From the NCBI GenBank assembly GCA_963969595.1, contig OZ018416.1, forward strand, positions 3,798,065 to 3,862,064: DNA of 64,000 nucleotides. The letters run 5' to 3'. The position numbers and the translations under genes are program-made. The stretch is from Neckera pumila. Taxonomy: Eukaryota > Streptophyta > Bryopsida > Hypnales > Neckeraceae. A model generated the notes under the pieces. It saw nothing but the letters and a program-made list of their open reading frames with translations, was not told where the DNA came from and searched no databases. The stretch's first letter is position 1. The number at the start of each line of letters is the position of its first letter. Shown one piece after another: positions 1-64,000 of the stretch.

Positions 1-125
1 TCAAGCTAAGAACTCATCATTTACACAAATCCTCATTTCAAAGAGAAAAACATGTTTCAGCAAAGTTTGCCAGCACCGTCCTCGAGTCAAGACCAGCCCT
101 GAATAATATTACAGATTATCAACTA

Positions 126-2455
126 TCAAGTGGACTTGGAAGAATCTTGATCGGGAGTTTTCGGCGTGGCAATAGGAGTTGATGATATAGTCTCCTCCTT
201 TGGCGACTCATCAATAGCAGTACTGCTCTGATTCTCAGGCTCAGGATCCCTCGACTTGGAAATTTCTGATTCGAACTCCTTCGCAGCCTGCGTCAATAGG
301 AAACCATATTACAATCTAAGGTGAGCAAGCAAAGGACAGAAGCTGAGCAGGAGAACAGAAATGTGATCTGAACGTGAAAACCACATCCGGTAAACTCTTT
401 TGCCATTTATTAAGATCATTAAACTAAACAAGAAACGTGAGAAATTAGAGATGAATCATGCATAATTAACATCACATTTACAGTACCAGCCTGCATGGAC
501 ACAAGCTACGCAATCCGCATGGTACTCTCTCAATTAATACATTTCATGGAAGAGTTTTGAAATCATACTAAGAAGTCTATTCAAGTAACGATGAAGAGTG
601 GAGAACGACGCAAAAATGGCACTTACAAAGTTAGTGTTTCCATGAAAAACAAACCCAAAAGGTTAGCAATCTTGACAAAGGGCCTCTTCACATTAAAGGT
701 TAGAAGCTTTCAATTGCAAGTTTTCAACCAATGAGAAGACCAAGAAATGCAACTTTACACTCAAACTTTTAAGCCCAAGAGAGAATGATATGGACAATAC
801 TTTTGTTCTATGTGGCAAAACAGTGCACAAAATTTTGAGTTCTTCGGAAATGCGCTCAAGCCCATCTACAGGATCCTTGGGCCAAAAGGCTTATAGCAAA
901 TCATTTAAAAGAAGTCACATTATGAGCTACACCAATCTAAAAAACATACAAAAAACATAGATCAGATTGTCCCCCTTCCAAATTTAAATTGTCTGCAAAG
1001 GCCATGAACTCCAAAACCTGGCCTTTCAAAGACAAGTCGTGGACCATCGGATGTTTTCCTCAAAACTAAGTGTAAAGAGGGTCTCAAATACACATGGTCA
1101 GAACATGAAACTCTAGATCCAATTTCAAGAGCACTATAAATAGCCCTTTGAAAACTTTTTAGTTAATTTGTTCACTCAGTATCCAAACATTATATGCTAA
1201 GACAAGTTACATTCAATTGCCAACAAAACTGAATAGAAAGAATAGGCAGTCTAATAATAGGATAAATTCGCCAGTGCTTATTTGGACGCTTTCAGGTGCA
1301 TATACATACACTACTGAATCAAAGGGATAAGAGTTTCCAACGCATACCGTTTGGAAGCTCTTCACAGTCTTCCCAAGACTCTTGCCGATGGCAGGGAGCT
1401 GCTTAGGCCCAAATACAAGTGCAGCCACTCCAGCAATTACCGCAAGCTCAGGAACACCAAGTCCAAAAAGTCCTCGAACTGCCACTCGATCCTTGCGGCG
1501 CCATTCAACTCGCGGAGCAACAGTTCGCAGTGCGCTTCTCCCTTCGCAAAACGCAATGCTGGATGTGAATGAATGCACCTCTGCAAAAAGATCAACAAGC
1601 CAAACGGTGAGATTCACATTCAAGGGTACAGTAGGTTCACATTGAGGGGCAGAGGATTTTGAAACCATTAAGAGCCTGATCCCGTCCATTATACTGACCC
1701 CTGGTGTCAACAACTCCTCATCTATGCATATTCATGTCAACTTTCAACTAGCAGGTATGAACTTCAATTAACTAGGTTAACCTTCAGGTTGGATGAAAGC
1801 ATGATTCGGCTAAATATCTATGCCAGCTGATATTTGAAGGCAAATTGGTTGTCTACAACGATCTCTCAATACCCACTTTGAAATTGCATAAAAAAATCAT
1901 CCGTAGTGATAAAAAACTTAATCTCAAGAAAGTTCGGAGCATGCTCCCAAACTGATATCACCGCGTCTTTATAATCTCCCAAACATCCCATTCCTACAGA
2001 TGCTAAAATGCTTAATGTGATGCAAATAGTATCCTCTATCTTACCTACGCAAGGTAACGAGGACCTAATCTCAAACTCGAACATAACCGTCAACTTCTAG
2101 GTCTTCGTGAGACAGAGTTCTCGCAAATCACCAAGCGCTGAAACTATACTCCTCGTATACTAGGAGCTAGTCACAAACAGTCTACTACATCAAACCGGAC
2201 AAAGTGTGTTCCCACAAGGTCCCGAATTTCTGGGCAACTCTTTCAAACAAAAATGCGAGATGATAATGCTACAAAACCCATGCCAATTTCTTCAATTCAA
2301 CAGAAATTCTACAAAAGGCTAATCCTCAACCAAATTTGAAGGGATCTTTTCAGAAGACCTGATGAAACGAAGGCGGAAGGTAAGGCCACCCTCCGCGCCC
2401 CGGCGAAGGAGGAGGCGTTGAGGCCCGAGCTCACTCCTGCAGCTGCCATCGCCAT
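126..2455 (-). CDS. TATA: Sec-independent translocase subunit TatA/Tha4, chloroplast (3 exons)
   Basis: Small thylakoid subunit of the twin-arginine (delta-pH/cpTat) pathway; TatA homologues assemble with the Hcf106-TatC receptor to move folded proteins into the lumen. Proposed exons on the minus strand are 2359-2455, 1348-1580 and 126-287 (97+233+162 nt; 163 aa plus stop). Residues 1-67 look like a transit peptide, beginning MAMAAAGVSSG and rich in Ser, Ala and Arg. Residues 69-95 carry the TatA core: GLFGLGVPELAVIAG with the Pro-Glu pair at the membrane-helix start, VAALVFGPKQLP with the FGPK hinge, then the amphipathic helix AIGKSLGKTVKSFQT. The tail (111-163) is acidic and Ser/Pro-rich, as in Tha4. 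Exon 2 is bounded by clear AG and GT sites and phases agree. The first intron donor (GTCTTC) is weak, so the exon 1 end is the least certain part. The single TatA-type helix and length fit Tha4 better than Hcf106. Confidence 0.9.
288..1347 (-). other. TatA intron 2
   Basis: Intron of about 1.06 kb between the TatA core exon and the acidic-tail exon. It begins GTATGC on the minus strand (1347 downward) and ends TTGACGCAG (290-288). I see no embedded gene or element in it. Confidence 0.8.
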
Positions 2456-2730
2456 CGTCGTTCTTTGTTCTGAAAGGTCCGTTAGACAGAGTGTGCTGGG
2501 AGATGGCGATGGTCTAATTTGAAACCCTAATCGACATAACCAGTGAGAAAATGGTGCAACGAGGAGGGCCCAGGATAAGTCCTCTGCTGGGACACACGTC
2601 GAGAGGATCGAATGTGATCTTTACGGTATTCGCTCTTTCTCTTCACCATTTGCTCAGGAGAAGGGAAAGGAAAGCCGGAGGGAAAGAAAAGGAGGGAAGG
2701 AAATAAAATAAATAAAACTAGGGCTTAGTC
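2456..2730 (-). promoter_or_regulatory. TatA 5' leader and proximal promoter region
   Basis: Sequence upstream of the TatA start codon, bounded on the far side by an inverted-repeat element at 2731. It contains a purine-rich tract around 2655-2710 on the plus strand (pyrimidine-rich in the direction of transcription). No clear TATA box was located, so the transcription start is unknown. Confidence 0.35.
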
Positions 2731-2922
2731 ATTAGATGAGATTCGGGGGTCTTGGAGGGCTCCGAGTTCCCCCTGCTGTCTGACGTGGCACAGCGACTGC
2801 CACATCATTTTTATTTTTTTTATTTTTAAATTCTGACACCTCCTTACCGGCATTCACTGAATCTGGGCAGATCATGGAACGGACCTAAAACGGCCCTCCA
2901 AGACCCCCGAATATCATCTAAT
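2731..2922. mobile_element. MITE-like element with 30 bp terminal inverted repeats
   Basis: A 192 bp segment bounded by 30 bp inverted repeats with one mismatch; each end begins ATTAGATGA, continues ATTCGGGGGTCTTGGAGGGC, and the variable base lies between. An inner stem TGACGTGGCA/TGCCACATCA follows at about 2781-2808. It lies about 275 bp upstream of the TatA start codon. No target-site duplication could be fixed, so the superfamily is unknown. Confidence 0.75.
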
Positions 2923-3164
2923 TTTGTATTGCTGCACACAACCATAGATGATTGTGTTTCAAGGAAGATGATTGTTTTTAAAATTCCGTTAGCATCAACA
3001 AAGAATAAGAAACAAAGAATAAGAAACACTCAACGATAACAACAACAATAAGAAAATTTCTTTTTTCTCAACAACACCTCCAATGCCTCCAATATCCAAA
3101 GTTCCATAATTCAATTTAGGTAAATCATCAATGGAATATATAAAATAAAATAAAATAAAATAAA

Positions 3165-3247
3165 AAGTAGGAGGGCCACAAAGAGCTTGCATTCTAAAAG
3201 TGTTCTCTAACACAAAGGTACATTTTACTTTCTAGACCTCCTACCTT
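3165..3247. repeat. Short hairpin element, GTAGGAGG ends
   Basis: An 83 bp segment with inverted ends AAGTAGGAGGGCC and AAGGTAGGAGGTCT (reverse complement of the right end). Its ends match those of the 143 bp element at 57126-57268, which suggests a dispersed miniature element. An (AAAAT)n-like tract lies directly to the left. Confidence 0.4.
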
Positions 3248-4171
3248 AGCTGGAAGAAGAAGAAAAGAATTCCAACCATTTTGTTTGCATAAATTAAGAA
3301 AAAGTTCATAGTGGATCCTGCTACTACTTACTTGTAAATAGAAGCGTTACTCCATTATTACATAACTACATAACTTCAATGGAGGCCATTTAAGGACATA
3401 TAAAATTTTCTCATGATGAAAAAGAGACAAGTTCTTTTCAATAACATGGGATTGCCTAAGCATAATGGAGCACTTCTATTTAACCCTTTCATTGAACATG
3501 GTTGACTACAATCCAAGCATTCAACATTCAAATTCATTATTGCAAAAACAAAGCCCCATTATAAGAGATAACATACCTTCCCACTCCCGTGGCTCAGCAC
3601 GTTATTTTTTATGAAACAGCCGTGTTTTTGCTTTACCTAGTCAATACCTCCATGAAGAAAGGTGCTCTAGTTGTGGTATGTAGGATTTGTTATTGTAAAT
3701 ATTTTTGATATTATTGTTGTCATCATTGTTGTTGTAAATACTATTATTGAGTGTATTTGTTTCATTATAAATTTTGTTTATATATGTCATGGTACAGGAT
3801 AATATTTAATTGTTATGGGACATCTTGTATAATTGGTGGTGTCTGGTTGTTTTAAAATCTAAATATCATTAATAATATATATGCAAAATATAGAATGGCA
3901 ATTTTATTTCTATTATTGAAAGTTGTTTTGATGGTCACAGTAGATATATTAAATGTGTTCAATAGCCCTTGTATTGATGTTTTTTGAGTAGTGCCTTGTG
4001 TATCAATAGTGGTAATACAAAACCCATAAGAGCTTGAATAGCAGTCTTGAGGAATTTTCATCTCATCAAACTTTAGGGCCACATTTCTATATTTGAATCT
4101 CTTATTTGTTCCATCTAAGAAACACACCATTTTGCCTTTCAAACAATCACAATATGATTATTTTCAAAAAT
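3248..4171. other. Intergenic, no gene recognised
   Basis: AT-rich DNA between the small hairpin element and the chromovirus. An open frame of 96 codons on the minus strand (3852-4142) resembles nothing I know and has no supporting splice or promoter context. A low-complexity stretch rich in TTGTTG and ATTATTG lies around 3690-3760. Confidence 0.5.
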
Positions 4172-4176
4172 AAAAA

Positions 4177-4615
4177 TGTCACAACTGCGTCCAATGGGAC
4201 AAAGACACCACGTCGATACCACTGAAGGAGGGAAGGAAGTTAGCAAATGGTTATCTGGAGGCGGTTAGAAGTCTAGGAATAAAGCCCAGTGAGGGGGGCG
4301 ATGTCCCTCACTCGACATATTCTCAATACCTAGCAAGTTCATGACCGCGCTATGTTTCTCACAACGTATGATTCTTGTTTGATCTATCTCTGTGGATAAT
4401 GGTGGTTTGAGTGATGGGATCAGAAAGAGGGAGTCCACGGAGAGAGATGGATTCTGGGTCGGAGGGGCTTTGGCAGGATTCTCGGGGCCCGTGAAGGTCG
4501 CAGCACAAAGGGAAGACTTGCACGTCACGGTGGGGCCTCACACAATTGCAGGGAGAGGACGGATGGGGACCACCCCGGAGGCATCGGCAGTGAGCTTGAG
4601 GTACGAGTCTTGACA
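4177..4615 (+). repeat. 5' LTR of chromovirus
   Basis: 439 bp long terminal repeat starting TGTCACAACTGCG and ending CGAGTCTTGACA. It pairs with 10717-11153. Open frames seen on the opposite strand of both LTRs are incidental. Confidence 0.9.
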
Positions 4616-4707
4616 TTATGTCAAGTCACCGAGCTACTCTTGCTTCCGAGGCAAACTTGGTTCGATGATGTAGACTGGTGGCGTGTGGGATCCGGTCGAG
4701 AAATTTT

Positions 4708-4720
4708 TGGTGCTAGAGCC
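4708..4720 (+). other. Displaced primer-binding-site-like sequence
   Basis: TGGTGCTAGAGCC resembles the initiator-tRNA-Met primer site common in plant Gypsy elements (TGGTATCAGAGCC) with three mismatches. It lies 92 bp inside the LTR end instead of next to it, so either the LTR boundary differs from the repeat boundary or the match is chance. Confidence 0.3.
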
Positions 4721-5179
4721 TGACACCCTATTGCGGCAACCTGCGCGGGATGCACACGCGACGGACAGCTTGCAGGTCGATCGGCGCGGAACTCTGGGAG
4801 CGCATGTGGTCGAAGCTGGTCACCCTGGACTGGTGAAGGAGGAAGTGAGTGCGACAAGGATGGTGAGGATCGGGAGGCTTGGCTCCGAGGACTGGGGGAT
4901 AAGCGGCGTGAACAGTGCTTTCTGGAGGGCACGTACTTTGCAGCAAGGATGACCTGCAGCAACAACGCGAGGATCCGGACGGTTTGCAATTAAATGGGCG
5001 GGGTCACGAAGGGCTTGCCTCCAGCAGGTAGGATGGACATTTGGCAAAGCAGATGGCCGTCTTGGTACGCCAGGACACCCGTAGTTTGAGAATTTTGTTT
5101 GAAGGTCGGGAAGCCTGAAATTACGAGAAGAGTTCTTTCGGTCGGGTGATGAATCAGGGAGACTGCAACAAGGGGATTG

Positions 5180-5358
5180 GGCAACCAATGCCAGAAGAAA
5201 TGGAGCCTGAGTGGGTAAATTTTATTCAATAGCAAGTGCAAGCGGTACTCCAAACAGCAATTCCCCATCTGGTACAGCAGATTGCGGAGCATGCTGCAGC
5301 ACGGTCGAGGCCGGCATCTCCGTCCTCATCAAGGGGAGTGAACAATCCGATACCATTG
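5180..5358 (+). pseudogene. Chromovirus gag N-terminal remnant
   Basis: A short gag-like frame just before the CACTA-type insertion encodes a Gln/Ala-rich stretch (QAVLQTAIPHLVQQIAEHAA) followed by RSRPASPSSSRG. This resembles the N-terminal and linker parts of Gypsy gag polyproteins. At least one in-frame stop lies just upstream (near 5230). The central capsid-like gag domain is not found on either side of the insertion. Confidence 0.5.
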
Positions 5359-6553
5359 CACTATAAGAAAACCATGTTTTTGGCAATCCTTTACCTCTAA
5401 CGTGCGATGTCCAATAAAACATGAAGATTTCAAAGGACATTTGATCCGACAAGGTAAATTTTTGTGAACGTTGCAGAGAACACTGGCTTTTTACTATAAA
5501 TCTAAGTTGGGTTATCATTGACGTTGACGTTGTATTTGACATGATTGAAATTATGCTGATGTTGTTTGGGACGTCCAAAAAAATAGAGATTGCCAAGTCA
5601 GCAAATAGGTCCATTTTGTCTATGGATAAATTAGTAAAAATTACTAAGGGCAATGATAAAATGTTGACCATATTAAAAAATTTAGGGGAAGGGCAGCCAC
5701 ATGGCATACTTTGCAAAAAAAGGATAATGGATGGATGTGCACCATGGATGAAAAGAGATGGTCTTTATACTGTGGGGTGGTAGGAAGTGAAACAATCAAT
5801 GTAGGATATGTAAAGCAAGAGTTGTGTTCAATGTAAAATGTCTGAAATAACATGCTCCAGATGTCTGAACGAACATCTACATGTTTGAAACAACGTCTAG
5901 ACATCTAAAACAATGTCAAAACTTACAATGGTTAAGTTCCCATATTTTAGTTCTCCCATATCTTTTGTCTCACCATGGACAGACAATGAAAATAAATAGG
6001 ACCTCTTAATCCTTAATTTTCACTAACTCTTGATGGTAGATTGTAAGTTTTATTTAATTCTTGTCGAATTCTTGTCATTTTGATTGTTTTTTTATTTCTT
6101 TATTTCTTTAAATAATTTTTTTCTACTGACCTTGGCCTATGGGTACAATATGCAGCAATTGATGTCCCAAAAAACGTCTAAGTAGATGTCTAAATTGACA
6201 TTTAAAAAAAAAACATTAAAATTTTTTAACAGCATAAAAGTATGCTGACAAGGCATGCCACGTTAGATATTGGCGGATCCATGTCACTTTTTCCTTGGTC
6301 CACGTCAGCAACAAATCGGATGAATTTTTTTCCTATGTGGCACTGCCTGCCCACGTGGTGCTTACTTGGAGCTGAGTTGTCCGCCAAATGGTACACTTTG
6401 GGGACCTTGAAAAAGCATGTCATGTGTGATGTCAAAAAAAAAACAAGGCCAAATTAGGCATGTTGATGGAGATTCATGACGTTTTTTGCCTGTCAACTAT
6501 GACGCGATTTTAGGTGACATCTACGTTGACAACGTCCATGTCAAAATGAACAG
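5359..6553 (+). mobile_element. CACTA-like DNA transposon fragment inserted in gag
   Basis: The segment starts CACTATAAGAAAACC, a good match to the CACTACAAGAAAA ends of plant En/Spm (CACTA) elements. Short GACGTT/AACGTC motifs recur at 5521-5535, 5897-5902, 6173-6178, 6478-6483 and 6518-6536, as expected for subterminal repeats. Non-gag sequence replaces the central gag domain. The right end is not conserved: no CACTA-type terminus is visible near 6553, where a gag-like frame resumes. TTG stands at both 5356-5358 and 6554-6556, which could be a 3 bp duplication or chance. No transposase frame was recognised. Confidence 0.5.
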
Positions 6554-6874
6554 TTGTGGACTTGTCGCCAAAATCGACGTCCACCGGCTCCATCCTCGCA
6601 CTTACGAGATCATGTCGGGCGATTCCAAGCTCCTCAAGGAAGGGCCGGGCCGGTGCCAATGGACATTGACGCCGTCTTTGCAACAACCGCTATGGCAAAG
6701 ACGGCGGCGGATCACTTAGAATATCAAAGGCAGGGAAAATGCTGGGTGTGTGGATTGTCTAGGCACATACGGGCAAAATGTCCCACCAACCCTTCCAAAC
6801 CCTTTTCTCTTGCAATTATGAGAGTGGAAGACGATGCGATCAGTGGAGTGGGAAAAGGTCAAGCCTGGGACTGA
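6554..6874 (+). pseudogene. Chromovirus gag C-terminal remnant with CCHC zinc knuckle
   Basis: Open frame ending the gag region. A Pro/Arg-rich linker (RAGPVPMDIDAV) leads to one CCHC knuckle, CWVCGLSRHIRAKC, of spacing C-x2-C-x4-H-x4-C, which binds RNA during packaging. The next domain is read in a different frame and overlaps from about 6778, so gag and pol were either linked by a shift or the frame has decayed. Confidence 0.8.
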
Positions 6875-8166
6875 AGCCCTTCATTCGATACCTGGGCGCA
6901 CCTCAAACGGCGGCAAGTGCAATCTCCAAGTGGGACTTGGTTGACGAACCTTCTTCATCTCGGCAACCATGGCAGCTGGATGGAGCCGCCACACCACACT
7001 ACTTGCGTGCCACCACGGAGCCAGGAGCGCATCTAACAATGGATGCTCGTATTAATTCATTCACGATGACTACCCTAGTGGATTCAGCAGCCACCAGAGT
7101 CTTTATGCATCGAGATTTTGCTCAAAATTGTGGCGCGGAAATTTGAGCTAAATTAACTCCATGAGAAGTCAAGGTCATAGACGGTAGAGTTATAAACTCC
7201 GGCCTTCTTACTCATGAAGCAACATTCAACTTGACAATAGGGACTCATTGGAAAACAATGGTTGCGGATTTTACCAATACCGGTCGCTACCGATGTATTT
7301 TGGGGACGCCATGGCTGGTTTGCCACGACCCCACAATTCGCTGGTCCCAAAATCAAGTGCTTTTTGACTCAAAGTATTGCAAGCAGCATTGCTTGCAGCC
7401 AACAATCCCAGTCTCGGGGTCCATGGTGGCTTCAACTGTGCAGCCACGGGAGGAGAGACCCACTACAGTATTCCGGGAAATAAATCCCTTATGTGCTAGA
7501 CAACAGTCTTTGAAGCAGCCCCAGCCCGACCAGACATCTCAATTGATGAAGACCGGACAATTCCAATTGGTGGCACCAAAACATGCCCTAGTATCAGCAC
7601 CAGCATTCCGCTTGTCAGCCAAACAAGCTGAGTTGTATGTGCTAGAGATCTTAGAGTTAAAAGGAGAGAAAGAGGCTAAAGAGCGGCTTCATCAACAGAT
7701 TCTCAAAGAATATCAAGATTTATTGGATGTTTTTAGTGAAAAAGCCTCCAACAAGTTACCCAACCATAGTGGGTTGGATATGAAAATAGAGTTCAAAGAA
7801 GGGCGCGAACCTCGTAATACCGGATTGCAGCTAATGTCCCCAGTGGAGCTCAAAGAACTCCGACGATACTTGGAGGAAAATTTAGGCAAAGGTTGGATTC
7901 AGCGCTGTAAATCTCTGGTCTCGGCTTCCATTGTGTTTGCACAAAAGAAGGACGGGTCCATCCATGTTTGTGTTGATTATAGGAATTTGAATCAAGTCAC
8001 AATTAAAAACCAGTACCCTCTTCCTCTTATTCCGGATTTAATAGATCGATTGGCAGGATCAAAAATATTTACAAAGTTAGATATAAGACAAGCTTATCAT
8101 CGAGTGCGGATGGCAATGGGCCATGAATTTAAGACAGCCTTAAAACTTGTTATGCATTATTTGAAT
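6778..8166 (+). pseudogene. Chromovirus protease and N-terminal reverse transcriptase (broken)
   Basis: One reading frame carries the aspartic protease active-site region LVDSAATRVFMH (normally D-S/T-G; here Ala replaces Gly) and the C-terminal protease motif ILGTPWL near 7297-7317, then the RT start with FAQKKDGSIHVCVDYRNLN and KLDIRQAYHRVRM. An in-frame TGA lies at 7144-7146. After GHEFKTAL the RT continues in another frame (about 8145-8168), so a small indel broke the gene there. Confidence 0.9.
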
Positions 8167-8168
8167 AC

Positions 8169-9050
8169 TTGGTCATGCCATTTGGCTTCACCAATGCACC
8201 CGCCCAGTTCCAAGCACACATGCAAAATATTTTTTATGATCTATTGGACATCTCAGTGGTAATTTACTTAGACGATATTCTTATTTTTTTGAAAGATTTA
8301 AAAGAACATCAAGAAATTGTCCAAGAAGTTCTACAACAATTGCATCGGCATGGCCTTTTTGCCAAAGCATCCAAGTGTCAATTTCACCAAACTTCCGTGG
8401 AATTTTTGGGAATGTAGGTCTCACAAAATGGCCTCAAAATGTGTCAAGACAAGGTCCAAGCAATTCAAGAATGGCCCACCCCAAAGACAGTGAAGGAGGT
8501 CCAAGCTTTCCTTGGTTTTGCTAATTTTTACCGCTGTTTTATCTACGACTATTCAAGAATTACCGTCCCTCTTACTTCACTGACACGGGAAGATCAACGC
8601 TTCGAATGGACTTCGTCAGCAGATGAGGCATTCAAAGAACTCCGGTCTTGCTTCACTAGGGCGCCCGTGCTAATTCACCCAAATTTTGAACATCATTTTG
8701 TAGTGGAAACTGACGCATCTGATAATGCTATAGGAACTATTTTGTCACAACGAGGGGAGGATGGGCATTTACACCCATGCGCATATCAAAGCTCTAAAAT
8801 GCAACCGGCGGAGCGAAATAATGACTTATACGACAAAGAATTGTTGAGCATCGTCCTTGCATTCTAGGAATGGCGCGTTTATCTTGGAGGGGTCCCACAT
8901 CAAACTCAAGTCATTTCTAATCATAAGAACCTTGAACATTTTCTAACAACCAAGCAGCTCAATTGACGACAAGCGCGATGGTCCGAGCAACTCTCGGCAT
9001 TCAATTTTGAGATCCACCACCGACCCGGAACATTAAATGGACGCGCAAAT
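8169..9050 (+). pseudogene. Chromovirus RT catalytic core and RNase H (broken)
   Basis: Continuation after the frameshift. MPFGFTNAPAQFQ and the catalytic YLDD box (codons at 8265-8276) belong to the RT palm; the RNase H follows with VVETDASDNAIGTILSQ and the end motif near FEIHHRPGTLNGRA. Stops interrupt the frame at 8415-8417, 8865-8867 and near 8963. Confidence 0.9.
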
Positions 9051-10178
9051 ATGCTTTCAAGGCGCCCCAATATTCTTGAAGATTCCTCGGAAGAATTTAA
9101 ACCGCTATTATGTCTAGCAGCCATGGAAGCCTGTGAGCCAGTTTGGACTGATGCTCAAATTATTGACCATATTAAGATAGCCACGACGCACGACATGACA
9201 CTTAAGCCAATATTGGCATTCTTCACAAATAACCCCGACCGGTCACCAGTCAATATCCGCCGGCGATTTCAAGACTATAGATTTACTAATGGCATACTTT
9301 ATTTTCAAAACGCAATTTTTGTACCAGATGACAAAGATATACAACAACAAATACCACACTTTAGACACGACACCCCAACAGCAGGCCATCAAGGCCAAGC
9401 CAAAACTATGGATCTCGTAGCAAGAACTTTTTGTTGGCCCACGCTACGGAAGTATGTTCATCAATATGTCAACGGTTGCGATTTGTGCCAGTATTCGAAG
9501 CCCACTCATCATGCCCGATATGGAATGCTACAGCCTATTTTGATGGCGGATGCACCATGGAAACGAGTCTCCGCTGATTTTGTTGTTAAATTACCGGATA
9601 GAAATGGATTTGACTCCATTATGGTGGTAGTCGACAAAAATACCAAATTAGCACATTTTATCCCGACGATTGAAACAATTGACTCCTCCGCCACAGCGAC
9701 ACTCTACCTTCACCATGTATGGAAACATCATGGGACCTCTGAAAAAATTATATCTGATCGTGGACCAGTGTTCATCTCCAAATTCACAAAACGACTATAT
9801 GAACTTCTGTGCATTTGCCCTGCTCCAGTGACGGCTTTTCATCCACAATCAGATGGCCAAACGGAAAGGGTGAATCAGGTACTAGAGCAGTTCCTGCGTA
9901 TATTCACGACGCAACGACAGGACGACTGGGCTGATCTCCTCTTGGTAGCGGAATTTGCCTACAATAATTCAATCCACTTGGCTACGGGCTTTTCACCTTT
10001 TTACGCCACTTATGGATACCATCCAGCCTTGTCATTTGTTATGCCGTCAACTTCAACTGTCCCAGCAGCAAAAGATCAAATTCAACTCCTCAAAGAAATA
10101 CATGAAGAAGTTAAATCCATGATTAAAATCGTTGGATACCAAGCCAAGCGAAACTATGACTGTGGCGTGCAATTGTAG
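9051..10178 (+). pseudogene. Chromovirus integrase
   Basis: Long open frame. The HHCC zinc-binding region (HDTPTAGH then CDLC) is followed by the DDE catalytic core: Asp in RVSADFVVKLP, Asp in IISDRGPVF, and Glu in DGQTERVNQ. The stretch AEFAYNNSIHLATGFSPF is conserved in chromoviral integrases. A TAG at 10176-10178 ends the open frame early; the coding sequence continues in frame beyond it. Wording of the core is closest, by eye, to fungal and bryophyte Tcn1-like elements. Confidence 0.92.
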
Positions 10179-10690
10179 CCTTCTTTCCAAATAGACAAAA
10201 AAGTGTTACTTTGTTGTGATAATATTTCTACAACAGCTCCGACCAAAAAACTAGCATCTAAGTTTTTGGGACCATTCCCCATTATTGCTAAATTATTTGA
10301 CTTAGTCTATCGACTTAAATTACCTAAGACTCTCCGTATTCACAATGTATTCCACATATCCTTGCTAGAGAAATATCGAACAGACACCATTCTAGGTCGC
10401 AAACAAAGACCACCTCCACCCATCGTCACTCCCGAAGGAGATATGGAGTGGGAGGTCAATAAAATCTTGGATTCTTGACTAGCCGGGCGATGGAGAAAAC
10501 TTCAATATTTTGTTGCCTGGGAGGAATATGGACCCAAGGAAAACTCATGGGAGCCGGTACAAAATTTGTACAATGTGCCAAATGTAGTTGCTGAATTTCA
10601 CCACCGTCATCCTAATGCACCGGGGCGACACAACCCCACTTTATTTCAAAGATCGAACCAACGACTCATACAGTGTGCCAAATTCACGCT
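10179..10690 (+). pseudogene. Integrase GPY/F module and chromodomain
   Basis: In-frame continuation. FLGPFPIIAKL and LPKTLRIHNVFHISLLE form the GPY/F module that ends chromoviral integrases. Then a chromodomain: WEVNKILDS, a TGA at 10476-10478, and in the same frame LQYFVAWEEYGPKENSWEP. Chromodomains bind histone marks and steer insertion into heterochromatin. The aromatic residues Tyr/Phe and Trp of the fold are visible. Confidence 0.88.
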
Positions 10691-10692
10691 AT

Positions 10693-10713
10693 GAAGGGAT
10701 GGGGAGGGGGGGA
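10693..10713 (+). other. Polypurine tract of chromovirus
   Basis: A purine run containing GGGGAGGGGGGGA directly before the 3' LTR (start 10717); primes plus-strand DNA synthesis in LTR retrotransposons. Confidence 0.85.
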
Positions 10714-10716
10714 TAA

Positions 10717-11153
10717 TGTCACGACTGCGTTGTTCCAATGGGACGAAGACACCACGTCGATACCACCGAAGGAGGGAAGGAAGTTAGCAAACGGTTATCT
10801 GGAGGCGGTTAGAAGTCCAGGAATAAAGCCCAGTGAGGGGGGTGATGTCCCTCACTCGACATATTCTCAATACCAAGCAAGTTCATGACCATGCTATGTT
10901 TCTCACAACGTATGATTTTTGTTTGATTTGTCTCTGTGGGTAATGGTGGTCTGAGTGATGGGATCGGAGAGAGGGAGTCCACGGGGAGAGATGGATTCTG
11001 GGTCGGAGGGGCTTTGGTAGGATTCTCAGGGCCCATTTAGGCCGCAGCATGGAGGGAGGACTTGCACGTTGCGGTGGGGCCTCACACAATTGCAGGAAGA
11101 AGACGGATGGAGACCACCCTAGAGGCATCGACAGCGAGGTACAAGTCCTGACA
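10717..11153 (+). repeat. 3' LTR of chromovirus
   Basis: 437 bp, starts TGTCACGACTGCG and ends CAAGTCCTGACA; paired with 4177-4615. Many of the differences between the two LTRs are C/T or G/A changes. Confidence 0.9.
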
Positions 11154-11158
11154 AAAAA

Positions 11159-11849
11159 AAATCTCAATTGTCGGTAATCAAATGAACTATTTTAGGGAGA
11201 AAAATAGTTTTTGTAGGGTTGCCAATCCTAGAAAATTTACAACTCTCGTCATGGCAAAGAGATTATTTTGCTAGGTCCATACAGTAATTGCACATTTTTC
11301 ATCCAACAATTAGCGGAGTTGTCAAAATGGCGTACTATTCGCCATGCTTGAAGGTTCACTACATACACAATAAGGAAGAATCTTACCTTGAGGGTAAAAT
11401 TACACTTGGGAAGGAACATATATAAAACACATAAGATTAAAGTTTCAAAACTCAACAAATATGTTTACACTTAGTGGGCAAAATCTTCACCTTATTACAA
11501 TGTGGTGCAAGAAGACATGGTAGCTAGATTACTAAAACCCTTCAGATAGGGTGGGGTCTTTTTGTTCTTTACTCATTCCTTGAGAATTATTTTCCCTCTA
11601 TATATGTGAACTAACTCCCTAATTAGGAGGAAAATTTATCTTCACATGGTTATATTTTAATCTCTTTGTAATTCCTTGAGATTAAAATTAATACTCCACC
11701 TTTCCATCAACTTGGATAAGAACAAAACAGGAAAAAGAAAAACACAAAGAGATAAATAAGAACCAAAAGTACCAAGTGAAAAAACAAATGTTAGGACCCC
11801 TCCACCTCCAAACAATGGTCGATCTACTCCGAAAAGCTAACATAAGAGA
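11159..11849. other. Intergenic, nothing recognised
   Basis: AT-rich DNA right of the chromovirus. A short palindrome (AACTATTTT...AAAATAGTTT) is at about 11182-11209. No gene or repeat assigned. Confidence 0.5.
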
Positions 11850-12080
11850 TTAAAGCCATATACTATCAAACTTGGACCAAATGATATTGTGTTGTTGGGG
11901 ATGTTGCTGGGAATTAATCTGGGCCTTAAGTTGCACTGCCCTACCCAAGTCCAAAAGGACATTTTGTAAGTTACCTTGTAGAAGAATTAGAGGCCAAGTG
12001 CTCCTTGAGAAAACTGTATTGTTGCAAGCGATCCAAATGAGCCACAAGGATTTATGATTTTTACAAAGAAACTTCTTCAA
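11850..12080 (-). pseudogene. Possible LINE polyprotein C-terminal remnant
   Basis: Minus-strand frame of 76 codons containing KSLWLIWIACNNTVF, which resembles the W-x-I-W-x-x-R-N-x-x-x-F pattern found after the zf-RVT zinc-binding domain of plant LINE reverse transcriptases. No RT motifs are visible next to it, so this would be an isolated scrap. Chance similarity is quite possible. Confidence 0.35.
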
Positions 12081-12979
12081 AAAATCATCTAAAATTCAAT
12101 TTGATGTTTTTAATTATGAAAACATGAGATTATGTGTTATTAATTCAATGGTTTTTTCCATTTGTTCCAAAAAGTAAATAAAAATGAGATCAAATTTTAG
12201 ACATACAGTACCACATGTGAAAACTAATGAAGTTTGACCTGCCCGAACATGAAATTTCCTTTCTAAGGGTTCATAATGTTCATAATGGTTCATAAATTCA
12301 TCCAGCCTCATAATGTTTACCTCTTATTAAGAGGCCAAATCCAGCATACTGAGCAAGTTCTAGATTGTAGACATAAACACTTTTCCCAGATTTGAGTCTT
12401 TTCCACTCAATCTTGGCAGTAAAAGATTGTGCTGTTTCCTACAACAGATCAGATACTTCACGGTTAAAAATTTGACAAATGCACGAAGACTTTAAAGAAA
12501 ATTTGAGGCATCAGAATAAGTAGTTACATATGAAGAATATTGAAGATTGACCAAAACCAAACCTGACAGTGGACATGAAAGGAGAAATTTAATCCAAAAG
12601 TGATTGATGGAAACAACATTTTCTGTACAAATAACACCTCCTTATCTCCCCCTTGACCCAATCGCTGGTCAACTTTCGTACCGACCACTCCAACTACTCA
12701 CCAAACGCATAGTAGACCTACACTACGCGGACTTTGTTTCCGTTCAGTTTTTCTACATGACGAGCTCACAAAAATGAATCCAAGGCCCGGGTCCCAGGCC
12801 CTCCCAGGAATCAGTCTCTGGAACTCAAGAATAGACCCATCTCCACTTTCTAGACAACAGGAGAAATCACAGGTCCTTGCATGCATATGAAAGTACCTCC
12901 TGGAAAAGAGATACTGTCGCCCCAGTAAGCAAGCTGCACAACTACAACTGCTACAACTGTATGTAGTCACAACTGTACA
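12081..12979. other. TOPLESS 3' flank, probably includes 3' UTR
   Basis: Lies directly downstream of the TOPLESS stop codon (minus strand). The part near 12600-12979 is GC-richer than the rest and is probably transcribed as the 3' UTR. No polyadenylation signal could be singled out. Confidence 0.4.
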
Positions 12980-15900
12980 TCATCTTGGGGTTTGATCTGA
13001 TCCTTGGTTGCCAGACGCTGGACCGGACGGTACACCGCTAACTGTTCCGTTGTCTGCCGGGGAGACAGTCCCCCATTTCCCCTCAGACTCTAGCGGCTCT
13101 ATTACTTGGACACCTCCATCACTCAAGCCCAGCGCAAACTGGTTTGGCTCAGCAGGATGTGCAGCAATCACTAAGGGATAAACGGTAGATCTGCAACGCA
13201 AACAATGCAAATCCAGTATTCAAAGTTAGCATTATAACCAAGGAAGAAATGAAGAACCATGAAAACATTTTTTTAAGTCCCCAATAATCATTCCTAGACG
13301 AAATAGAAACGCACGAATCTGCGCAGACTCAAATGATAATTCACATCAGTTCAGCTTGCATACCCGCTAACTCCCTGAGGAATGTGTATAGATGGAGCAA
13401 GTCGGCACCGTGGCCGTAAGCTGTCCGCATCAAAAACACCGACAGAGCCATCAACAAAGCCCGTATAAACAAGCTGGCTGTCACAGGAGTACGTGGCATT
13501 CGAAATTGCCGCTGTGAAGGGAGCGTGGGGGACCCACTGCATGAAACCAACCAAAAGCTTGTGAAAGAGTGCTCTCTTCATCTACGAGATGTACCTTCAT
13601 ATTTTCATTAGCTGTGACTTCCATTCTGCATATAAAGAGAATATCATGCACATAGATGTACATGGATCCAATAGTGAAGTAATCAAAACTCAATGATATT
13701 TAGCAAAATGGCGGACCTGGCGAAGACGATCGAGCTTTGAAGCATCGTAGACTGCCAATTGCGTCTCATGAACAACAAGAAGGCGAACTTGGTCATTGTG
13801 AAACTGCACGCGAGTATCTCCCATGGTTGGTGATCTCCCACCAGGGTTAACTTGCACAAACTTAGTCTTTCGTTTCTCCCAACCGTCCGTTCCCCACATA
13901 CAGAGCTGCAAGCAGGGGAAAGTGTCAGAAGGCTACCTTAGCAGCCCATGACACAACCAAAGCTTACTTAAATGCATGAAGATACTGAATAATCCAAATC
14001 AAAGCCTGCATTCTGTTGCTACTATATATGCACCTGAGCATCGGCTCCTGATGATACAAGCACATTGAGGGAATTCGAAAATGCTAAGCCAGTGATTCTC
14101 TTCTGGTGACCCTTCAGCTTGCTCTTCACCTGTACAAATATCATATTAGAAACATCATCAATAATCTTAACTGTAAAACAAGACAGATAGAGGTGGCATG
14201 GTCAAACAGAGAGCTTGCACGGAAACATACCTCATCCACCCGAACATTATAGATCTGAATGGTCGAATCTTCCATTCCAATGGCAATGATATTGTTGTCT
14301 AGGGGATGGAAGGCAAGAAATGTAGCCGCTGGTGGTGGTGGCATAAATGTTGTCATAACCTGGGCAAACATCATTATAATAAATATCAAAATGAAATCCT
14401 GAGGCCTCGCAGCAGAACAAATTCATTCCGCATACCGTTAGAAATATAAAAACATTCCGAATAAGGCATAAGTCACAATATTTGTTAACCATGCTGTGAG
14501 CAGAGACAGGAAATGACCTTTCTATTCTAACAGTATTACATTTCTCCAGATTACCTTAAATGTCATCATATTGAACAGAGAAACTTTTCCTCCCGAGGCA
14601 GACATCACATAGGAGTCATTCTTGGAAAGCGCAATGCAGGGCACAGCTTCTTCAGGGTTGGTTTCACTGACATCATTGGTCATCAAAATGCCACTAGCTG
14701 GCTGCCACAGTTGAGGTGCAACACTTGCAGTAGCCTGCCATTGAAGATGAATAACGTGCTTTAGTACAGGAAGTTATTAGGCTTGTACAACGAACTAGAG
14801 ATGAAAAGTGAGACCAAAAATTGTACACAGAGTGCTTTGCGTCCCAACACACCTTTCCATTAGGGTTGCGCTCATTTCGCTGCCATTTCCAAAGCTTGTG
14901 CACAGCATTTGATGCTAGAGCCAATAGGGCAACTCCGGCATTGGTGTAAATAAGCCTTGAAACCTGTGACCACCAAAAATTAATGTCAACAATCAAACAC
15001 GAACCAGAGCATACAATTAGAACTCATCAGTAAGCACATCGCCTAGCAGAGAACTATCAAGAAATTCTCTAAAGATTGCGTCACGTTTCACACTTGACAT
15101 TCTATTGAAAAAGAAAACGGACCTTATTCGGTGGTAGGGTGTCGGGTAATCTTGTGGACCGACACTGGTTCTGCTCATTAATTTCTGTTAGCTTCCAGCT
15201 CTTGCTCCGATCAGGGATTTCTTCAGGTATTCTTGGTTTCGTCTCTGGGGTACGACCTCCTTCCATTCCAGACTGCACAATGATCAATAGGAGGCTTATC
15301 AAAACTGTTCCCATTCAAGTAAACACATTCAGCTGAGATGTTGCAAGACCATAACCATCGGTTTACATAATGTTGCGTGCTTGTTTTGAAAAATTACATG
15401 GTCATTGCCGACCCTGTCTCGGGGTCGGACTCTTGAACCCCCCATGTTCAGGGTAGGACCATCCATTCCTGTCCCCGCCATTGACGAAGAATTTGGTCGA
15501 TCCCCACCGCCACCACCTGGAGTGCTAACGACCCCTAGTGCATTTCCAACTGGTGCCTGCAGTAGATATTCACTTGACAAGTTAGCTTTTAATACTAGCT
15601 AGACGTCTTCTGATAATTTGGTCTCCCGTAGGGCTTACCGGATATCCTCATGTCAAATACCACGACTACCTCATAGAAAACATTACAGGTAAGGCCTTGT
15701 TTAAATCGAGTAGAGCGTGAACTCGTTGACGTGAATGCCGATGGTCTGTATGCAGTTTATTCGCTTCTTCATCCACTACAAGTTTTGAACATGAAGACCA
15801 ATCGTCATTCCTGAAGCTGAGAACAGACTAGTATGAGCAAAGTTAAAAGCTTACCTTAGAAACAGCAGGCTCTGGAGGTACTCGGGTAGCATCATAAGCA

Positions 15901-18900
15901 CGTGCTTCCAACGCACGGAGCATCTGAATCCCATCGCGGTTAGCCAAAATCTTAATGCCATTATCGGAGGTAGTAACAGCAAGCAAAGAACCTTCTTTGT
16001 TGAATCTGAGACGTGGACTTGCCTGCACATCAGAAAGACAATATTAGCTCATGATACAACTAGTAGGTTCACCAGCACAAACATCTACACAACGAACAAA
16101 ATAAGATTCTCATAAGAGGCAAATCAAACGAAGAATGTTTCTCGTCTTTCTAACAACAAAAGAGTTGAAGAAGTGACAACGCATTTACAAAAACAGATGA
16201 AATTCGTCAGGAGACTCCTTCCATTTCATAAACTTGTTCCTTTCACTCGCAACTTAAATTCAAACATGGCTAGCCCATATCCCGGTGCTCAAAAACACTT
16301 ATCACAAACAAAATCGATGACATGTGACTCTTTAAAATCTTATTAACAATCTTCACTCACCGGCAAGCCACCCTCTGCATCAATTGTAGTTAACAAGTTT
16401 GTGTTATCCATGTCCCAGAACTTAATCAGGAATTCATCCCCAGCTGCTAGGAAACGGTTACGTGTCGTATCAAACTGCACAACTCCCGAGGACCTCTTCC
16501 GGAAACCCGAGTAGGTACGCTTGATAGCACCCTCGCTTTCGTTCCATTCCACCAAATAAGACTCTCCCTCTTTGCTTGTTCCACATGAAAAGAGTCTGAC
16601 ATCGATGCAAAATAACTTCTCAATCAGGACACACGCTGACCAGAATAAAATTAATGCATTGAAAGACAAATAAGCACAGATGTAAATAGCAAGAGAAGGG
16701 TTTTCTGAGACAAATAAGCAGTGATGTGAACAGTCCTGAATTAGATGAACGGTTACCAGGAGAGAAGGTTTTTCAGAGAACTATGTTTACCTAGTCCCAT
16801 CAGCACTGTAGGCCATGGTAGTGCACCAATGGCCTGGGGCATCATAGTCAACTCTGGATCCGAGGAGGTCATAGAGCCAGGCTTTAATTTTTCCATCAAT
16901 GGCTGTTGAGAATATGAACTGCACATTGACGCCAGGCGCGGTCAGTGGCTTTGTACATTAATCCACACCCAAAGTTCAAAAACATGTAAATCATTCTGCT
17001 CAAATACTCATCTACAGCTAAGACTATGACCCAAGAAACTAAGAAACGCTAAAAGAGACAACCTTATCGTACCCGGTAGCCAGGGCCGTCAAAAACAAAT
17101 TCTAAATATAGATGTCAGAAACTTAGGGGAGTTGGTTTTCAAATAATATTGCATGGAAAAAACGGTTTTCTATTTTTAGACGTTTGCCAAACTTAATTAA
17201 ATATTCGGCAGAGAATGTTGAACCTGCCTTCCGGGTACGGTAATCTCTACCAATCAAGGAAAATACCAGAACACTCTGAAGACAGGAGAAAATATCTCAA
17301 TATATTAACTTCTGGTACAAGTTCCCACCTGAATGCTCTCCTTGTGATGAGGACAAACTGAATACACAGGTGCTTCATGTCCTTCAAAAGTGTATTGCTT
17401 CCGCCCAGTTGCAGCATCCCAAACCTGCGAAATGGAAAGCAATTACATGGTGAGATCAAATCACAGATCTCTACCCGACCGATTGTGATTTCTGTTTGGA
17501 ACATGCAAATAATCAGTGCCACCTATTACTGGAGTTTAAACAATACAAACGCAATTCGCCAAATGAGAAATGACAACTCCAGGAATGCTTGAGTAGCAGA
17601 GATGTATGCGCGCACCTTGATGGTTTTGTCGTCCCCACATGTGATCACACATAATTGTTTATTCGGATGAGAAAATGCCAAATCATTGACACCACCAACA
17701 TGTGCATCAATCTGTTACCATACGCATCACCACAATTTCATCAAAAGGTTCAAACGAGAACAAGAGTGTCTACGCATCAAACAACCAGTCGAGTTGACTA
17801 AGTGGAATAATTTGAGGTACTTTCACATCAGGTACATCTCGTATCTGTGGTAATTACCAAAAAAAACTACCCCCAAGAGAAAAGCGTGAGAACAGCTATG
17901 CATAGTAATCTGTGCTTGCAGAGGACGAAATGTACCTCCAAATGTTGCCGTAAATCACTGGCACCATTGTAAGTATAAATGTGCACAATGTGTTTAGAGA
18001 ACGCCACACCTATCAGAAGAGCACGAAAACCATGTAAACGAAAGCCGAGAAAATCCAAAGCAGGCTAATTTGGGCACTAATAGATGTATGATAGCGTCTC
18101 ATTCTGGATCCACAAGCGATAAACCCATGCCCATGATAGCCAATTGTGGTGAAATGATTGTCACAATTTGTGCACAGTAGAAGACTAAGAACCCAATAAT
18201 AAATTGAGATGCATTTACCCAATAGTGTGCCGTCTGGATTCCACACAGTTCTGTTAACAGATACAGCTGGGTCTTTGACTAAAGCAGCCTGTCACGACCA
18301 ATCATTTAGCGTTAATGATAAAGCTCCCGAATAGGTCTCATACAAACTATAGATACATGCATATTTAGAAGAGAATGCTGACATGACTACTGAACAGTAG
18401 TTGCCCTTTAAAATGAGCAAGCTTACTTTACATTTGGAATTATCAAAAAACTACATTGGTACATCCTCCTGCATACATGTTAAGTGAACTAATGACAAGA
18501 ATGAAAACTTAGCAAGCAGTGACAGGACAGAGGACACAAGAAGCAAAAGTACCGACCTGCATAGGCATCGATGCAGCAGTGATATCCCACACTTTAAATG
18601 TACGGTGTGCAAGCTTCTCACGTGAACCCACTTCCCAAATTCCAATGTCACCCACATTCGTACCCACTGCACAATCATCCATTTCGGAAAAATTTGAGTT
18701 CAATTGAATCATCGGGACTCTATGAAACATCCAGGACCAATTATCAGCACAGAGCCTAGCATTTCAATGTCTCATAGTATCATCGAAAATGAGCCAAGAA
18801 CTGCACCGAAATCAATGCGTGAAATTTCTAGCCTCCATAATATGGAAAATTCCCAAATTACGGACACAACTGGTAGGAGAGATTATAAACGTACCAAGGA

Positions 18901-21900
18901 GAACACTTTGTTGAATAGGGTGAAAATCCATGCTCATGACACAAGAGCCCTGGTTGAGGGAACGGGCTACAGTCTTTGGTAGGTCATCAGGAGATACATT
19001 GTTCTGAGGATGACTAGGACCAGCATAATTCACCTGCCATTCACCTAGTGTCAGAAAAGCATTGATGGATGGGAGTTCACAAGCACAGAGACAACAACAC
19101 TGAACAGGGAGACAAAAGAAAGAGGACCGCTGGCAGAGCAAGTTTAACATAACTGAAACCAAACCACAAGCAAAGGGTATTTATAAAATTGACGGACATC
19201 ATTCCAAATGAAGGTTCTCGTCGGCTTGATCATTGTAAGTTATAATGATGTGAGGAATGATTAATGAATTATGATGCTTACTGTCTTGACCTCATCAACT
19301 GGTTGAACGCCTGGCCTAGCTCTCTTCATGAGATGCTCCGAGTCAGCCGATTGATAATCTACTGTTGGCGTAGTGCTTGGTGGGGTACGAGGCCGCTTCA
19401 ACAATGTAGCTGAAAACATGATCGTCAAGTCGAGTAATCAACACATCATCCTACCTTCTCAATACACTAAACGATTTCTCAATGAGATAATAGCTGAAAA
19501 TACTTGGTCAATCCAAAACAAATAGGTAAAAATATGAACCTGGATTGGGAGGAGCAGTCAAAGCAGCCGGTCCGTTGGCGACTGGGGCATGTGGTGCTGG
19601 TGGATTGGGGTTTGCCATCCATCCCGCTAAAGCACTTGCAGAAGGCGGTGTTGGCTGGAACGGCTGAACCCACAGAAAGCCACTGATTAGCAGAATGAGA
19701 AAACAAATGTGGCACTAATTAGCTGAGAAAACTGGATGTCAGCAACGTATCAGTATGTGCTATAAAATAGATCAAATGTGGAAAAGCTTCGACACAGGAA
19801 GACTCCGCCTGCGTGTAACTGAATAAAATTGTATCACTAAACGACTTCAATAATCCCTTACCCTTGTTGTACACTGCTAAATTCTAACCATCAAAACCAG
19901 GACCGTTTTTTCTTTCAGAATTTCATGCACTATGACTATGCCTCGATTTTTCTGCCCAAAACATCTTGAAAACCATGCAAGGGTGGTAACCATATGTGCT
20001 TGCACAAACTTACGCTGTGAGCACCGAGAGGAGGAAATGTGCCCTGCTTCGGTAGACCACCCACCAAGGGATTAGTAGGTGGTGGGGCTCGAGCCCCGTT
20101 TGGAGGCCCACATGAATGATCGATAAAGAGCGTCTTAATATCTGGATTCGGCCTCGGATTCTTGCAAAGCTGGTGCTGCCAGTTGAGACTGCAAACAAGC
20201 ATAAGACATTTATTCTTACACACTCGAGAGACTTTAGCCCCTGCATCAGATGTGAAGTTGCCTCCAGCTAAAAGAACTCAAACCTGGACGGGTTTCATAC
20301 GTCAATCCACGAGTCTCGTATACAAACTTGAGTCTCAGCTGACTTCTAAGGTTAACAAGGTCTGATAACTCGAGTAGGTACAGAACCATAACACGCATGC
20401 ACGAGCTAATTATACCTTTGATTGATGAGAGTGCGAAGGCGGGATGCTTTTAGCGATGGGAACGCCAGCTTGTCTCGGAAGAGGGGATTAGCTTCTATAA
20501 GCTTCTTTAGTTCTAGAAGCATAATATTTCTAGCGGATTTGGTGTCTCCGTACTTCGATAACTGCTCATTTTCCCTGCAACGAAGTCAAGGAAAAAGTTG
20601 AACCACATTAGTAATAAAAATACAAGAAAATTCAAGACTTGCCTTTCCAAGTCATTTCAAACATGCAACTAAACTACTGATAATACTTAAATGGAACTGG
20701 AAAACCACACTGGACGCTCCCTGATGACACTTAAGATTTGTCTTGTATCAATACAGATAAACTCTGGAGAAGCTGTTAACCTGAAGTTTTCTAGAGTGAG
20801 CAGCTGGGTGATCTCCTTGTACAATTCTTCATTGAAAGAAGAGAAAACTTTCAGATCCTTCACAAGTATGTCCACAGCCTTTGCCCGGTCTTGCCTGCAC
20901 AAGAATACATACACTTCTGTGAGTAAGACGTGTGAGACATCTCATATCATGCTTCCGTGTTTCTGTGTACCAAGTACCAAAATTAGGTGCATCTTATAGA
21001 GCTGCATACTTATCCAGAGCTTCGAGGTACTTCTGTTTCCGAATCTCGAAGAAAATCTTCATCGAGTAGCGGTTGTCGTCCACTTTAGTAAACCCTGATA
21101 AATATCGTTCCACCTCCTCCCATTCACCACCTTGGACTTGGTCTTCAAAATACTTCATGTTGAAGAAGAACCCTGATTCTTGCTCCAACCTGGAAATTCA
21201 ATGCATTCCAAACCCTATGAATACCAAAAGAGTAGAAGAGATAACAGACAGAAATTCCAACTTGTGAAAGATAAATTACTGGCAGCGGCCGGACGCAGAG
21301 AAGAAAAGTGCACACGAGTAAGCAGACAAGGATTAAGAGGCAATTTCCTCGCCATTCAGACCTTCAAAGGATTCAATGGAGTGCAGGGTGTTATTGAGGA
21401 TTGGCTATCTACCACTCTCAGAGAAGTCCAAGGCGCTATCTTAGAAAACAAGTCTGAACTCAATTGAACCGGGGGGCTTTACTTCTGATAAAATACTCAG
21501 TACATCTTTTCATGTCGGAGACTGAGAGGAGCTCATCTAAAAGAGTACAGTAAGAGGGATAAAATATGATTTCACCTGCCAGCAATTTATATCTTGGGGC
21601 AAAGCATTAGATGACCTATTTAAATAGGCACATCCAGTGAATTGTCATACGAATATGTAAAGTCACCAACCGAGTCAGACCCGCAATGCGTATCAATTCA
21701 AATTGATGGCAAAGACACTCACGTTTTATCCCATAAAATACATTCTTCCAAAGCTAGACATCCCCTGAACAAGAGCTTTGCGTCCATGAAATACTAATCC
21801 ATCTCCTATACATGACAACCTAAAACGAAAACGGGTAGGAATACTGCCGACACGGCAATACTCGAGTGTGCCCCAGAAAATAATTAGAATCAAGAAGAGT

Positions 21901-22156
21901 CCAGGGGGCACATTGTTAATAAGTTCTTAAAAACGACATCGTCAGTCGACATCAAAACACATTCGACTATCCATTGCACGTCAAAGCAAAAGTACCATAT
22001 GTAGTTGAAATAGAGCTGCGAGCCACAACAGAAGATGCAAACATCCTAATTTGGCTAAGATAAGAAGGAGACTTACTTATGCACTGTTTCCTTGAACTTT
22101 TCCTCATCGAGGAACTGCAAGATCAGAAACACGAGCTCCCTACTCAATGACGACAT
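12980..22156 (-). CDS. TPL: TOPLESS/TOPLESS-related transcriptional co-repressor (25 exons)
   Basis: Groucho/Tup1-type nuclear co-repressor recruited by EAR-motif proteins such as Aux/IAA, NINJA and BZR1. Exons, minus strand: 22077-22156, 21010-21189, 20781-20894, 20416-20574, 20014-20188, 19540-19663, 19282-19409, 18895-19033, 18557-18666, 18219-18288, 17936-18009, 17616-17711, 17329-17423, 16791-16918, 16361-16595, 15855-16022, 15398-15556, 15123-15272, 14853-14963, 14555-14734, 14231-14359, 14034-14129, 13717-13904, 13374-13536, 12980-13190. All introns are GT-AG and the total is 3462 nt (1153 aa plus stop). The N-terminus starts MSSLSRELVFLILQFLDEEK (LisH), followed by CTLH with LSGFTKVDDNRYSMKIFFE and the CRA segment: the EAR-binding tetramer domain, about residues 1-210. 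A Pro-rich linker follows (PPLGAHSPFQPTPPSAS). Exons 8-16 and 19-25 encode two WD40 propellers, e.g. CGDDKTIKVWDA and GADAQLCMWGTDGWEK. The end of exon 17 is the least certain boundary. Confidence 0.96.
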
Positions 22157-23110
22157 TGTCCCCTGCTTGTCGGCTACCTCGCTCTCGATGATTCGTGCCT
22201 CCTCCTAAAATATCACCTTCATTTATTTGTAGAGAACTCTTCCCCCTCCCTGAGGCTGCAGCAGCGTTGTTCCACACTGAGATTTCCCGCCCTTTCCGCT
22301 AGGTCACAGAACCGCACAGCACCTCCTTACTCCTCACCCGTGCAAACTAGTAACGGCCTAAATTGCTCCCGACCGAAACTCAACCCAAACTACCCTTTCT
22401 CCCCAAAACTAACACGTCACCTCGTCCAGGAATAGATATAAATATATATATATATCACCAGCGTCCAAAATGGACGCTGAAGTCCGAGTTCGCTCGTACT
22501 TGAAGCTCTCCCAGTCCAGTCGCATCCAACCAAGAACCAACTGAAGTGCAGACAGTACACCTCCACTTCCTCCCAACGGCACCACCACCAGCGTATATCG
22601 AGTACAACCAACCAACCTCCCCCGGTCGTCCCCTATCCTTCCGACCCTGAGCTCGCTTCAACGCTCCCTCGCCGTTACCGCCCCGTTCTTCATCCAGCCC
22701 GCACTATCTCCATTTCCGTCCAAACACCCGCTCCCTCGCACAGCTTGAACGCAACGCTCTCTATTTCTCTCCCTCGCACGGCACGGCTCTCACCGCCGCA
22801 CCCCTTCCGATGAACCTCTCTCGAGCTTCTCGCACTCCCTGTCAAAAAGTGCAACCCCTAACCCCATAAGTCAACCTCCACATCGCCCGGGGCTCACACT
22901 CACCACACCCCCAACCGCGACGCAAACTCTTCCCCCCCTCCGCCGCGCCAACACGCCACCTCCAGCCACCAAACACGACAAACACAGTCTCCCCAAACGT
23001 TCTCCTCACATCGATCTCCTCACGCCTCGTCCACCACACCCCAAGTAGGAAGCAAGCAGACTAATCCAAAACGGCGTCTAAAAATGCGATAACTGGCTCC
23101 CGAAGCCGCC
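22157..23110 (-). promoter_or_regulatory. TOPLESS 5' leader and proximal upstream region
   Basis: C-rich on the plus strand (G-rich in the transcription direction), much richer in GC than the rest of the window, as expected for a long leader and CpG-rich plant promoter. It contains a (TA)n microsatellite at about 22436-22455. Short open frames here on either strand are compositional artefacts. The transcription start was not determined. Confidence 0.5.
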
Positions 23111-23374
23111 CGTGGCACTGAAGTCCGCCACAAACCCCGCAACGGCAGCAGCAGCACACCCAACCACAGCAGCGGGAGAAGCGAAAATGGGAGCAGCAGC
23201 AGGAGCAGCACCGCGAGAGCGCGAGACAAGGGGAGCGGCGCTCGCTCGGGCTCGGCCTTTTCTACTCCGGCACGGACCCTCTGTTCCGACCTGCTCAGTA
23301 CCTACCTACCACGTCCTGGCGTGGACTGCGACCCTCCTGCAACCTGCCGGCCATGTACTTGGGAAGGGATCTCT

Positions 23375-23476
23375 GCGCTTATCACTGCGGGGATGCGCGC
23401 TCGCCGCGTATCACGATCGGTTCCTGCGCTTATCATGTATCGCTTGTCGTGGCGTGGATACGCGAGCGCGCTTATC
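23375..23476 (-). promoter_or_regulatory. Three GATAAGCGC boxes upstream of TOPLESS
   Basis: GCGCTTATC occurs at 23375-23383, 23426-23434 and 23468-23476, i.e. GATAAGCGC three times in the TOPLESS direction, about 1.2-1.3 kb upstream of its start codon. GATAAG is the I-box core known from light-regulated plant promoters. Related CGCGGGGATAC and CGTGGATACG strings lie between them. A function is inferred, not shown. Confidence 0.4.
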
Positions 23477-23746
23477 ACTCGCGGGGATACGTTATCTGAG
23501 CTGCGCTCCTATAAGGGCGTGGGGGCTTATAACTTGTTGTCGTCGTCCTGGCCAGCGCAGGGAAGGAGTCAGGAAAGGGACGCCTTAGGCGGGGCCTGGG
23601 GCTTGGCATTATGTGCGCCTCTGGCCTAGACTAGACTAGACCAGGCTAGGCTATCCTAGACCCTACTGGCCTAAACCCTGTCTTGCACTGGGCGTCGCAC
23701 TGGGCTCTTGGCTTTGCTTTTGCTCCTTAATAACCTGGAAAGTGGG

Positions 23747-23831
23747 TTATGCAGTGGGTTTCCATTTGTTTCAAAAATAATAATATTAATAATAATAATA
23801 TTAATATTATTAATAATAATAGTTAGAATCT
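23747..23831 (+). mobile_element. A-tailed micro-retroposon, 85 bp
   Basis: Insert flanked by direct repeats TGGAAAGTGGG (23736-23746 and 23832-23842). It contains CCATTTGTTTCAAAAATAAT and an (AAT)n tail, matching the shared 3' end of the other micro-insertions in this window. Confidence 0.55.
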
Positions 23832-24181
23832 TGGAAAGTGGGATGCTTGGGATAGGTCTAACTATACTCCTCTCAGTCCCTGGCTGGGTTCGTCAATTAA
23901 GGGACATGGTGGCCTTGGTACAGCAGCTTCAGTGGTCTCGAAATAGGGAGTGGCCTGGGGGGGAGCATCCACAAGCCAGGGCTGGCTGCTTTTGGAAGAC
24001 TGGCTGGGGAAGCGGGGAATGGGCGGAAATGAGCGTGTCATGTCTAGGGTTTCGGTTTTGTTTTTAGCTTTTGTTTTAAGTGGCTTTTTCCGTAGTTTGG
24101 GAGGAGAGGAGACTGACAGGGGCAGATGGGCAACATCGGGAACTTCAGGCATGTGAATATGGTGCGTTGAAATGCTATCAA

Positions 24182-24208
24182 AGCTTAAAAATAATAAAAA
24201 AAAGGAAA
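24182..24208 (+). mobile_element. A-rich micro-insertion, 27 bp
   Basis: A 27 bp A-rich insert flanked by a perfect 13 bp direct repeat GAAATGCTATCAA (24169-24181 and 24209-24221). Consistent with an extremely 5'-truncated retroposon; the characteristic TGTGTTTCAAAA is not present here. Confidence 0.5.
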
Positions 24209-24317
24209 GAAATGCTATCAAGATAATTTGGTGCCAACTTCGCTACAGAGTTGGCACTGAAATGGCCTCTGCTATCAAAAAGGCATCAAAATAACCTAGC
24301 CCAACTTTTCTAATATT

Positions 24318-24797
24318 GGGAGGATTGAACCCCCTATTGCGCCAGGGTGAACTGACCCCCTCACTCCATGATTTATCCCTATGGAAAATGTTGAATTTTC
24401 TTATTTGCCGCATATGACAACATTTAGAAATTTGGAATTCATATTTATATTCAGAGGCTTCAAATTAGCTTAAAGAAGTGTAGAAAATAAATTAAATAAA
24501 CACAAAAGAGGGGGTGGGTATTTTTTACTTGCGCCCTTGGAATGACTTAGGGAGGGCGAGCGAGCAAGGGGGCTAGTTCATCCCAGCCCCTTATTGCCCA
24601 TCCAAAGGCATGTAAAATCTTTCCCTCTATTCTATGTTGCGTAAATTTTGTATTTTTCCACCTCTTTAGAATATTTGTGGCCTCTGATTGTAAATATGAA
24701 CATTAGAATTCGCAAATTCTTTTGTGGGTGGCAAATAAAAAAATTCCATTGTTTTCACTAAGGATAAAACATAGGGTAGTAAGGGGGTCAATCCTCT
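24318..24797. mobile_element. Foldback element with long imperfect inverted arms
   Basis: About 480 bp. The left arm starts GGAGGATTGAACCCCCTA; the right arm, reverse complemented, starts GAGGATTGACCCCCTTA, and both continue as recognisably homologous for about 190 bp (ATTTGCC, TTCATATTTA, CAGAGGC and TAAAGA blocks in the same order). The centre holds a GC-richer piece with GGGAGGGCGAGCGAGC. No coding frame. The whole could form a long hairpin RNA if transcribed. Confidence 0.7.
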
Positions 24798-25314
24798 TTG
24801 GCTAGACAGATGGGGTTGTTTACTTTATGATCATATTGTGGAGCTTCTTTAAAGGAATAGGGCCACGATAGGGGTAACTAAGTTTATATTACATTAGGGA
24901 GGTTCATTGTATTAATGGCGTTTATATGCGGCCTAGGCCAGGACCAGGCAATGAATAATACCTTAGAGAGGTTATTACTTTAGAAAGGTTCTATTATATT
25001 ATGCCAAGGAAAATAGGCTTTCTTGGTTGCAAACTTGCAACAACAAACGCTTCTCAACCAGGGCTCAAACTCTAGTAGGGGTTGTAATTTGTTGGGATAG
25101 AAAAGCTTTGAAATGAAGGTGCTAAATGACATTGCTAGCCTATTGCGCTTTGTTACAAGAGATTCAAGCTTGTTGAGACTAGAACATCCAACCCAAGTTG
25201 GTGCAATTGATATTATATTATTTTTTTCCCTTCAATTGTGGATTAGGTATGTGATACAATTTATTTGGCTATCTATGTGTAAAAGTTGAGGGTTAGAATG
25301 TTTGGTGATCAATA
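24798..25314. other. AT-rich intergenic, nothing recognised
   Basis: No gene, repeat pair or coding frame found in this stretch between the foldback element and the first TTAA element. Confidence 0.5.
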
Positions 25315-26250
25315 TTCACCCTTAAAGGACCGGCATGCATTTTTTGGCTGCACAGAAATTTTGGGCAAGTATGTGTGACTAGAGATTTCCATATTTTAGG
25401 CTGAAATTTTAGTAGAAGGTAGGCGCAAGGAATATCTTTCATGTGCACCAAATTTCATGACTTTTGTAATGTGAGTCAAAAGTTATGGCCTAATATATTT
25501 TGTTTTTTTTGTAACTGGGCAGTCTAGGTAGATCTAAAAAAAATTCTTTTTTCAAAAACAAAAATTTGAAATTGATTTTCTAGAGTTATATATACATAAA
25601 AAACTTTGAATTATCCCATTTTGATCAATGAATAAAAAGTTATGAAGATTTTAAGTTTGCAAGCAGTTATGGAAAATCTACTCTAAAATAAACCTTGAAC
25701 TCTTTTATCTTACTCAAGTTTTCAATATTTTTTGAAAAAAATAAAATTATAGGATGTAGATTATTTATTACAACATTGCAACCATTGGGATTGGCCTTTT
25801 TTCAATTCTATAATTAAGTTCTTAACAATTTAGTATTTTGAATCATTGTCTACTACTAGCTACTTACTGTATTTTTCCTATATGTTGGACAATTCCAAAT
25901 GACATGAAAAATTTCATGCATGTAGCCAGCTTATCTAGGAAAAAGAATTCAAAGAAACACCACCATTTTGGACATTTTTTCATCAAAAACTGAGCTTGTG
26001 AAGTGCTGCTGCCCTGTTTTTTGCAGGGCCAAAAAAATGGTTTCAGTGAATTTGAATGCTTATATCTTGCAATCCATGCGGTGGAAATTTCTTAAATTTT
26101 TACTATATATTCTCAAGTCAACATACTACAAGATCCTATGGTTACATGTGTCAAAAAAAAGTTTTTTTCAAAAATTGTGTACTTATACTAAAAATGACAG
26201 TTTTTGAGCATTTTTGGTGAAAACATAGTCATGGAACTTTAGGGGTTAAT
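25315..26250 (+). mobile_element. TTAA element, family 1 (A to B)
   Basis: 936 bp. The left end is worn (TTCACCCTTAAAGGACC) and the right end intact (CTTTAGGGGTTAA). End A carries TTTTGGGCAAGTATGTGTGA; end B carries AAAATGACAGTTTTTGAGCA, the degenerate form of the GAAATGGCAGTTTTGGAGCG block of other copies. The interior holds the modules containing GAGTCAAAAGTTATGG and AAAAAGTTATGAAG. No coding potential. Confidence 0.8.
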
Positions 26251-27122
26251 TGTGGAGTAGTGAAAATGGATGTGTATTTACTTGCTCAAAGTCACTAATC
26301 CCTAATTTTGATCAATTAGTTGTCATGTCACTTGTATTTGTCCTTCATTCGAAGATTCCTCAAATTGTTTATCAAGATTGAAATGTCGTTTGAAAAAATC
26401 TTAATAACATGAACTATTATTAGAATTATTCATAAAGTATCCAAAATTGGGATTTAAACCCCGCAGTTTTGTGAAAAAGCAAGTTTTGGGCAAAACGTCA
26501 ATATGAAAGTGGATATCAAACTTTCTTTCGTGCCCAAATCGACCAAAAAGAAGTTTCGTCCAGACTTTGCCTGCGGGATCATCCGTCGGAGGAAATTTGT
26601 TGGAAAAAGTCCCCTCCAAACTAGGGGGACTTTACGAATAACTCTATTGTATATATAATGCCTAGGGATATTTCTTCAAATTTCTTATCGCACAATCCTT
26701 TTTTGGTTCCAATTTCTTTAGTTATGCTTGTTTGAATTTTTTTCAATCTACCAACCTTTGCAACGGTCAAAACATGTACGGAGTAGCATATTACATACTA
26801 CTACAAGCATTTGTACTAACTAACAAGTCATGGAGCAGTGAGGTTGGTTATAAATATAAATGAATTATTCATAGCAATATATCCTATGAAATTTAAAATC
26901 TTTTAGAGCTACTCATTTTGGTTGATGAGGTTTCTAGGTAACACGAAAGTATATGTTGCATAAAGGCAACCTGTGAAGAATGGACTTTTGAAAAATGACC
27001 TTTCATCCATGTTGACTTTTCATATGCTACATGACACTTGAACAACAAATTTGGACGTTGAAATTTCAATGCCTAAAAGTATTATTTTTCTTGATCTTCT
27101 TTTCACCATGGCAGCATACAAT
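26251..27122. other. AT-rich intergenic
   Basis: No gene seen. A palindrome AGTCCCC...GGGGACT lies at 26609-26632. A minus-strand frame of 72 codons at 26401-26619 resembles no known protein. Confidence 0.45.
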
Positions 27123-27156
27123 TTTTTCTTGAGATTATTATTAATCTCAAGAAAAA
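27123..27156. other. Perfect 15 bp hairpin
   Basis: TTTTTCTTGAGATTA pairs with TAATCTCAAGAAAAA across a 4 nt loop. A partial third copy of the stem sequence (ATTGAGATTTTTC) follows at about 27170. Role unknown. Confidence 0.6.
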
Positions 27157-27568
27157 TCCAACTCAATTATATTGAGATTTTTCAACACTTGGGGGTATGA
27201 TTTTATGAATTTAAAAGTTGAAAACAAAGAGTGCCTCTATATGAGTAGTCAATTCACCTTAAATAGATATTGAAGCATCAGAAATTGTTTCAACTCACAT
27301 TAGCGTGTTAAGCAAATATTATAATTCTTCAAGCTTTTCATTGGACCTGTGTAGAAAATATTGAAGATCATGGTGAAGATTATACAAAATAGATATATTA
27401 GACTTCTAAGTAGCTTCTTGCAACAGTAGTTTTTGGCACCCCCAGTCTTGTAGGGGGATAAGTAATAATTGAGTACAATTAGTGCTCATGCCAAGAAAAT
27501 AATTGTGACTCAAACTTGGTGGAAGGAAAAGACCATTAAGGTAGGCTTGAGTTCTTAAAGTGACTATT

Positions 27569-27796
27569 TAATCCCTAAACGTCTCAATCCTTTTCTAAAT
27601 TTTTGCACGTTTTTGCTTAAATCTTTATACAGAAATACCATTTACCAAAATTTCATGAATTTGATCATTATGTAAGGTTGTCTTTTCTAGACTCAAGTAT
27701 TGCATTGGATGAATGAGAAGTTTGTAGGATGAAATAGTGCCTTGAAGTTATCTCTTCATCGTCCAATATATGGACGTCGGAGCTCTTAAAGGTTAA
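27569..27796. mobile_element. Possible degenerate TTAA element
   Basis: Begins TTAATCCCTAAACGTCTCAA, which fits the left end of the TTAA superfamily, and could end at GAGCTCTTAAAGGTTAA. The interior does not match other copies clearly. Repeat X starts at the same TTAA (27793). Confidence 0.3.
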
Positions 27797-27990
27797 GAAT
27801 TGATTGCCTCTTGGAAGAAGCTAAACTCCTTGAAACAATTCTCAATAATTTTTTGTAAGAAGAAAATGGAATTGGCATTTAACCCAAGTCAATTCATATT
27901 TTTTGGACCTTTGTGGGATTAGTTACAAATTTTTGAAGTTGAAATGCAATAGTCACTAAAAGCGACCACTTCCTTAAATGTACACTATTG
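27793..27990 (+). repeat. Repeat X, copy 1
   Basis: About 200 bp related to 54505-54690 (plus) and 59755-59974 (minus). It starts TTAAGAATTGATTGC and includes GAATTGGCATTTAACCCA, GGACCTTTGTGG and AAATGTACACTATTG. Every copy abuts, or lies within about 10 bp of, a TTAA element or candidate. Confidence 0.6.
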
Positions 27991-29044
27991 CGGATACGCC
28001 AAGCTCAAGAAATCGTCCGGCCACGCCAAGATTTGAAGACCACACAGCCAAATGGTGAATCTTCAACACGCCATGCTATGAGGTTTGTCTACTTTTTGAT
28101 AATTAATTTAGAGGTAGAAATTCCTCCACTGACCTACAGCTAGGCGCAACAAACCAACTAAATTAACCAATTAAGTTTGTTTTCCAGGCAACAAAACTGC
28201 CTGACTTCTTCCCCTCTACTTGTTGCCCCTTCTTGGCGCGTGCACCGTGGGGTAGAGGACAAGTAGTGAGCCCGTGGTCTTCAAAACTGCTCGCCAAACC
28301 TCCTCTTGGCACCCCTATCTAGTATGTTTGCCATAGAATTGCCCTTAGACTTGACATTATGTCCCACAATACTCTCGAGCTTCTCCACTCTCTAGCATTA
28401 TCTAATCCATTTCTTCCTTCCTACTCCTTCCCCCTTTGAGGGAGAGACAATATAAAACACACAATAATTCAATTGAAAGTCTGCGACCACACAAAAACAA
28501 GTAGCTACCCACTCAATCCTGGAGACTTTGTCCTGAGTAGCAAGCAGTGGCTCGTTTTTCAAGGAAGGTGGCTACTCAAACATCCTCATGACAGATAGCT
28601 TCTGTCCATGCAAAGCTTCCTCCCTGGCCTTCCCTCCAGAGACGCAGCCTCCATGAGCTTAACCTATCCATGCCTAAACTATCCATTTGATCCTGATTAC
28701 CAAACCCTGATTATTCTAATTGGATCCATCAGTCGCTAGTTCCACGTCGATGCTCCGTCCGTCGATACAGACACACAAGCAGTCTACCGTATGACCCGAA
28801 AACATGGAAGTGAAGGAGACACTGAAATTTGGTCCTGATGCAAGTTGCGACCTAAGTTACTGTGCTCCTCAGAAGTCTAGCTAGGACGGAGGTACGACGT
28901 CAACATGGGGTGCACTCAGCAGTCTACATGGATATGTAGATAGAGTAGTCTACTGTAGGCGACTGTGGGGTGTCTGTTTCTGAAAGAAAAAAAAGACGTA
29001 GACCTTAAGCTTACTGTGGAGAGGAATGGGAAGTGGAGAGTAGG
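27991..29044. other. Intergenic, moderately GC-richer
   Basis: Unassigned DNA. Around 28200-28330 and 28700-28960 the base composition approaches that of gene flanks, but no open frame, splice pattern or RNA gene was recognised. Strings built on CAGTCTAC recur at about 28780-28960. Confidence 0.4.
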
Positions 29045-29305
29045 GAGCTTCTGGAATTTTCAAAGTGGGTGGGTGGGTGGGTGGCTTTTAGGGTTTCACT
29101 GACTTACTTGGCATCGAATATAAAATATGTTGAAAGCTAGTGTTGGCTCGAGGTAATAACTTAGTTGAGCTTTCACAATCCTGAGAGCTTCTGGAATTTT
29201 CAAAGTGGGTGGGTGTCTTTAAGGTTTCACTACTCGGCATCAAATATAAAATATGTTAAAAGCTTGTGTTGGCTCGAGGTCATAGTTGAGCTTTCACATT
29301 CATGA
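29045..29305. repeat. Tandem duplication, 140 bp and 121 bp units
   Basis: Unit 1 (29045-29184) and unit 2 (29185-29305) both start GAGCTTCTGGAATTTTCAAA, share AATATAAAATATGTT and GTGTTGGCTCGAGGT, and end CTTTCACA..C.TGA. Unit 2 has fewer GGGT repeats and small deletions. Confidence 0.85.
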
Positions 29306-31926
29306 GACGGAGCGGGATTTGGATTTTGCTGCGACCTCTCTTTATTTGTGGGTAGAGAGAGATACTTGTCACCATGAGTGTTGCTTTGTGTGTGTCTGTG
29401 TTGATGAACAACCAAGTTCAGTGAGTTTCTGAGGCTCTCGAAGTCACCCAGCACACATTTTGGGTGTCAGATTCTCGTCATATTCTTACGGATCCACGTC
29501 ACCTCCAACCATTCGGAAGACGACATGTGGCTTCTGCTTTTTACAAAAATGATGTCATTTATGTCGAATCTGACCTTCACGTAGGGTACTGGGAGCTGTA
29601 TTAATAAGTTACGGTAACTGGCATTCGGCAAAGTCTCTGCCAGTGTCTGGAAGCCTGCTATCTCTGTTTTTCTTAAACTTGTTCTGAAGGTGTATTAAGG
29701 TACAGTACTGTACTGTACAGTATAATGTAGCTATTCATTATTACTTGGTGACTGGTTCTTTGTTTTGGGGTAACTAAGAATAGAAAAACAAAAAAGTAAG
29801 ACCCTTAGTTATATCTTTTAGCTCATAAAGGCCTTTGAGGTCACGAAGTGGTCTCCAAATCATATTCTCTTAATGTACTCTGAAAGAAGAGGCTAGAAAA
29901 AAATGATTTTATTTTGTGTCAAAATATTTTAGAAATAAAATGATTTTCTTAATGTAATTTATTTGATAAACAAAACATTGCAGTGAAAGAGAGGAATCTC
30001 ATGGTTCCCGTAGGTTTGCTTTGATTGTTATGTTAATTAAAAAAGTTATTAGCTTCTTGAAAATGTAAAACTTATCGCCAGGGAGGTTCTTCTCTGTTCT
30101 CTGTACTGTTTCCTTTTCAATGGAAATTGTAACTACACCTATAAAATCGCACGACTTCCTAGAATCGCACAGTGGATATTCTTGCCTAAAATGTACTCCC
30201 ACTATTCATATGACTCTATGATCGCTTTTGTGTACAACTACTCTCAACACTTTGGAAATTCGTAGTTTATTCACACGGTGTCCAAAAAATGCATTCTAAG
30301 AGAATCTAGAATCCCTTTTGACTACCAATGGGGCCCCACAAATGTTTTTTCAATATAACAATCAAAACCATACTCAATCATGCTGAATTGTTTAACTGTG
30401 CGATTTAAGGTTAGTTACCTTATTTCAAAAAAAAAAAAAGCAGAATCTCAAAAGAGTAATTTCTTGTTTTCACAACAAATGCAAGCACAAGGTCAACAAA
30501 TCTAATGGTATTTGTTGATAAAGTTTAGACTTCCACCACTAGAAAAAGTGGTATATTCTTGGAAGGATTTGGCCCTAAAAATGACACTAAAGTAGTCAAC
30601 GGACAATTATAATTAGATTATTTAAATAATAATTAGGTATTTTAATCATACAAGCATTTCTAGATTCACATACTAGCGTCATTGCCTTAGAATATAGTTT
30701 AAAATTACTATTTCAGGAATTGTCATCTTAGAAGTATAAAAAATGTTACTACTAACTACAATCAAATCACTGACTGGGTGTTCTAGCACAAAGACCATAA
30801 GCTTTGACTACTTAAGGGATGAGTTAACTTTTATAGATGTCTGGTTTCAAAGGCAATTGTCCATATTAAGATTTTTTTAGAAATTAGAATTACAACATTA
30901 CGTTACTATCCTTGAAGATGACAATCACATGATTCAAAAAATATAGTTGAGTAATAAATATCATGCTATCTAATTTCTAATGACACAATGAATTGAAATC
31001 TACAAGGGAAAATCACAATTGTGATACATCATAAGCGTGACACATTGCTGCAAATTATGAATCGTAATGGCATATTTCCATCTACACAAACTATACAATT
31101 TCAAGTAATTATGAGCATACAACCCACTTTGCATGCATAATAACTGAATGGTTTGATCTTGGTTCATTATACTAAAAGAAAAGTTGGTATGTTGGTAAGT
31201 CTATTCATTATTCAAAATTTGTATACTTGCTCCTTTACATCCTTAAGGAATGAATTTTATTAACTCTAATTTCAAATTAATATAATAATAAAGGGCTTCA
31301 ATCTAATTTTCTCTTATAGTATTTGATATTTTTCTTAAGATAATTGGTATCTAGTTGTTGAATCTACAAGAGAATGTAATTTATTTTTACTTTTAAACAC
31401 AACTCACATTATAGGAATTATAAAGTGATCACCAAAAAAAACATACACAAGCAATAAAGGTAATATAACATTTTATTAATGAAAATTAATAATACTCAAC
31501 TTAAATAACCATTCAACACTACTAGTTTTTGTAGAATTTAAACTTGGGGTTTGGGTTCTCATTAGATGTTAAAGTTTGCCTTATTCAATGATATTAGAGA
31601 CCGCACATATATATTTGTTTGAAATTAGAATGTTATGAAAAAAAATCAAAGGTCCTTTGCATCCCTACTATAAATCTTATGTGCTTAGGAATTTGAATTC
31701 ATTTGACACTTAGAACATTATATGTTGTCTAAAAAGACATAAAATGTATTTCCATATTTTTACAACAAGCACGATGCATTTTGAGTGATGAATAATTCAT
31801 TGAACAATTCATTTTAGCTTTTCTTCGAAACATTTATATCAAATTCAAACTCTAATAATTGCATTTGTGATGCACACTGCAACATCTTTGACAACAAGCC
31901 ACACTTATGATGTCCTAAAAACTCCA
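29306..31926. other. AT-rich intergenic, no gene
   Basis: About 2.6 kb without a convincing gene. It contains a GTACTGTACTGTACAGTA-like palindromic run at about 29703-29720. The 67-codon frame at 29999-30202 (minus) resembles nothing known. No TTAA-element ends were found. Confidence 0.5.
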
Positions 31927-32492
31927 AATATTTTTAAAGTCCCAAAGTCCCTATGGGGGACACTTGGGATTTCAGGTAACTTTGCTTGGTCTCAATTTTT
32001 GAACCTTTTTAGGAAGAGGAAATCGTATTAGCTTTTTGGGAATATAATTCATATTCCAATTGGTGCCCGGGAGCAAAAGTTATGCTATTATAAGTCCAAA
32101 AGCAACTTGAGGGGCAGCCCAAAAAAAATCACAAAAAAAAGATTTTTTTAATTTTAATTTTAATTTCTCAAAGATTGTATTTTTGTCTACATTTGAAGCA
32201 TTGATTCATTCTATTTGGGCTAGTGATGAGAAAGTCATGGACAATCTTGTTTTTCATAAAATCTAAGCATGTTCTTGAAAAAATTTCTTATCTGACTTTT
32301 GAATGCTAATATCTTCCAATCTGTACAATCAAATTTGATGAAATTTTTACCACATGATCTCAGACTAGTAAAGTACAAGATCCTACAATTAGATTCTAAA
32401 AAAAAATTCTGCTTTCTTAGGTGAATGCAATAGAAATGTCAATTTTGAGTGTTTTTTGACAAAAAAAAGGCCTCGGAATTTTAGGGGTTGAA
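31927..32492 (+). mobile_element. TTAA element, family 2 (A to B), short form
   Basis: 566 bp. The left terminus is worn (AAAGTCCCAAAGTCCC) and the right end reads TTTTAGGGGTTGAA. It carries TTGGTGCCCGGGAGCAAAAG with the AGTTATG module, GGACAATCTTGTTTTTCA, and the end-B block GAAATGTCAATTTTGAGTG. Confidence 0.75.
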
Positions 32493-32640
32493 AACAAAAT
32501 AATACTCATATAACTATTCTTCATACTTGTACTAAGTTTTAAACCAGGATTGGTAAGAAGTGAACTTAAGATCTTGAGCCCATAAATCTAGGCACCTATG
32601 TTATAGGCACCTTCAATGGTTGTAAAGTACCTACTTACAC

Positions 32641-32847
32641 TTAGGCTCAAGGCTCATAAGGGCACATTTTTAGGTTCACATGCGAATGTCGATGAGCATA
32701 AGATTGTTTTTTAATTTTAATTTTTTAAAATTTAAAAAAGTATCTTAGGCTCAAGGCTCCTAATGTCACATTTTTAGGTTCACATGCTATCGTCGATGAG
32801 CATAGGATTGTTTTTTTTATTTTTTATTTTTTAAACTTAAAAAAGTG
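32641..32847 (+). repeat. Tandem duplication, 104 bp unit
   Basis: Units 32641-32744 and 32745-32847 both start TTAGGCTCAAGGCTC and contain CACATTTTTAGGTTCACATG and CGATGAGCATA, followed by T-rich then A-rich tracts. Confidence 0.85.
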
Positions 32848-32917
32848 TATTTTGGTACTCCAAGGAAATTTATTCCATTTTTGAAGATAAATTCATGAGA
32901 ATCTCTTTTCAATTGTT

Positions 32918-33562
32918 TTAACCCCTAAATGCCCAAGGCACCCAAATCTGGTGTTTGCAAAACTTTGAAGTTGAATAAAATCTAACCAAGTTGCTATTTT
33001 TAGTAATTTATATTTTTAGAAAGTTCTTCTTGAAGTTTAATTTTAGCACCAAAAATCCGATCTTGAAAATAAATGATAGTGATTTTTCTATTCAAGTTTT
33101 TGTACAAGGGTACCCATTGCAATCTTGACTTCATGTAGTGCTAAGAGCTCTTGGAAATGAGCCTCAAATACACTAGATCTTGGAGAAAAAATCACATTCA
33201 AAATTCATTTAAAAAAATTATAGAGTAGATTTTAAGAAGCCATAAATTGATTGAGGTTATACAAGTTAGGCCCTTTAACTTTATATTTTTTTGGTCACCA
33301 ACTTTTTAGATATGATTTGTATAAAGAAGATTGAAAGACTTTTACAGTTTTAGCACCCCCATGGTCAAACATTATAATCTTTCACTCCATAAGTGACATT
33401 GTTGTGATTTCTTTTCCGATGAGATCTCTAATGTGTCCACTTTGAATTTGTACGGTTACAATTCAAAAAAAATTGATACAACTTATCGAAATGTTGGCAT
33501 TTTGTTCAATTTAGAGCAAATTCCAGGAAGCCCAAAATAGGCCTTGGGCGTTTAGGGGTTAA
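32918..33562. mobile_element. TTAA element, family 3
   Basis: 645 bp with 22 bp terminal inverted repeats and one mismatch: TTAACCCCTAAA, then T or C, then GCCCAAGGC on both ends. The interior is diverged from families 1 and 2 but keeps AAATCTAACCAAGTT near one end and an AATTTGCTCTAAATTG block near the other. No coding frame. Confidence 0.85.
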
Positions 33563-33949
33563 GGGGTATTTTGTAAATCATTTTAAGTCAACCCAATAGC
33601 ACTCGATCCACTGTTGGTCCAAAGTTCTTGGAGGAATTTGAGCAGGTGGTGTAAGGGACAGCCTGGCGCACTAGTCCATCAAGTGGGATCTAGGTGCCAA
33701 GGACATTCGCCACTTGACATTCAAAATCGAAATCAGGACACTGTTTGAGTGTTCCAAACGACCCAACTAAACATAGCTTCCCTATCAGAGGAAATATGAA
33801 TTTTTATTTATTTTTATTTTTGGACACAATTTGCTTTTTGAAATTGAAATTGAAATTGAAATCGAAATCAAGGGGTGCCCGTGAGAGAATTTCAGAAATT
33901 TTATGAATTCTTGTTGAAAAATGATAAAGAATGACAAGGTAGCATACCT

Positions 33950-34900
33950 TGAACCCCTAAAGCCCTGAACATGCTTTTTTGAGAATATAGCGTTTTTGGG
34001 AAGCTCACTACGAGCGGAGTTTTTAATTTTTTTCTTTGAAATTTTCACACAACATTTTCCCGAGGAGTAGCTTTAAGGCCCAACAATTTTCATAACTTTT
34101 GACTACATGATTAAAAAGTTATTGCATGATATGTCATTTTCATTGCTTGGCGGGCAGCCCGGGCAGCAAAAAAAACTTCGTTAAAAATCACTTCTTAAGA
34201 AAATAAAAAGATGAAATTGGTTCTTTAGATTTATATGTACTCGGGAAGCTTTGAATCATTCCATTTGAATTAACGAGTCAAAAGTTATCAGGATTCTTAG
34301 TTTAGGGTAGTTTATGGGTAGTTATGAAATCTCTACTCTAAAATAAACTTTGAAGTCCTTTATCTAACTCAATTTTCAATATTTTTGAATTAAAAAAAAA
34401 ACATTGGGTGTATATTGTTTATACAACATAAAACCGTTGGCATTGGCATTTTTCAGTTTCATAATTAAATTCTTGACAATTTAGTATTTTGAATCATTCT
34501 CTACCTCTTCCTACTTACTATTTTTTTCCTATATGTTGTACAATTCCAAATGATTTGAAAATTTTCAAGGATGTAACCAACTTGCTTTGAAGAGTGAATC
34601 CAAAGAGTAACCACCATTTTGGACATTTTTCCATTTAAATGTGACCTTGTGAAGGGCAGCTGCCCGGATTTTTGCAGTGATTAAAAAGGGACTTTTGTCA
34701 ATTCAAACGCTATTATCTTGCAATCTACATGGTGGAAGATTCTGAAATTTTTTCCCCATCTTCTAAAACCAATGTACTACAAGATCCTACAGTTACATGT
34801 GTTGAAAAGTGTTTTTTTTCTAAAATTTGATACTTGTATTAGAAATGGCAATTTTGAAGCGGTTTTGGTGAAAACATAGTCAAAAACCTTTAGGGGTTAA
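33950..34900 (+). mobile_element. TTAA element, family 1b (A to B)
   Basis: 951 bp. Left end TGAACCCCTAAAG, right end CTTTAGGGGTTAA. Shares with 50858-52308 the end-A variant GGGAAGCTCACTAC and GAGGAGTAGCTTTAAGGCCC. The interior has GCGGGCAGCCCGGGCAGC and the module around GAGTCAAAAGTTATCAGG. Confidence 0.85.
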
Positions 34901-35180
34901 CTACCCTACAAATGTTGATCCCTACTTTCAACAATGCTAGTGTGCAAGTTTAGAAATGCGAGCCCATGAGCCTTGAAGCTTATGTGTGAGTAGGTACTCT
35001 ACAACCATGGAAGGTGTTTATAATATATATACCTATTATACACATCTCCTATAACCACTAGAAGGTGCCTACAGAATAGGTACTTATAACATAGGCACCT
35101 TTGTAACCATGGAAGGGATTGATAATATAAGTGTCTAGGCTAATGGGCTTAAGATCCTAGGCTCACATGCTAGCAATCCT

Positions 35181-38100
35181 ACCCTATTTTGGGATAGAAA
35201 ACAAGTCAGTAGAATATTCAATTGTTGAATAGATAACATTCTTTATCATTAGTATTAAGGTCCACTTTAATTTCAAGATAATGCACGAATTAAGGAGAGA
35301 ATGAAGTGATGTGGCCAAAGTTTTTGAGTTGAAAGATATAATCATTCCTTTCTGTCATCTCCTATTTAGAAGGGACAATGTTTTTGGAATATGTAGTCAT
35401 CTATTTAGAATGTTTTATAGTCATCTACTTAAAATGTTATGTAGTTGAAAAGCAACAACAATTTTGATTCCAAGTATTAGTCATATTAATCCCAAAAGCA
35501 AAGGACTCTAATTTATGTACTATAGTAGATAAATTACAAAATTGTCTCTATTTTTTAGTAGATAAATTTGGTATTCTTCCATCTCCTTGCCGGATTGTGG
35601 GATCCAAGGGAGATTTCAAGTTTTCTGAATTTGATCTTCGAGTGGTTAGTATTTAATTCAAGTGTGTTTTCTAGAGGTGAAGAAAGTTGTTAGTTTTTTG
35701 CGTAGCCAGTTTATAGAAGTACAACAATGATTGGGGGTATTGTTTGGGTGATGAAGAAATTCAATTATGGTAATGTGAAGGTGACGGCTTTCTAACATGA
35801 TGGCTCTTAGTAAAGTACTTCTCTATTCAACTTATTATTGAGGGGGTATGTGATACAATGAATGTTTTTTGTTAATATACATTAGCTGGATTTTGGATTC
35901 ATTGTCCTTTAAAATATTTTGGATTTTAGATACACTTATGAAATCCTCCTACCTTCACCATTGGAAGTATTGCTAATTCATTGTGCCTTTAAATCTAATT
36001 CTAACACAAGCATATCATTTTAGATGCAACTACTACCTACCCTCTTAAATTGGCCAAAATGGCCCACTAAACTTTACTACTTTGTATTTCACAAAATATA
36101 AATTTGAATCACCTTCAAATTGGATTGGACTTCATTTATATACTACAAAGTATTTAATACAATAACCTAGTTAGAACTTCTATTTCTAAATTTATATTCA
36201 AACCATCTTTCATAAGATTTTTTCAAGTTTTACCTTCTAAAGAACCAACAAGTCCAGTTGAGGATTTTTCAAAACTCGGGTAAGTTCTATTGACTTTGTA
36301 TTTTGGAAATTTTAAATGAAATATTTAGTATGGATGCTAGTCATTGTAGTATGCATGCAAAAATATGTTTCAAGTCATTCCAATACATATTGTAAATATT
36401 ATAAGGCTTTGTCTAAATATATTCTAAAAGTATGAAATAATTTCATTAATTATATAGGTTGATACCTACTCAAAAACATTTGAACCACTCACTTCCAAAT
36501 AATAATTAAAGGTGAAAGTTTTAAAGGAGTTTTATTTTAAAGGCAATTATTATGAAGAGCACTAACATGTTTTTCAAAGATTTTGCTTCATATCCTACTT
36601 AGGAAAAAAATCACAATATTTGTTTTTAGCTATGAATGGTACTTTATGATATTGTCTTTGATGTCAAAGGTGAAAATTGTCTGTTTTTACACTTTATAAA
36701 GAATATGATCTTGTCTTACATTCCTTCTCCCCAATGCTTTTGTTATTCTTTACACCTATAAGATAAAATGTTTCAAGGAAAAACAAACAAAATGAAACCC
36801 TCAATTTATCAAGACATCTGGGATATTTAAATCTATCTTCAGTTTTAGTTTATTTAATACATCAATCGTCCTAAAATTGCAAGGCCAAATCTTCTCAAAT
36901 GATTAAGTTTTCATCTCTCAACTTTTTAATTTAAAAAAGTGCATGTCTTATTTGGAAAATAAGCTGAAAATACATTTTAAAATATCAAACCAAAAAGACT
37001 TTCAAATTCACTATTAAAAAATATTATGTAACAAATTGACAAAATACACTATATTGCTAATAATTTAATTATGTATAATTACAAATTATTGATCCAACAT
37101 TGAGAATGCTGTAATTAGCAAATTTTCTCTTATCTTTTTTATTGTTTTTTCTTAGAAAATATCCATAAATGCCCACAAATAAAATTCCTTGTGAAAACTA
37201 TTCCGCTTGAAAACTACTCTTTGACCACATGTTGGAGAAAAACATTTAAAATTTGAGAGTTGTACTCATAATTGAATGACTGAAAACGCTATCTTGTAAA
37301 AAATGCTACTTTGTCCTTTCAAGATTAAAAATAAAAACGTGACAATTGCAATGACTCAATCACATTGAAAGAGAGTGATGTATGTATATTACATTGCACT
37401 TGACATACATATATATATATATATTAATGATGAATAGTAAGTGTGTTCATACTACATATCAAGTCACAAATTAGTAAGGTTAATAATACAAAACAATTTG
37501 CATGTACCATTGACAAGAACTTTAGAATATTGATAATTCATTACATGAAGTTACATTTTAAGCATTCCAATCATTTGATTAAGCCCTTCAATTAAATCAT
37601 GAATTTTTTTCATTTTCTTTTTATCTTCTATATTCTCCAATACTACCAAAGTGTCACTTTCGCATGTAGAATTTAGAGCATTGCAACTAGTACATTAAAA
37701 AATTGGATGAAATGCATGCAATTAATGCTTTTATCCACCTTTGTACTTAATTTTTCCACAACAAATGAGCAATTTTTATCAAGGTTTGTAACACTTCCAA
37801 ATTTATTTACTTTTTCTTGAAATTTAGTACATTGGCATAAAAAGTAATAGATTCTTATTTATTTTTGTTCACTAGGGAGACTTGCAATGGCTTATAAGTT
37901 CATATAGTAAGTTGTTGCAATGGTGTAAATAAGTAACAGACCTTGTAAACAATTAACTCTCCTTTTTGACTTGATGATACTATTGTAGTGGAGACTCAGG
38001 CTATGTAGACTAGAAAATAACTACAAGAAGGCACATTGGTAGTCAAGTTTGTCATGTGGGTTTTCATGTGGGTCCTTTTCTTGGTATATGTAACCTAGTT

Positions 38101-38522
38101 GGAATGAGTGGAGACTTATACGCATAATGCATACATAATTTTTTCATTCAAATCTTTAGACATTAATTCAAAAGTGATGTTACCATCCTAACTTTAAATT
38201 AAATCATTTGATTTCAATTGTGTGATTTCTAACGGCATAACATTGTTTTCCAATGAGGCTGGGGTTCCTTTTGCAATCTTGTCAAAAGGGGATTCCTACA
38301 ATGAATACATTGTCTTCTATGTCTCCTCAGCCAATCCCAATCCTTGAATTGACAGATAAGAATCCCTCTCAAGCATCTAAAAGAGCATAATACCTTTCCA
38401 GCATGTACAGGACCATTGTCTAGTTACGGTACACAATGTTATGGGTTTCATCCATGCAAGTTTGAAGAATATCTCACAAAACATTCCCAATTTTCCTCCT
38501 GAGTGACAAGTTGCCACGAATC
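35181..38522. other. AT-rich intergenic, no gene or element assigned
   Basis: About 3.3 kb, strongly AT-rich. A short (TA)n run lies around 37408-37424. No TTAA ends, long frames or repeat pairs were recognised; old unrecognisable elements are likely. Confidence 0.5.
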
Positions 38523-38536
38523 AAAATCCCTGGTGG

Positions 38537-38569
38537 CTCCATGTGTTTCAAAAAAAGAAAAAAAGAAAA
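38537..38569 (+). mobile_element. A-tailed micro-retroposon, 33 bp
   Basis: Insert CTCCATGTGTTTCAAAAAA... with G-punctuated A tail, flanked by a perfect 14 bp direct repeat AAAATCCCTGGTGG (38523-38536 and 38570-38583). The clearest example of the micro-insertion family. Confidence 0.75.
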
Positions 38570-38583
38570 AAAATCCCTGGTGG

Positions 38584-38868
38584 AGATGCTCTCCTTGCCG
38601 AATTCATTTGTTCGCAAGCTACAGTAGTTTTGAAGCGCGGGTGGCTAATAAAGCTAATTTAAGGATAGGGCAGCCTGTTGTTCTCGAGGTTGTTGGACGA
38701 AATGGTCGCGCTGCCTTGTGTCTTGTGCCTGAGTGGTCTCTTGAGGCCAAGCATGTACTGAAATGAGGACCCAACAGGACCCCTAGTTTCTGCATACAGT
38801 TTTCCTTTCGAAATAGCTAGAAAATCTACATAACAGAGCTCACTGTACTGTCCACAACATTCAATACA
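38584..38868 (+). other. GC-richer patch, possible gene fragment
   Basis: An open stretch of about 60 codons ending at 38766 (ANLRIGQPVVLEVVGRNGRA and further) has higher GC than its surroundings. I do not recognise it, and stops appear in flanking sequence. It may be a relic of a captured or retroposed gene. Confidence 0.2.
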
Positions 38869-39838
38869 TTAGCCCCTCACCGCCCAAAGTCCAACCGGCT
38901 TAAAAAATGCTTGCCTTTGCAAGTCTGAAAAGTCAAAATTAGAGTGAGGTATGAAGATCTCAACCGTACAATATTGTAGTGTGTATGTTTTAGACGGTGT
39001 GGAACAAATTTGGGGTCATTTGACCGTTTAGATTGAAAGATTATAATGTTTTAGTGTTCAAAAAAGGTGCTGAAATTTTCTTAAAAACACATTTGGAGGT
39101 GAAATTCAATTTCTAACCTACTCAAATGAAAAACCTTTAAGCTACAAAGTGACTCAAAACCATAATATAAACACTTTGGTGAAAAGAATTTCATAAAAAA
39201 TGAATCATTGTGTCTACAAAATGGATTGAAATGTCCCAAAACAGTGAAAAAAGGAGCAAAAAATCACATCTACAATTGAACCTCCTTCTACTAAAATGCT
39301 TCTCAGACAATCAAAACTTCTTGGATTGATATGAAATTTTAGCCACAAGAACTTGACAAGTATACGCAACTTCCCCAACAAGAATTTTTGAAAGAAGATC
39401 ATGTATGAAGTAGTTATGAGCCGCCGAAGTTGACTGAAATGCAATAATATCTGGATTTTGAACTTTGAATTGCTCCCAAGAATTCAAAACAACTTGGATT
39501 GGCATGAAAATTTTACCACAATAACTAGACCTTAAAAGGAGTATAAAATCCAACAAATTTTTATTGAAAACGAACATTTCTGGAAAAAGATACAAGCCCC
39601 CAAAGTTGCATTTATCACAATGTAGTGTGCAGAACAAAAATTGACCTTGTGAACTTCGAATGGCTCTCGCAAACTCAATTCGTCTTGGATTGATCTGAAA
39701 ATTTTACCATAGAAATTAGACTGGTATGCGCAACTTTTCCGACAATTTTTATTGAATTCGAACATTGGATGCAAATGTTATAGTGCTTCAAAGTTTGTGT
39801 GGGGACACTTTTCGTCCTCTTGGGCAGTGAGGGGTTAG
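38869..39838. mobile_element. TTAA-like element, family 4 (TTAG ends, tandem modules)
   Basis: 970 bp. Ends TTAGCCCCTCACCGCCCAA and, reverse complemented, CTAACCCCTCACTGCCCAAG, a diverged form of the TTAACCCC ends. The left part keeps the shared block CCGTACAATATTGTAGTG and TTTGACCGTTTAGATTGAAA. The right half is three tandem modules of about 150 bp (about 39300-39425, 39470-39600, 39636-39790), each with GGATTGATATGAAATTTT or close variants and GACAAGTATACGCAAC-like text. Overlapping minus-strand frames reflect the modules, not genes. Confidence 0.7.
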
Positions 39839-40404
39839 TATGCATTTTCATTGCCTTGGCTGTATGATAGATGGTGTAAACTATTTCACACACAACAATA
39901 CAACATCAACAGGTGGAGGCTCAATGTGATGAGCAAGGTGCATGAAGGAAAGACAGTGGGCATGAAGGCTATTCAATGTTCTCTTATTTGTCTCCAGGAC
40001 TTTGCCCTCGACTTTTCCGCCGATTGTTCTAGTTCTAAAAATTTATGGAATAAACTCCATTTTCAAAAAAACAAAGGCTACTCAATGATATGTCTATGAG
40101 AAAATCTTCAATAGTTTCAGGTATACTAGATTGACCGCAAAAGCATTCCGCATCAAGCGTAGAAAATTTTGATATGTGTTCTTGTCTCATGTGATTTCTA
40201 CAACAATGTTTGGAATCATATTTAATTGGCTCTGGGTCTGGATCCATGGGAGAATGAAAGCCTTGCATCAACAGAAGGTAACTTATTGATTTCAATAATA
40301 TTGAATGAAGAGGAAGTCTGTATAGTACTTGATACTGGAAAAATGAGCCAAAGCCACTTGTACTGTAGTAAGATATTCTCTTCCAAAAATGCCCCCCCCC
40401 CCTG
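39839..40404. other. Intergenic, no gene recognised
   Basis: Short frames on both strands (for example 39851-40099 plus and 40035-40295 minus) match no family I know. A poly-C run lies at 40392-40402. Confidence 0.35.
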
Positions 40405-40849
40405 TAAGGTAAACCAGCCCATTGTGGTCAAAATTAGGAGTCTACCCTCATGTCGTTGCTGAAAATTTTCAAATGTTTTTCCACACGAAGACAAGTGTGA
40501 GAGAGAGTGAGGACATTTGAAATTACATTTTTTGGACCAAGTACGAATTAGTTCTGAATTTCTGAAGTGATTTGTCCAAAAGAGTCAATAGACTACCCCA
40601 TAACCAACAAAAAGTGTATCCAATATGCTCTTCTTAATCACCTAAAGTGGTCACAATAATTTCTAATGTAGAAGGCCATAAAAAGTCACTTCCTACAATG
40701 ATTTACACTGAAAAAGCAGGTGTTCCTAATGAGGTCACTAATCACTCCATTGGTGTCAGGTTAGACATTGATTGTGGCCAAAAACACTGTCATGGGGTCA
40801 TTAGGTGTCCACTATGGGTCATCTGACCACAATGGGCTCGTCTACCTTA
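40405..40849. mobile_element. MITE-like element, 445 bp
   Basis: Terminal inverted repeats of about 25 bp: TAAGGTAAACCAGCCC plus ATTGTGGTCA on the left; the right end reads TAAGGTAGACGAGCCC plus ATTGTGGTCA in reverse complement (two mismatches). No coding frame. Target duplication not identified. Confidence 0.7.
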
Positions 40850-41227
40850 TATTCTTGCCTACAATGTCCTGATGTGGCTTTTGAACAAGAAAGGGTAGGA
40901 TTGATTTTGAACATCTCTATAATAATTTTCTTTTGAAAATATGTCTGGTACTTATTGGCTCCGGACTAAAGAAAAAGAGGCTTTTGCATTGGTAAAAACT
41001 ACCTTGAGGAAAATTTTGAGTGGCTACGTTACTCGAAAAATGTGGCAATGCTATTGGGACACAGGCTTTGGTAGTGGTGGAAATACACGTTGAAAGAATC
41101 AAGAATGTCGGTTCAATTACCAAGAAGTTCCAACAAAAAATAAAGAGTTTAGTAGCAAGACCTATGTTGTGGATGCTTACCCGAACACCTTTAGTATAGA
41201 ATTAGTTATCTTACTTGCATGTTTAGA
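40850..41227. other. Intergenic, nothing recognised
   Basis: About 380 bp with no recognisable gene or repeat before the next TTAA element. Confidence 0.45.
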
Positions 41228-42155
41228 TTAACCCCTAATGTTCCATGACTATGTTATCACCAAAAACACTCCAAAAGTGCATTTCTAATACAAGTACCAA
41301 GTTTTTGAAAATAAACATTTTTTGGACGCATATAACCATAGGATCTTGTAGTATGCTAACTTAGAAAACATGTGGAAAAAATTTCAGAAATTTCTACTAC
41401 GTGGATTGCAAGATATGAGCATTCAAATTTCTTGAAATCCTTTTTTTGGTCCTGCAAAAAATAGGGCAACTGCACTTCACAAGGTCACATTGGAATGAAA
41501 AAAAGTTGAAAATGGTGGTGCTTCTTTGGATTCATTCTTCAAGTCAAGTTGGCTACAAGCTAGAAAAATTTAAGACCATTTGGAATTGTACAACATATAG
41601 GAAAAAAATCGTAAGTAGAAAGAAGTAGGGAATGGTTCAAATTACTAAATTATTAAGAATTTAGTGATAAAAGAGTGAAAAGTGCCAATTCCAATGGTTG
41701 CAATGTTATAATAAACAATCTACATCTTATGATTTTATTTTTTTCAAAAAAATGTTGAAAATTGAGCTAAATAAGGACTTTAAAGTTTATTTTAGAGTAG
41801 CAAACCTACTTGCAAACTGAAACTCCTCATATTTTTTCATCTCATTGATCAAAATGGAATGATTCAAAGCTTTCCACATATATAAATCTAGAAAACCTAT
41901 TTCAAATTTTTTTCTCTAAAAACATTGATTTTTAAAAATCTTCTTGGATTGCCCATTCACAAAAAAAAGTAATATATTAGGCCGTAACTTTTATTTATGT
42001 TTCCAAATGTCATGAAATTTAGTGAATATGAAAGATATTCCTTGTCCACACCTTTTAAAAAAATTTTGGCCTAACATATATAAATCTTCATTCAAACGAA
42101 CCTATCCAAAATTGCTATGTAGCCAAAATATGTAGTTTGGTCCTTTAGGGGTTAA
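41228..42155 (-). mobile_element. TTAA element, family 1 (B to A)
   Basis: 928 bp with TTAACCCCTAA at the left and CCTTTAGGGGTTAA at the right. It is reversed relative to the copy at 47846: end B (CCATAGGATCTTGTAGTATG) comes first and end A (TTGGTCCTTTAGGGG) last. No coding frame. Confidence 0.87.
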
Positions 42156-42385
42156 AGAAATTAAATTTACAATGATAAGAAATAACTTAATTTATCAAAA
42201 GTAAATTTATCATAGACAAGTAACTTTGTTTATTAGTATTCTGGCATTTTCATATTGGTATGAAGAAGTCTATCTAGAAATGGAAGTATAGCAAAAAATA
42301 TTTTTTTGTTAGTTTTTTTAATTTGAAGTAGTATGTTGAAAATCTACATTTAGATACTAGTAAATAATTGAGAATCTATGCATGC

Positions 42386-43544
42386 TTAACCCCTAAAGGA
42401 CCAAAGCCATTTTTCTGCCAAAAATCACTCAAAACTGCCATTTCTTTAGCAAGGAGTATAAAAAATTTGAAAATTGTACTTTTTTCACATCTAACCATAT
42501 GCTCTTATACTTACCTAGTACGACAATATGTGGAAAAAATTTCAGAATTTTTGACCTTACAAATTGCAAGATATTTGTGTTTAAAGTGAAAAAAACAAGT
42601 TTTTCAACACATTGCAGGACTAAAATATTTGACTTTCAATCTTCTGAACTTAAAATTTTTGCACACTACAACCTTTTGAGCTTTAAGTCTTTATGGTAAA
42701 GAATTAAGTTGAGATTCTAGAAAAAAAAATTCAAAAAGACTTCATTTTTATTCTTTAAATATTATTAAGTAGAAGTAAATACAAGATAGAAAGAAAATCA
42801 AAATTATAAACCCTAATTGCTCAAAAAACAAGATTGTCCATAAATTTCTCATAACAGATCCAAATGGAACAAATCAAAGCTTTCCATGCTGACAAAAATT
42901 TATCCTATGAGAAAAAAATTGAAATAAAAAAATTCCAAATTTTAAAATTTTTTTAGTTCGCCCCTCTCCCTGGTTTTGAGCTTATTTGGGCATAACTTTT
43001 GTTCCTACGCACCAATTGAAAAAAAAATTATATAAGGTAGAAGCACCAATAGTCGATCATTTAAAGAGTTTTGGAATAGATTGTGTGCAGTATGAGGTGG
43101 TGGAATTTTTCCCATGTAGAAAGATAAGAAATATGGAGATTGCAAAATTTTCACAGTTTAATTTCCAAAATTGAAATTACAGTAAATTTTGGGAGCCAAA
43201 AAGTGCATTTCTCTAGTAGGCAATATCTAGAGTCTTTCAATTCCAATAGTTCAAGGATGCTCACTATTTCAAGACATGTGTCATAACCATATTAGTTCCA
43301 ACCTTGAAAAGGACTGAAAACCAACACTCCAAGCCTGGTTTCCAACCTAAGGTTGGAAACGGCGCACCCTATAGGTTGGATATTGGGCGTGGTTGACAAC
43401 TGGTGCTTCTACCTTATCCATGAAGCTCATCAATTTTTCTATTTTAAAAAAAAATAAAAAAAAAACATACAAAAATTTAGCCCGTGGATATTTGCTCAAA
43501 ATCCCAAATGTCCGCCGAACGGACAATGGTCCTTTAGGAATTAA
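42386..43544 (-). mobile_element. TTAA element, family 2 (B to A), with a nested insertion
   Basis: 1159 bp. Left TTAACCCCTAAAGGACC, right GGTCCTTTAGGAATTAA. Near the left: AAAATCACTCAAAACTGCC; near the right: GGGCATAACTTTTGTTCC and ACGGACAATGGTCC. The extra length relative to 44097-45048 is largely due to the insertion at about 43035-43418. Confidence 0.85.
43035..43418. mobile_element. Nested element with GGTAGAAGCACCA ends
   Basis: About 380 bp inside the TTAA element. The left end AAGGTAGAAGCACCAATAG and the reverse complement of the right end AAGGTAGAAGCACCAGTTG form the inverted termini. Homologous copies at 56957 and 60764 lack it (they run directly from AAAATTA to the AAGCTAAT block), which gives natural empty sites. 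No coding frame. Confidence 0.65.
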
Positions 43545-43640
43545 TAAGCAATAACAAAGTGGCCATTTGTTTTGGAGGTGCTTCAAGGTACTAACAACAT
43601 TTACAAAAAAAAAATAATAATAATAAAGTAATCCACTATT

Positions 43641-43699
43641 TTTTATTTTTTTATTTTTTTATTTTTTTATTTTTTTAAACACATGGACCAATTCCATTG
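43641..43699 (-). mobile_element. A-tailed micro-retroposon, 59 bp
   Basis: On the minus strand the insert reads CAATGGAATTGGTCCATGTG then TTTAAAAAAAT and an (AAAAAAAT)n tail. It is flanked by 16 bp direct repeats with one mismatch (AAAGTAATCCACTATT at 43625-43640; AAAGTAGTCCACTATT at 43700-43715). Confidence 0.7.
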
Positions 43700-43715
43700 A
43701 AAGTAGTCCACTATT

Positions 43716-44096
43716 CAACACCATACCCTTCAACAAAGAATGAAGTGTGTACAAGTTAACTGACCTATATTTTGAAGCATAACTTAGTTATTCCATTTTC
43801 AGGCACTCTTTCATTTGACAACTACACTTCCATTAAAAAGCACAAGGTAATGGTATACAACAATTATAATGTGTCTTTTACTTGACAAAATAAAAGTTTA
43901 ACTGAATGCTATCAAAATTACATTATTCTATTAGTTTTTAATTTCACAAATTTGGCATTAATATCCATTGTGTAATGTCCATTTTTTTAAAATTTAATCC
44001 TTGATAGCACCTAATACTCAAGGTATAGAAAATTAAAAATTAAAATGGACTTTACACAACTTTCCCTTTTGAAATACTTATTTGTTGTTTATAACT
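43716..44096. other. AT-rich spacer between TTAA elements
   Basis: No gene or repeat recognised. Confidence 0.4.
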
Positions 44097-45048
44097 TTAA
44101 CCCCTAAAGGACCATTGCATTTGGGGGACAAATGGATATTTTGGGCAGGTACCTACGGGCTGAAATTTTATCCTGAGTTTTGAAATATTTTTTTGAAGAC
44201 AGAAAAATTGATTAGCTTCATGAAAGTGTGTACATTTTTTCCATCGGTGCCCGGAAACAAAAGTTATGCCCCAAACAGCTCGAAACTTGGAAAGGAGGGA
44301 GAGAGGGCAACAAAAAAAAATTTGAAAAATTTGAATTTTTTTTTCAATTTTTATCCCCATAGATTATATTTTTGTCTTCTCATAGATTATATTTTTGTCT
44401 ATATGAAAAGCTTTTATTCATTCCATCTGGATTTGTTGTGAGAAAATTATAGACATCCTTGTTTTTCAGGCAATTAGAGCATCTTTTTGAAAAAATGACT
44501 TATAGGATTTCTTTTTTAATGCAAATTTTATGATTAAAAAAATAAAAAAAATTCACATGGTTTCTTTTGCTTGCGAGAACAATCTCACCGTTGGTGCATT
44601 TTAATTCCATCTTAGAGATATTAATAATTTAGATTTTCCTTCTATTTTGTACCTACTTCTACTTAAAAAGAATTTAAAGAATGAAAATTAAGTTTTTTTG
44701 AAATTTTTTTTTCCCCTAGACTCTAAACTTAATTTGGCACCACAAAGATTTAAAGCTCAAAACTTTGTAGTGTAAAATAGTAAAGTTAGAAAGGTTTAAA
44801 GTCAAATAATCTAATCTTGCAATGTGCTGGAAAACTTGATTTTTTCACTTTAAATACAAATATCTTGCAATTTATGCGGTAAAAGCTTCCAAAAAAATTC
44901 CATACAATTTTATACTAATTATTTGTAAGATCCTACAGTTAGATATGCAAAAACAAATCTTTTAAATTTCTTTCTACTCTTTGCTATTGAAATGGCAATT
45001 CTGAGTGTTTTTTGGCAGAAAAAAGGCCTTGGTCCTTTAAGGGGTTAA
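44097..45048 (+). mobile_element. TTAA element, family 2 (A to B)
   Basis: 952 bp, ends TTAACCCCTAAAGGACC and GGTCCTTTAAGGGGTTAA. Inverted relative to 42386-43544. It has CGGTGCCCGGAAACAAAAG with the AGTTATG module, a 21 bp tandem duplication of CATAGATTATATTTTTGTCT at about 44359-44400, and the end-B block. Confidence 0.87.
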
Positions 45049-45337
45049 GTACCGGATTATCAGTTCTAATTACTAAAAGATGAGCCTTGTTACATTGTCA
45101 AATAATATTTTTGAACATATACTTTGTTTTTTAAATTTCCATATTGAAACAATTTCATATTTCTACAAAATGAAGAATGTTTTTCAATAGATGCAAAAAA
45201 TCAAACAATTTTTGAATTTTTTTGTAGTTTTTGGATTCAAGGATGAAATATTTGAAAATATGAGAACAGATACAATGCAATTATCCTAAAAGCTTCCGCA
45301 CAAGATGTAAATAGGAATTAAAAACTTTCCAACATAC
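45049..45337. other. AT-rich spacer between TTAA elements
   Basis: Just under 300 bp with nothing recognised. Confidence 0.4.
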
Positions 45338-46260
45338 TTAACCCCTAAAGTTCTATGACTATGTTCTCATTGAAAAAGCTCAAAAACTGCCATTTTTAGT
45401 ACAAATATCTAATTTTTGAAAAAAACTTTTTCGACACATATAACCGTAGGATCTTGTAGTATGCTGACTTGAGAACATATGGTAAAATTTCAGGAATTTC
45501 CACCACATGGATTTCAAGATATAAGCATTTGACTTCACTATAACCATTTTTTGGGCATTGCAAAAAACATCACTTCACAAGCTCACTTTTTGATGAAAAA
45601 ATGTCCAAAATGATGGTGTTTCTTTAGATTCTTTTTCCTAGACAAGTTGGCTACATGCTTGAAAATTTTCACTTCATTTGGAATTGTACAACATATAGGA
45701 AAAAAATAGTAAGTAGATAGTAGTAGAGAATGATTCACAATACAAAATTGTCAAAGAATTTAATTATGGAATTGAAAAATGCTAATCCCAATGGCGACAA
45801 TGTTGTAATAAATAATCTAAATCTTGGGATTTTATTTTTTTCAAAAAGTATTGAAAATTGAGTAAGATAAAGGACTTCAAAGTTTATTTTAGAGGAAAAA
45901 ATCCATAACTGACCGCAAACTTAAAATCTTCATAACTTTTGACTCATTGATAAAAATAGGATGATTCAAAGCTTTTTACCTACATATAACTCTAGAAAAC
46001 TAATTTCAAATTTTTGTTTTCAAAAAAAGTGATCTTTTCTAATCTGCCCGGACTGCCCAGTTACAAAAAAAAGTAACTTTCTAGGCCATAACTTTTGACT
46101 CGTATTTCCAAATGTCATGAAATTTGGTGCATATGAAAGATTTTCCTTGCCCCCACCTTCTATTAAAATTTCAGCCCAAAATATAGAAATCTCTAGTCAT
46201 ATATACTTGCCCAAAAATTCTATATGGCCAAAAATCACATGTTGGTTCTTTAGGGATTAA
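45338..46260 (-). mobile_element. TTAA element, family 1 (B to A)
   Basis: 923 bp with left end TTAACCCCTAAAGTTC and right end TTCTTTAGGGATTAA. End B (CCGTAGGATCTTGTAGTATG) first; end A (TTGCCCAAAAATTC) last. The middle carries CCCGGACTGCCCAGTT and GCCATAACTTTTGACTCG. Confidence 0.87.
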
Positions 46261-46684
46261 AATGACCTTTGGCAATATCTTTGCTATTTTCAAGTTAAGG
46301 ATTAGGTTTAGGTTAAGGTTTTAAATTGCTACTTGCAATTAGTACAAGAACTTCAATTTTCTTACATTAATTTGTTTTATTTTTATTGTTAATTTTTCTT
46401 TCATAATTTAATATGGAATAATATAAATCTTTTGTTCATAAAATTTTAAAATAATTGAATTTTATGTAATGAAACAAAAAACATTTAAGATAGAACAACC
46501 AAATGCCATCAATCACCCAATTTTGACATCTATTGGACCTTCCATTTGCGTCAATCACTCACCCATTACCACTACAATCTTAGTAGCCCTTTAGTATTAT
46601 GACAATGCACTTGGGGAGGGGACACGCGTCAACGTGTGGTTTGGCATAGGTGTACTTGCGCTTAGTTACCGATTTCATCCCAAC
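46261..46684. other. AT-rich intergenic
   Basis: Contains AAGGATTAGGTTTAGGTTAA at about 46299-46318, superficially telomere-like but too short and irregular to be called so. No gene seen. Confidence 0.4.
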
Positions 46685-46698
46685 AAACATTGAGAAAT

Positions 46699-46727
46699 AT
46701 GTGTTTCAAAAAAAACATTTAAAAAAA
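46699..46727 (+). mobile_element. A-tailed micro-retroposon, 29 bp
   Basis: Insert begins ATGTGTTTCAAAAAAAAC and ends in an A run, flanked by a perfect 14 bp direct repeat AAACATTGAGAAAT (46685-46698 and 46728-46741). Confidence 0.75.
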
Positions 46728-46741
46728 AAACATTGAGAAAT

Positions 46742-47275
46742 CTTAGAAAATTCATTATTTGTCCGAATGTCTTCATTCAACTTGCAAATGGCTTCCCTCG
46801 AACTTCTCAATTTGTTAAAAATACATGATTGACAAATAATAGCTTCTCCAAGGTATCTACTGCAGATAGCTGCTTGCTAATATCCATGTTACCTTGGTGA
46901 TTGTGTAGAATGTGGTTTAACTTATGACACGGCCAATCCACACCGGGCCATTTTTTTATTTTTTTTAAAAACCTAATCTTGGGACTCGGCCAGTTATGCA
47001 ACTTCTTTTGCCCTAGCCCACACCACTGCCATTCTCAATTCCAGGCATATTGATGTGAATTAATTTAATAACAGATGAATGATATTGTCCTTGGTCCTTG
47101 ACGATGCAGACATTTACTAGACCCTAGAACCACGGCAGTACAGAAAGGGGGTGATGATTTCTAAGCACAGTACCTTCTCTTGTGACAGCAACCAGTGCAA
47201 ATCCTACAGTCCCAGTCCAAGACTTGCAAGTTGGATCGTTTTAAAGGGCAAAGGCAATTTGCTGAAGGCCCGAAG
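46742..47275. other. Intergenic, no gene recognised
   Basis: Slightly GC-richer than the elements around it. A 64-codon minus-strand frame (46807-47001) matches nothing known. Confidence 0.4.
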
Positions 47276-47290
47276 TTGTGTCACTAACTT

Positions 47291-47324
47291 CTTCTTCTTT
47301 TTTTTTCTTTTTCTTTTTCTTGAA
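47291..47324 (-). mobile_element. A-tailed micro-insertion, 34 bp
   Basis: On the minus strand the insert reads TTCAAGAAAAAGAAAAAG and on. It is flanked by 15 bp direct repeats with one mismatch (TTGTGTCACTAACTT at 47276-47290; TTGCGTCACTAACTT at 47325-47339). Confidence 0.65.
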
Positions 47325-47382
47325 TTGCGTCACTAACTTAGCTCGCACACTCACGGCTCGTTCCTGAAATTCTGTGCTGTTA

Positions 47383-47465
47383 CTTCTCGCTGGCCTCTGG
47401 TTCTGTGTACTACTTCCCCTTGCAATAGAAATTGTCCATGTGTTTCAAAAATTAAAAACAAGTAT
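47383..47465 (+). mobile_element. A-tailed micro-retroposon, 83 bp
   Basis: A longer member. It contains CAATAGAAATTGTCCATGTG and TTTCAAAAATTAAAAAC, matching the 59 bp member at 43641-43699. Flanks are imperfect direct repeats (AAATTCTGTGCTGTTA at 47367-47382; AAATCCTGTGCTGTTT from 47466). Confidence 0.55.
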
Positions 47466-47689
47466 AAATCCTGTGCTGTTTACGTAAGCAGTCCTTTGCT
47501 ATATAATGGCTGCCTTCCAGGGACGTCCCACAAACTGCCTTCCTCACATACAAATCGTACCCTTTAGAGCAGCTCCAATGCCACACTAGAATAAGCACGG
47601 GGACAGTGCCAATGGGGCTTATAACGTTCTTTTGCAAAAAAAAACACTCTACTATGCAACCGTTGTTGCATGTCACTATATACTGTAAT

Positions 47690-47721
47690 ACCCAGAAGAT
47701 GCAAGTTTGCATCTTCTGGGT
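47690..47721. other. Perfect 15 bp hairpin in the Harbinger-type element
   Basis: ACCCAGAAGATGCAA and TTGCATCTTCTGGGT with a 2 nt loop; pairing resumes further out (TGTCACTATAT... with ...ACATAGTGACA). MITEs of this type can give rise to small RNAs. Confidence 0.7.
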
Positions 47722-47845
47722 ACATAGTGACAAAGGTGACTTCTCTTGAAAAGTATATTTAAAAAAAAATGAGGGGTACACATATCATCCTTCGATTGGT
47801 AGTTGATTTTTTTTGAGAAGTCTAATTGATCACATCTGTTCAGTA

Positions 47846-48777
47846 TTAACCCCTAAAGGACCAACATGCGATTTTTGGCCGTATAGAAATTTTGGGCAGG
47901 TACGTGTGACTAGAGATATCCATATTTGAGGCTGTAATTTTAATAGAAGGTGGGGGCAAGGAATATCTTCATGTGTACCAAGTTTCATGACATTTCAAAA
48001 TACGAGTCAAAAGTTGTGACCTAATATGTTACTTTTTTTCGTAACCGGGCAGTTTGGGCAGATAAAAAAAAATCATTTTTTCTGGAATTTTTTTTTTGAA
48101 ATTGGTTCTCTACATTTATATATACTTAAAAAGCTTTGAGTCACTCCATTTCAATCAATGGGTCAAAAGTTATGAGGGTTTTTGGTTCGCGGGCAGTTAT
48201 GGATTCTCTACTCTAAAAAAAACTTTAAAGTCATTTTTTTAACTCAATTTTCAATATTTTTGGAAAAAAATAAAATCCTAGGATGTAGATTGATTATTAC
48301 AACATTACAACCGTTGGGATTGGCATTTTTAAATTCCATGATTAAATTTTTAACAATTTAGTATTTTGAGTCATTTTCTACTTCTTTCTACTTGCTATTT
48401 TTTTCCTATATGTTGTACAATTCCAAATGATGTGAAATTTTTCATGCATATAGACAACTTGTTTAGGAAACTGAATTTAAAGAAGCACCACCTTTATCGG
48501 CATTTTATCATTGAAAAGTGAGCTTGCAAAGTGCAGCTGTCCGGTTTTTTGCAGGATTGAAAAAATGGTTTTCAAGACTTTGAATGCTTATATCTTATGA
48601 TCCACACGGTGGAATTTTCTGAAATTTTTACCACATGTTTTCAGAATATCATACTACAAGATCCTACGGTTACATGTGTCAAAAATTGTTTTTTTCCAAA
48701 AATTTGGTAGTTGTATTAGAAATGGCAGTTTTGGAGCGTTTTTGGTGATTACATAGTCGTGAAACTTTAGGGGTTAA
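47846..48777 (+). mobile_element. TTAA element, family 1 (A to B), well preserved
   Basis: 932 bp with intact ends TTAACCCCTAAAG and CTTTAGGGGTTAA. Almost base for base the same as 61734-62660, the closest pair in the window by eye. Layout: TTTTGGGCAGGTACGTGTGA, ACGAGTCAAAAGTTGTGACC, CGGGCAGTTTGGGCAG, GGGTCAAAAGTTATGAGGG, GCGGGCAGTTATGG, CATACTACAAGATCCTACGG, GAAATGGCAGTTTTGGAGCG. No open frame of note. Confidence 0.92.
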
Positions 48778-49095
48778 CAATGAAAACATTTATTGTTTGT
48801 TTGTGATAAATTCCCCACCCACCCATTTGTAATTTCAAACTGCAACTTTTAGATGCAATTGATATAGAATATATATGTATACCCGTACTTGTATATGTAC
48901 TCCATATTACATATCTATATCATATAATTTACGTGTATTCGTATTCATATCTATATCCTAGAGCGACGGCCAAGATTGCCTCTTGCAACGGTGATCAACG
49001 GTGATTTTTCACTTTATAAATTGGTGATCAACGGTGATCAAGAGGGGGGAATTTTTTCCCAATAAATCAACAGCTCCAGATTTTTGCCAAAACAA

Positions 49096-49120
49096 GGGGG
49101 GGGGGGGGGGGGGGGGGGGG
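49096..49120 (+). repeat. Poly-G run of 25 bases
   Basis: Uninterrupted G tract inside the right part of the Harbinger-type element; its exact length may be a sequencing or assembly artefact. Confidence 0.8.
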
Positions 49121-49505
49121 ATTGAATTGGACAACACCGTTTGCATCTTTTGGGTACATAGTTGCCAATGGCATTTTCTAGGGCTCTTCACATGATAGCC
49201 TCCACTCAACATTTTGGTGCGATTTATTGAGCATGGAACAATATATTGGAAGTCTAGATTCTCTGTCGATGACGACAGCTGATGGGGGTGGAGGTGGTTC
49301 CTGGGTTCGCTCAGAAAAGTGTGCTAAGAACTAAAATAGATTCACTTGGGAATTTGAAAAAAGAAGAACATGTTTGCTGTTCATGGATCCATTGCTGCAT
49401 TAGGGGCGCGGTGGTAATGAGGCCCAACCCGCCCTCCTTCGGCAATAGACTTGGGCTTGACATGTTGATGGGGACTTTCCAATGTCCGCATTGGAGTTGC
49501 TCTTA

Positions 49506-50857
49506 TTAGTCCTTCCCCTTCTATAGTTTTATTTGAGTGCATGTAATTGAAGTTGTACATTTTACGATTCACGGGTGTCCCATCAACAATAAGATCATTG
49601 ACTTCTAACGCTCAATTCCACCATTTTTGAAGACTTGAGGTGTTTTGGTGAGTGGTTTTGTTTCTTTTCTTTTTCTATGGGTACATGTTTATGATGTCTA
49701 AACGTTATCAAATACTAGAAAACGTGCAAGGGAACTACACTTAATTGCGACCTTGTTCTAAAACTACCCCCTACATATTCTTGTCAAAATTATACACTCT
49801 CTATTTACACAAGCCTAGGGTCAATTTTGGATTAACTTATTTTGAATGCTTTCTAAATTTATAGTTTATTCATATGGCGGCTAAAAATTGTAGGCTAAGA
49901 GTATCTAAAATAAAAATTTGAGTTCTAAAAAGATCCAATAAAGACATAGATAGTTTATAAATAGTTGTCATTCTTCAATTGCTTAATAGATGACTTTAGA
50001 TGATATTACATTAAGGTAAGATGTAATCAATTCTTCAGTACAAGTGGTGGACGGGGTGGGGGGAGAATAATTGTCCATGTTAAATTCTTATTTACTCTAT
50101 ATGAAAGTGGTGATAGATATAAAGAATATTTTTCCAACTCTCTGTTTGAGCTTAATAGTTGTTTAAACTAATAGTTGATAAAAAAATTGCCAAAATCATA
50201 AGTGAAGAGTTGTTGAAATTAATTGATATACTTCAAATTCTTAATATATATACTTTGACTTTTCATTCATCTACCAACCTTTATAACTATAAAATTTCAC
50301 TCTTTGTATATAAATGACTAAGAAAGTTTTTGTGAAAGATGTCAACATCCATGTGCCAGTAGCAAGAACTCTTCATGCTATGCACTAAATAAATTCTTAG
50401 AGATAGATAAATTTTGGTTTATAAATAGTATTTCAGTTCAAGCATGATCAATTTTACACTTCATCTTGATATTGGCAATAATGTGAAAAAGCTTTACACT
50501 TTTTGTTGTTAAATAAATCAAGCAGAAAAGAGTGCTTAAATAGATGCTTGCATGGCATTTGTCAATTTCAAAAAAAAAATGTTGCAAATTCTTATGTCTT
50601 GATGGAAATGTACAAATTTGCTAGGGACCATACTTCATAAAAACTTTAAAACCAACCATTGGTCTAATTTTTTCCTTTCTAACAAAACTTTCTCTACATA
50701 AATTATTTTGGTACTTTGACACATATAATAAGAAATTTTGCATTCATAGTATATCATGTTGATCATGTCATAGTTTTAGCTTATCATACCAAAACTTAAG
50801 TACTAAAAATGTTAACTAATGAATTTTAGGTGGAATTCAAAGTTATATACTTCTAAG
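49506..50857. other. AT-rich intergenic, no gene
   Basis: No open frame, repeat pair or element end recognised in about 1.35 kb. Confidence 0.45.
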
Positions 50858-52308
50858 TTCACTCCTAAAGGATCAAACAACTTTTTTTTGGCAACATAGC
50901 AATTTTGGGCAGCTCACTACAAATGGAAATTTTATTTTATTTCTTTGAAATTTTCACATAACATGTGCCCAAGGAGTAGCTTTAAGGCCCAACAATTTTC
51001 AAAACTTTTGACTATATGATTAAAAAGTTACTGGATAATATGTCATTTTCAACGGTCGGCGAGTAGCTCAATTTTTTTTTTTAAATTCACCTTTAAAAAA
51101 ATAAAATTTGAAATTGGTTTTCTAGATTTATATATATGTGAAATTCTTTTAATTATTTCATTTTGATTTAAGAGATGAAAGTTATGAGGTGTTCTAGTTT
51201 GCAGGCAATTATGGATTCCCTGTTCTAAAATAAACTTTGAAGTCCTTTTTTTAACTCAATTTTTAATATTTTTTGAAAAAATAAAATCACAAGATGTACT
51301 TCCTCCATTCCAAAATGATTGTCCATTATTTCAAATTTAGTTATATAAAGATGCAATTCATGAAATAATTAGTATGTCACAATAAAAATTTTAGTTAGAT
51401 GAAGACACAATTCATAAAATAGTCAATGCCAATTTCACAAAGATACAATTCATGAAATAGTTAGGTTTAGTTATATAAGCTACTTACAACAAGTTGCTCA
51501 AGAAAAATCTAACCGTAATCTATCTTCACAAAATCTTCACATGGTACAAAGACAAGATGGAAAACAATGTGTTGCCATGCTTAGTATTAATTTTTGGTGG
51601 GAAATCGTAAGCTAGCGGGTGATTTATCTTAAGAACTTGCAACCTCAATTTTTCCGCTTTAAGTAGTTCATACTTTAAATTGATATTGCCATTTTTGCAA
51701 ACCGCTGAGCAAATTAAGAATTAATCTACATGTTTGCATTCATTACTTTATCAAATTTTCAAATTTCACCTTAATCTTGAGAAAAGTTTTCCATGGGACA
51801 ATCATTTCAGGACGGAGGGAGTAGTTTGTTTATTACAACATTTCAACCATAGGAATTGACATTTTTCAATTCCAGAATTAAATTCTCAAAAATTTAGTGT
51901 TTTGAATCATTCTCTACTTCTTTCTATCTACTATTTTTTTCCTATATGTTGTACAATTCCAAATGATCTAAAATTTTTCAAGCATGCAGCCAACTTGCTT
52001 TGATGAATGAATCTAAAGAGTAAACACCATTTTGGACATTTTTTCATACAAATGTGACCTTGTGAAGTGCAGCTGCTCGTTTTTTGTGCAAGGCAAAAAA
52101 AAAAAAATTTTGTCGATTCAAACGCTGCAATCTATAGAATGGAAAATTTGGAAATTTTTCTACATCTTTTCAAACCAGCTTACTACAAGATCCTACGGTT
52201 CCATGTGCCCAAAAATGTTTTTTTTTCTAAAAGTTTGATACTTATACTAGAAATGGCAGTTTTGGAGCGATTTTGGTGAAAACATAGTCTCTGACCTTTA
52301 GGGGTTAA
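50858..52308 (+). mobile_element. TTAA element, family 1b (A to B), carrying a Stowaway MITE
   Basis: 1451 bp; the element is about 925 bp without the insertion at 51299-51821. The left end is worn (TTCACTCCTAAAGGATC), the right end intact (CTTTAGGGGTTAA). The interior matches 33950-34900 (GGGCAGCTCACTAC, AAGGAGTAGCTTTAAGGCCC). Confidence 0.85.
51299..51821. mobile_element. Stowaway-type MITE (Tc1/mariner)
   Basis: 523 bp, flanked by TA (51297-51298 and 51822-51823). Ends CTTCCTCCATTCCAAAATG and, reverse complemented, CTCCCTCCGTCCTGAAATG, the Stowaway consensus CTCCCTCCGTCCCAAAAT with few changes; the repeat extends on through ATTGTCC. Homologous TTAA elements show the unoccupied site (GGATGTAGATTGATTATTAC in 47846-48777). 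Imperfect internal repeats contain ATGCAATTCATGAAATA. Confidence 0.93.
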
Positions 52309-53518
52309 TTTGGCCAGATTTTAAAAGATTTTTTCACACTTCATCAGATTGATAAGTTCTAAAAATCTTGGTTAATTCCAACTATATTTTTAAATGCTTT
52401 AAGAATTTGAGTATAATATATGCCATAGGTCATTCAGATTTTGTCCAAAACTCTGATGTACACCCAAAATTGTCATCGATAGTAAAGTTGTTGCATCGAA
52501 ATTCTTGTCCACAATGAAGATAAAATTCTAAAAGGAATATTATCAAAACATCAAGACTTAGTGTGGATTTATGATACATTTATGTTTAGTATAACTATGA
52601 ACATTAATATTTTTTTATAAAGGACTCATATAAGGTAGGGATTCCCAAAAGCGTCACTAATTCAAAAGGATTATCTTACTAAATGTACATCTAATTAATG
52701 AATATTTTTCTCCATTAAAGAAATTTTCTTAGAACATGTATAAAAAGAAACTTTGACCCTTTATAACTTTTGCATGGAATATCCAAAGGAAACATTTTAT
52801 GGTGCGTTGAAATCCTCTTTCAATTGCCACCAAGAAAATATAAAAATATGATGAATTTAATAATAATGATTATGAATTATAATAAAAAAAGTGACACATT
52901 TTGGAATCCCTAACTGGATGCATGCTGAAGGACAGTGGAGTCTCCTTTCACGAGCCAATAATATATAATTAATGAATAAATAAATAACTATAGTAACTAC
53001 AATAACTCTGGTCAATTGCAACTAGTGACTATTATAGGTGCACACCACATAATGGTGTAAAACTTAAAACACATGAAAACTCTCTATGGCATTTGGAAGA
53101 TTAGTATTGTATTATTACTTAAACAAAATAGTGAAATTAGGTTGCATTAATATTGAGATTGCTTAATCCCATGCTTAACCCCCAAAAGTTACCTCATGAC
53201 TCACTACTTGTCTATGTAGAGGTGCATGCAACTCTCTAAATTGGGCCTTCAACTAGTGCACCAACCCATACCACATACATGGTTTTGGATTGATGAAAAT
53301 TACTACATCCTTGTATAGTACTGGTACATGTTTATATAATGCAAAATGTCAAGAAATTAGTAAGGGGCCACCTACTTTCACTGTTCAGTTTTGTTGTATG
53401 GGTGTTACTCGCAACCTCCATTTAAATTACATACTAGAAGTCAATGAGCCATATACAACCTCTACCTACAATCACAATGAATCTCCATTTTAAATTCCAG
53501 GGTTATTTGAGGCCCAAT
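52309..53518. other. AT-rich intergenic, no gene
   Basis: Nothing recognised beyond short low-complexity AT tracts. Confidence 0.45.
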
Positions 53519-53690
53519 TTAATTCCTAAAGGATTGTTGTCCCTTTGAGAGACAAATGGGAATTACGGGCAAGTACCTACTGAAATTTTGTCCTGATTTT
53601 TTGAGACTTCTTATGAAAGATAGAAAAAATGATTTGCTTTGTGGGAATATATATATTTTTCAATCAGTGCCTAGGAACAAAAGTTACTTT
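53519..53690 (+). mobile_element. TTAA element, family 2, end-A fragment
   Basis: Starts TTAATTCCTAAAGGATTG and continues like the end-A part of family 2 up to TGCCTAGGAACAAAAGTTAC, after which similarity stops. No right end. A short CCTAACCCTAACCCTAA stretch follows at 53709-53725. Confidence 0.65.
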
Positions 53691-53982
53691 AGTCTTGTAA
53701 CTCTAAATCCTAACCCTAACCCTAATAAGGTATGTGGACCTCGGATTGGAAGTTGAAATGAATGCTATCTGCACATTTTAGATGTCAGTTTTGAGTGCAC
53801 CGACATACCTTGGTTCCAATCTGGACGCTGAAGCACACATTCTCAGATCTGGGACTCATATTAAGTTATAGTGTGGTGCTCATTGCTCTCTCAGGTGGTC
53901 CAAGCATCAAATGACAAAATCCTAGAGAAAAATCTTGTACATGTACGACTTCAATCAGGCATGAAAATTTCCCATCTTCAAA

Positions 53983-53994
53983 AATAAAATAAAA
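53983..53994 (+). mobile_element. A-rich micro-insertion, 12 bp
   Basis: AATAAAATAAAA between perfect 14 bp direct repeats TTCCCATCTTCAAA (53969-53982 and 53995-54008): apparently only the tail of a retroposon. Replication slippage is an alternative. Confidence 0.45.
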
Positions 53995-54074
53995 TTCCCA
54001 TCTTCAAATCTGCTGCAGAATTGCTGTGACTGGTGTATTTGAGTTATCTGAGTGGATGCTCTTCAAGCGATCAA

Positions 54075-54508
54075 TTAACCCCTAAGTGGTTTTGAGGACA
54101 CATTGTGTCCTCTGGATTCATACATGACCCGTTTTCGCCAAATACTATGAAGTATTGGTCAAATATGTAAACTACAAAATCGAAGTGTAATAGTCATTGA
54201 TTTTCATATGTTTTTAGAAAAATATTGTGATGCTTGTTGTTGAAATGAGATGATGTCAAAAATGCAAAAGTGTGTATTTTTAGAGAAATACGTGTATTGG
54301 AGATACAACTTCACAATATTTACAAAATTAGTAACATGTCCAATGTAGCCAAAAAGTGTGTAGTTCGATAGAAGACTTCAATGCGCATTCAACAATAAAT
54401 AAATAAAAATTAAATGGATAGTACACCATTCACATGTAAGGTTGCATACATTGCCCTTACTGTATATACAGATGCCTTGAAAGACACCCAAAACCACTTA
54501 GGGGTTAA
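54075..54508. mobile_element. TTAA element, family 6, compact with perfect 20 bp ends
   Basis: 434 bp with perfect 20 bp terminal inverted repeats TTAACCCCTAAGTGGTTTTG. The interior does not resemble families 1-4. Repeat X begins at its right-hand TTAA, so the element appears to have landed on that TTAA. No coding frame. Confidence 0.9.
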
Positions 54509-54690
54509 GAGCTGATTGACTGCCTTTGGGGGAAGAAAAAATAGAATTGGCATCAAACCCAGGTCGTTTCATATTTTTGGGACCTTTGTGGAGTTTTTGA
54601 AGTTGAAACATACTGGTCATTAGAAGCGACCACCTTTTCAAAAGTACATTGTTGGTTCATTGAAGAAAGCAAAATGTTCATGTGTCATGT
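54505..54690 (+). repeat. Repeat X, copy 2
   Basis: Starts TTAAGAGCTGATTGAC; shares GAATTGGCAT.AA.CCCA, GGACCTTTGTGG, AAGCGACCACC and AAAGTACATTGTTGG with the other two copies. Confidence 0.6.
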
Positions 54691-55422
54691 TCGCTTTTAG
54701 AGCAGACTATCTTAGTCACTTGATTATCCACCTCGAGCAAATACACCGCCAAAGAAAAATGGTCAAAGGGATCCATGACAGGGTTTTCATTTCATTTTTT
54801 ATGAAGTGCCAAAGTGGCAATATAAAATGTTCCAAAGTGGTGCTCCGAATTTCAACATTCATCCACAGATTGGGTAGAAAATATCACATTATTTAGCACA
54901 TATGGTATGTCCATAATTCTATTTCATCCACACTCTAGTGATTTCATCCAAGATTTTTTTAAATTCAAAGTATTCTAGAAAAAACTTCACGGTTTGTTGA
55001 CATTTTTCAGCCATATGATTTTTCTCTAGTACAATCTAGCACTAGAAAGTCCCCCAAAAGACCCTAGTCCACATGTCAAATTTTGGCTTGTGGTCAAAAT
55101 TTCCTAGACCAATATCATTCTAAAATGTTTTGTATCTAAATTTTTTGAAATTTCGAGATATGAAATTATGAAATCTTCATTTTCACAAACAATTTATGCC
55201 AGGATGATAAAATATGCACTCATATCCATATCCATAATTGTAATCATAATTGCAAATCATAAATCAAACTTGTATTCAAATGTCTATATTGTATTCTTAT
55301 ACACAATTTTCATATACGTTATATATCGTATTCATATACATGGAAAGGAGGCTTTAATTTTTTAGAAAATGTAGATGGTGTTTTATTGAATAGGGTTAGT
55401 TGATGTTTTTGAGGTGATAGTA
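54691..55422. other. AT-rich intergenic, no gene
   Basis: A 78-codon plus-strand frame (54660-54896) overlaps the end of repeat X and resembles nothing known. The stretch 55210-55345 is built of CATAT/ATTCAT-like low-complexity sequence. Confidence 0.4.
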
Positions 55423-56010
55423 AGGGTCCGTTCCCACCTGGTGTTTGCAAACTCCATGTGTTAAAAGATAAAACCTCCGCCTTAGTAGGAAATCATCTTT
55501 TTTTACGGGAGTCAAGTTCAGAACTATTGTACTACAGGAGTATTTGTTTGTTGGTTGTTTGCTATTCTCACATACCTCGAACTTAACACCAACTGGTATT
55601 AATTACTTAACACCAAATATTATTAATCCAATATGATCGTTCACGATCTGAAACAACCGATTCAAGAAATTGGACCTTCAATTCGAGGAGCCTTGAACAG
55701 GACCTGAAACAACCAGTGCAAAAAATTGAAGCTTCAAGGAGCCGTGTAGATTGTGTGGCTGTATCGGAGCTTCGGACCTCAAGGCTGGCTCCATATCCAA
55801 CAATCTCATCTTCAAGCTAGTCAAAATTCCGAATTCTTCTCCAACCAGTGGACGTAGTGAAGATTCTGATGCTGCAAATTTCTGGGATTACTTCTTTGTG
55901 CTGGGAACAAAGCTTGAAACAACCGCTACTACTTCTGAAGCTGCTGCAACGCTCTTAGGTTTCACGTCCAAGTTCCGAGCAGGCAGTGCTTCGGGAGTCA
56001 AATCTAGGGG

Positions 56011-56046
56011 AAAGTGTTCGTTTGTTCAAAAAATAAAAATAAAAAA
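56011..56046 (+). mobile_element. Possible A-tailed micro-retroposon
   Basis: GTTCGTTTGTTCAAAAAATA with (AAAAAT)n tail between imperfect repeats ATCTAGGGG (from 56002) and AACTAGGGG (to about 56053). Tail type agrees with the others; the flanking repeat is short. Confidence 0.35.
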
Positions 56047-56511
56047 CTAGGGGTTGCTCCAAAGCAGATGCTGGTCGCAGCTACCGTAGAAGAAGATTAA
56101 CGAGTACATGTTAATCGAAGCTTCGATTTCTTGGACCGATTGTGTCTGCATCGGAGGTGTCGAAGTAGTCTTCCTCGTCTTCGTGAACTGCTGTTGGGTT
56201 TCGTCTTTGGTGAAACTGAAATGTTCTCCGCAAGTCCAAAAAATTCAACAGTGTACCAGATAGCAACGGTAGTTTTAGATAACACGTACACACAAGCAAC
56301 AATACATAACAACGCCCGGGTTCAACGGAAATCTTCAAATTTCAGAGATTCTAATGTTACGAAAAATCTGGCAAGTTTCTCGTGATTACTCCGGAAACTA
56401 CGTAATATCTCCGCTCTTACACCCCCGACACCTCAGCTTCCAGTTAAGATCGGCATTTACTAAACAACGTGAGTGGGAACACAACAGTAAATTATGATGT
56501 AAGAGCAGCTG

Positions 56512-57094
56512 TTAACCCCTAAAGTCCCAAGGCCATTTTTCTGTCAAAAATCACTCAAAACTGCTACTTTTGTTGCGTTCATCTAAAAGATCAGAAATTT
56601 TATTTTCTTTAGAAACTAACTGTAGGATCTTATACTACACTTTTTACAGATCATGTAGTAAAAATTTTGTGATGTTTGACCGTACGGATTGAAAGATATC
56701 AGCATTCAAAGTGAAAGAATTTTTTTTTTCAAGAAGATGCTCTAATTGCCCGAAAAACAAGATTGTCCATAACTTTCTCATAAAAAGTCCAAATGAAATG
56801 AATCAAAGCTTCCCAAATAGGCAAAACTATAATCTATAAGGAAAAAAAATCAAAAAAATTTAATTTAATTTTTTGCAAAATTTTTTTGCTGCCCCTTCTC
56901 CCTGTTTTGAGCTTATTTGGGCATAACTTTTGCTCCCGGGCACCGATTGAAATAAAAATTACATTCCCCAAAAGCTAATAAGTTTTTCTATCTTATGTAA
57001 AAGTTTCAAAAAATTTCATTAAAAATTGAGCTCATAGGAACCTGCCCAAAATCCATTTTGTCCCCCGTAGGGACAATGGGACTTTAGGGGTTAA
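56512..57094 (-). mobile_element. TTAA element, family 2 (B to A), short form
   Basis: 583 bp with perfect ends TTAACCCCTAAAGTCCCA and TGGGACTTTAGGGGTTAA. It lacks about 330 bp of the central part present at 59984-60894. Modules GGGCATAACTTTTGCTCCCG and GATTGTCCATAACTTTCTCA are clear. Confidence 0.92.
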
Positions 57095-57125
57095 GAGCAC
57101 CCGTAAGACTAGGTGGGAACGGGCC

Positions 57126-57268
57126 TTAAAGTAGGAGGTCCTTAAATGGAGCGGGTACTAAATGCGTCCCCTATCTAGGAATGAGTGATATATTCTCTGA
57201 AAAATCTACAACAATCATTGATGAGGTAGGTGGGCTTAAATGGTCGGTTTATGGACCTCCTACCTTAA
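57126..57268. mobile_element. 143 bp hairpin element with TTAA ends
   Basis: Ends TTAAAGTAGGAGGTCC and, reverse complemented, TTAAGGTAGGAGGTCC (one mismatch in 16). It abuts the right terminus of the 1.7 kb element. Related ends occur at 3165-3247. Confidence 0.7.
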
Positions 57269-58469
57269 TACGTAGCTTAATTCTAGGTAAGGGCGCATAC
57301 CCTTAGCTTAATGTGTTTGATGCATCAAAACCAAAGTACACATAATACTTTATCTTATAATCATTCAAATAATCATTCAAGCATAATATATAATCTTCCT
57401 TCCCCTGTGTTCCATGATTATGTTCTATCAAGTTTCACTCCAAAATTGCTTTATCTAGTACCAATATAAAGTGCAAAAACACTTCAAAAAATATGTATGC
57501 ATAATTGCATGATCTTATATGTTGCTAACATGACAATGTGTGCAAAAATATCTAAAAGCTTTGACCTACTGGTGGTAGATTGCAATATAGAAGTGTTCAC
57601 AATGAAAATATATATTTTTTGGTACTTTTCTATTCTAGATTGTTTGACTTTAAATCCTCTTAGCTTCAATGTTTTGCACTACAAATTTTGAACACTTTTT
57701 TTAATGTTAGAGAGTTGTGTTGTAAATGTAGATTACAATATTAGGAAAAAAACACTTGGCTTCTACATTCTTAAGAAAATTGTCATGTACAATTAGGTAC
57801 AAGATGGAATTGAAAACAATAATTTAAAATTTAAAATTTGTGAGATTGTTGTACCAAGCAATCCATGCTTTGTGAGACTTTTTGTTTTGAAATTGTGAAA
57901 CCTAAATTCAAAAACAAATTCTATAAGCTATTTTTCAAGTCTCATGATTTGATTACCAACAAATCTATACACTTTTAAATTTCGACATCATCAATCCAAC
58001 TGTAATTAATCAAGAACTTTCATGCACATATAATTATATTCTATACATTTGTTTATTTTAAATCAAAATCTTGAAAAACATTATTGTTGCCCAAATAGGT
58101 GTGACTATTTTTGCTCTGGTGGTATCACTTTTGCTATCACGCATCAATTGGCAAAATAATCCCTCTTGGAAAACTAATATGTCACCATACCTTAAAAAAT
58201 TTCAAAAAAGTGCACTTCAAATTGTGATCATAGGTACAAGCTGGATTTGATTTGTCCACTAAGTGGACAAGTGGTTATTTAGTAGTTAAATTACTTTGAT
58301 GTTTTGTAAAATGTTTTGGAAATTGAAAGCCAATTCCAATATATTTTAGAACAATGTATAAATGAATTTAAAATTTGATAAAAAACTATAAATTTATAGC
58401 TTAATGTCATGTTGAAAAATTCTCAATAATAACATGGGTAAATAACTCCTTTGTTGTCAACATTAGAGA
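57269..58469. other. AT-rich intergenic; possible degenerate TTAA element
   Basis: Around 57410-57610 the text (CCATGATTATGTTCTATCA, GCATGATCTTATATGTTGC) weakly echoes end B of family 1, suggesting a very old copy; no ends can be assigned. No gene seen. Confidence 0.35.
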
Positions 58470-58690
58470 AAATTTCAGCCCATGGAAGGGCTGTTTCAGG
58501 GCTGATCCCCATGTTGGGAACATTTTTGAAAAAAAAAAAAAAAAAAAAAAATTGCTGACGTGGCAATGTTCCAGCCACGTCAGCTGTCTATATGGCATGG
58601 GAACATTCAATGGGAGCAAAGCTCCCAGATTTGGGAGCTTTAGGATAATTGGAGGCCCTCCCTTGGCCTCATTTCTGGTTTAATGTTTAC
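58470..58690. repeat. Inverted-repeat-rich segment with poly-A and GACGTGGC hairpin
   Basis: Contains an A run at 58529-58551 and a perfect 11 bp stem GCTGACGTGGC/GCCACGTCAGC (58554-58564, 58574-58584; 9 nt loop), similar to the inner stem of the MITE at 2731-2922. GGGAGC...GCTCCC palindromes follow at 58612-58641. Possibly a MITE of related type. Confidence 0.4.
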
Positions 58691-59754
58691 ACCCTTCAAT
58701 ATCATTTAATTGTTTTTTGTGCATGCAATGAGTCTTTGAAGTGATTTTTTTATTGCTTCATGCATGTTGATTAACTTTAATTCAAAAGTTGCTTTTTGAC
58801 TCAAGTCAAACAAAAGATGAATGCAAATTTGTCCCGAGCAGATAAAATCTAATATTTTTCATCCATCTAAATGCTTCTTGATTCTTGTGCTAGCTAGTTC
58901 TTTTACATTTGTTGAGTACAAGTTTTCAAAAGAACATCTTTACAAATATTTTGTGGTTCATGGAGCATAATTTTTTTTCACCACAAAAAAGTAACTTTTC
59001 TTATTCTATAAATGCTTTTGTAGTTCAAAATTTTTTTCAATAAATAATTCAAATCAGTTCTTTTTTAAGTCCTCGTATTTCAAACTTAACATTTTGAATA
59101 TGAAAGAAATTTTTTATTGTTAAATTTGCAAATATTTAATATATAATCAAATTTAGAAATAATTTTTTAATTTTTAATTTTTTTGAAATTCTTAGTTTTG
59201 CAGCAATTGATCCAACCATATGGATGTGATCTATAGATCATATTTATAGCTTTTGATTGAAAGACATTATTAAATTATTATTTTAAGTTACACTTTATAA
59301 TATATCTTTGCCATTTTGGAAATTTGGATTCTCCCTTGTCCTTAATAAGTTACTCTCAAAATTACAAGAATGTTGGTCTACTTTGGAAATGAAACAAACT
59401 TCTAAAATCTATGTGATTGTTTAAATTTATTTACAAAACACATTTAACTAACATATATTTCCAATTTCACTGATTTTTCCTTAGTGAAGGTACAAAATTA
59501 GAATCACTACAAACAAAATTGTAAAAATATACATTAGTTTGAATGTATTATAAATAGTGTCTTTGAATAGTTAGCATCACACTCACTAATCGGACAAATC
59601 AATGCAATAGAGTGTAATGCTCCATCTACCAGTAGGAGAAAATTGTGTTCGGAGTCAACAAAACCAACTTGATGTTTTTTTTTATATTTCTTGTTTTTTT
59701 CTAACTCAAAAAATTGTATTTTCATACAATTCTCTTATACACTCCCTTCCGGTA
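58691..59754. other. AT-rich intergenic, no gene
   Basis: No element end or credible frame found. Confidence 0.45.
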
Positions 59755-59974
59755 AAGTAGGGTGCTTTGAAAGCAACCACTAATACAAAGGTACATTTTA
59801 CCTCCTTCAATGTACCAATAGTGTACATTTTTAAAATTTATAACTAATTTCATGAAGGTCCCCAAAAAATGAAATGACTTGGGTTAAATGTAAGTTTCAT
59901 TATTCTTCTTACAAAAATTTATTGAACATTATTTCAAAGAGTTTTGCTTCTCCCAAAATGCAATTAGCTCTTAA
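59755..59974 (-). repeat. Repeat X, copy 3
   Basis: Reverse orientation; on the minus strand it begins TTAAGAGCTAATTGC and contains ACATTTAACCCAAGTCATTT, AAATGTACACTATTGG and CAAAGCACCCTAC. It lies about 10 bp from the TTAA element that starts at 59984. Confidence 0.6.
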
Positions 59975-59983
59975 AAGGTAGCT

Positions 59984-60894
59984 TTAATCCCTAAAGTCCC
60001 AAGGTTTCTGTCAAAAACAACTCAAAACTATTGTTTTGGCTGCGTTCTCCAAAGAACACAAAAATAACATTTTCTTAGAATCTAACTGTAAGATCTTGTA
60101 CTTCACTTGTCAAAGATCATGTGGTAAAAATTTCATGAAGTTTGACCGTATAGATTGGAAGATATTAGCATTCAAAGTTGAAAAAGAAAGTTTTTTTGAA
60201 CATTGGCCTACAATTTCAGATGACTTTGACCGCTATTTGTGGAAATTTTTTGCACTGCAAACTTTGAATTAAATTTTTTTAATGTTGAAGATGTAAGTTG
60301 AAAGTCTACAAAAAAAATTCAAAAAAAGCACACTTGATTTTCATTCTTTAAAAAATTATTAAATAGAAATAAGTCCAAGATTGGAAAAAAAAATCGTTAA
60401 TAGTTCTTAGATGGGATTGAAATACAATAATCCCGATGGTGAGATTGCTTTAGAAAGCAAACACAACAATTTTTTTTTTAAACTGTAAAAATTGTGAAAC
60501 TTGCATTTAAAAATGAATCCTATAAGTTATTTTTCAAAAAGATGCTTAAATTGCCCGAAAAACAAGATTGTCCATAACTTGCTCATTATTAGTCCAAATG
60601 AAGTGAATCAAAAGCTTCACATGTAGACAAAAATATAAAGTTTCAAAGAAAAAGAAATTAAATTTTATTTTGACTTTTTTGCAAAAAAAAATTGTGATGC
60701 CCAGCGAGTTTAGTTTGAGGCTTTTTGTGGTGTAAATTTTGCTCCCGGGCACCAATTGAAATAAAAATTATAGTCCCACGAAGCTAATCAGTTTTTTCTA
60801 TCTTATGGAAAAGTTTCACTAAAAATTGAGCCCATAGGTACCTGCCCAAAATCTGATTTGTCCTCTGAGGGGACAATGGGACTTTAGGGGTTAA
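59984..60894 (-). mobile_element. TTAA element, family 2 (B to A), long form
   Basis: 911 bp. Left TTAATCCCTAAAGTCCCA, right TGGGACTTTAGGGGTTAA. Same ends and modules as 56512-57094 plus the central region (about 60200-60530). Confidence 0.9.
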
Positions 60895-60922
60895 GAGCAG
60901 ACTACCTTGCACACAATCTTGT

Positions 60923-61177
60923 ATGCACTACACACCTAACGTCTTCAAAGGGCCTCTTGCCATGCTCCACCGGTGGGTAGAAACAACAAGAAGAATTTCA
61001 CCAAATGTTTTGCCCGAGTGGGTGATTGAAAAAATACTATTTCATGTTTTACCGAAATTGGTCGACAACCCCCATTGGTCAAGAATCAATACAAATAGAA
61101 TTCTTAGTAGATACCTACTCATCGGCCGTGTCCCCATGATAGTGCAATTGCTCAATTTGGACCCTGTAACCTTGTAG
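60923..61177 (+). pseudogene. Unidentified open frame, possible gene fragment
   Basis: 84-codon frame just right of a TTAA element. The stretch LPEWVIEKILFHVLPKLV followed by a Trp resembles, weakly, the GCFC region of TFIP11/STIP-type splicing proteins, where LPxWxxxxIL...LPKL precedes W-x-P. The rest does not fit and no exon context is visible. It may be a retroposed or captured scrap, or chance. Confidence 0.25.
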
Positions 61178-61537
61178 CTCTCCCTGTGAACTTTGCCCAT
61201 AGATGGAGCATGGCAGGCCCTAAGGTTCAGAGTCAATGCCCTTTCCCAGTTTCAAGGGGAGGGGAAAAAAACTCCCAGCAAAAGTTATTTTTTTATAGCT
61301 TTACTATTTAAATTGGTTGCAACATGATTTGACCATTAAGTTTATATTCCATTGAAGAACTTGTTCAGCTTTGATTTTTGAGATCATGTGATGAAGCAAC
61401 AGTGATGGCTGGGTGGGTGGGTGTAAAGTGATTGGAGTTGCTGCCTATCCATTCCATTCAGACAATAACTTTTGTACCAATTTCGGAAAGCATGGGTATC
61501 GGTCTCCGCCTCTCCGGGACTGTGACGGGTTGCAAAC
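61178..61537. other. Intergenic, moderately GC-richer
   Basis: No gene recognised. Contains a GGGTGGGTGGGTG run at about 61411-61423. Confidence 0.4.
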
Positions 61538-61733
61538 TTAACCCCTAAATGCTCAAGGCCTTTTTTTTTAATGAAAAAACACACTCAAAATTGTCATTTC
61601 TATAGCAAAGAGGAAAAAAAATTGAAAATTTTCTTTTGGCACATCTAACTGTAAGATCTTACACCTATCTAGTATAAGAATGTGTGGAAAAATTTCAAAA
61701 TTTTTGACCGCAAAGATTGCAAGACATCTGAGT
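61538..61733 (-). mobile_element. TTAA element, end-B fragment cut by a second element
   Basis: Starts TTAACCCCTAAATGCTCAAG and runs like end B (AACTGTAAGATCTTACACC, TTTGACCGCAAAGATTGC) up to the TTTAA where the next element begins. The remainder of this copy is not found after 62660. Confidence 0.75.
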
Positions 61734-62660
61734 TTAACCCCTAAAGGATCAACATGCGTTTTTTGGCCGTATAGAAATTTTGGGCAGGTACGTGTGACTA
61801 GAGATATCCATATTTGAAGCTGAAATTTTAATAGAAGGTGGGGGTAAGGAATATCTTCATGTGTACCAAGTTTCATGACATTTCGAAATACGAGTCAAAA
61901 GTTGTGACCTAATATGTTACTTTTTTTTGTAACTGGGCAGTTTGGGAGATCAGAAAAAATCATTTTCTCCGGAATTTTTTTAAAAATTGGTTCTCGACAT
62001 TTATATATATTTAAAAAGCTTTGAGTCATTCCATTTCAATCAATGAGTCAAAAGTTAGGAGGGTTTTTGAACTGCGGGCAGTTATAGATTCTCTACTCTA
62101 AAAAAACTTTAAAGTCGTTTATTTAATTCAATTTTCAATATTTTTGGAAAAAAATAAACTCTTAGGATGTAGGTTGATTATTACAACATTTCAACCGTTG
62201 GGATTGACATTTTTAAATTCCATGATTAAATTTTTAACAATTTAGTATTTTGAATCATTTTCTACTTCTTTCTACTTACTATTTTTTCCTATATGTTGTA
62301 CAATTCCAAATGATGTGAAATTTTTCAAGCATATAGACAACTTGTTTAGGAAACTGAATTTAAAGAAGCACCACCTTTATCGGCATTTTTTCATTGAAAA
62401 GTGAGCTTGCAAAGTGCACCTGCCCAGTTTTTCACAGGATTGAAAAAATGGTTTTCAAGACTTTGAATGCTTATATCTTATGATCCATACGGTGGAATTT
62501 TCTGAAATTTTCACCACATGTTTTCAGAATATCATACTACAAGATCCTATGGTTTTATGTGTCAAAAATTATTTTTTTCCAAAAATTTGGTCGTTGTATT
62601 AGAAATGGCAATTTTGGAGTGGTTTTGGTGATTACATAGTCATGAAACTTTAGGAGTTAA
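61734..62660 (+). mobile_element. TTAA element, family 1 (A to B), well preserved
   Basis: 927 bp with ends TTAACCCCTAAAG and CTTTAGGAGTTAA. Near-identical to 47846-48777. It starts at the TTAA inside the end-B fragment to its left; in intact copies the same place reads GTTTAAAGTG. Confidence 0.92.
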
Positions 62661-62960
62661 CCCTTAAACGCCCAACGGGGGTGGGGTCTTCAAGATTGAG
62701 CAAAAAACAGCCGTTTTCTTATAAAAAGTGTAAAAAAATTTAAAACATTTTTTTCAAAAATCTAACCGTTGGATCTTATTTAGGGTGGTCTGTATTTCTT
62801 ACCCTGAAAATTTCAAGGCATTTGACAGCACGGATCTTCTGTAAAGTAGTATTGAAGGTCAATTTCAAAACATTTCAGTGCAAAACGGGAACAGGCAGCT
62901 TGCATTTCACAGCCAATATCGTCTTCAAATAATTTTGAAATGCTAGCATTTTTGGACAGG
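62657..62960. mobile_element. TTAA element, family 5, left part
   Basis: Begins TTAACCCTTAAACGCCCAAC and shares its TTAA with the preceding element. It keeps the shared end-B plan (CAAAAAACAGCCGTTTTC, AATCTAACCGTTGGATCTTA, TTTGACAGCACGGATCTTCT). No right terminus could be found, so the end given is approximate. Confidence 0.6.
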
Positions 62961-63589
62961 TCATTCAAGTATGAAGTTCCGAATTTTCATTCAAAAAATG
63001 GATAACATTGCATTTGTTCTAGTATTTTATATTGGGCTTGCAATACCAAAGCCTAAGATTGGAAATCAGAATTCAGGAACTTTGAGCAGCGGTCAGCCCT
63101 TTGCTTCAATCTCGGGCCCAGTCCATGCCTACCTTGGGCATGTCAGTTCTTCAGGTTACAATAAAAAGTACCCCCCCTTCACGCCAGTGACCCACATCTT
63201 GAGCAAATCGGAGGCCCCCACCTACTTGACAGCTGCCCACCTCCCGAGACCTGCTCAGAACTTGTTTCAATTTCAAACCCTGCTCCGATTCAAATTAGTA
63301 GGATTGCCGCTGATTTGAGTCCCTGTTGCACTTGCCGCCCCTTCCCGCAATGCCTGCTGCTATGCCGCCTCTTGCTGCCTCCGTGCCCTCCTCTGCCGTG
63401 GCCTTTGTCTGGTACACCACTTGATCGCCTGACCATCTGATCTGTGACGAAGCATAGGGTGCTCAAAAAAATAACTTTCCTTGTATGCTACATTCTCTAC
63501 CTCAACCTACTATAAAATAATATAACGTGAGTGTACACTCGGAATCAAAATGAAATTGGGAATTCATAGACAAATAAAAAAAAGAAAGC
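62961..63589. other. Unassigned, GC-richer at 63040-63440
   Basis: A 115-codon plus-strand frame (62971-63318) covers much of it, but its sequence resembles no family I know and the composition is uneven. It may be part of an unidentified repeat or a gene exon. Confidence 0.3.
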
Positions 63590-64000
63590 CAACAGCAAAT
63601 TAAAAATGTAGAGCACAAATAAAAAACAAATTCTCCACTCCTAAGCAAAAAAAGAAAAAAGAAAAAAAGTTAAAGCTGAATATCAAAAGCCAGGAGCCCA
63701 GAAATAGTTGTACACCCAAAAGCAAGAAATAAATACAAGAGTGAGAAGCAAATGAATAAAGTAGAGTCCACAACTCAAAAAAAGTTAAAAAGACCAAAGC
63801 CCCCCAAAAGGTGAACACCATACTTTAGAGAAATGTAAAGACCAAAGCAAAAAATAAATATAAAGACCCAAGCCAAAATAAATATAAAGACAAAGTACAT
63901 GAAAACATGTAAAGAGCAAAGCCCAAGAAAATGGGAAGACAGAAGCCCCCAAAAAATGGAAAGACAAAAGCCCCCCAAAATGGAAAGACCATTGCCCGAA
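63590..64000. repeat. Purine-rich imperfect tandem array
   Basis: Irregular reiteration of a short unit around GAAAGACAAAAGCCCCC and AAATATAAAGACCAAAGC, most regular from about 63780 to the window edge. It continues out of the window. Minus-strand frames here (Phe/Leu-rich) are artefacts of the repeat. Confidence 0.6.

Follow-up and report, generated by a model that had tools for sequence, protein, structure and literature searches.

Non-coding elements of the piggyBac/TTAA group have been described as MITEs in corals (CMITEs) and Daphnia (mPok). According to the published descriptions, both duplicate TTAA and carry short C-rich TIRs, internal DNA is conserved across CMITE families, CMITEs measure ~100 bp, and ~23% of mPok MITEs sit in a TTAA flanking another copy. 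The piggyBac element of Trichoplusia ni, as described, also targets TTAA and has a near-tip palindrome, the same 19-bp repeat being present on both ends; it has a transposase gene. We analysed a 64,000-nucleotide stretch of plant DNA (the window) holding elements that resemble the coral and Daphnia MITEs in TTAA duplication, C-rich short TIRs and non-coding character, share with the CMITEs internal DNA conserved across families, and include a pair (E18/E19) arranged as in mPok. In contrast to the CMITEs, most are ~0.9 kb long; their tips start with CCCCTAAA rather than the CCCTT of five of six coral tips, and their host is a plant. Unlike T. ni piggyBac, they contain no transposase gene, and the near-tip palindrome is found at one end of eight elements, with a family-specific sequence. 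No autonomous partner is known.

Using tip sequences, self-BLAST and profile HMMs, we found 20 full or partial copies (E01-E19 and a TTAG-flanked copy) in both orientations within positions 25315-62960 (Table 1). A 21st copy, the degraded end at 37189-37331, was detected by HMM only, and BLAST and HMM searches returned no copies in the first 25 kb of the window. The original prediction of at least 17 copies in 38 kb, in both orientations, is thus borne out, and all six end families that it named were found. At ≤1 mismatch, TTAACCCCTAAA occurs 28 times in the window, whereas 100 shuffles average 0.80 occurrences and never exceed 6. The 20 copies have a combined span of 14,981 bp, or 40% of 25315-62960, several borders being approximate. 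Individual lengths run from 0.17 to 1.45 kb, or from 0.23 to 1.45 kb where both ends are present. Most copies have CC...GG termini. The two main families, type I and type II, are homologous from end to end: the type I profile matches type II over its full length at 44092-45053 (HMM, E 5e-34) and at 59982-60901 (E 8e-37). Alignment confirmed the predicted shared plan of an A end, a B end and AAAAGTTATG modules, and B module homology extends to the TTAG-flanked element (HMM, E 8e-09). Several subfamilies appear to be present, namely type I, type II and those with the tips CGCCC, GTGGTT and CACCGCCC. With the exception of repeat R, the flanks of different copies look unrelated.

Table 1. Elements, relics and repeat R copies, in positions of the window
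Feature	Position	Strand	Flanks and remarks
E01, type I, A to B	25315..26249	+	flanks TTCA/TTAA
E02, 229 bp	27568..27796	.	TTAA each side; palindrome with centre 25 bp from right tip; occupies TTAA site 2 of R copy 1
Repeat R copy 1	27793..27990	+	right of E02; left part immediately before 27568
E03, type II	31927..32491	+	degraded A end; right flank TTGA
E04	32918..33562	.	TTAA each side; tips CCCCTAAATGCCC / CCCCTAAACGCCC
E05, type I	33950..34900	+	flanks TGAA/TTAA
Relic of type I A end	37189..37331	-	HMM, E 2.2e-07
TTAG-flanked element, CCCCTCAC tips	38869..39838	.	TTAG each side, a non-TTAA 4-bp duplication
E06, type I	41228..42155	-	TTAA each side
E07, type II	42386..43544	-	TTAA each side; A-end palindrome; internal TTAA is the empty site corresponding to E17/E18
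E08, type II	44097..45048	+	TTAA each side; internal TTAA likewise empty
E09, type I	45338..46260	-	TTAA each side
E10, type I	47846..48777	+	TTAA each side; nearest to E18 (7% different)
E11, type I	50858..52308	+	flanks TTCA/TTAA; split by Stowaway-like MITE
Stowaway-like MITE in E11, 523 bp	51299..51821	.	TA each side
E12, type II A-end fragment	53519..53690	+	
E13, 434 bp	54075..54508	.	TTAA each side; tips CCCCTAAGTGGTT; TTAA site 2 of R copy 2; 19-bp palindrome near left tip
Repeat R copy 2	54505..54654	+	right of E13
E14, type II	56512..57094	-	TTAA each side; 14-bp TIR CCCCTAAAGTCCCA; 19-bp palindrome
E15, diverged type II	57424..58289	-	19-bp palindrome near A tip; degraded B end
Repeat R copy 3	59833..59983	-	beside E16; site 2 empty
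E16, type II	59984..60894	-	TTAA each side; TTAA site 1 of R copy 3; 19-bp palindrome
E17, type II B end	61538..61733	-	ends at own internal TTAA, where E18 starts
E18, type I	61734..62660	+	TTAA each side; in native TTAA of E17; one TTAA common to E18 and E19
E19, B-end part	62657..62911	-	tip CCCTTAAACGCCC; second end not found

The tips read TTAA followed by CCCCTAAAGnnCC, and conservation ends precisely at TTAA (1.67 bits at position -4 versus 0.03 bits at -5). TTAA had been claimed at every junction, which proved too strict. It is exact at 27 of the 33 tabulated ends and one base off at four (E01 TTCA, E03 TCAA, E05 TGAA, E11 TTCA), while the remaining two, both ends of the CCCCTCACCGCCC copy, are TTAG, a non-palindromic duplication. 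In Pokey, a Daphnia piggyBac, TTAA is reported to account for 88.13% of sites and CTAA duplications for 0.85%, and CTAA is the TTAG site on the other strand. A search for single TTAAs at empty homologous sites had been proposed, and within the window these were found at two places. R copies 1 and 3 align over both junctions when E02 and E16 are omitted, with one TTAA opposite each element; the left flank of R copy 1 ranks within the top 4 when 914 TTAA flanks, the compared ones included, are scored against copy 3. E18 sits in the native TTAA of E17, where the sister elements E07 and E08 have a single TTAA; the remainder of E17 was not found downstream. The empty-site comparison for R copy 2, the first site of which is TTCA, was weak (37 of 914). 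E14 was left out of the empty-site evidence: its flank and that of E16 have GCTC before the TTAA in common, but the similarity does not extend to the remainder of R. The right border of E02 was considered as the natural start of R and dropped after the R copies aligned across the junctions. The Stowaway-like MITE in E11 served as a positive control of the empty-site method. These comparisons directly support that the elements insert at TTAA (once at TTAG) and duplicate 4 bp, and that the unoccupied target has a single copy.

To compare the termini with those of piggyBac, we used the published terminal motif CC[C/T]T, from which coral AmiPB4 (CCCA) is also reported to depart, and the tips of six coral piggyBac elements. 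The motif is present in only 3 of 35 tips (E01 A, E02 right and E19), most tips being CCCC. However, 16 of the 35 tips have ≤3 mismatches of 11 to one of the six coral tips, compared to 2 of 885 other TTAA-adjacent sites. The E19 tip differs from that of AmiPB2 at 1 of 13 bases, and in the comparison with these six coral tips it is the only one of the 35 with ≤1 mismatch over positions 1-11, the published Repbase rule for tips. The 14-bp TIR CCCCTAAAGTCCCA at both ends of E14, conserved at 13 of 14 positions in E16, falls within the 12-19 bp TIR length of piggyBac; type I TIRs are imperfect beyond ~9 bp.

In the eight elements, the palindrome is an inverted repeat whose centre lies 24-26 bp from one tip; its arms measure 5-9 bp, and its sequence varies from family to family. 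It falls within bp 15-34 of the tip, close to the site bound by the C-terminal domain of piggyBac, and the CRD palindrome of piggyBac is described at bp 17-33. The palindromes reported for piggyBat are unrelated in sequence and occur at one end only, and the feature is thus not uniform. When arms were swapped among nine ends, which were chosen after the palindrome had been seen, pairing fell from 55/71 to 38.0 on average (P 0.0002). None of the seven type I A ends has a palindrome at 24-26 bp. Seven other ends have inverted repeats elsewhere, with arms of 6-7 bp and mostly A/T near 28 bp (type II B ends), and these pair equally well on average (0.64 at 28.5 versus 0.54 at 24).

The elements look non-coding, in line with the low coding capacity originally predicted. 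None of the 56 open frames of ≥70 aa in 24.5-64 kb has a transposase match in Pfam; two Pfam matches, TM250 and TYA, were under the curated cut-off. Decayed coding sequence was rejected: across six type I copies, variable sites were 0.479, 0.456 and 0.455 by phase, and only 1 of 89 short gaps is divisible by three. Known structured RNA and tRNA were also rejected, no Rfam family reaching its gathering score and the tRNA search being run with bacterial settings. In viral and prokaryotic contigs, patterns of 17-18 letters matched 28, 14 and 1 records; these were taken as chance since the element profiles never scored better than E 0.095 against the 43 loci. A chance frame of E01 matched two frames from metagenomes at 67% and 66% identity, one of which holds residues compatible with ACTTTAGGGGTTAAA; copies therefore occur in other DNA. 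The window also has a retroelement (1915 protein matches) and a TOPLESS-like frame (16 protein matches).

Collectively, these results suggest that the TTAA elements are non-autonomous and were probably mobilised by a piggyBac-type transposase (probability about 0.73). Tip polarity, tip similarity and the subterminal palindrome favour the piggyBac relationship originally proposed; since no transposase was found in the window's frames, the kinship is likely but not proven. A clearly less probable reading is that these TTAA-specific elements were moved by a transposase from a different superfamily, either Sola3 or a plant TTAA group not yet described. Sola3 likewise targets TTAA, as does Kolobok, a third TTAA group, and both the window frames without a transposase match and the scarcity of CC[C/T]T tips are compatible with this reading. 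The palindrome position, however, agrees with piggyBac. Kolobok itself was rejected for its opposite terminal polarity (5'-RR...YY-3' rather than CC), and the best matches of eight Xenopus Kolobok tips across the 35 element tips have 5-9 mismatches of 11. It is improbable that the elements are Tc1/mariner elements that duplicate TA and strongly prefer TTAA. TA is the centre of TTAA and a Stowaway-like MITE occurs in E11, but the outer T and A are conserved equally with the inner TA, and the TTAG copy repeats the outer bases on both sides. Stowaway (Tc1/mariner), which has the tip motif CTCCCTCC, duplicates TA, as in E11's 523-bp insert, whereas the elements here duplicate TTAA. Stowaway MITEs are, like these elements, described as non-coding plant DNA elements. 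PIF/Harbinger is reported to be common in plants, and TTAA contains its 3-bp targets TTA and TAA, but with both tips symmetric about TTAA a 3-bp duplication would leave the termini unequal, making this origin very improbable; mariner and Harbinger were both rejected on duplication length. Immobile segmental duplications or satellite-like repeats would fit the many closely spaced copies, but are contradicted by the empty sites, the exact borders and the unrelated flanks (R excepted), and this is the least credible reading.

In the favoured piggyBac-type model, the elements would be old cut-and-paste DNA elements that retained only the ends required by the transposase. A piggyBac-type DDD transposase, encoded elsewhere, would bind the CCCCTAAAGnnCC tip through its core, and its dimeric C-terminal domain may bind the subterminal palindrome in some families. 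The transposase would excise the element and then paste it into a new TTAA. Divergence among the copies suggests that the subfamilies were mobilised over a long time. A more tentative proposal is that a TTAA-specific transposase resident in a plant lineage belonged to an undescribed plant piggyBac branch or to a new TTAA superfamily. Over a long time, this enzyme would have mobilised a number of related non-coding families while reading family-specific 17-19 bp palindromes 24-26 bp from one tip. If the palindromes are read in this way, palindrome and transposase may have co-evolved.

The elements are of a known kind, and it is their host and density that are unusual. TTAA-specific elements seem to be rarely reported in plants. 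The prediction that piggyBac-type insertion is little documented in land plants holds in part: piggyBac is absent from the five superfamilies that a 2008 paper lists as the only ones described in plants, and PiggyBac is at trace level only in two plant genome tables, but a 2023 review lists PiggyBac as one of seven angiosperm MITE superfamilies. An element content of 40% in this region suggests that some plants harbour such a class that has been overlooked or annotated as unknown. The palindromes, variable yet symmetric, make end recognition open to testing. The partner transposase, if found, would show if piggyBac has made its way into land plants; it might also provide a plant-native footprint-free transposon.

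The elements are well supported as TTAA-specific cut-and-paste elements. Information content at the four TTAA positions was 1.67, 1.61, 1.48 and 1.80 bits, compared with 0.03 immediately outside, across 33 ends that were located partly by motif, so that part of this content reflects selection. In type I, one of the two main families, the positions of 14 ends come from internal alignment, and TTAA adjoins 11 of these. Both borders could be read in 16 copies. TTAA stands on each side of 11 of them and TTAG on each side of one; three carry a single altered base at one border, and E03 is degraded. TTAA reads the same on both strands, which makes the TTAG copy more telling evidence of a 4-bp duplication; two parallel mutations could have produced the same flanks but are less likely.

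Empty sites were found in repeat R, which flanks E02, E13 and E16 and has two neighbouring TTAA sites (GCTCTTAA...TTAAGAGC in the third copy, R3). With the elements removed, the alignment of R1 and R3 spans both junctions. E02 lies in the second TTAA of R1 and E16 in the first TTAA of R3, and each copy has a single TTAA where its counterpart is occupied. Compared with R3, the left flank of R1 ranked within the best 4 in a set of 914 TTAA flanks that itself contains the flanks being compared. The comparison with R2 (E13) was weak, ranking 37 of 914; the first site of R2 is TTCA. E17 ends at GAGTTTAA, the point at which E07 and E08 continue through TTTAAAGTG and at which E03, E14 and E16 read TTCAAA. 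E18 occupies this break point, and its other TTAA is common to E19. A TA-flanked, Stowaway-like insert in E11 is absent in six siblings, indicating that the empty-site method recovers a known type.

Mobilisation by a piggyBac-type transposase is the best reading, if unproven. The tips, the outermost bases adjoining TTAA, resemble coral piggyBac tips: 16 of 35 differ from a coral tip at no more than 3 of 11 positions, versus 2 of 885 other sites next to TTAA, and the tip of E19 (CCCTTAAACGCCC) is one base apart from that of AmiPB2 (CCCTTTAACGCCC), one of six coral tips compared. Only 3 of the 35 tips carry the published CC[C/T]T motif, and one is a match under the Repbase tip rule. Sola3 also targets TTAA. 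So do piggyBac and Kolobok; published Kolobok termini are 5'-RR, whereas the ends here are CC. Pokey, a Daphnia piggyBac, has 88.13% TTAA and 0.85% CTAA target sites, with ~23% of Pokey MITEs in a TTAA adjoining another copy; both oddities, a rare non-TTAA site and a TTAA beside another copy, also occur here. A review includes PiggyBac among angiosperm MITE superfamilies. A literature search on piggyBac-like elements and TTAA in land plants found no papers, and one on TTAA target-site MITEs in plants found four, none of them a plant study by title.

A subterminal inverted repeat, whose arms measure 5-9 bp and whose centre lies 24-26 bp in from the tip, was present in 8 of 36 ends scanned, one each in E02, E07, E08, E12, E13, E14, E15 and E16 (single-end shuffle P from 0.000 in E15 to 0.22 in E12). 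The arms are family-specific (TTGTCC, GAGGACAC, CGTCCA) but keep complementarity. When arms were swapped among these ends and the A end of E03, pairing fell from 55/71 to 38.0 on average (P 0.0002), an optimistic value since the ends were chosen after the palindromes were noticed, type II members are related by descent, and E08, the sole member of its class, was never swapped. Seven further ends (E03 B, E04 right, E07 B, E08 B, E14 B, E16 B and E17 B) have mostly A/T arms of 6-7 bp elsewhere. Pairing in type II B ends reached 0.64 at centre 28.5, exceeding that of the nine ends at 24 (0.54). Type I A ends, whose arms are short, had their highest pairing at 20.5 (0.61). In the piggyBac of T. 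ni, a dimer of the C-terminal domain (CRD) binds a 19-bp palindromic repeat that spans bp 17-33 and whose groove narrowing has its centre near bp 25.

A census based on tips, self-BLAST and profile HMMs located 20 full or partial copies and one relic, none of them before 25.3 kb; the copies cover ~40% of 25315-62960. With at most one mismatch, TTAACCCCTAAA occurs 28 times versus 0.80 expected. No TTAA element was detected in 1-25000 by BLAST or HMM. TTAA density is 4.52 per kb in the first 25 kb versus 8.82 per kb in the remainder. The first 25 kb is gene-bearing, with a TatA/Hcf106 frame, retroelement domains and a frame that probably represents part (exons) of TOPLESS; the latter had no Pfam family match and is similar to 16 unnamed metagenome proteins. 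It is from these features that the host is judged to be a plant. CCCTAAA, contained within element tips, is the plant telomere unit, probably a chance resemblance.

Features of the window and their positions
Feature	Position	Observation
Retroelement	6763-10178	protease-, RT-, RNase H- and integrase-like pieces, each in different frames
445-bp repeat pair	4175-4615; 10715-11153	89% identity; may be LTRs of the retroelement
TOPLESS-like frame	18815-19180	
R1	27520-27990	struck by TTAA element
R2	54040-54654	struck by TTAA element
R3	59833-61000	struck by TTAA element
Two tandem 104-bp units	32640-32846	87% matching
Stretch related to 104-bp units	32589-32657	recurs inverted at 34966-35035
Relic	37189-37331	degraded end
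TTAG-flanked copy	38869-39838	
Homopolymer, 11 C	40392-40402	
Homopolymer, 25 G	49096-49120	
Stowaway-like MITE, 523 bp	51299-51821	within E11; CTTCCTCC...GGAGGGAG, TA both sides
Telomere-like run, short	53700-53730	cctaaccctaaccctaa; close to broken end of E12
Type II B ends	56512-57094; 59984-60894; 42386-45048	A/T-armed inverted repeats centred ~28 bp from tip (ATTTTTCTGYCAAAAAT)

The element bodies look non-coding. They have no codon-phase bias, and 1 of 89 short gaps in type I is divisible by three. None of the 56 frames of at least 70 aa in 24.5-64 kb matched a transposase; nor did the longest frames of E01, E07, E08 and E16 (longest-frame P 0.03-0.06) and of E12 (0.04). The TTAG copy has a 130-aa frame, unmatched in length in 200 shuffles, that overlaps 75-bp internal repeats (family D20) and belongs to no Pfam family. 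Within the window, these elements are supported as non-autonomous. Two metagenome frames, P0137 and P0138, have 67% and 66% identity to a chance frame of E01, showing that related elements are present in other sequenced DNA. Type I members (E01, E05, E06, E09, E10, E11 and E18) align with one another over their whole length, as do type II members (E03, E07, E08, E14 and E16) apart from large internal gaps in the latter, and the type I profile matches type II copies E08 and E16 end to end. K2P distances range from 0.075 to 0.398 among type I copies and from 0.281 to 0.487 among type II copies, indicating that the families are old and were mobilised at different times.
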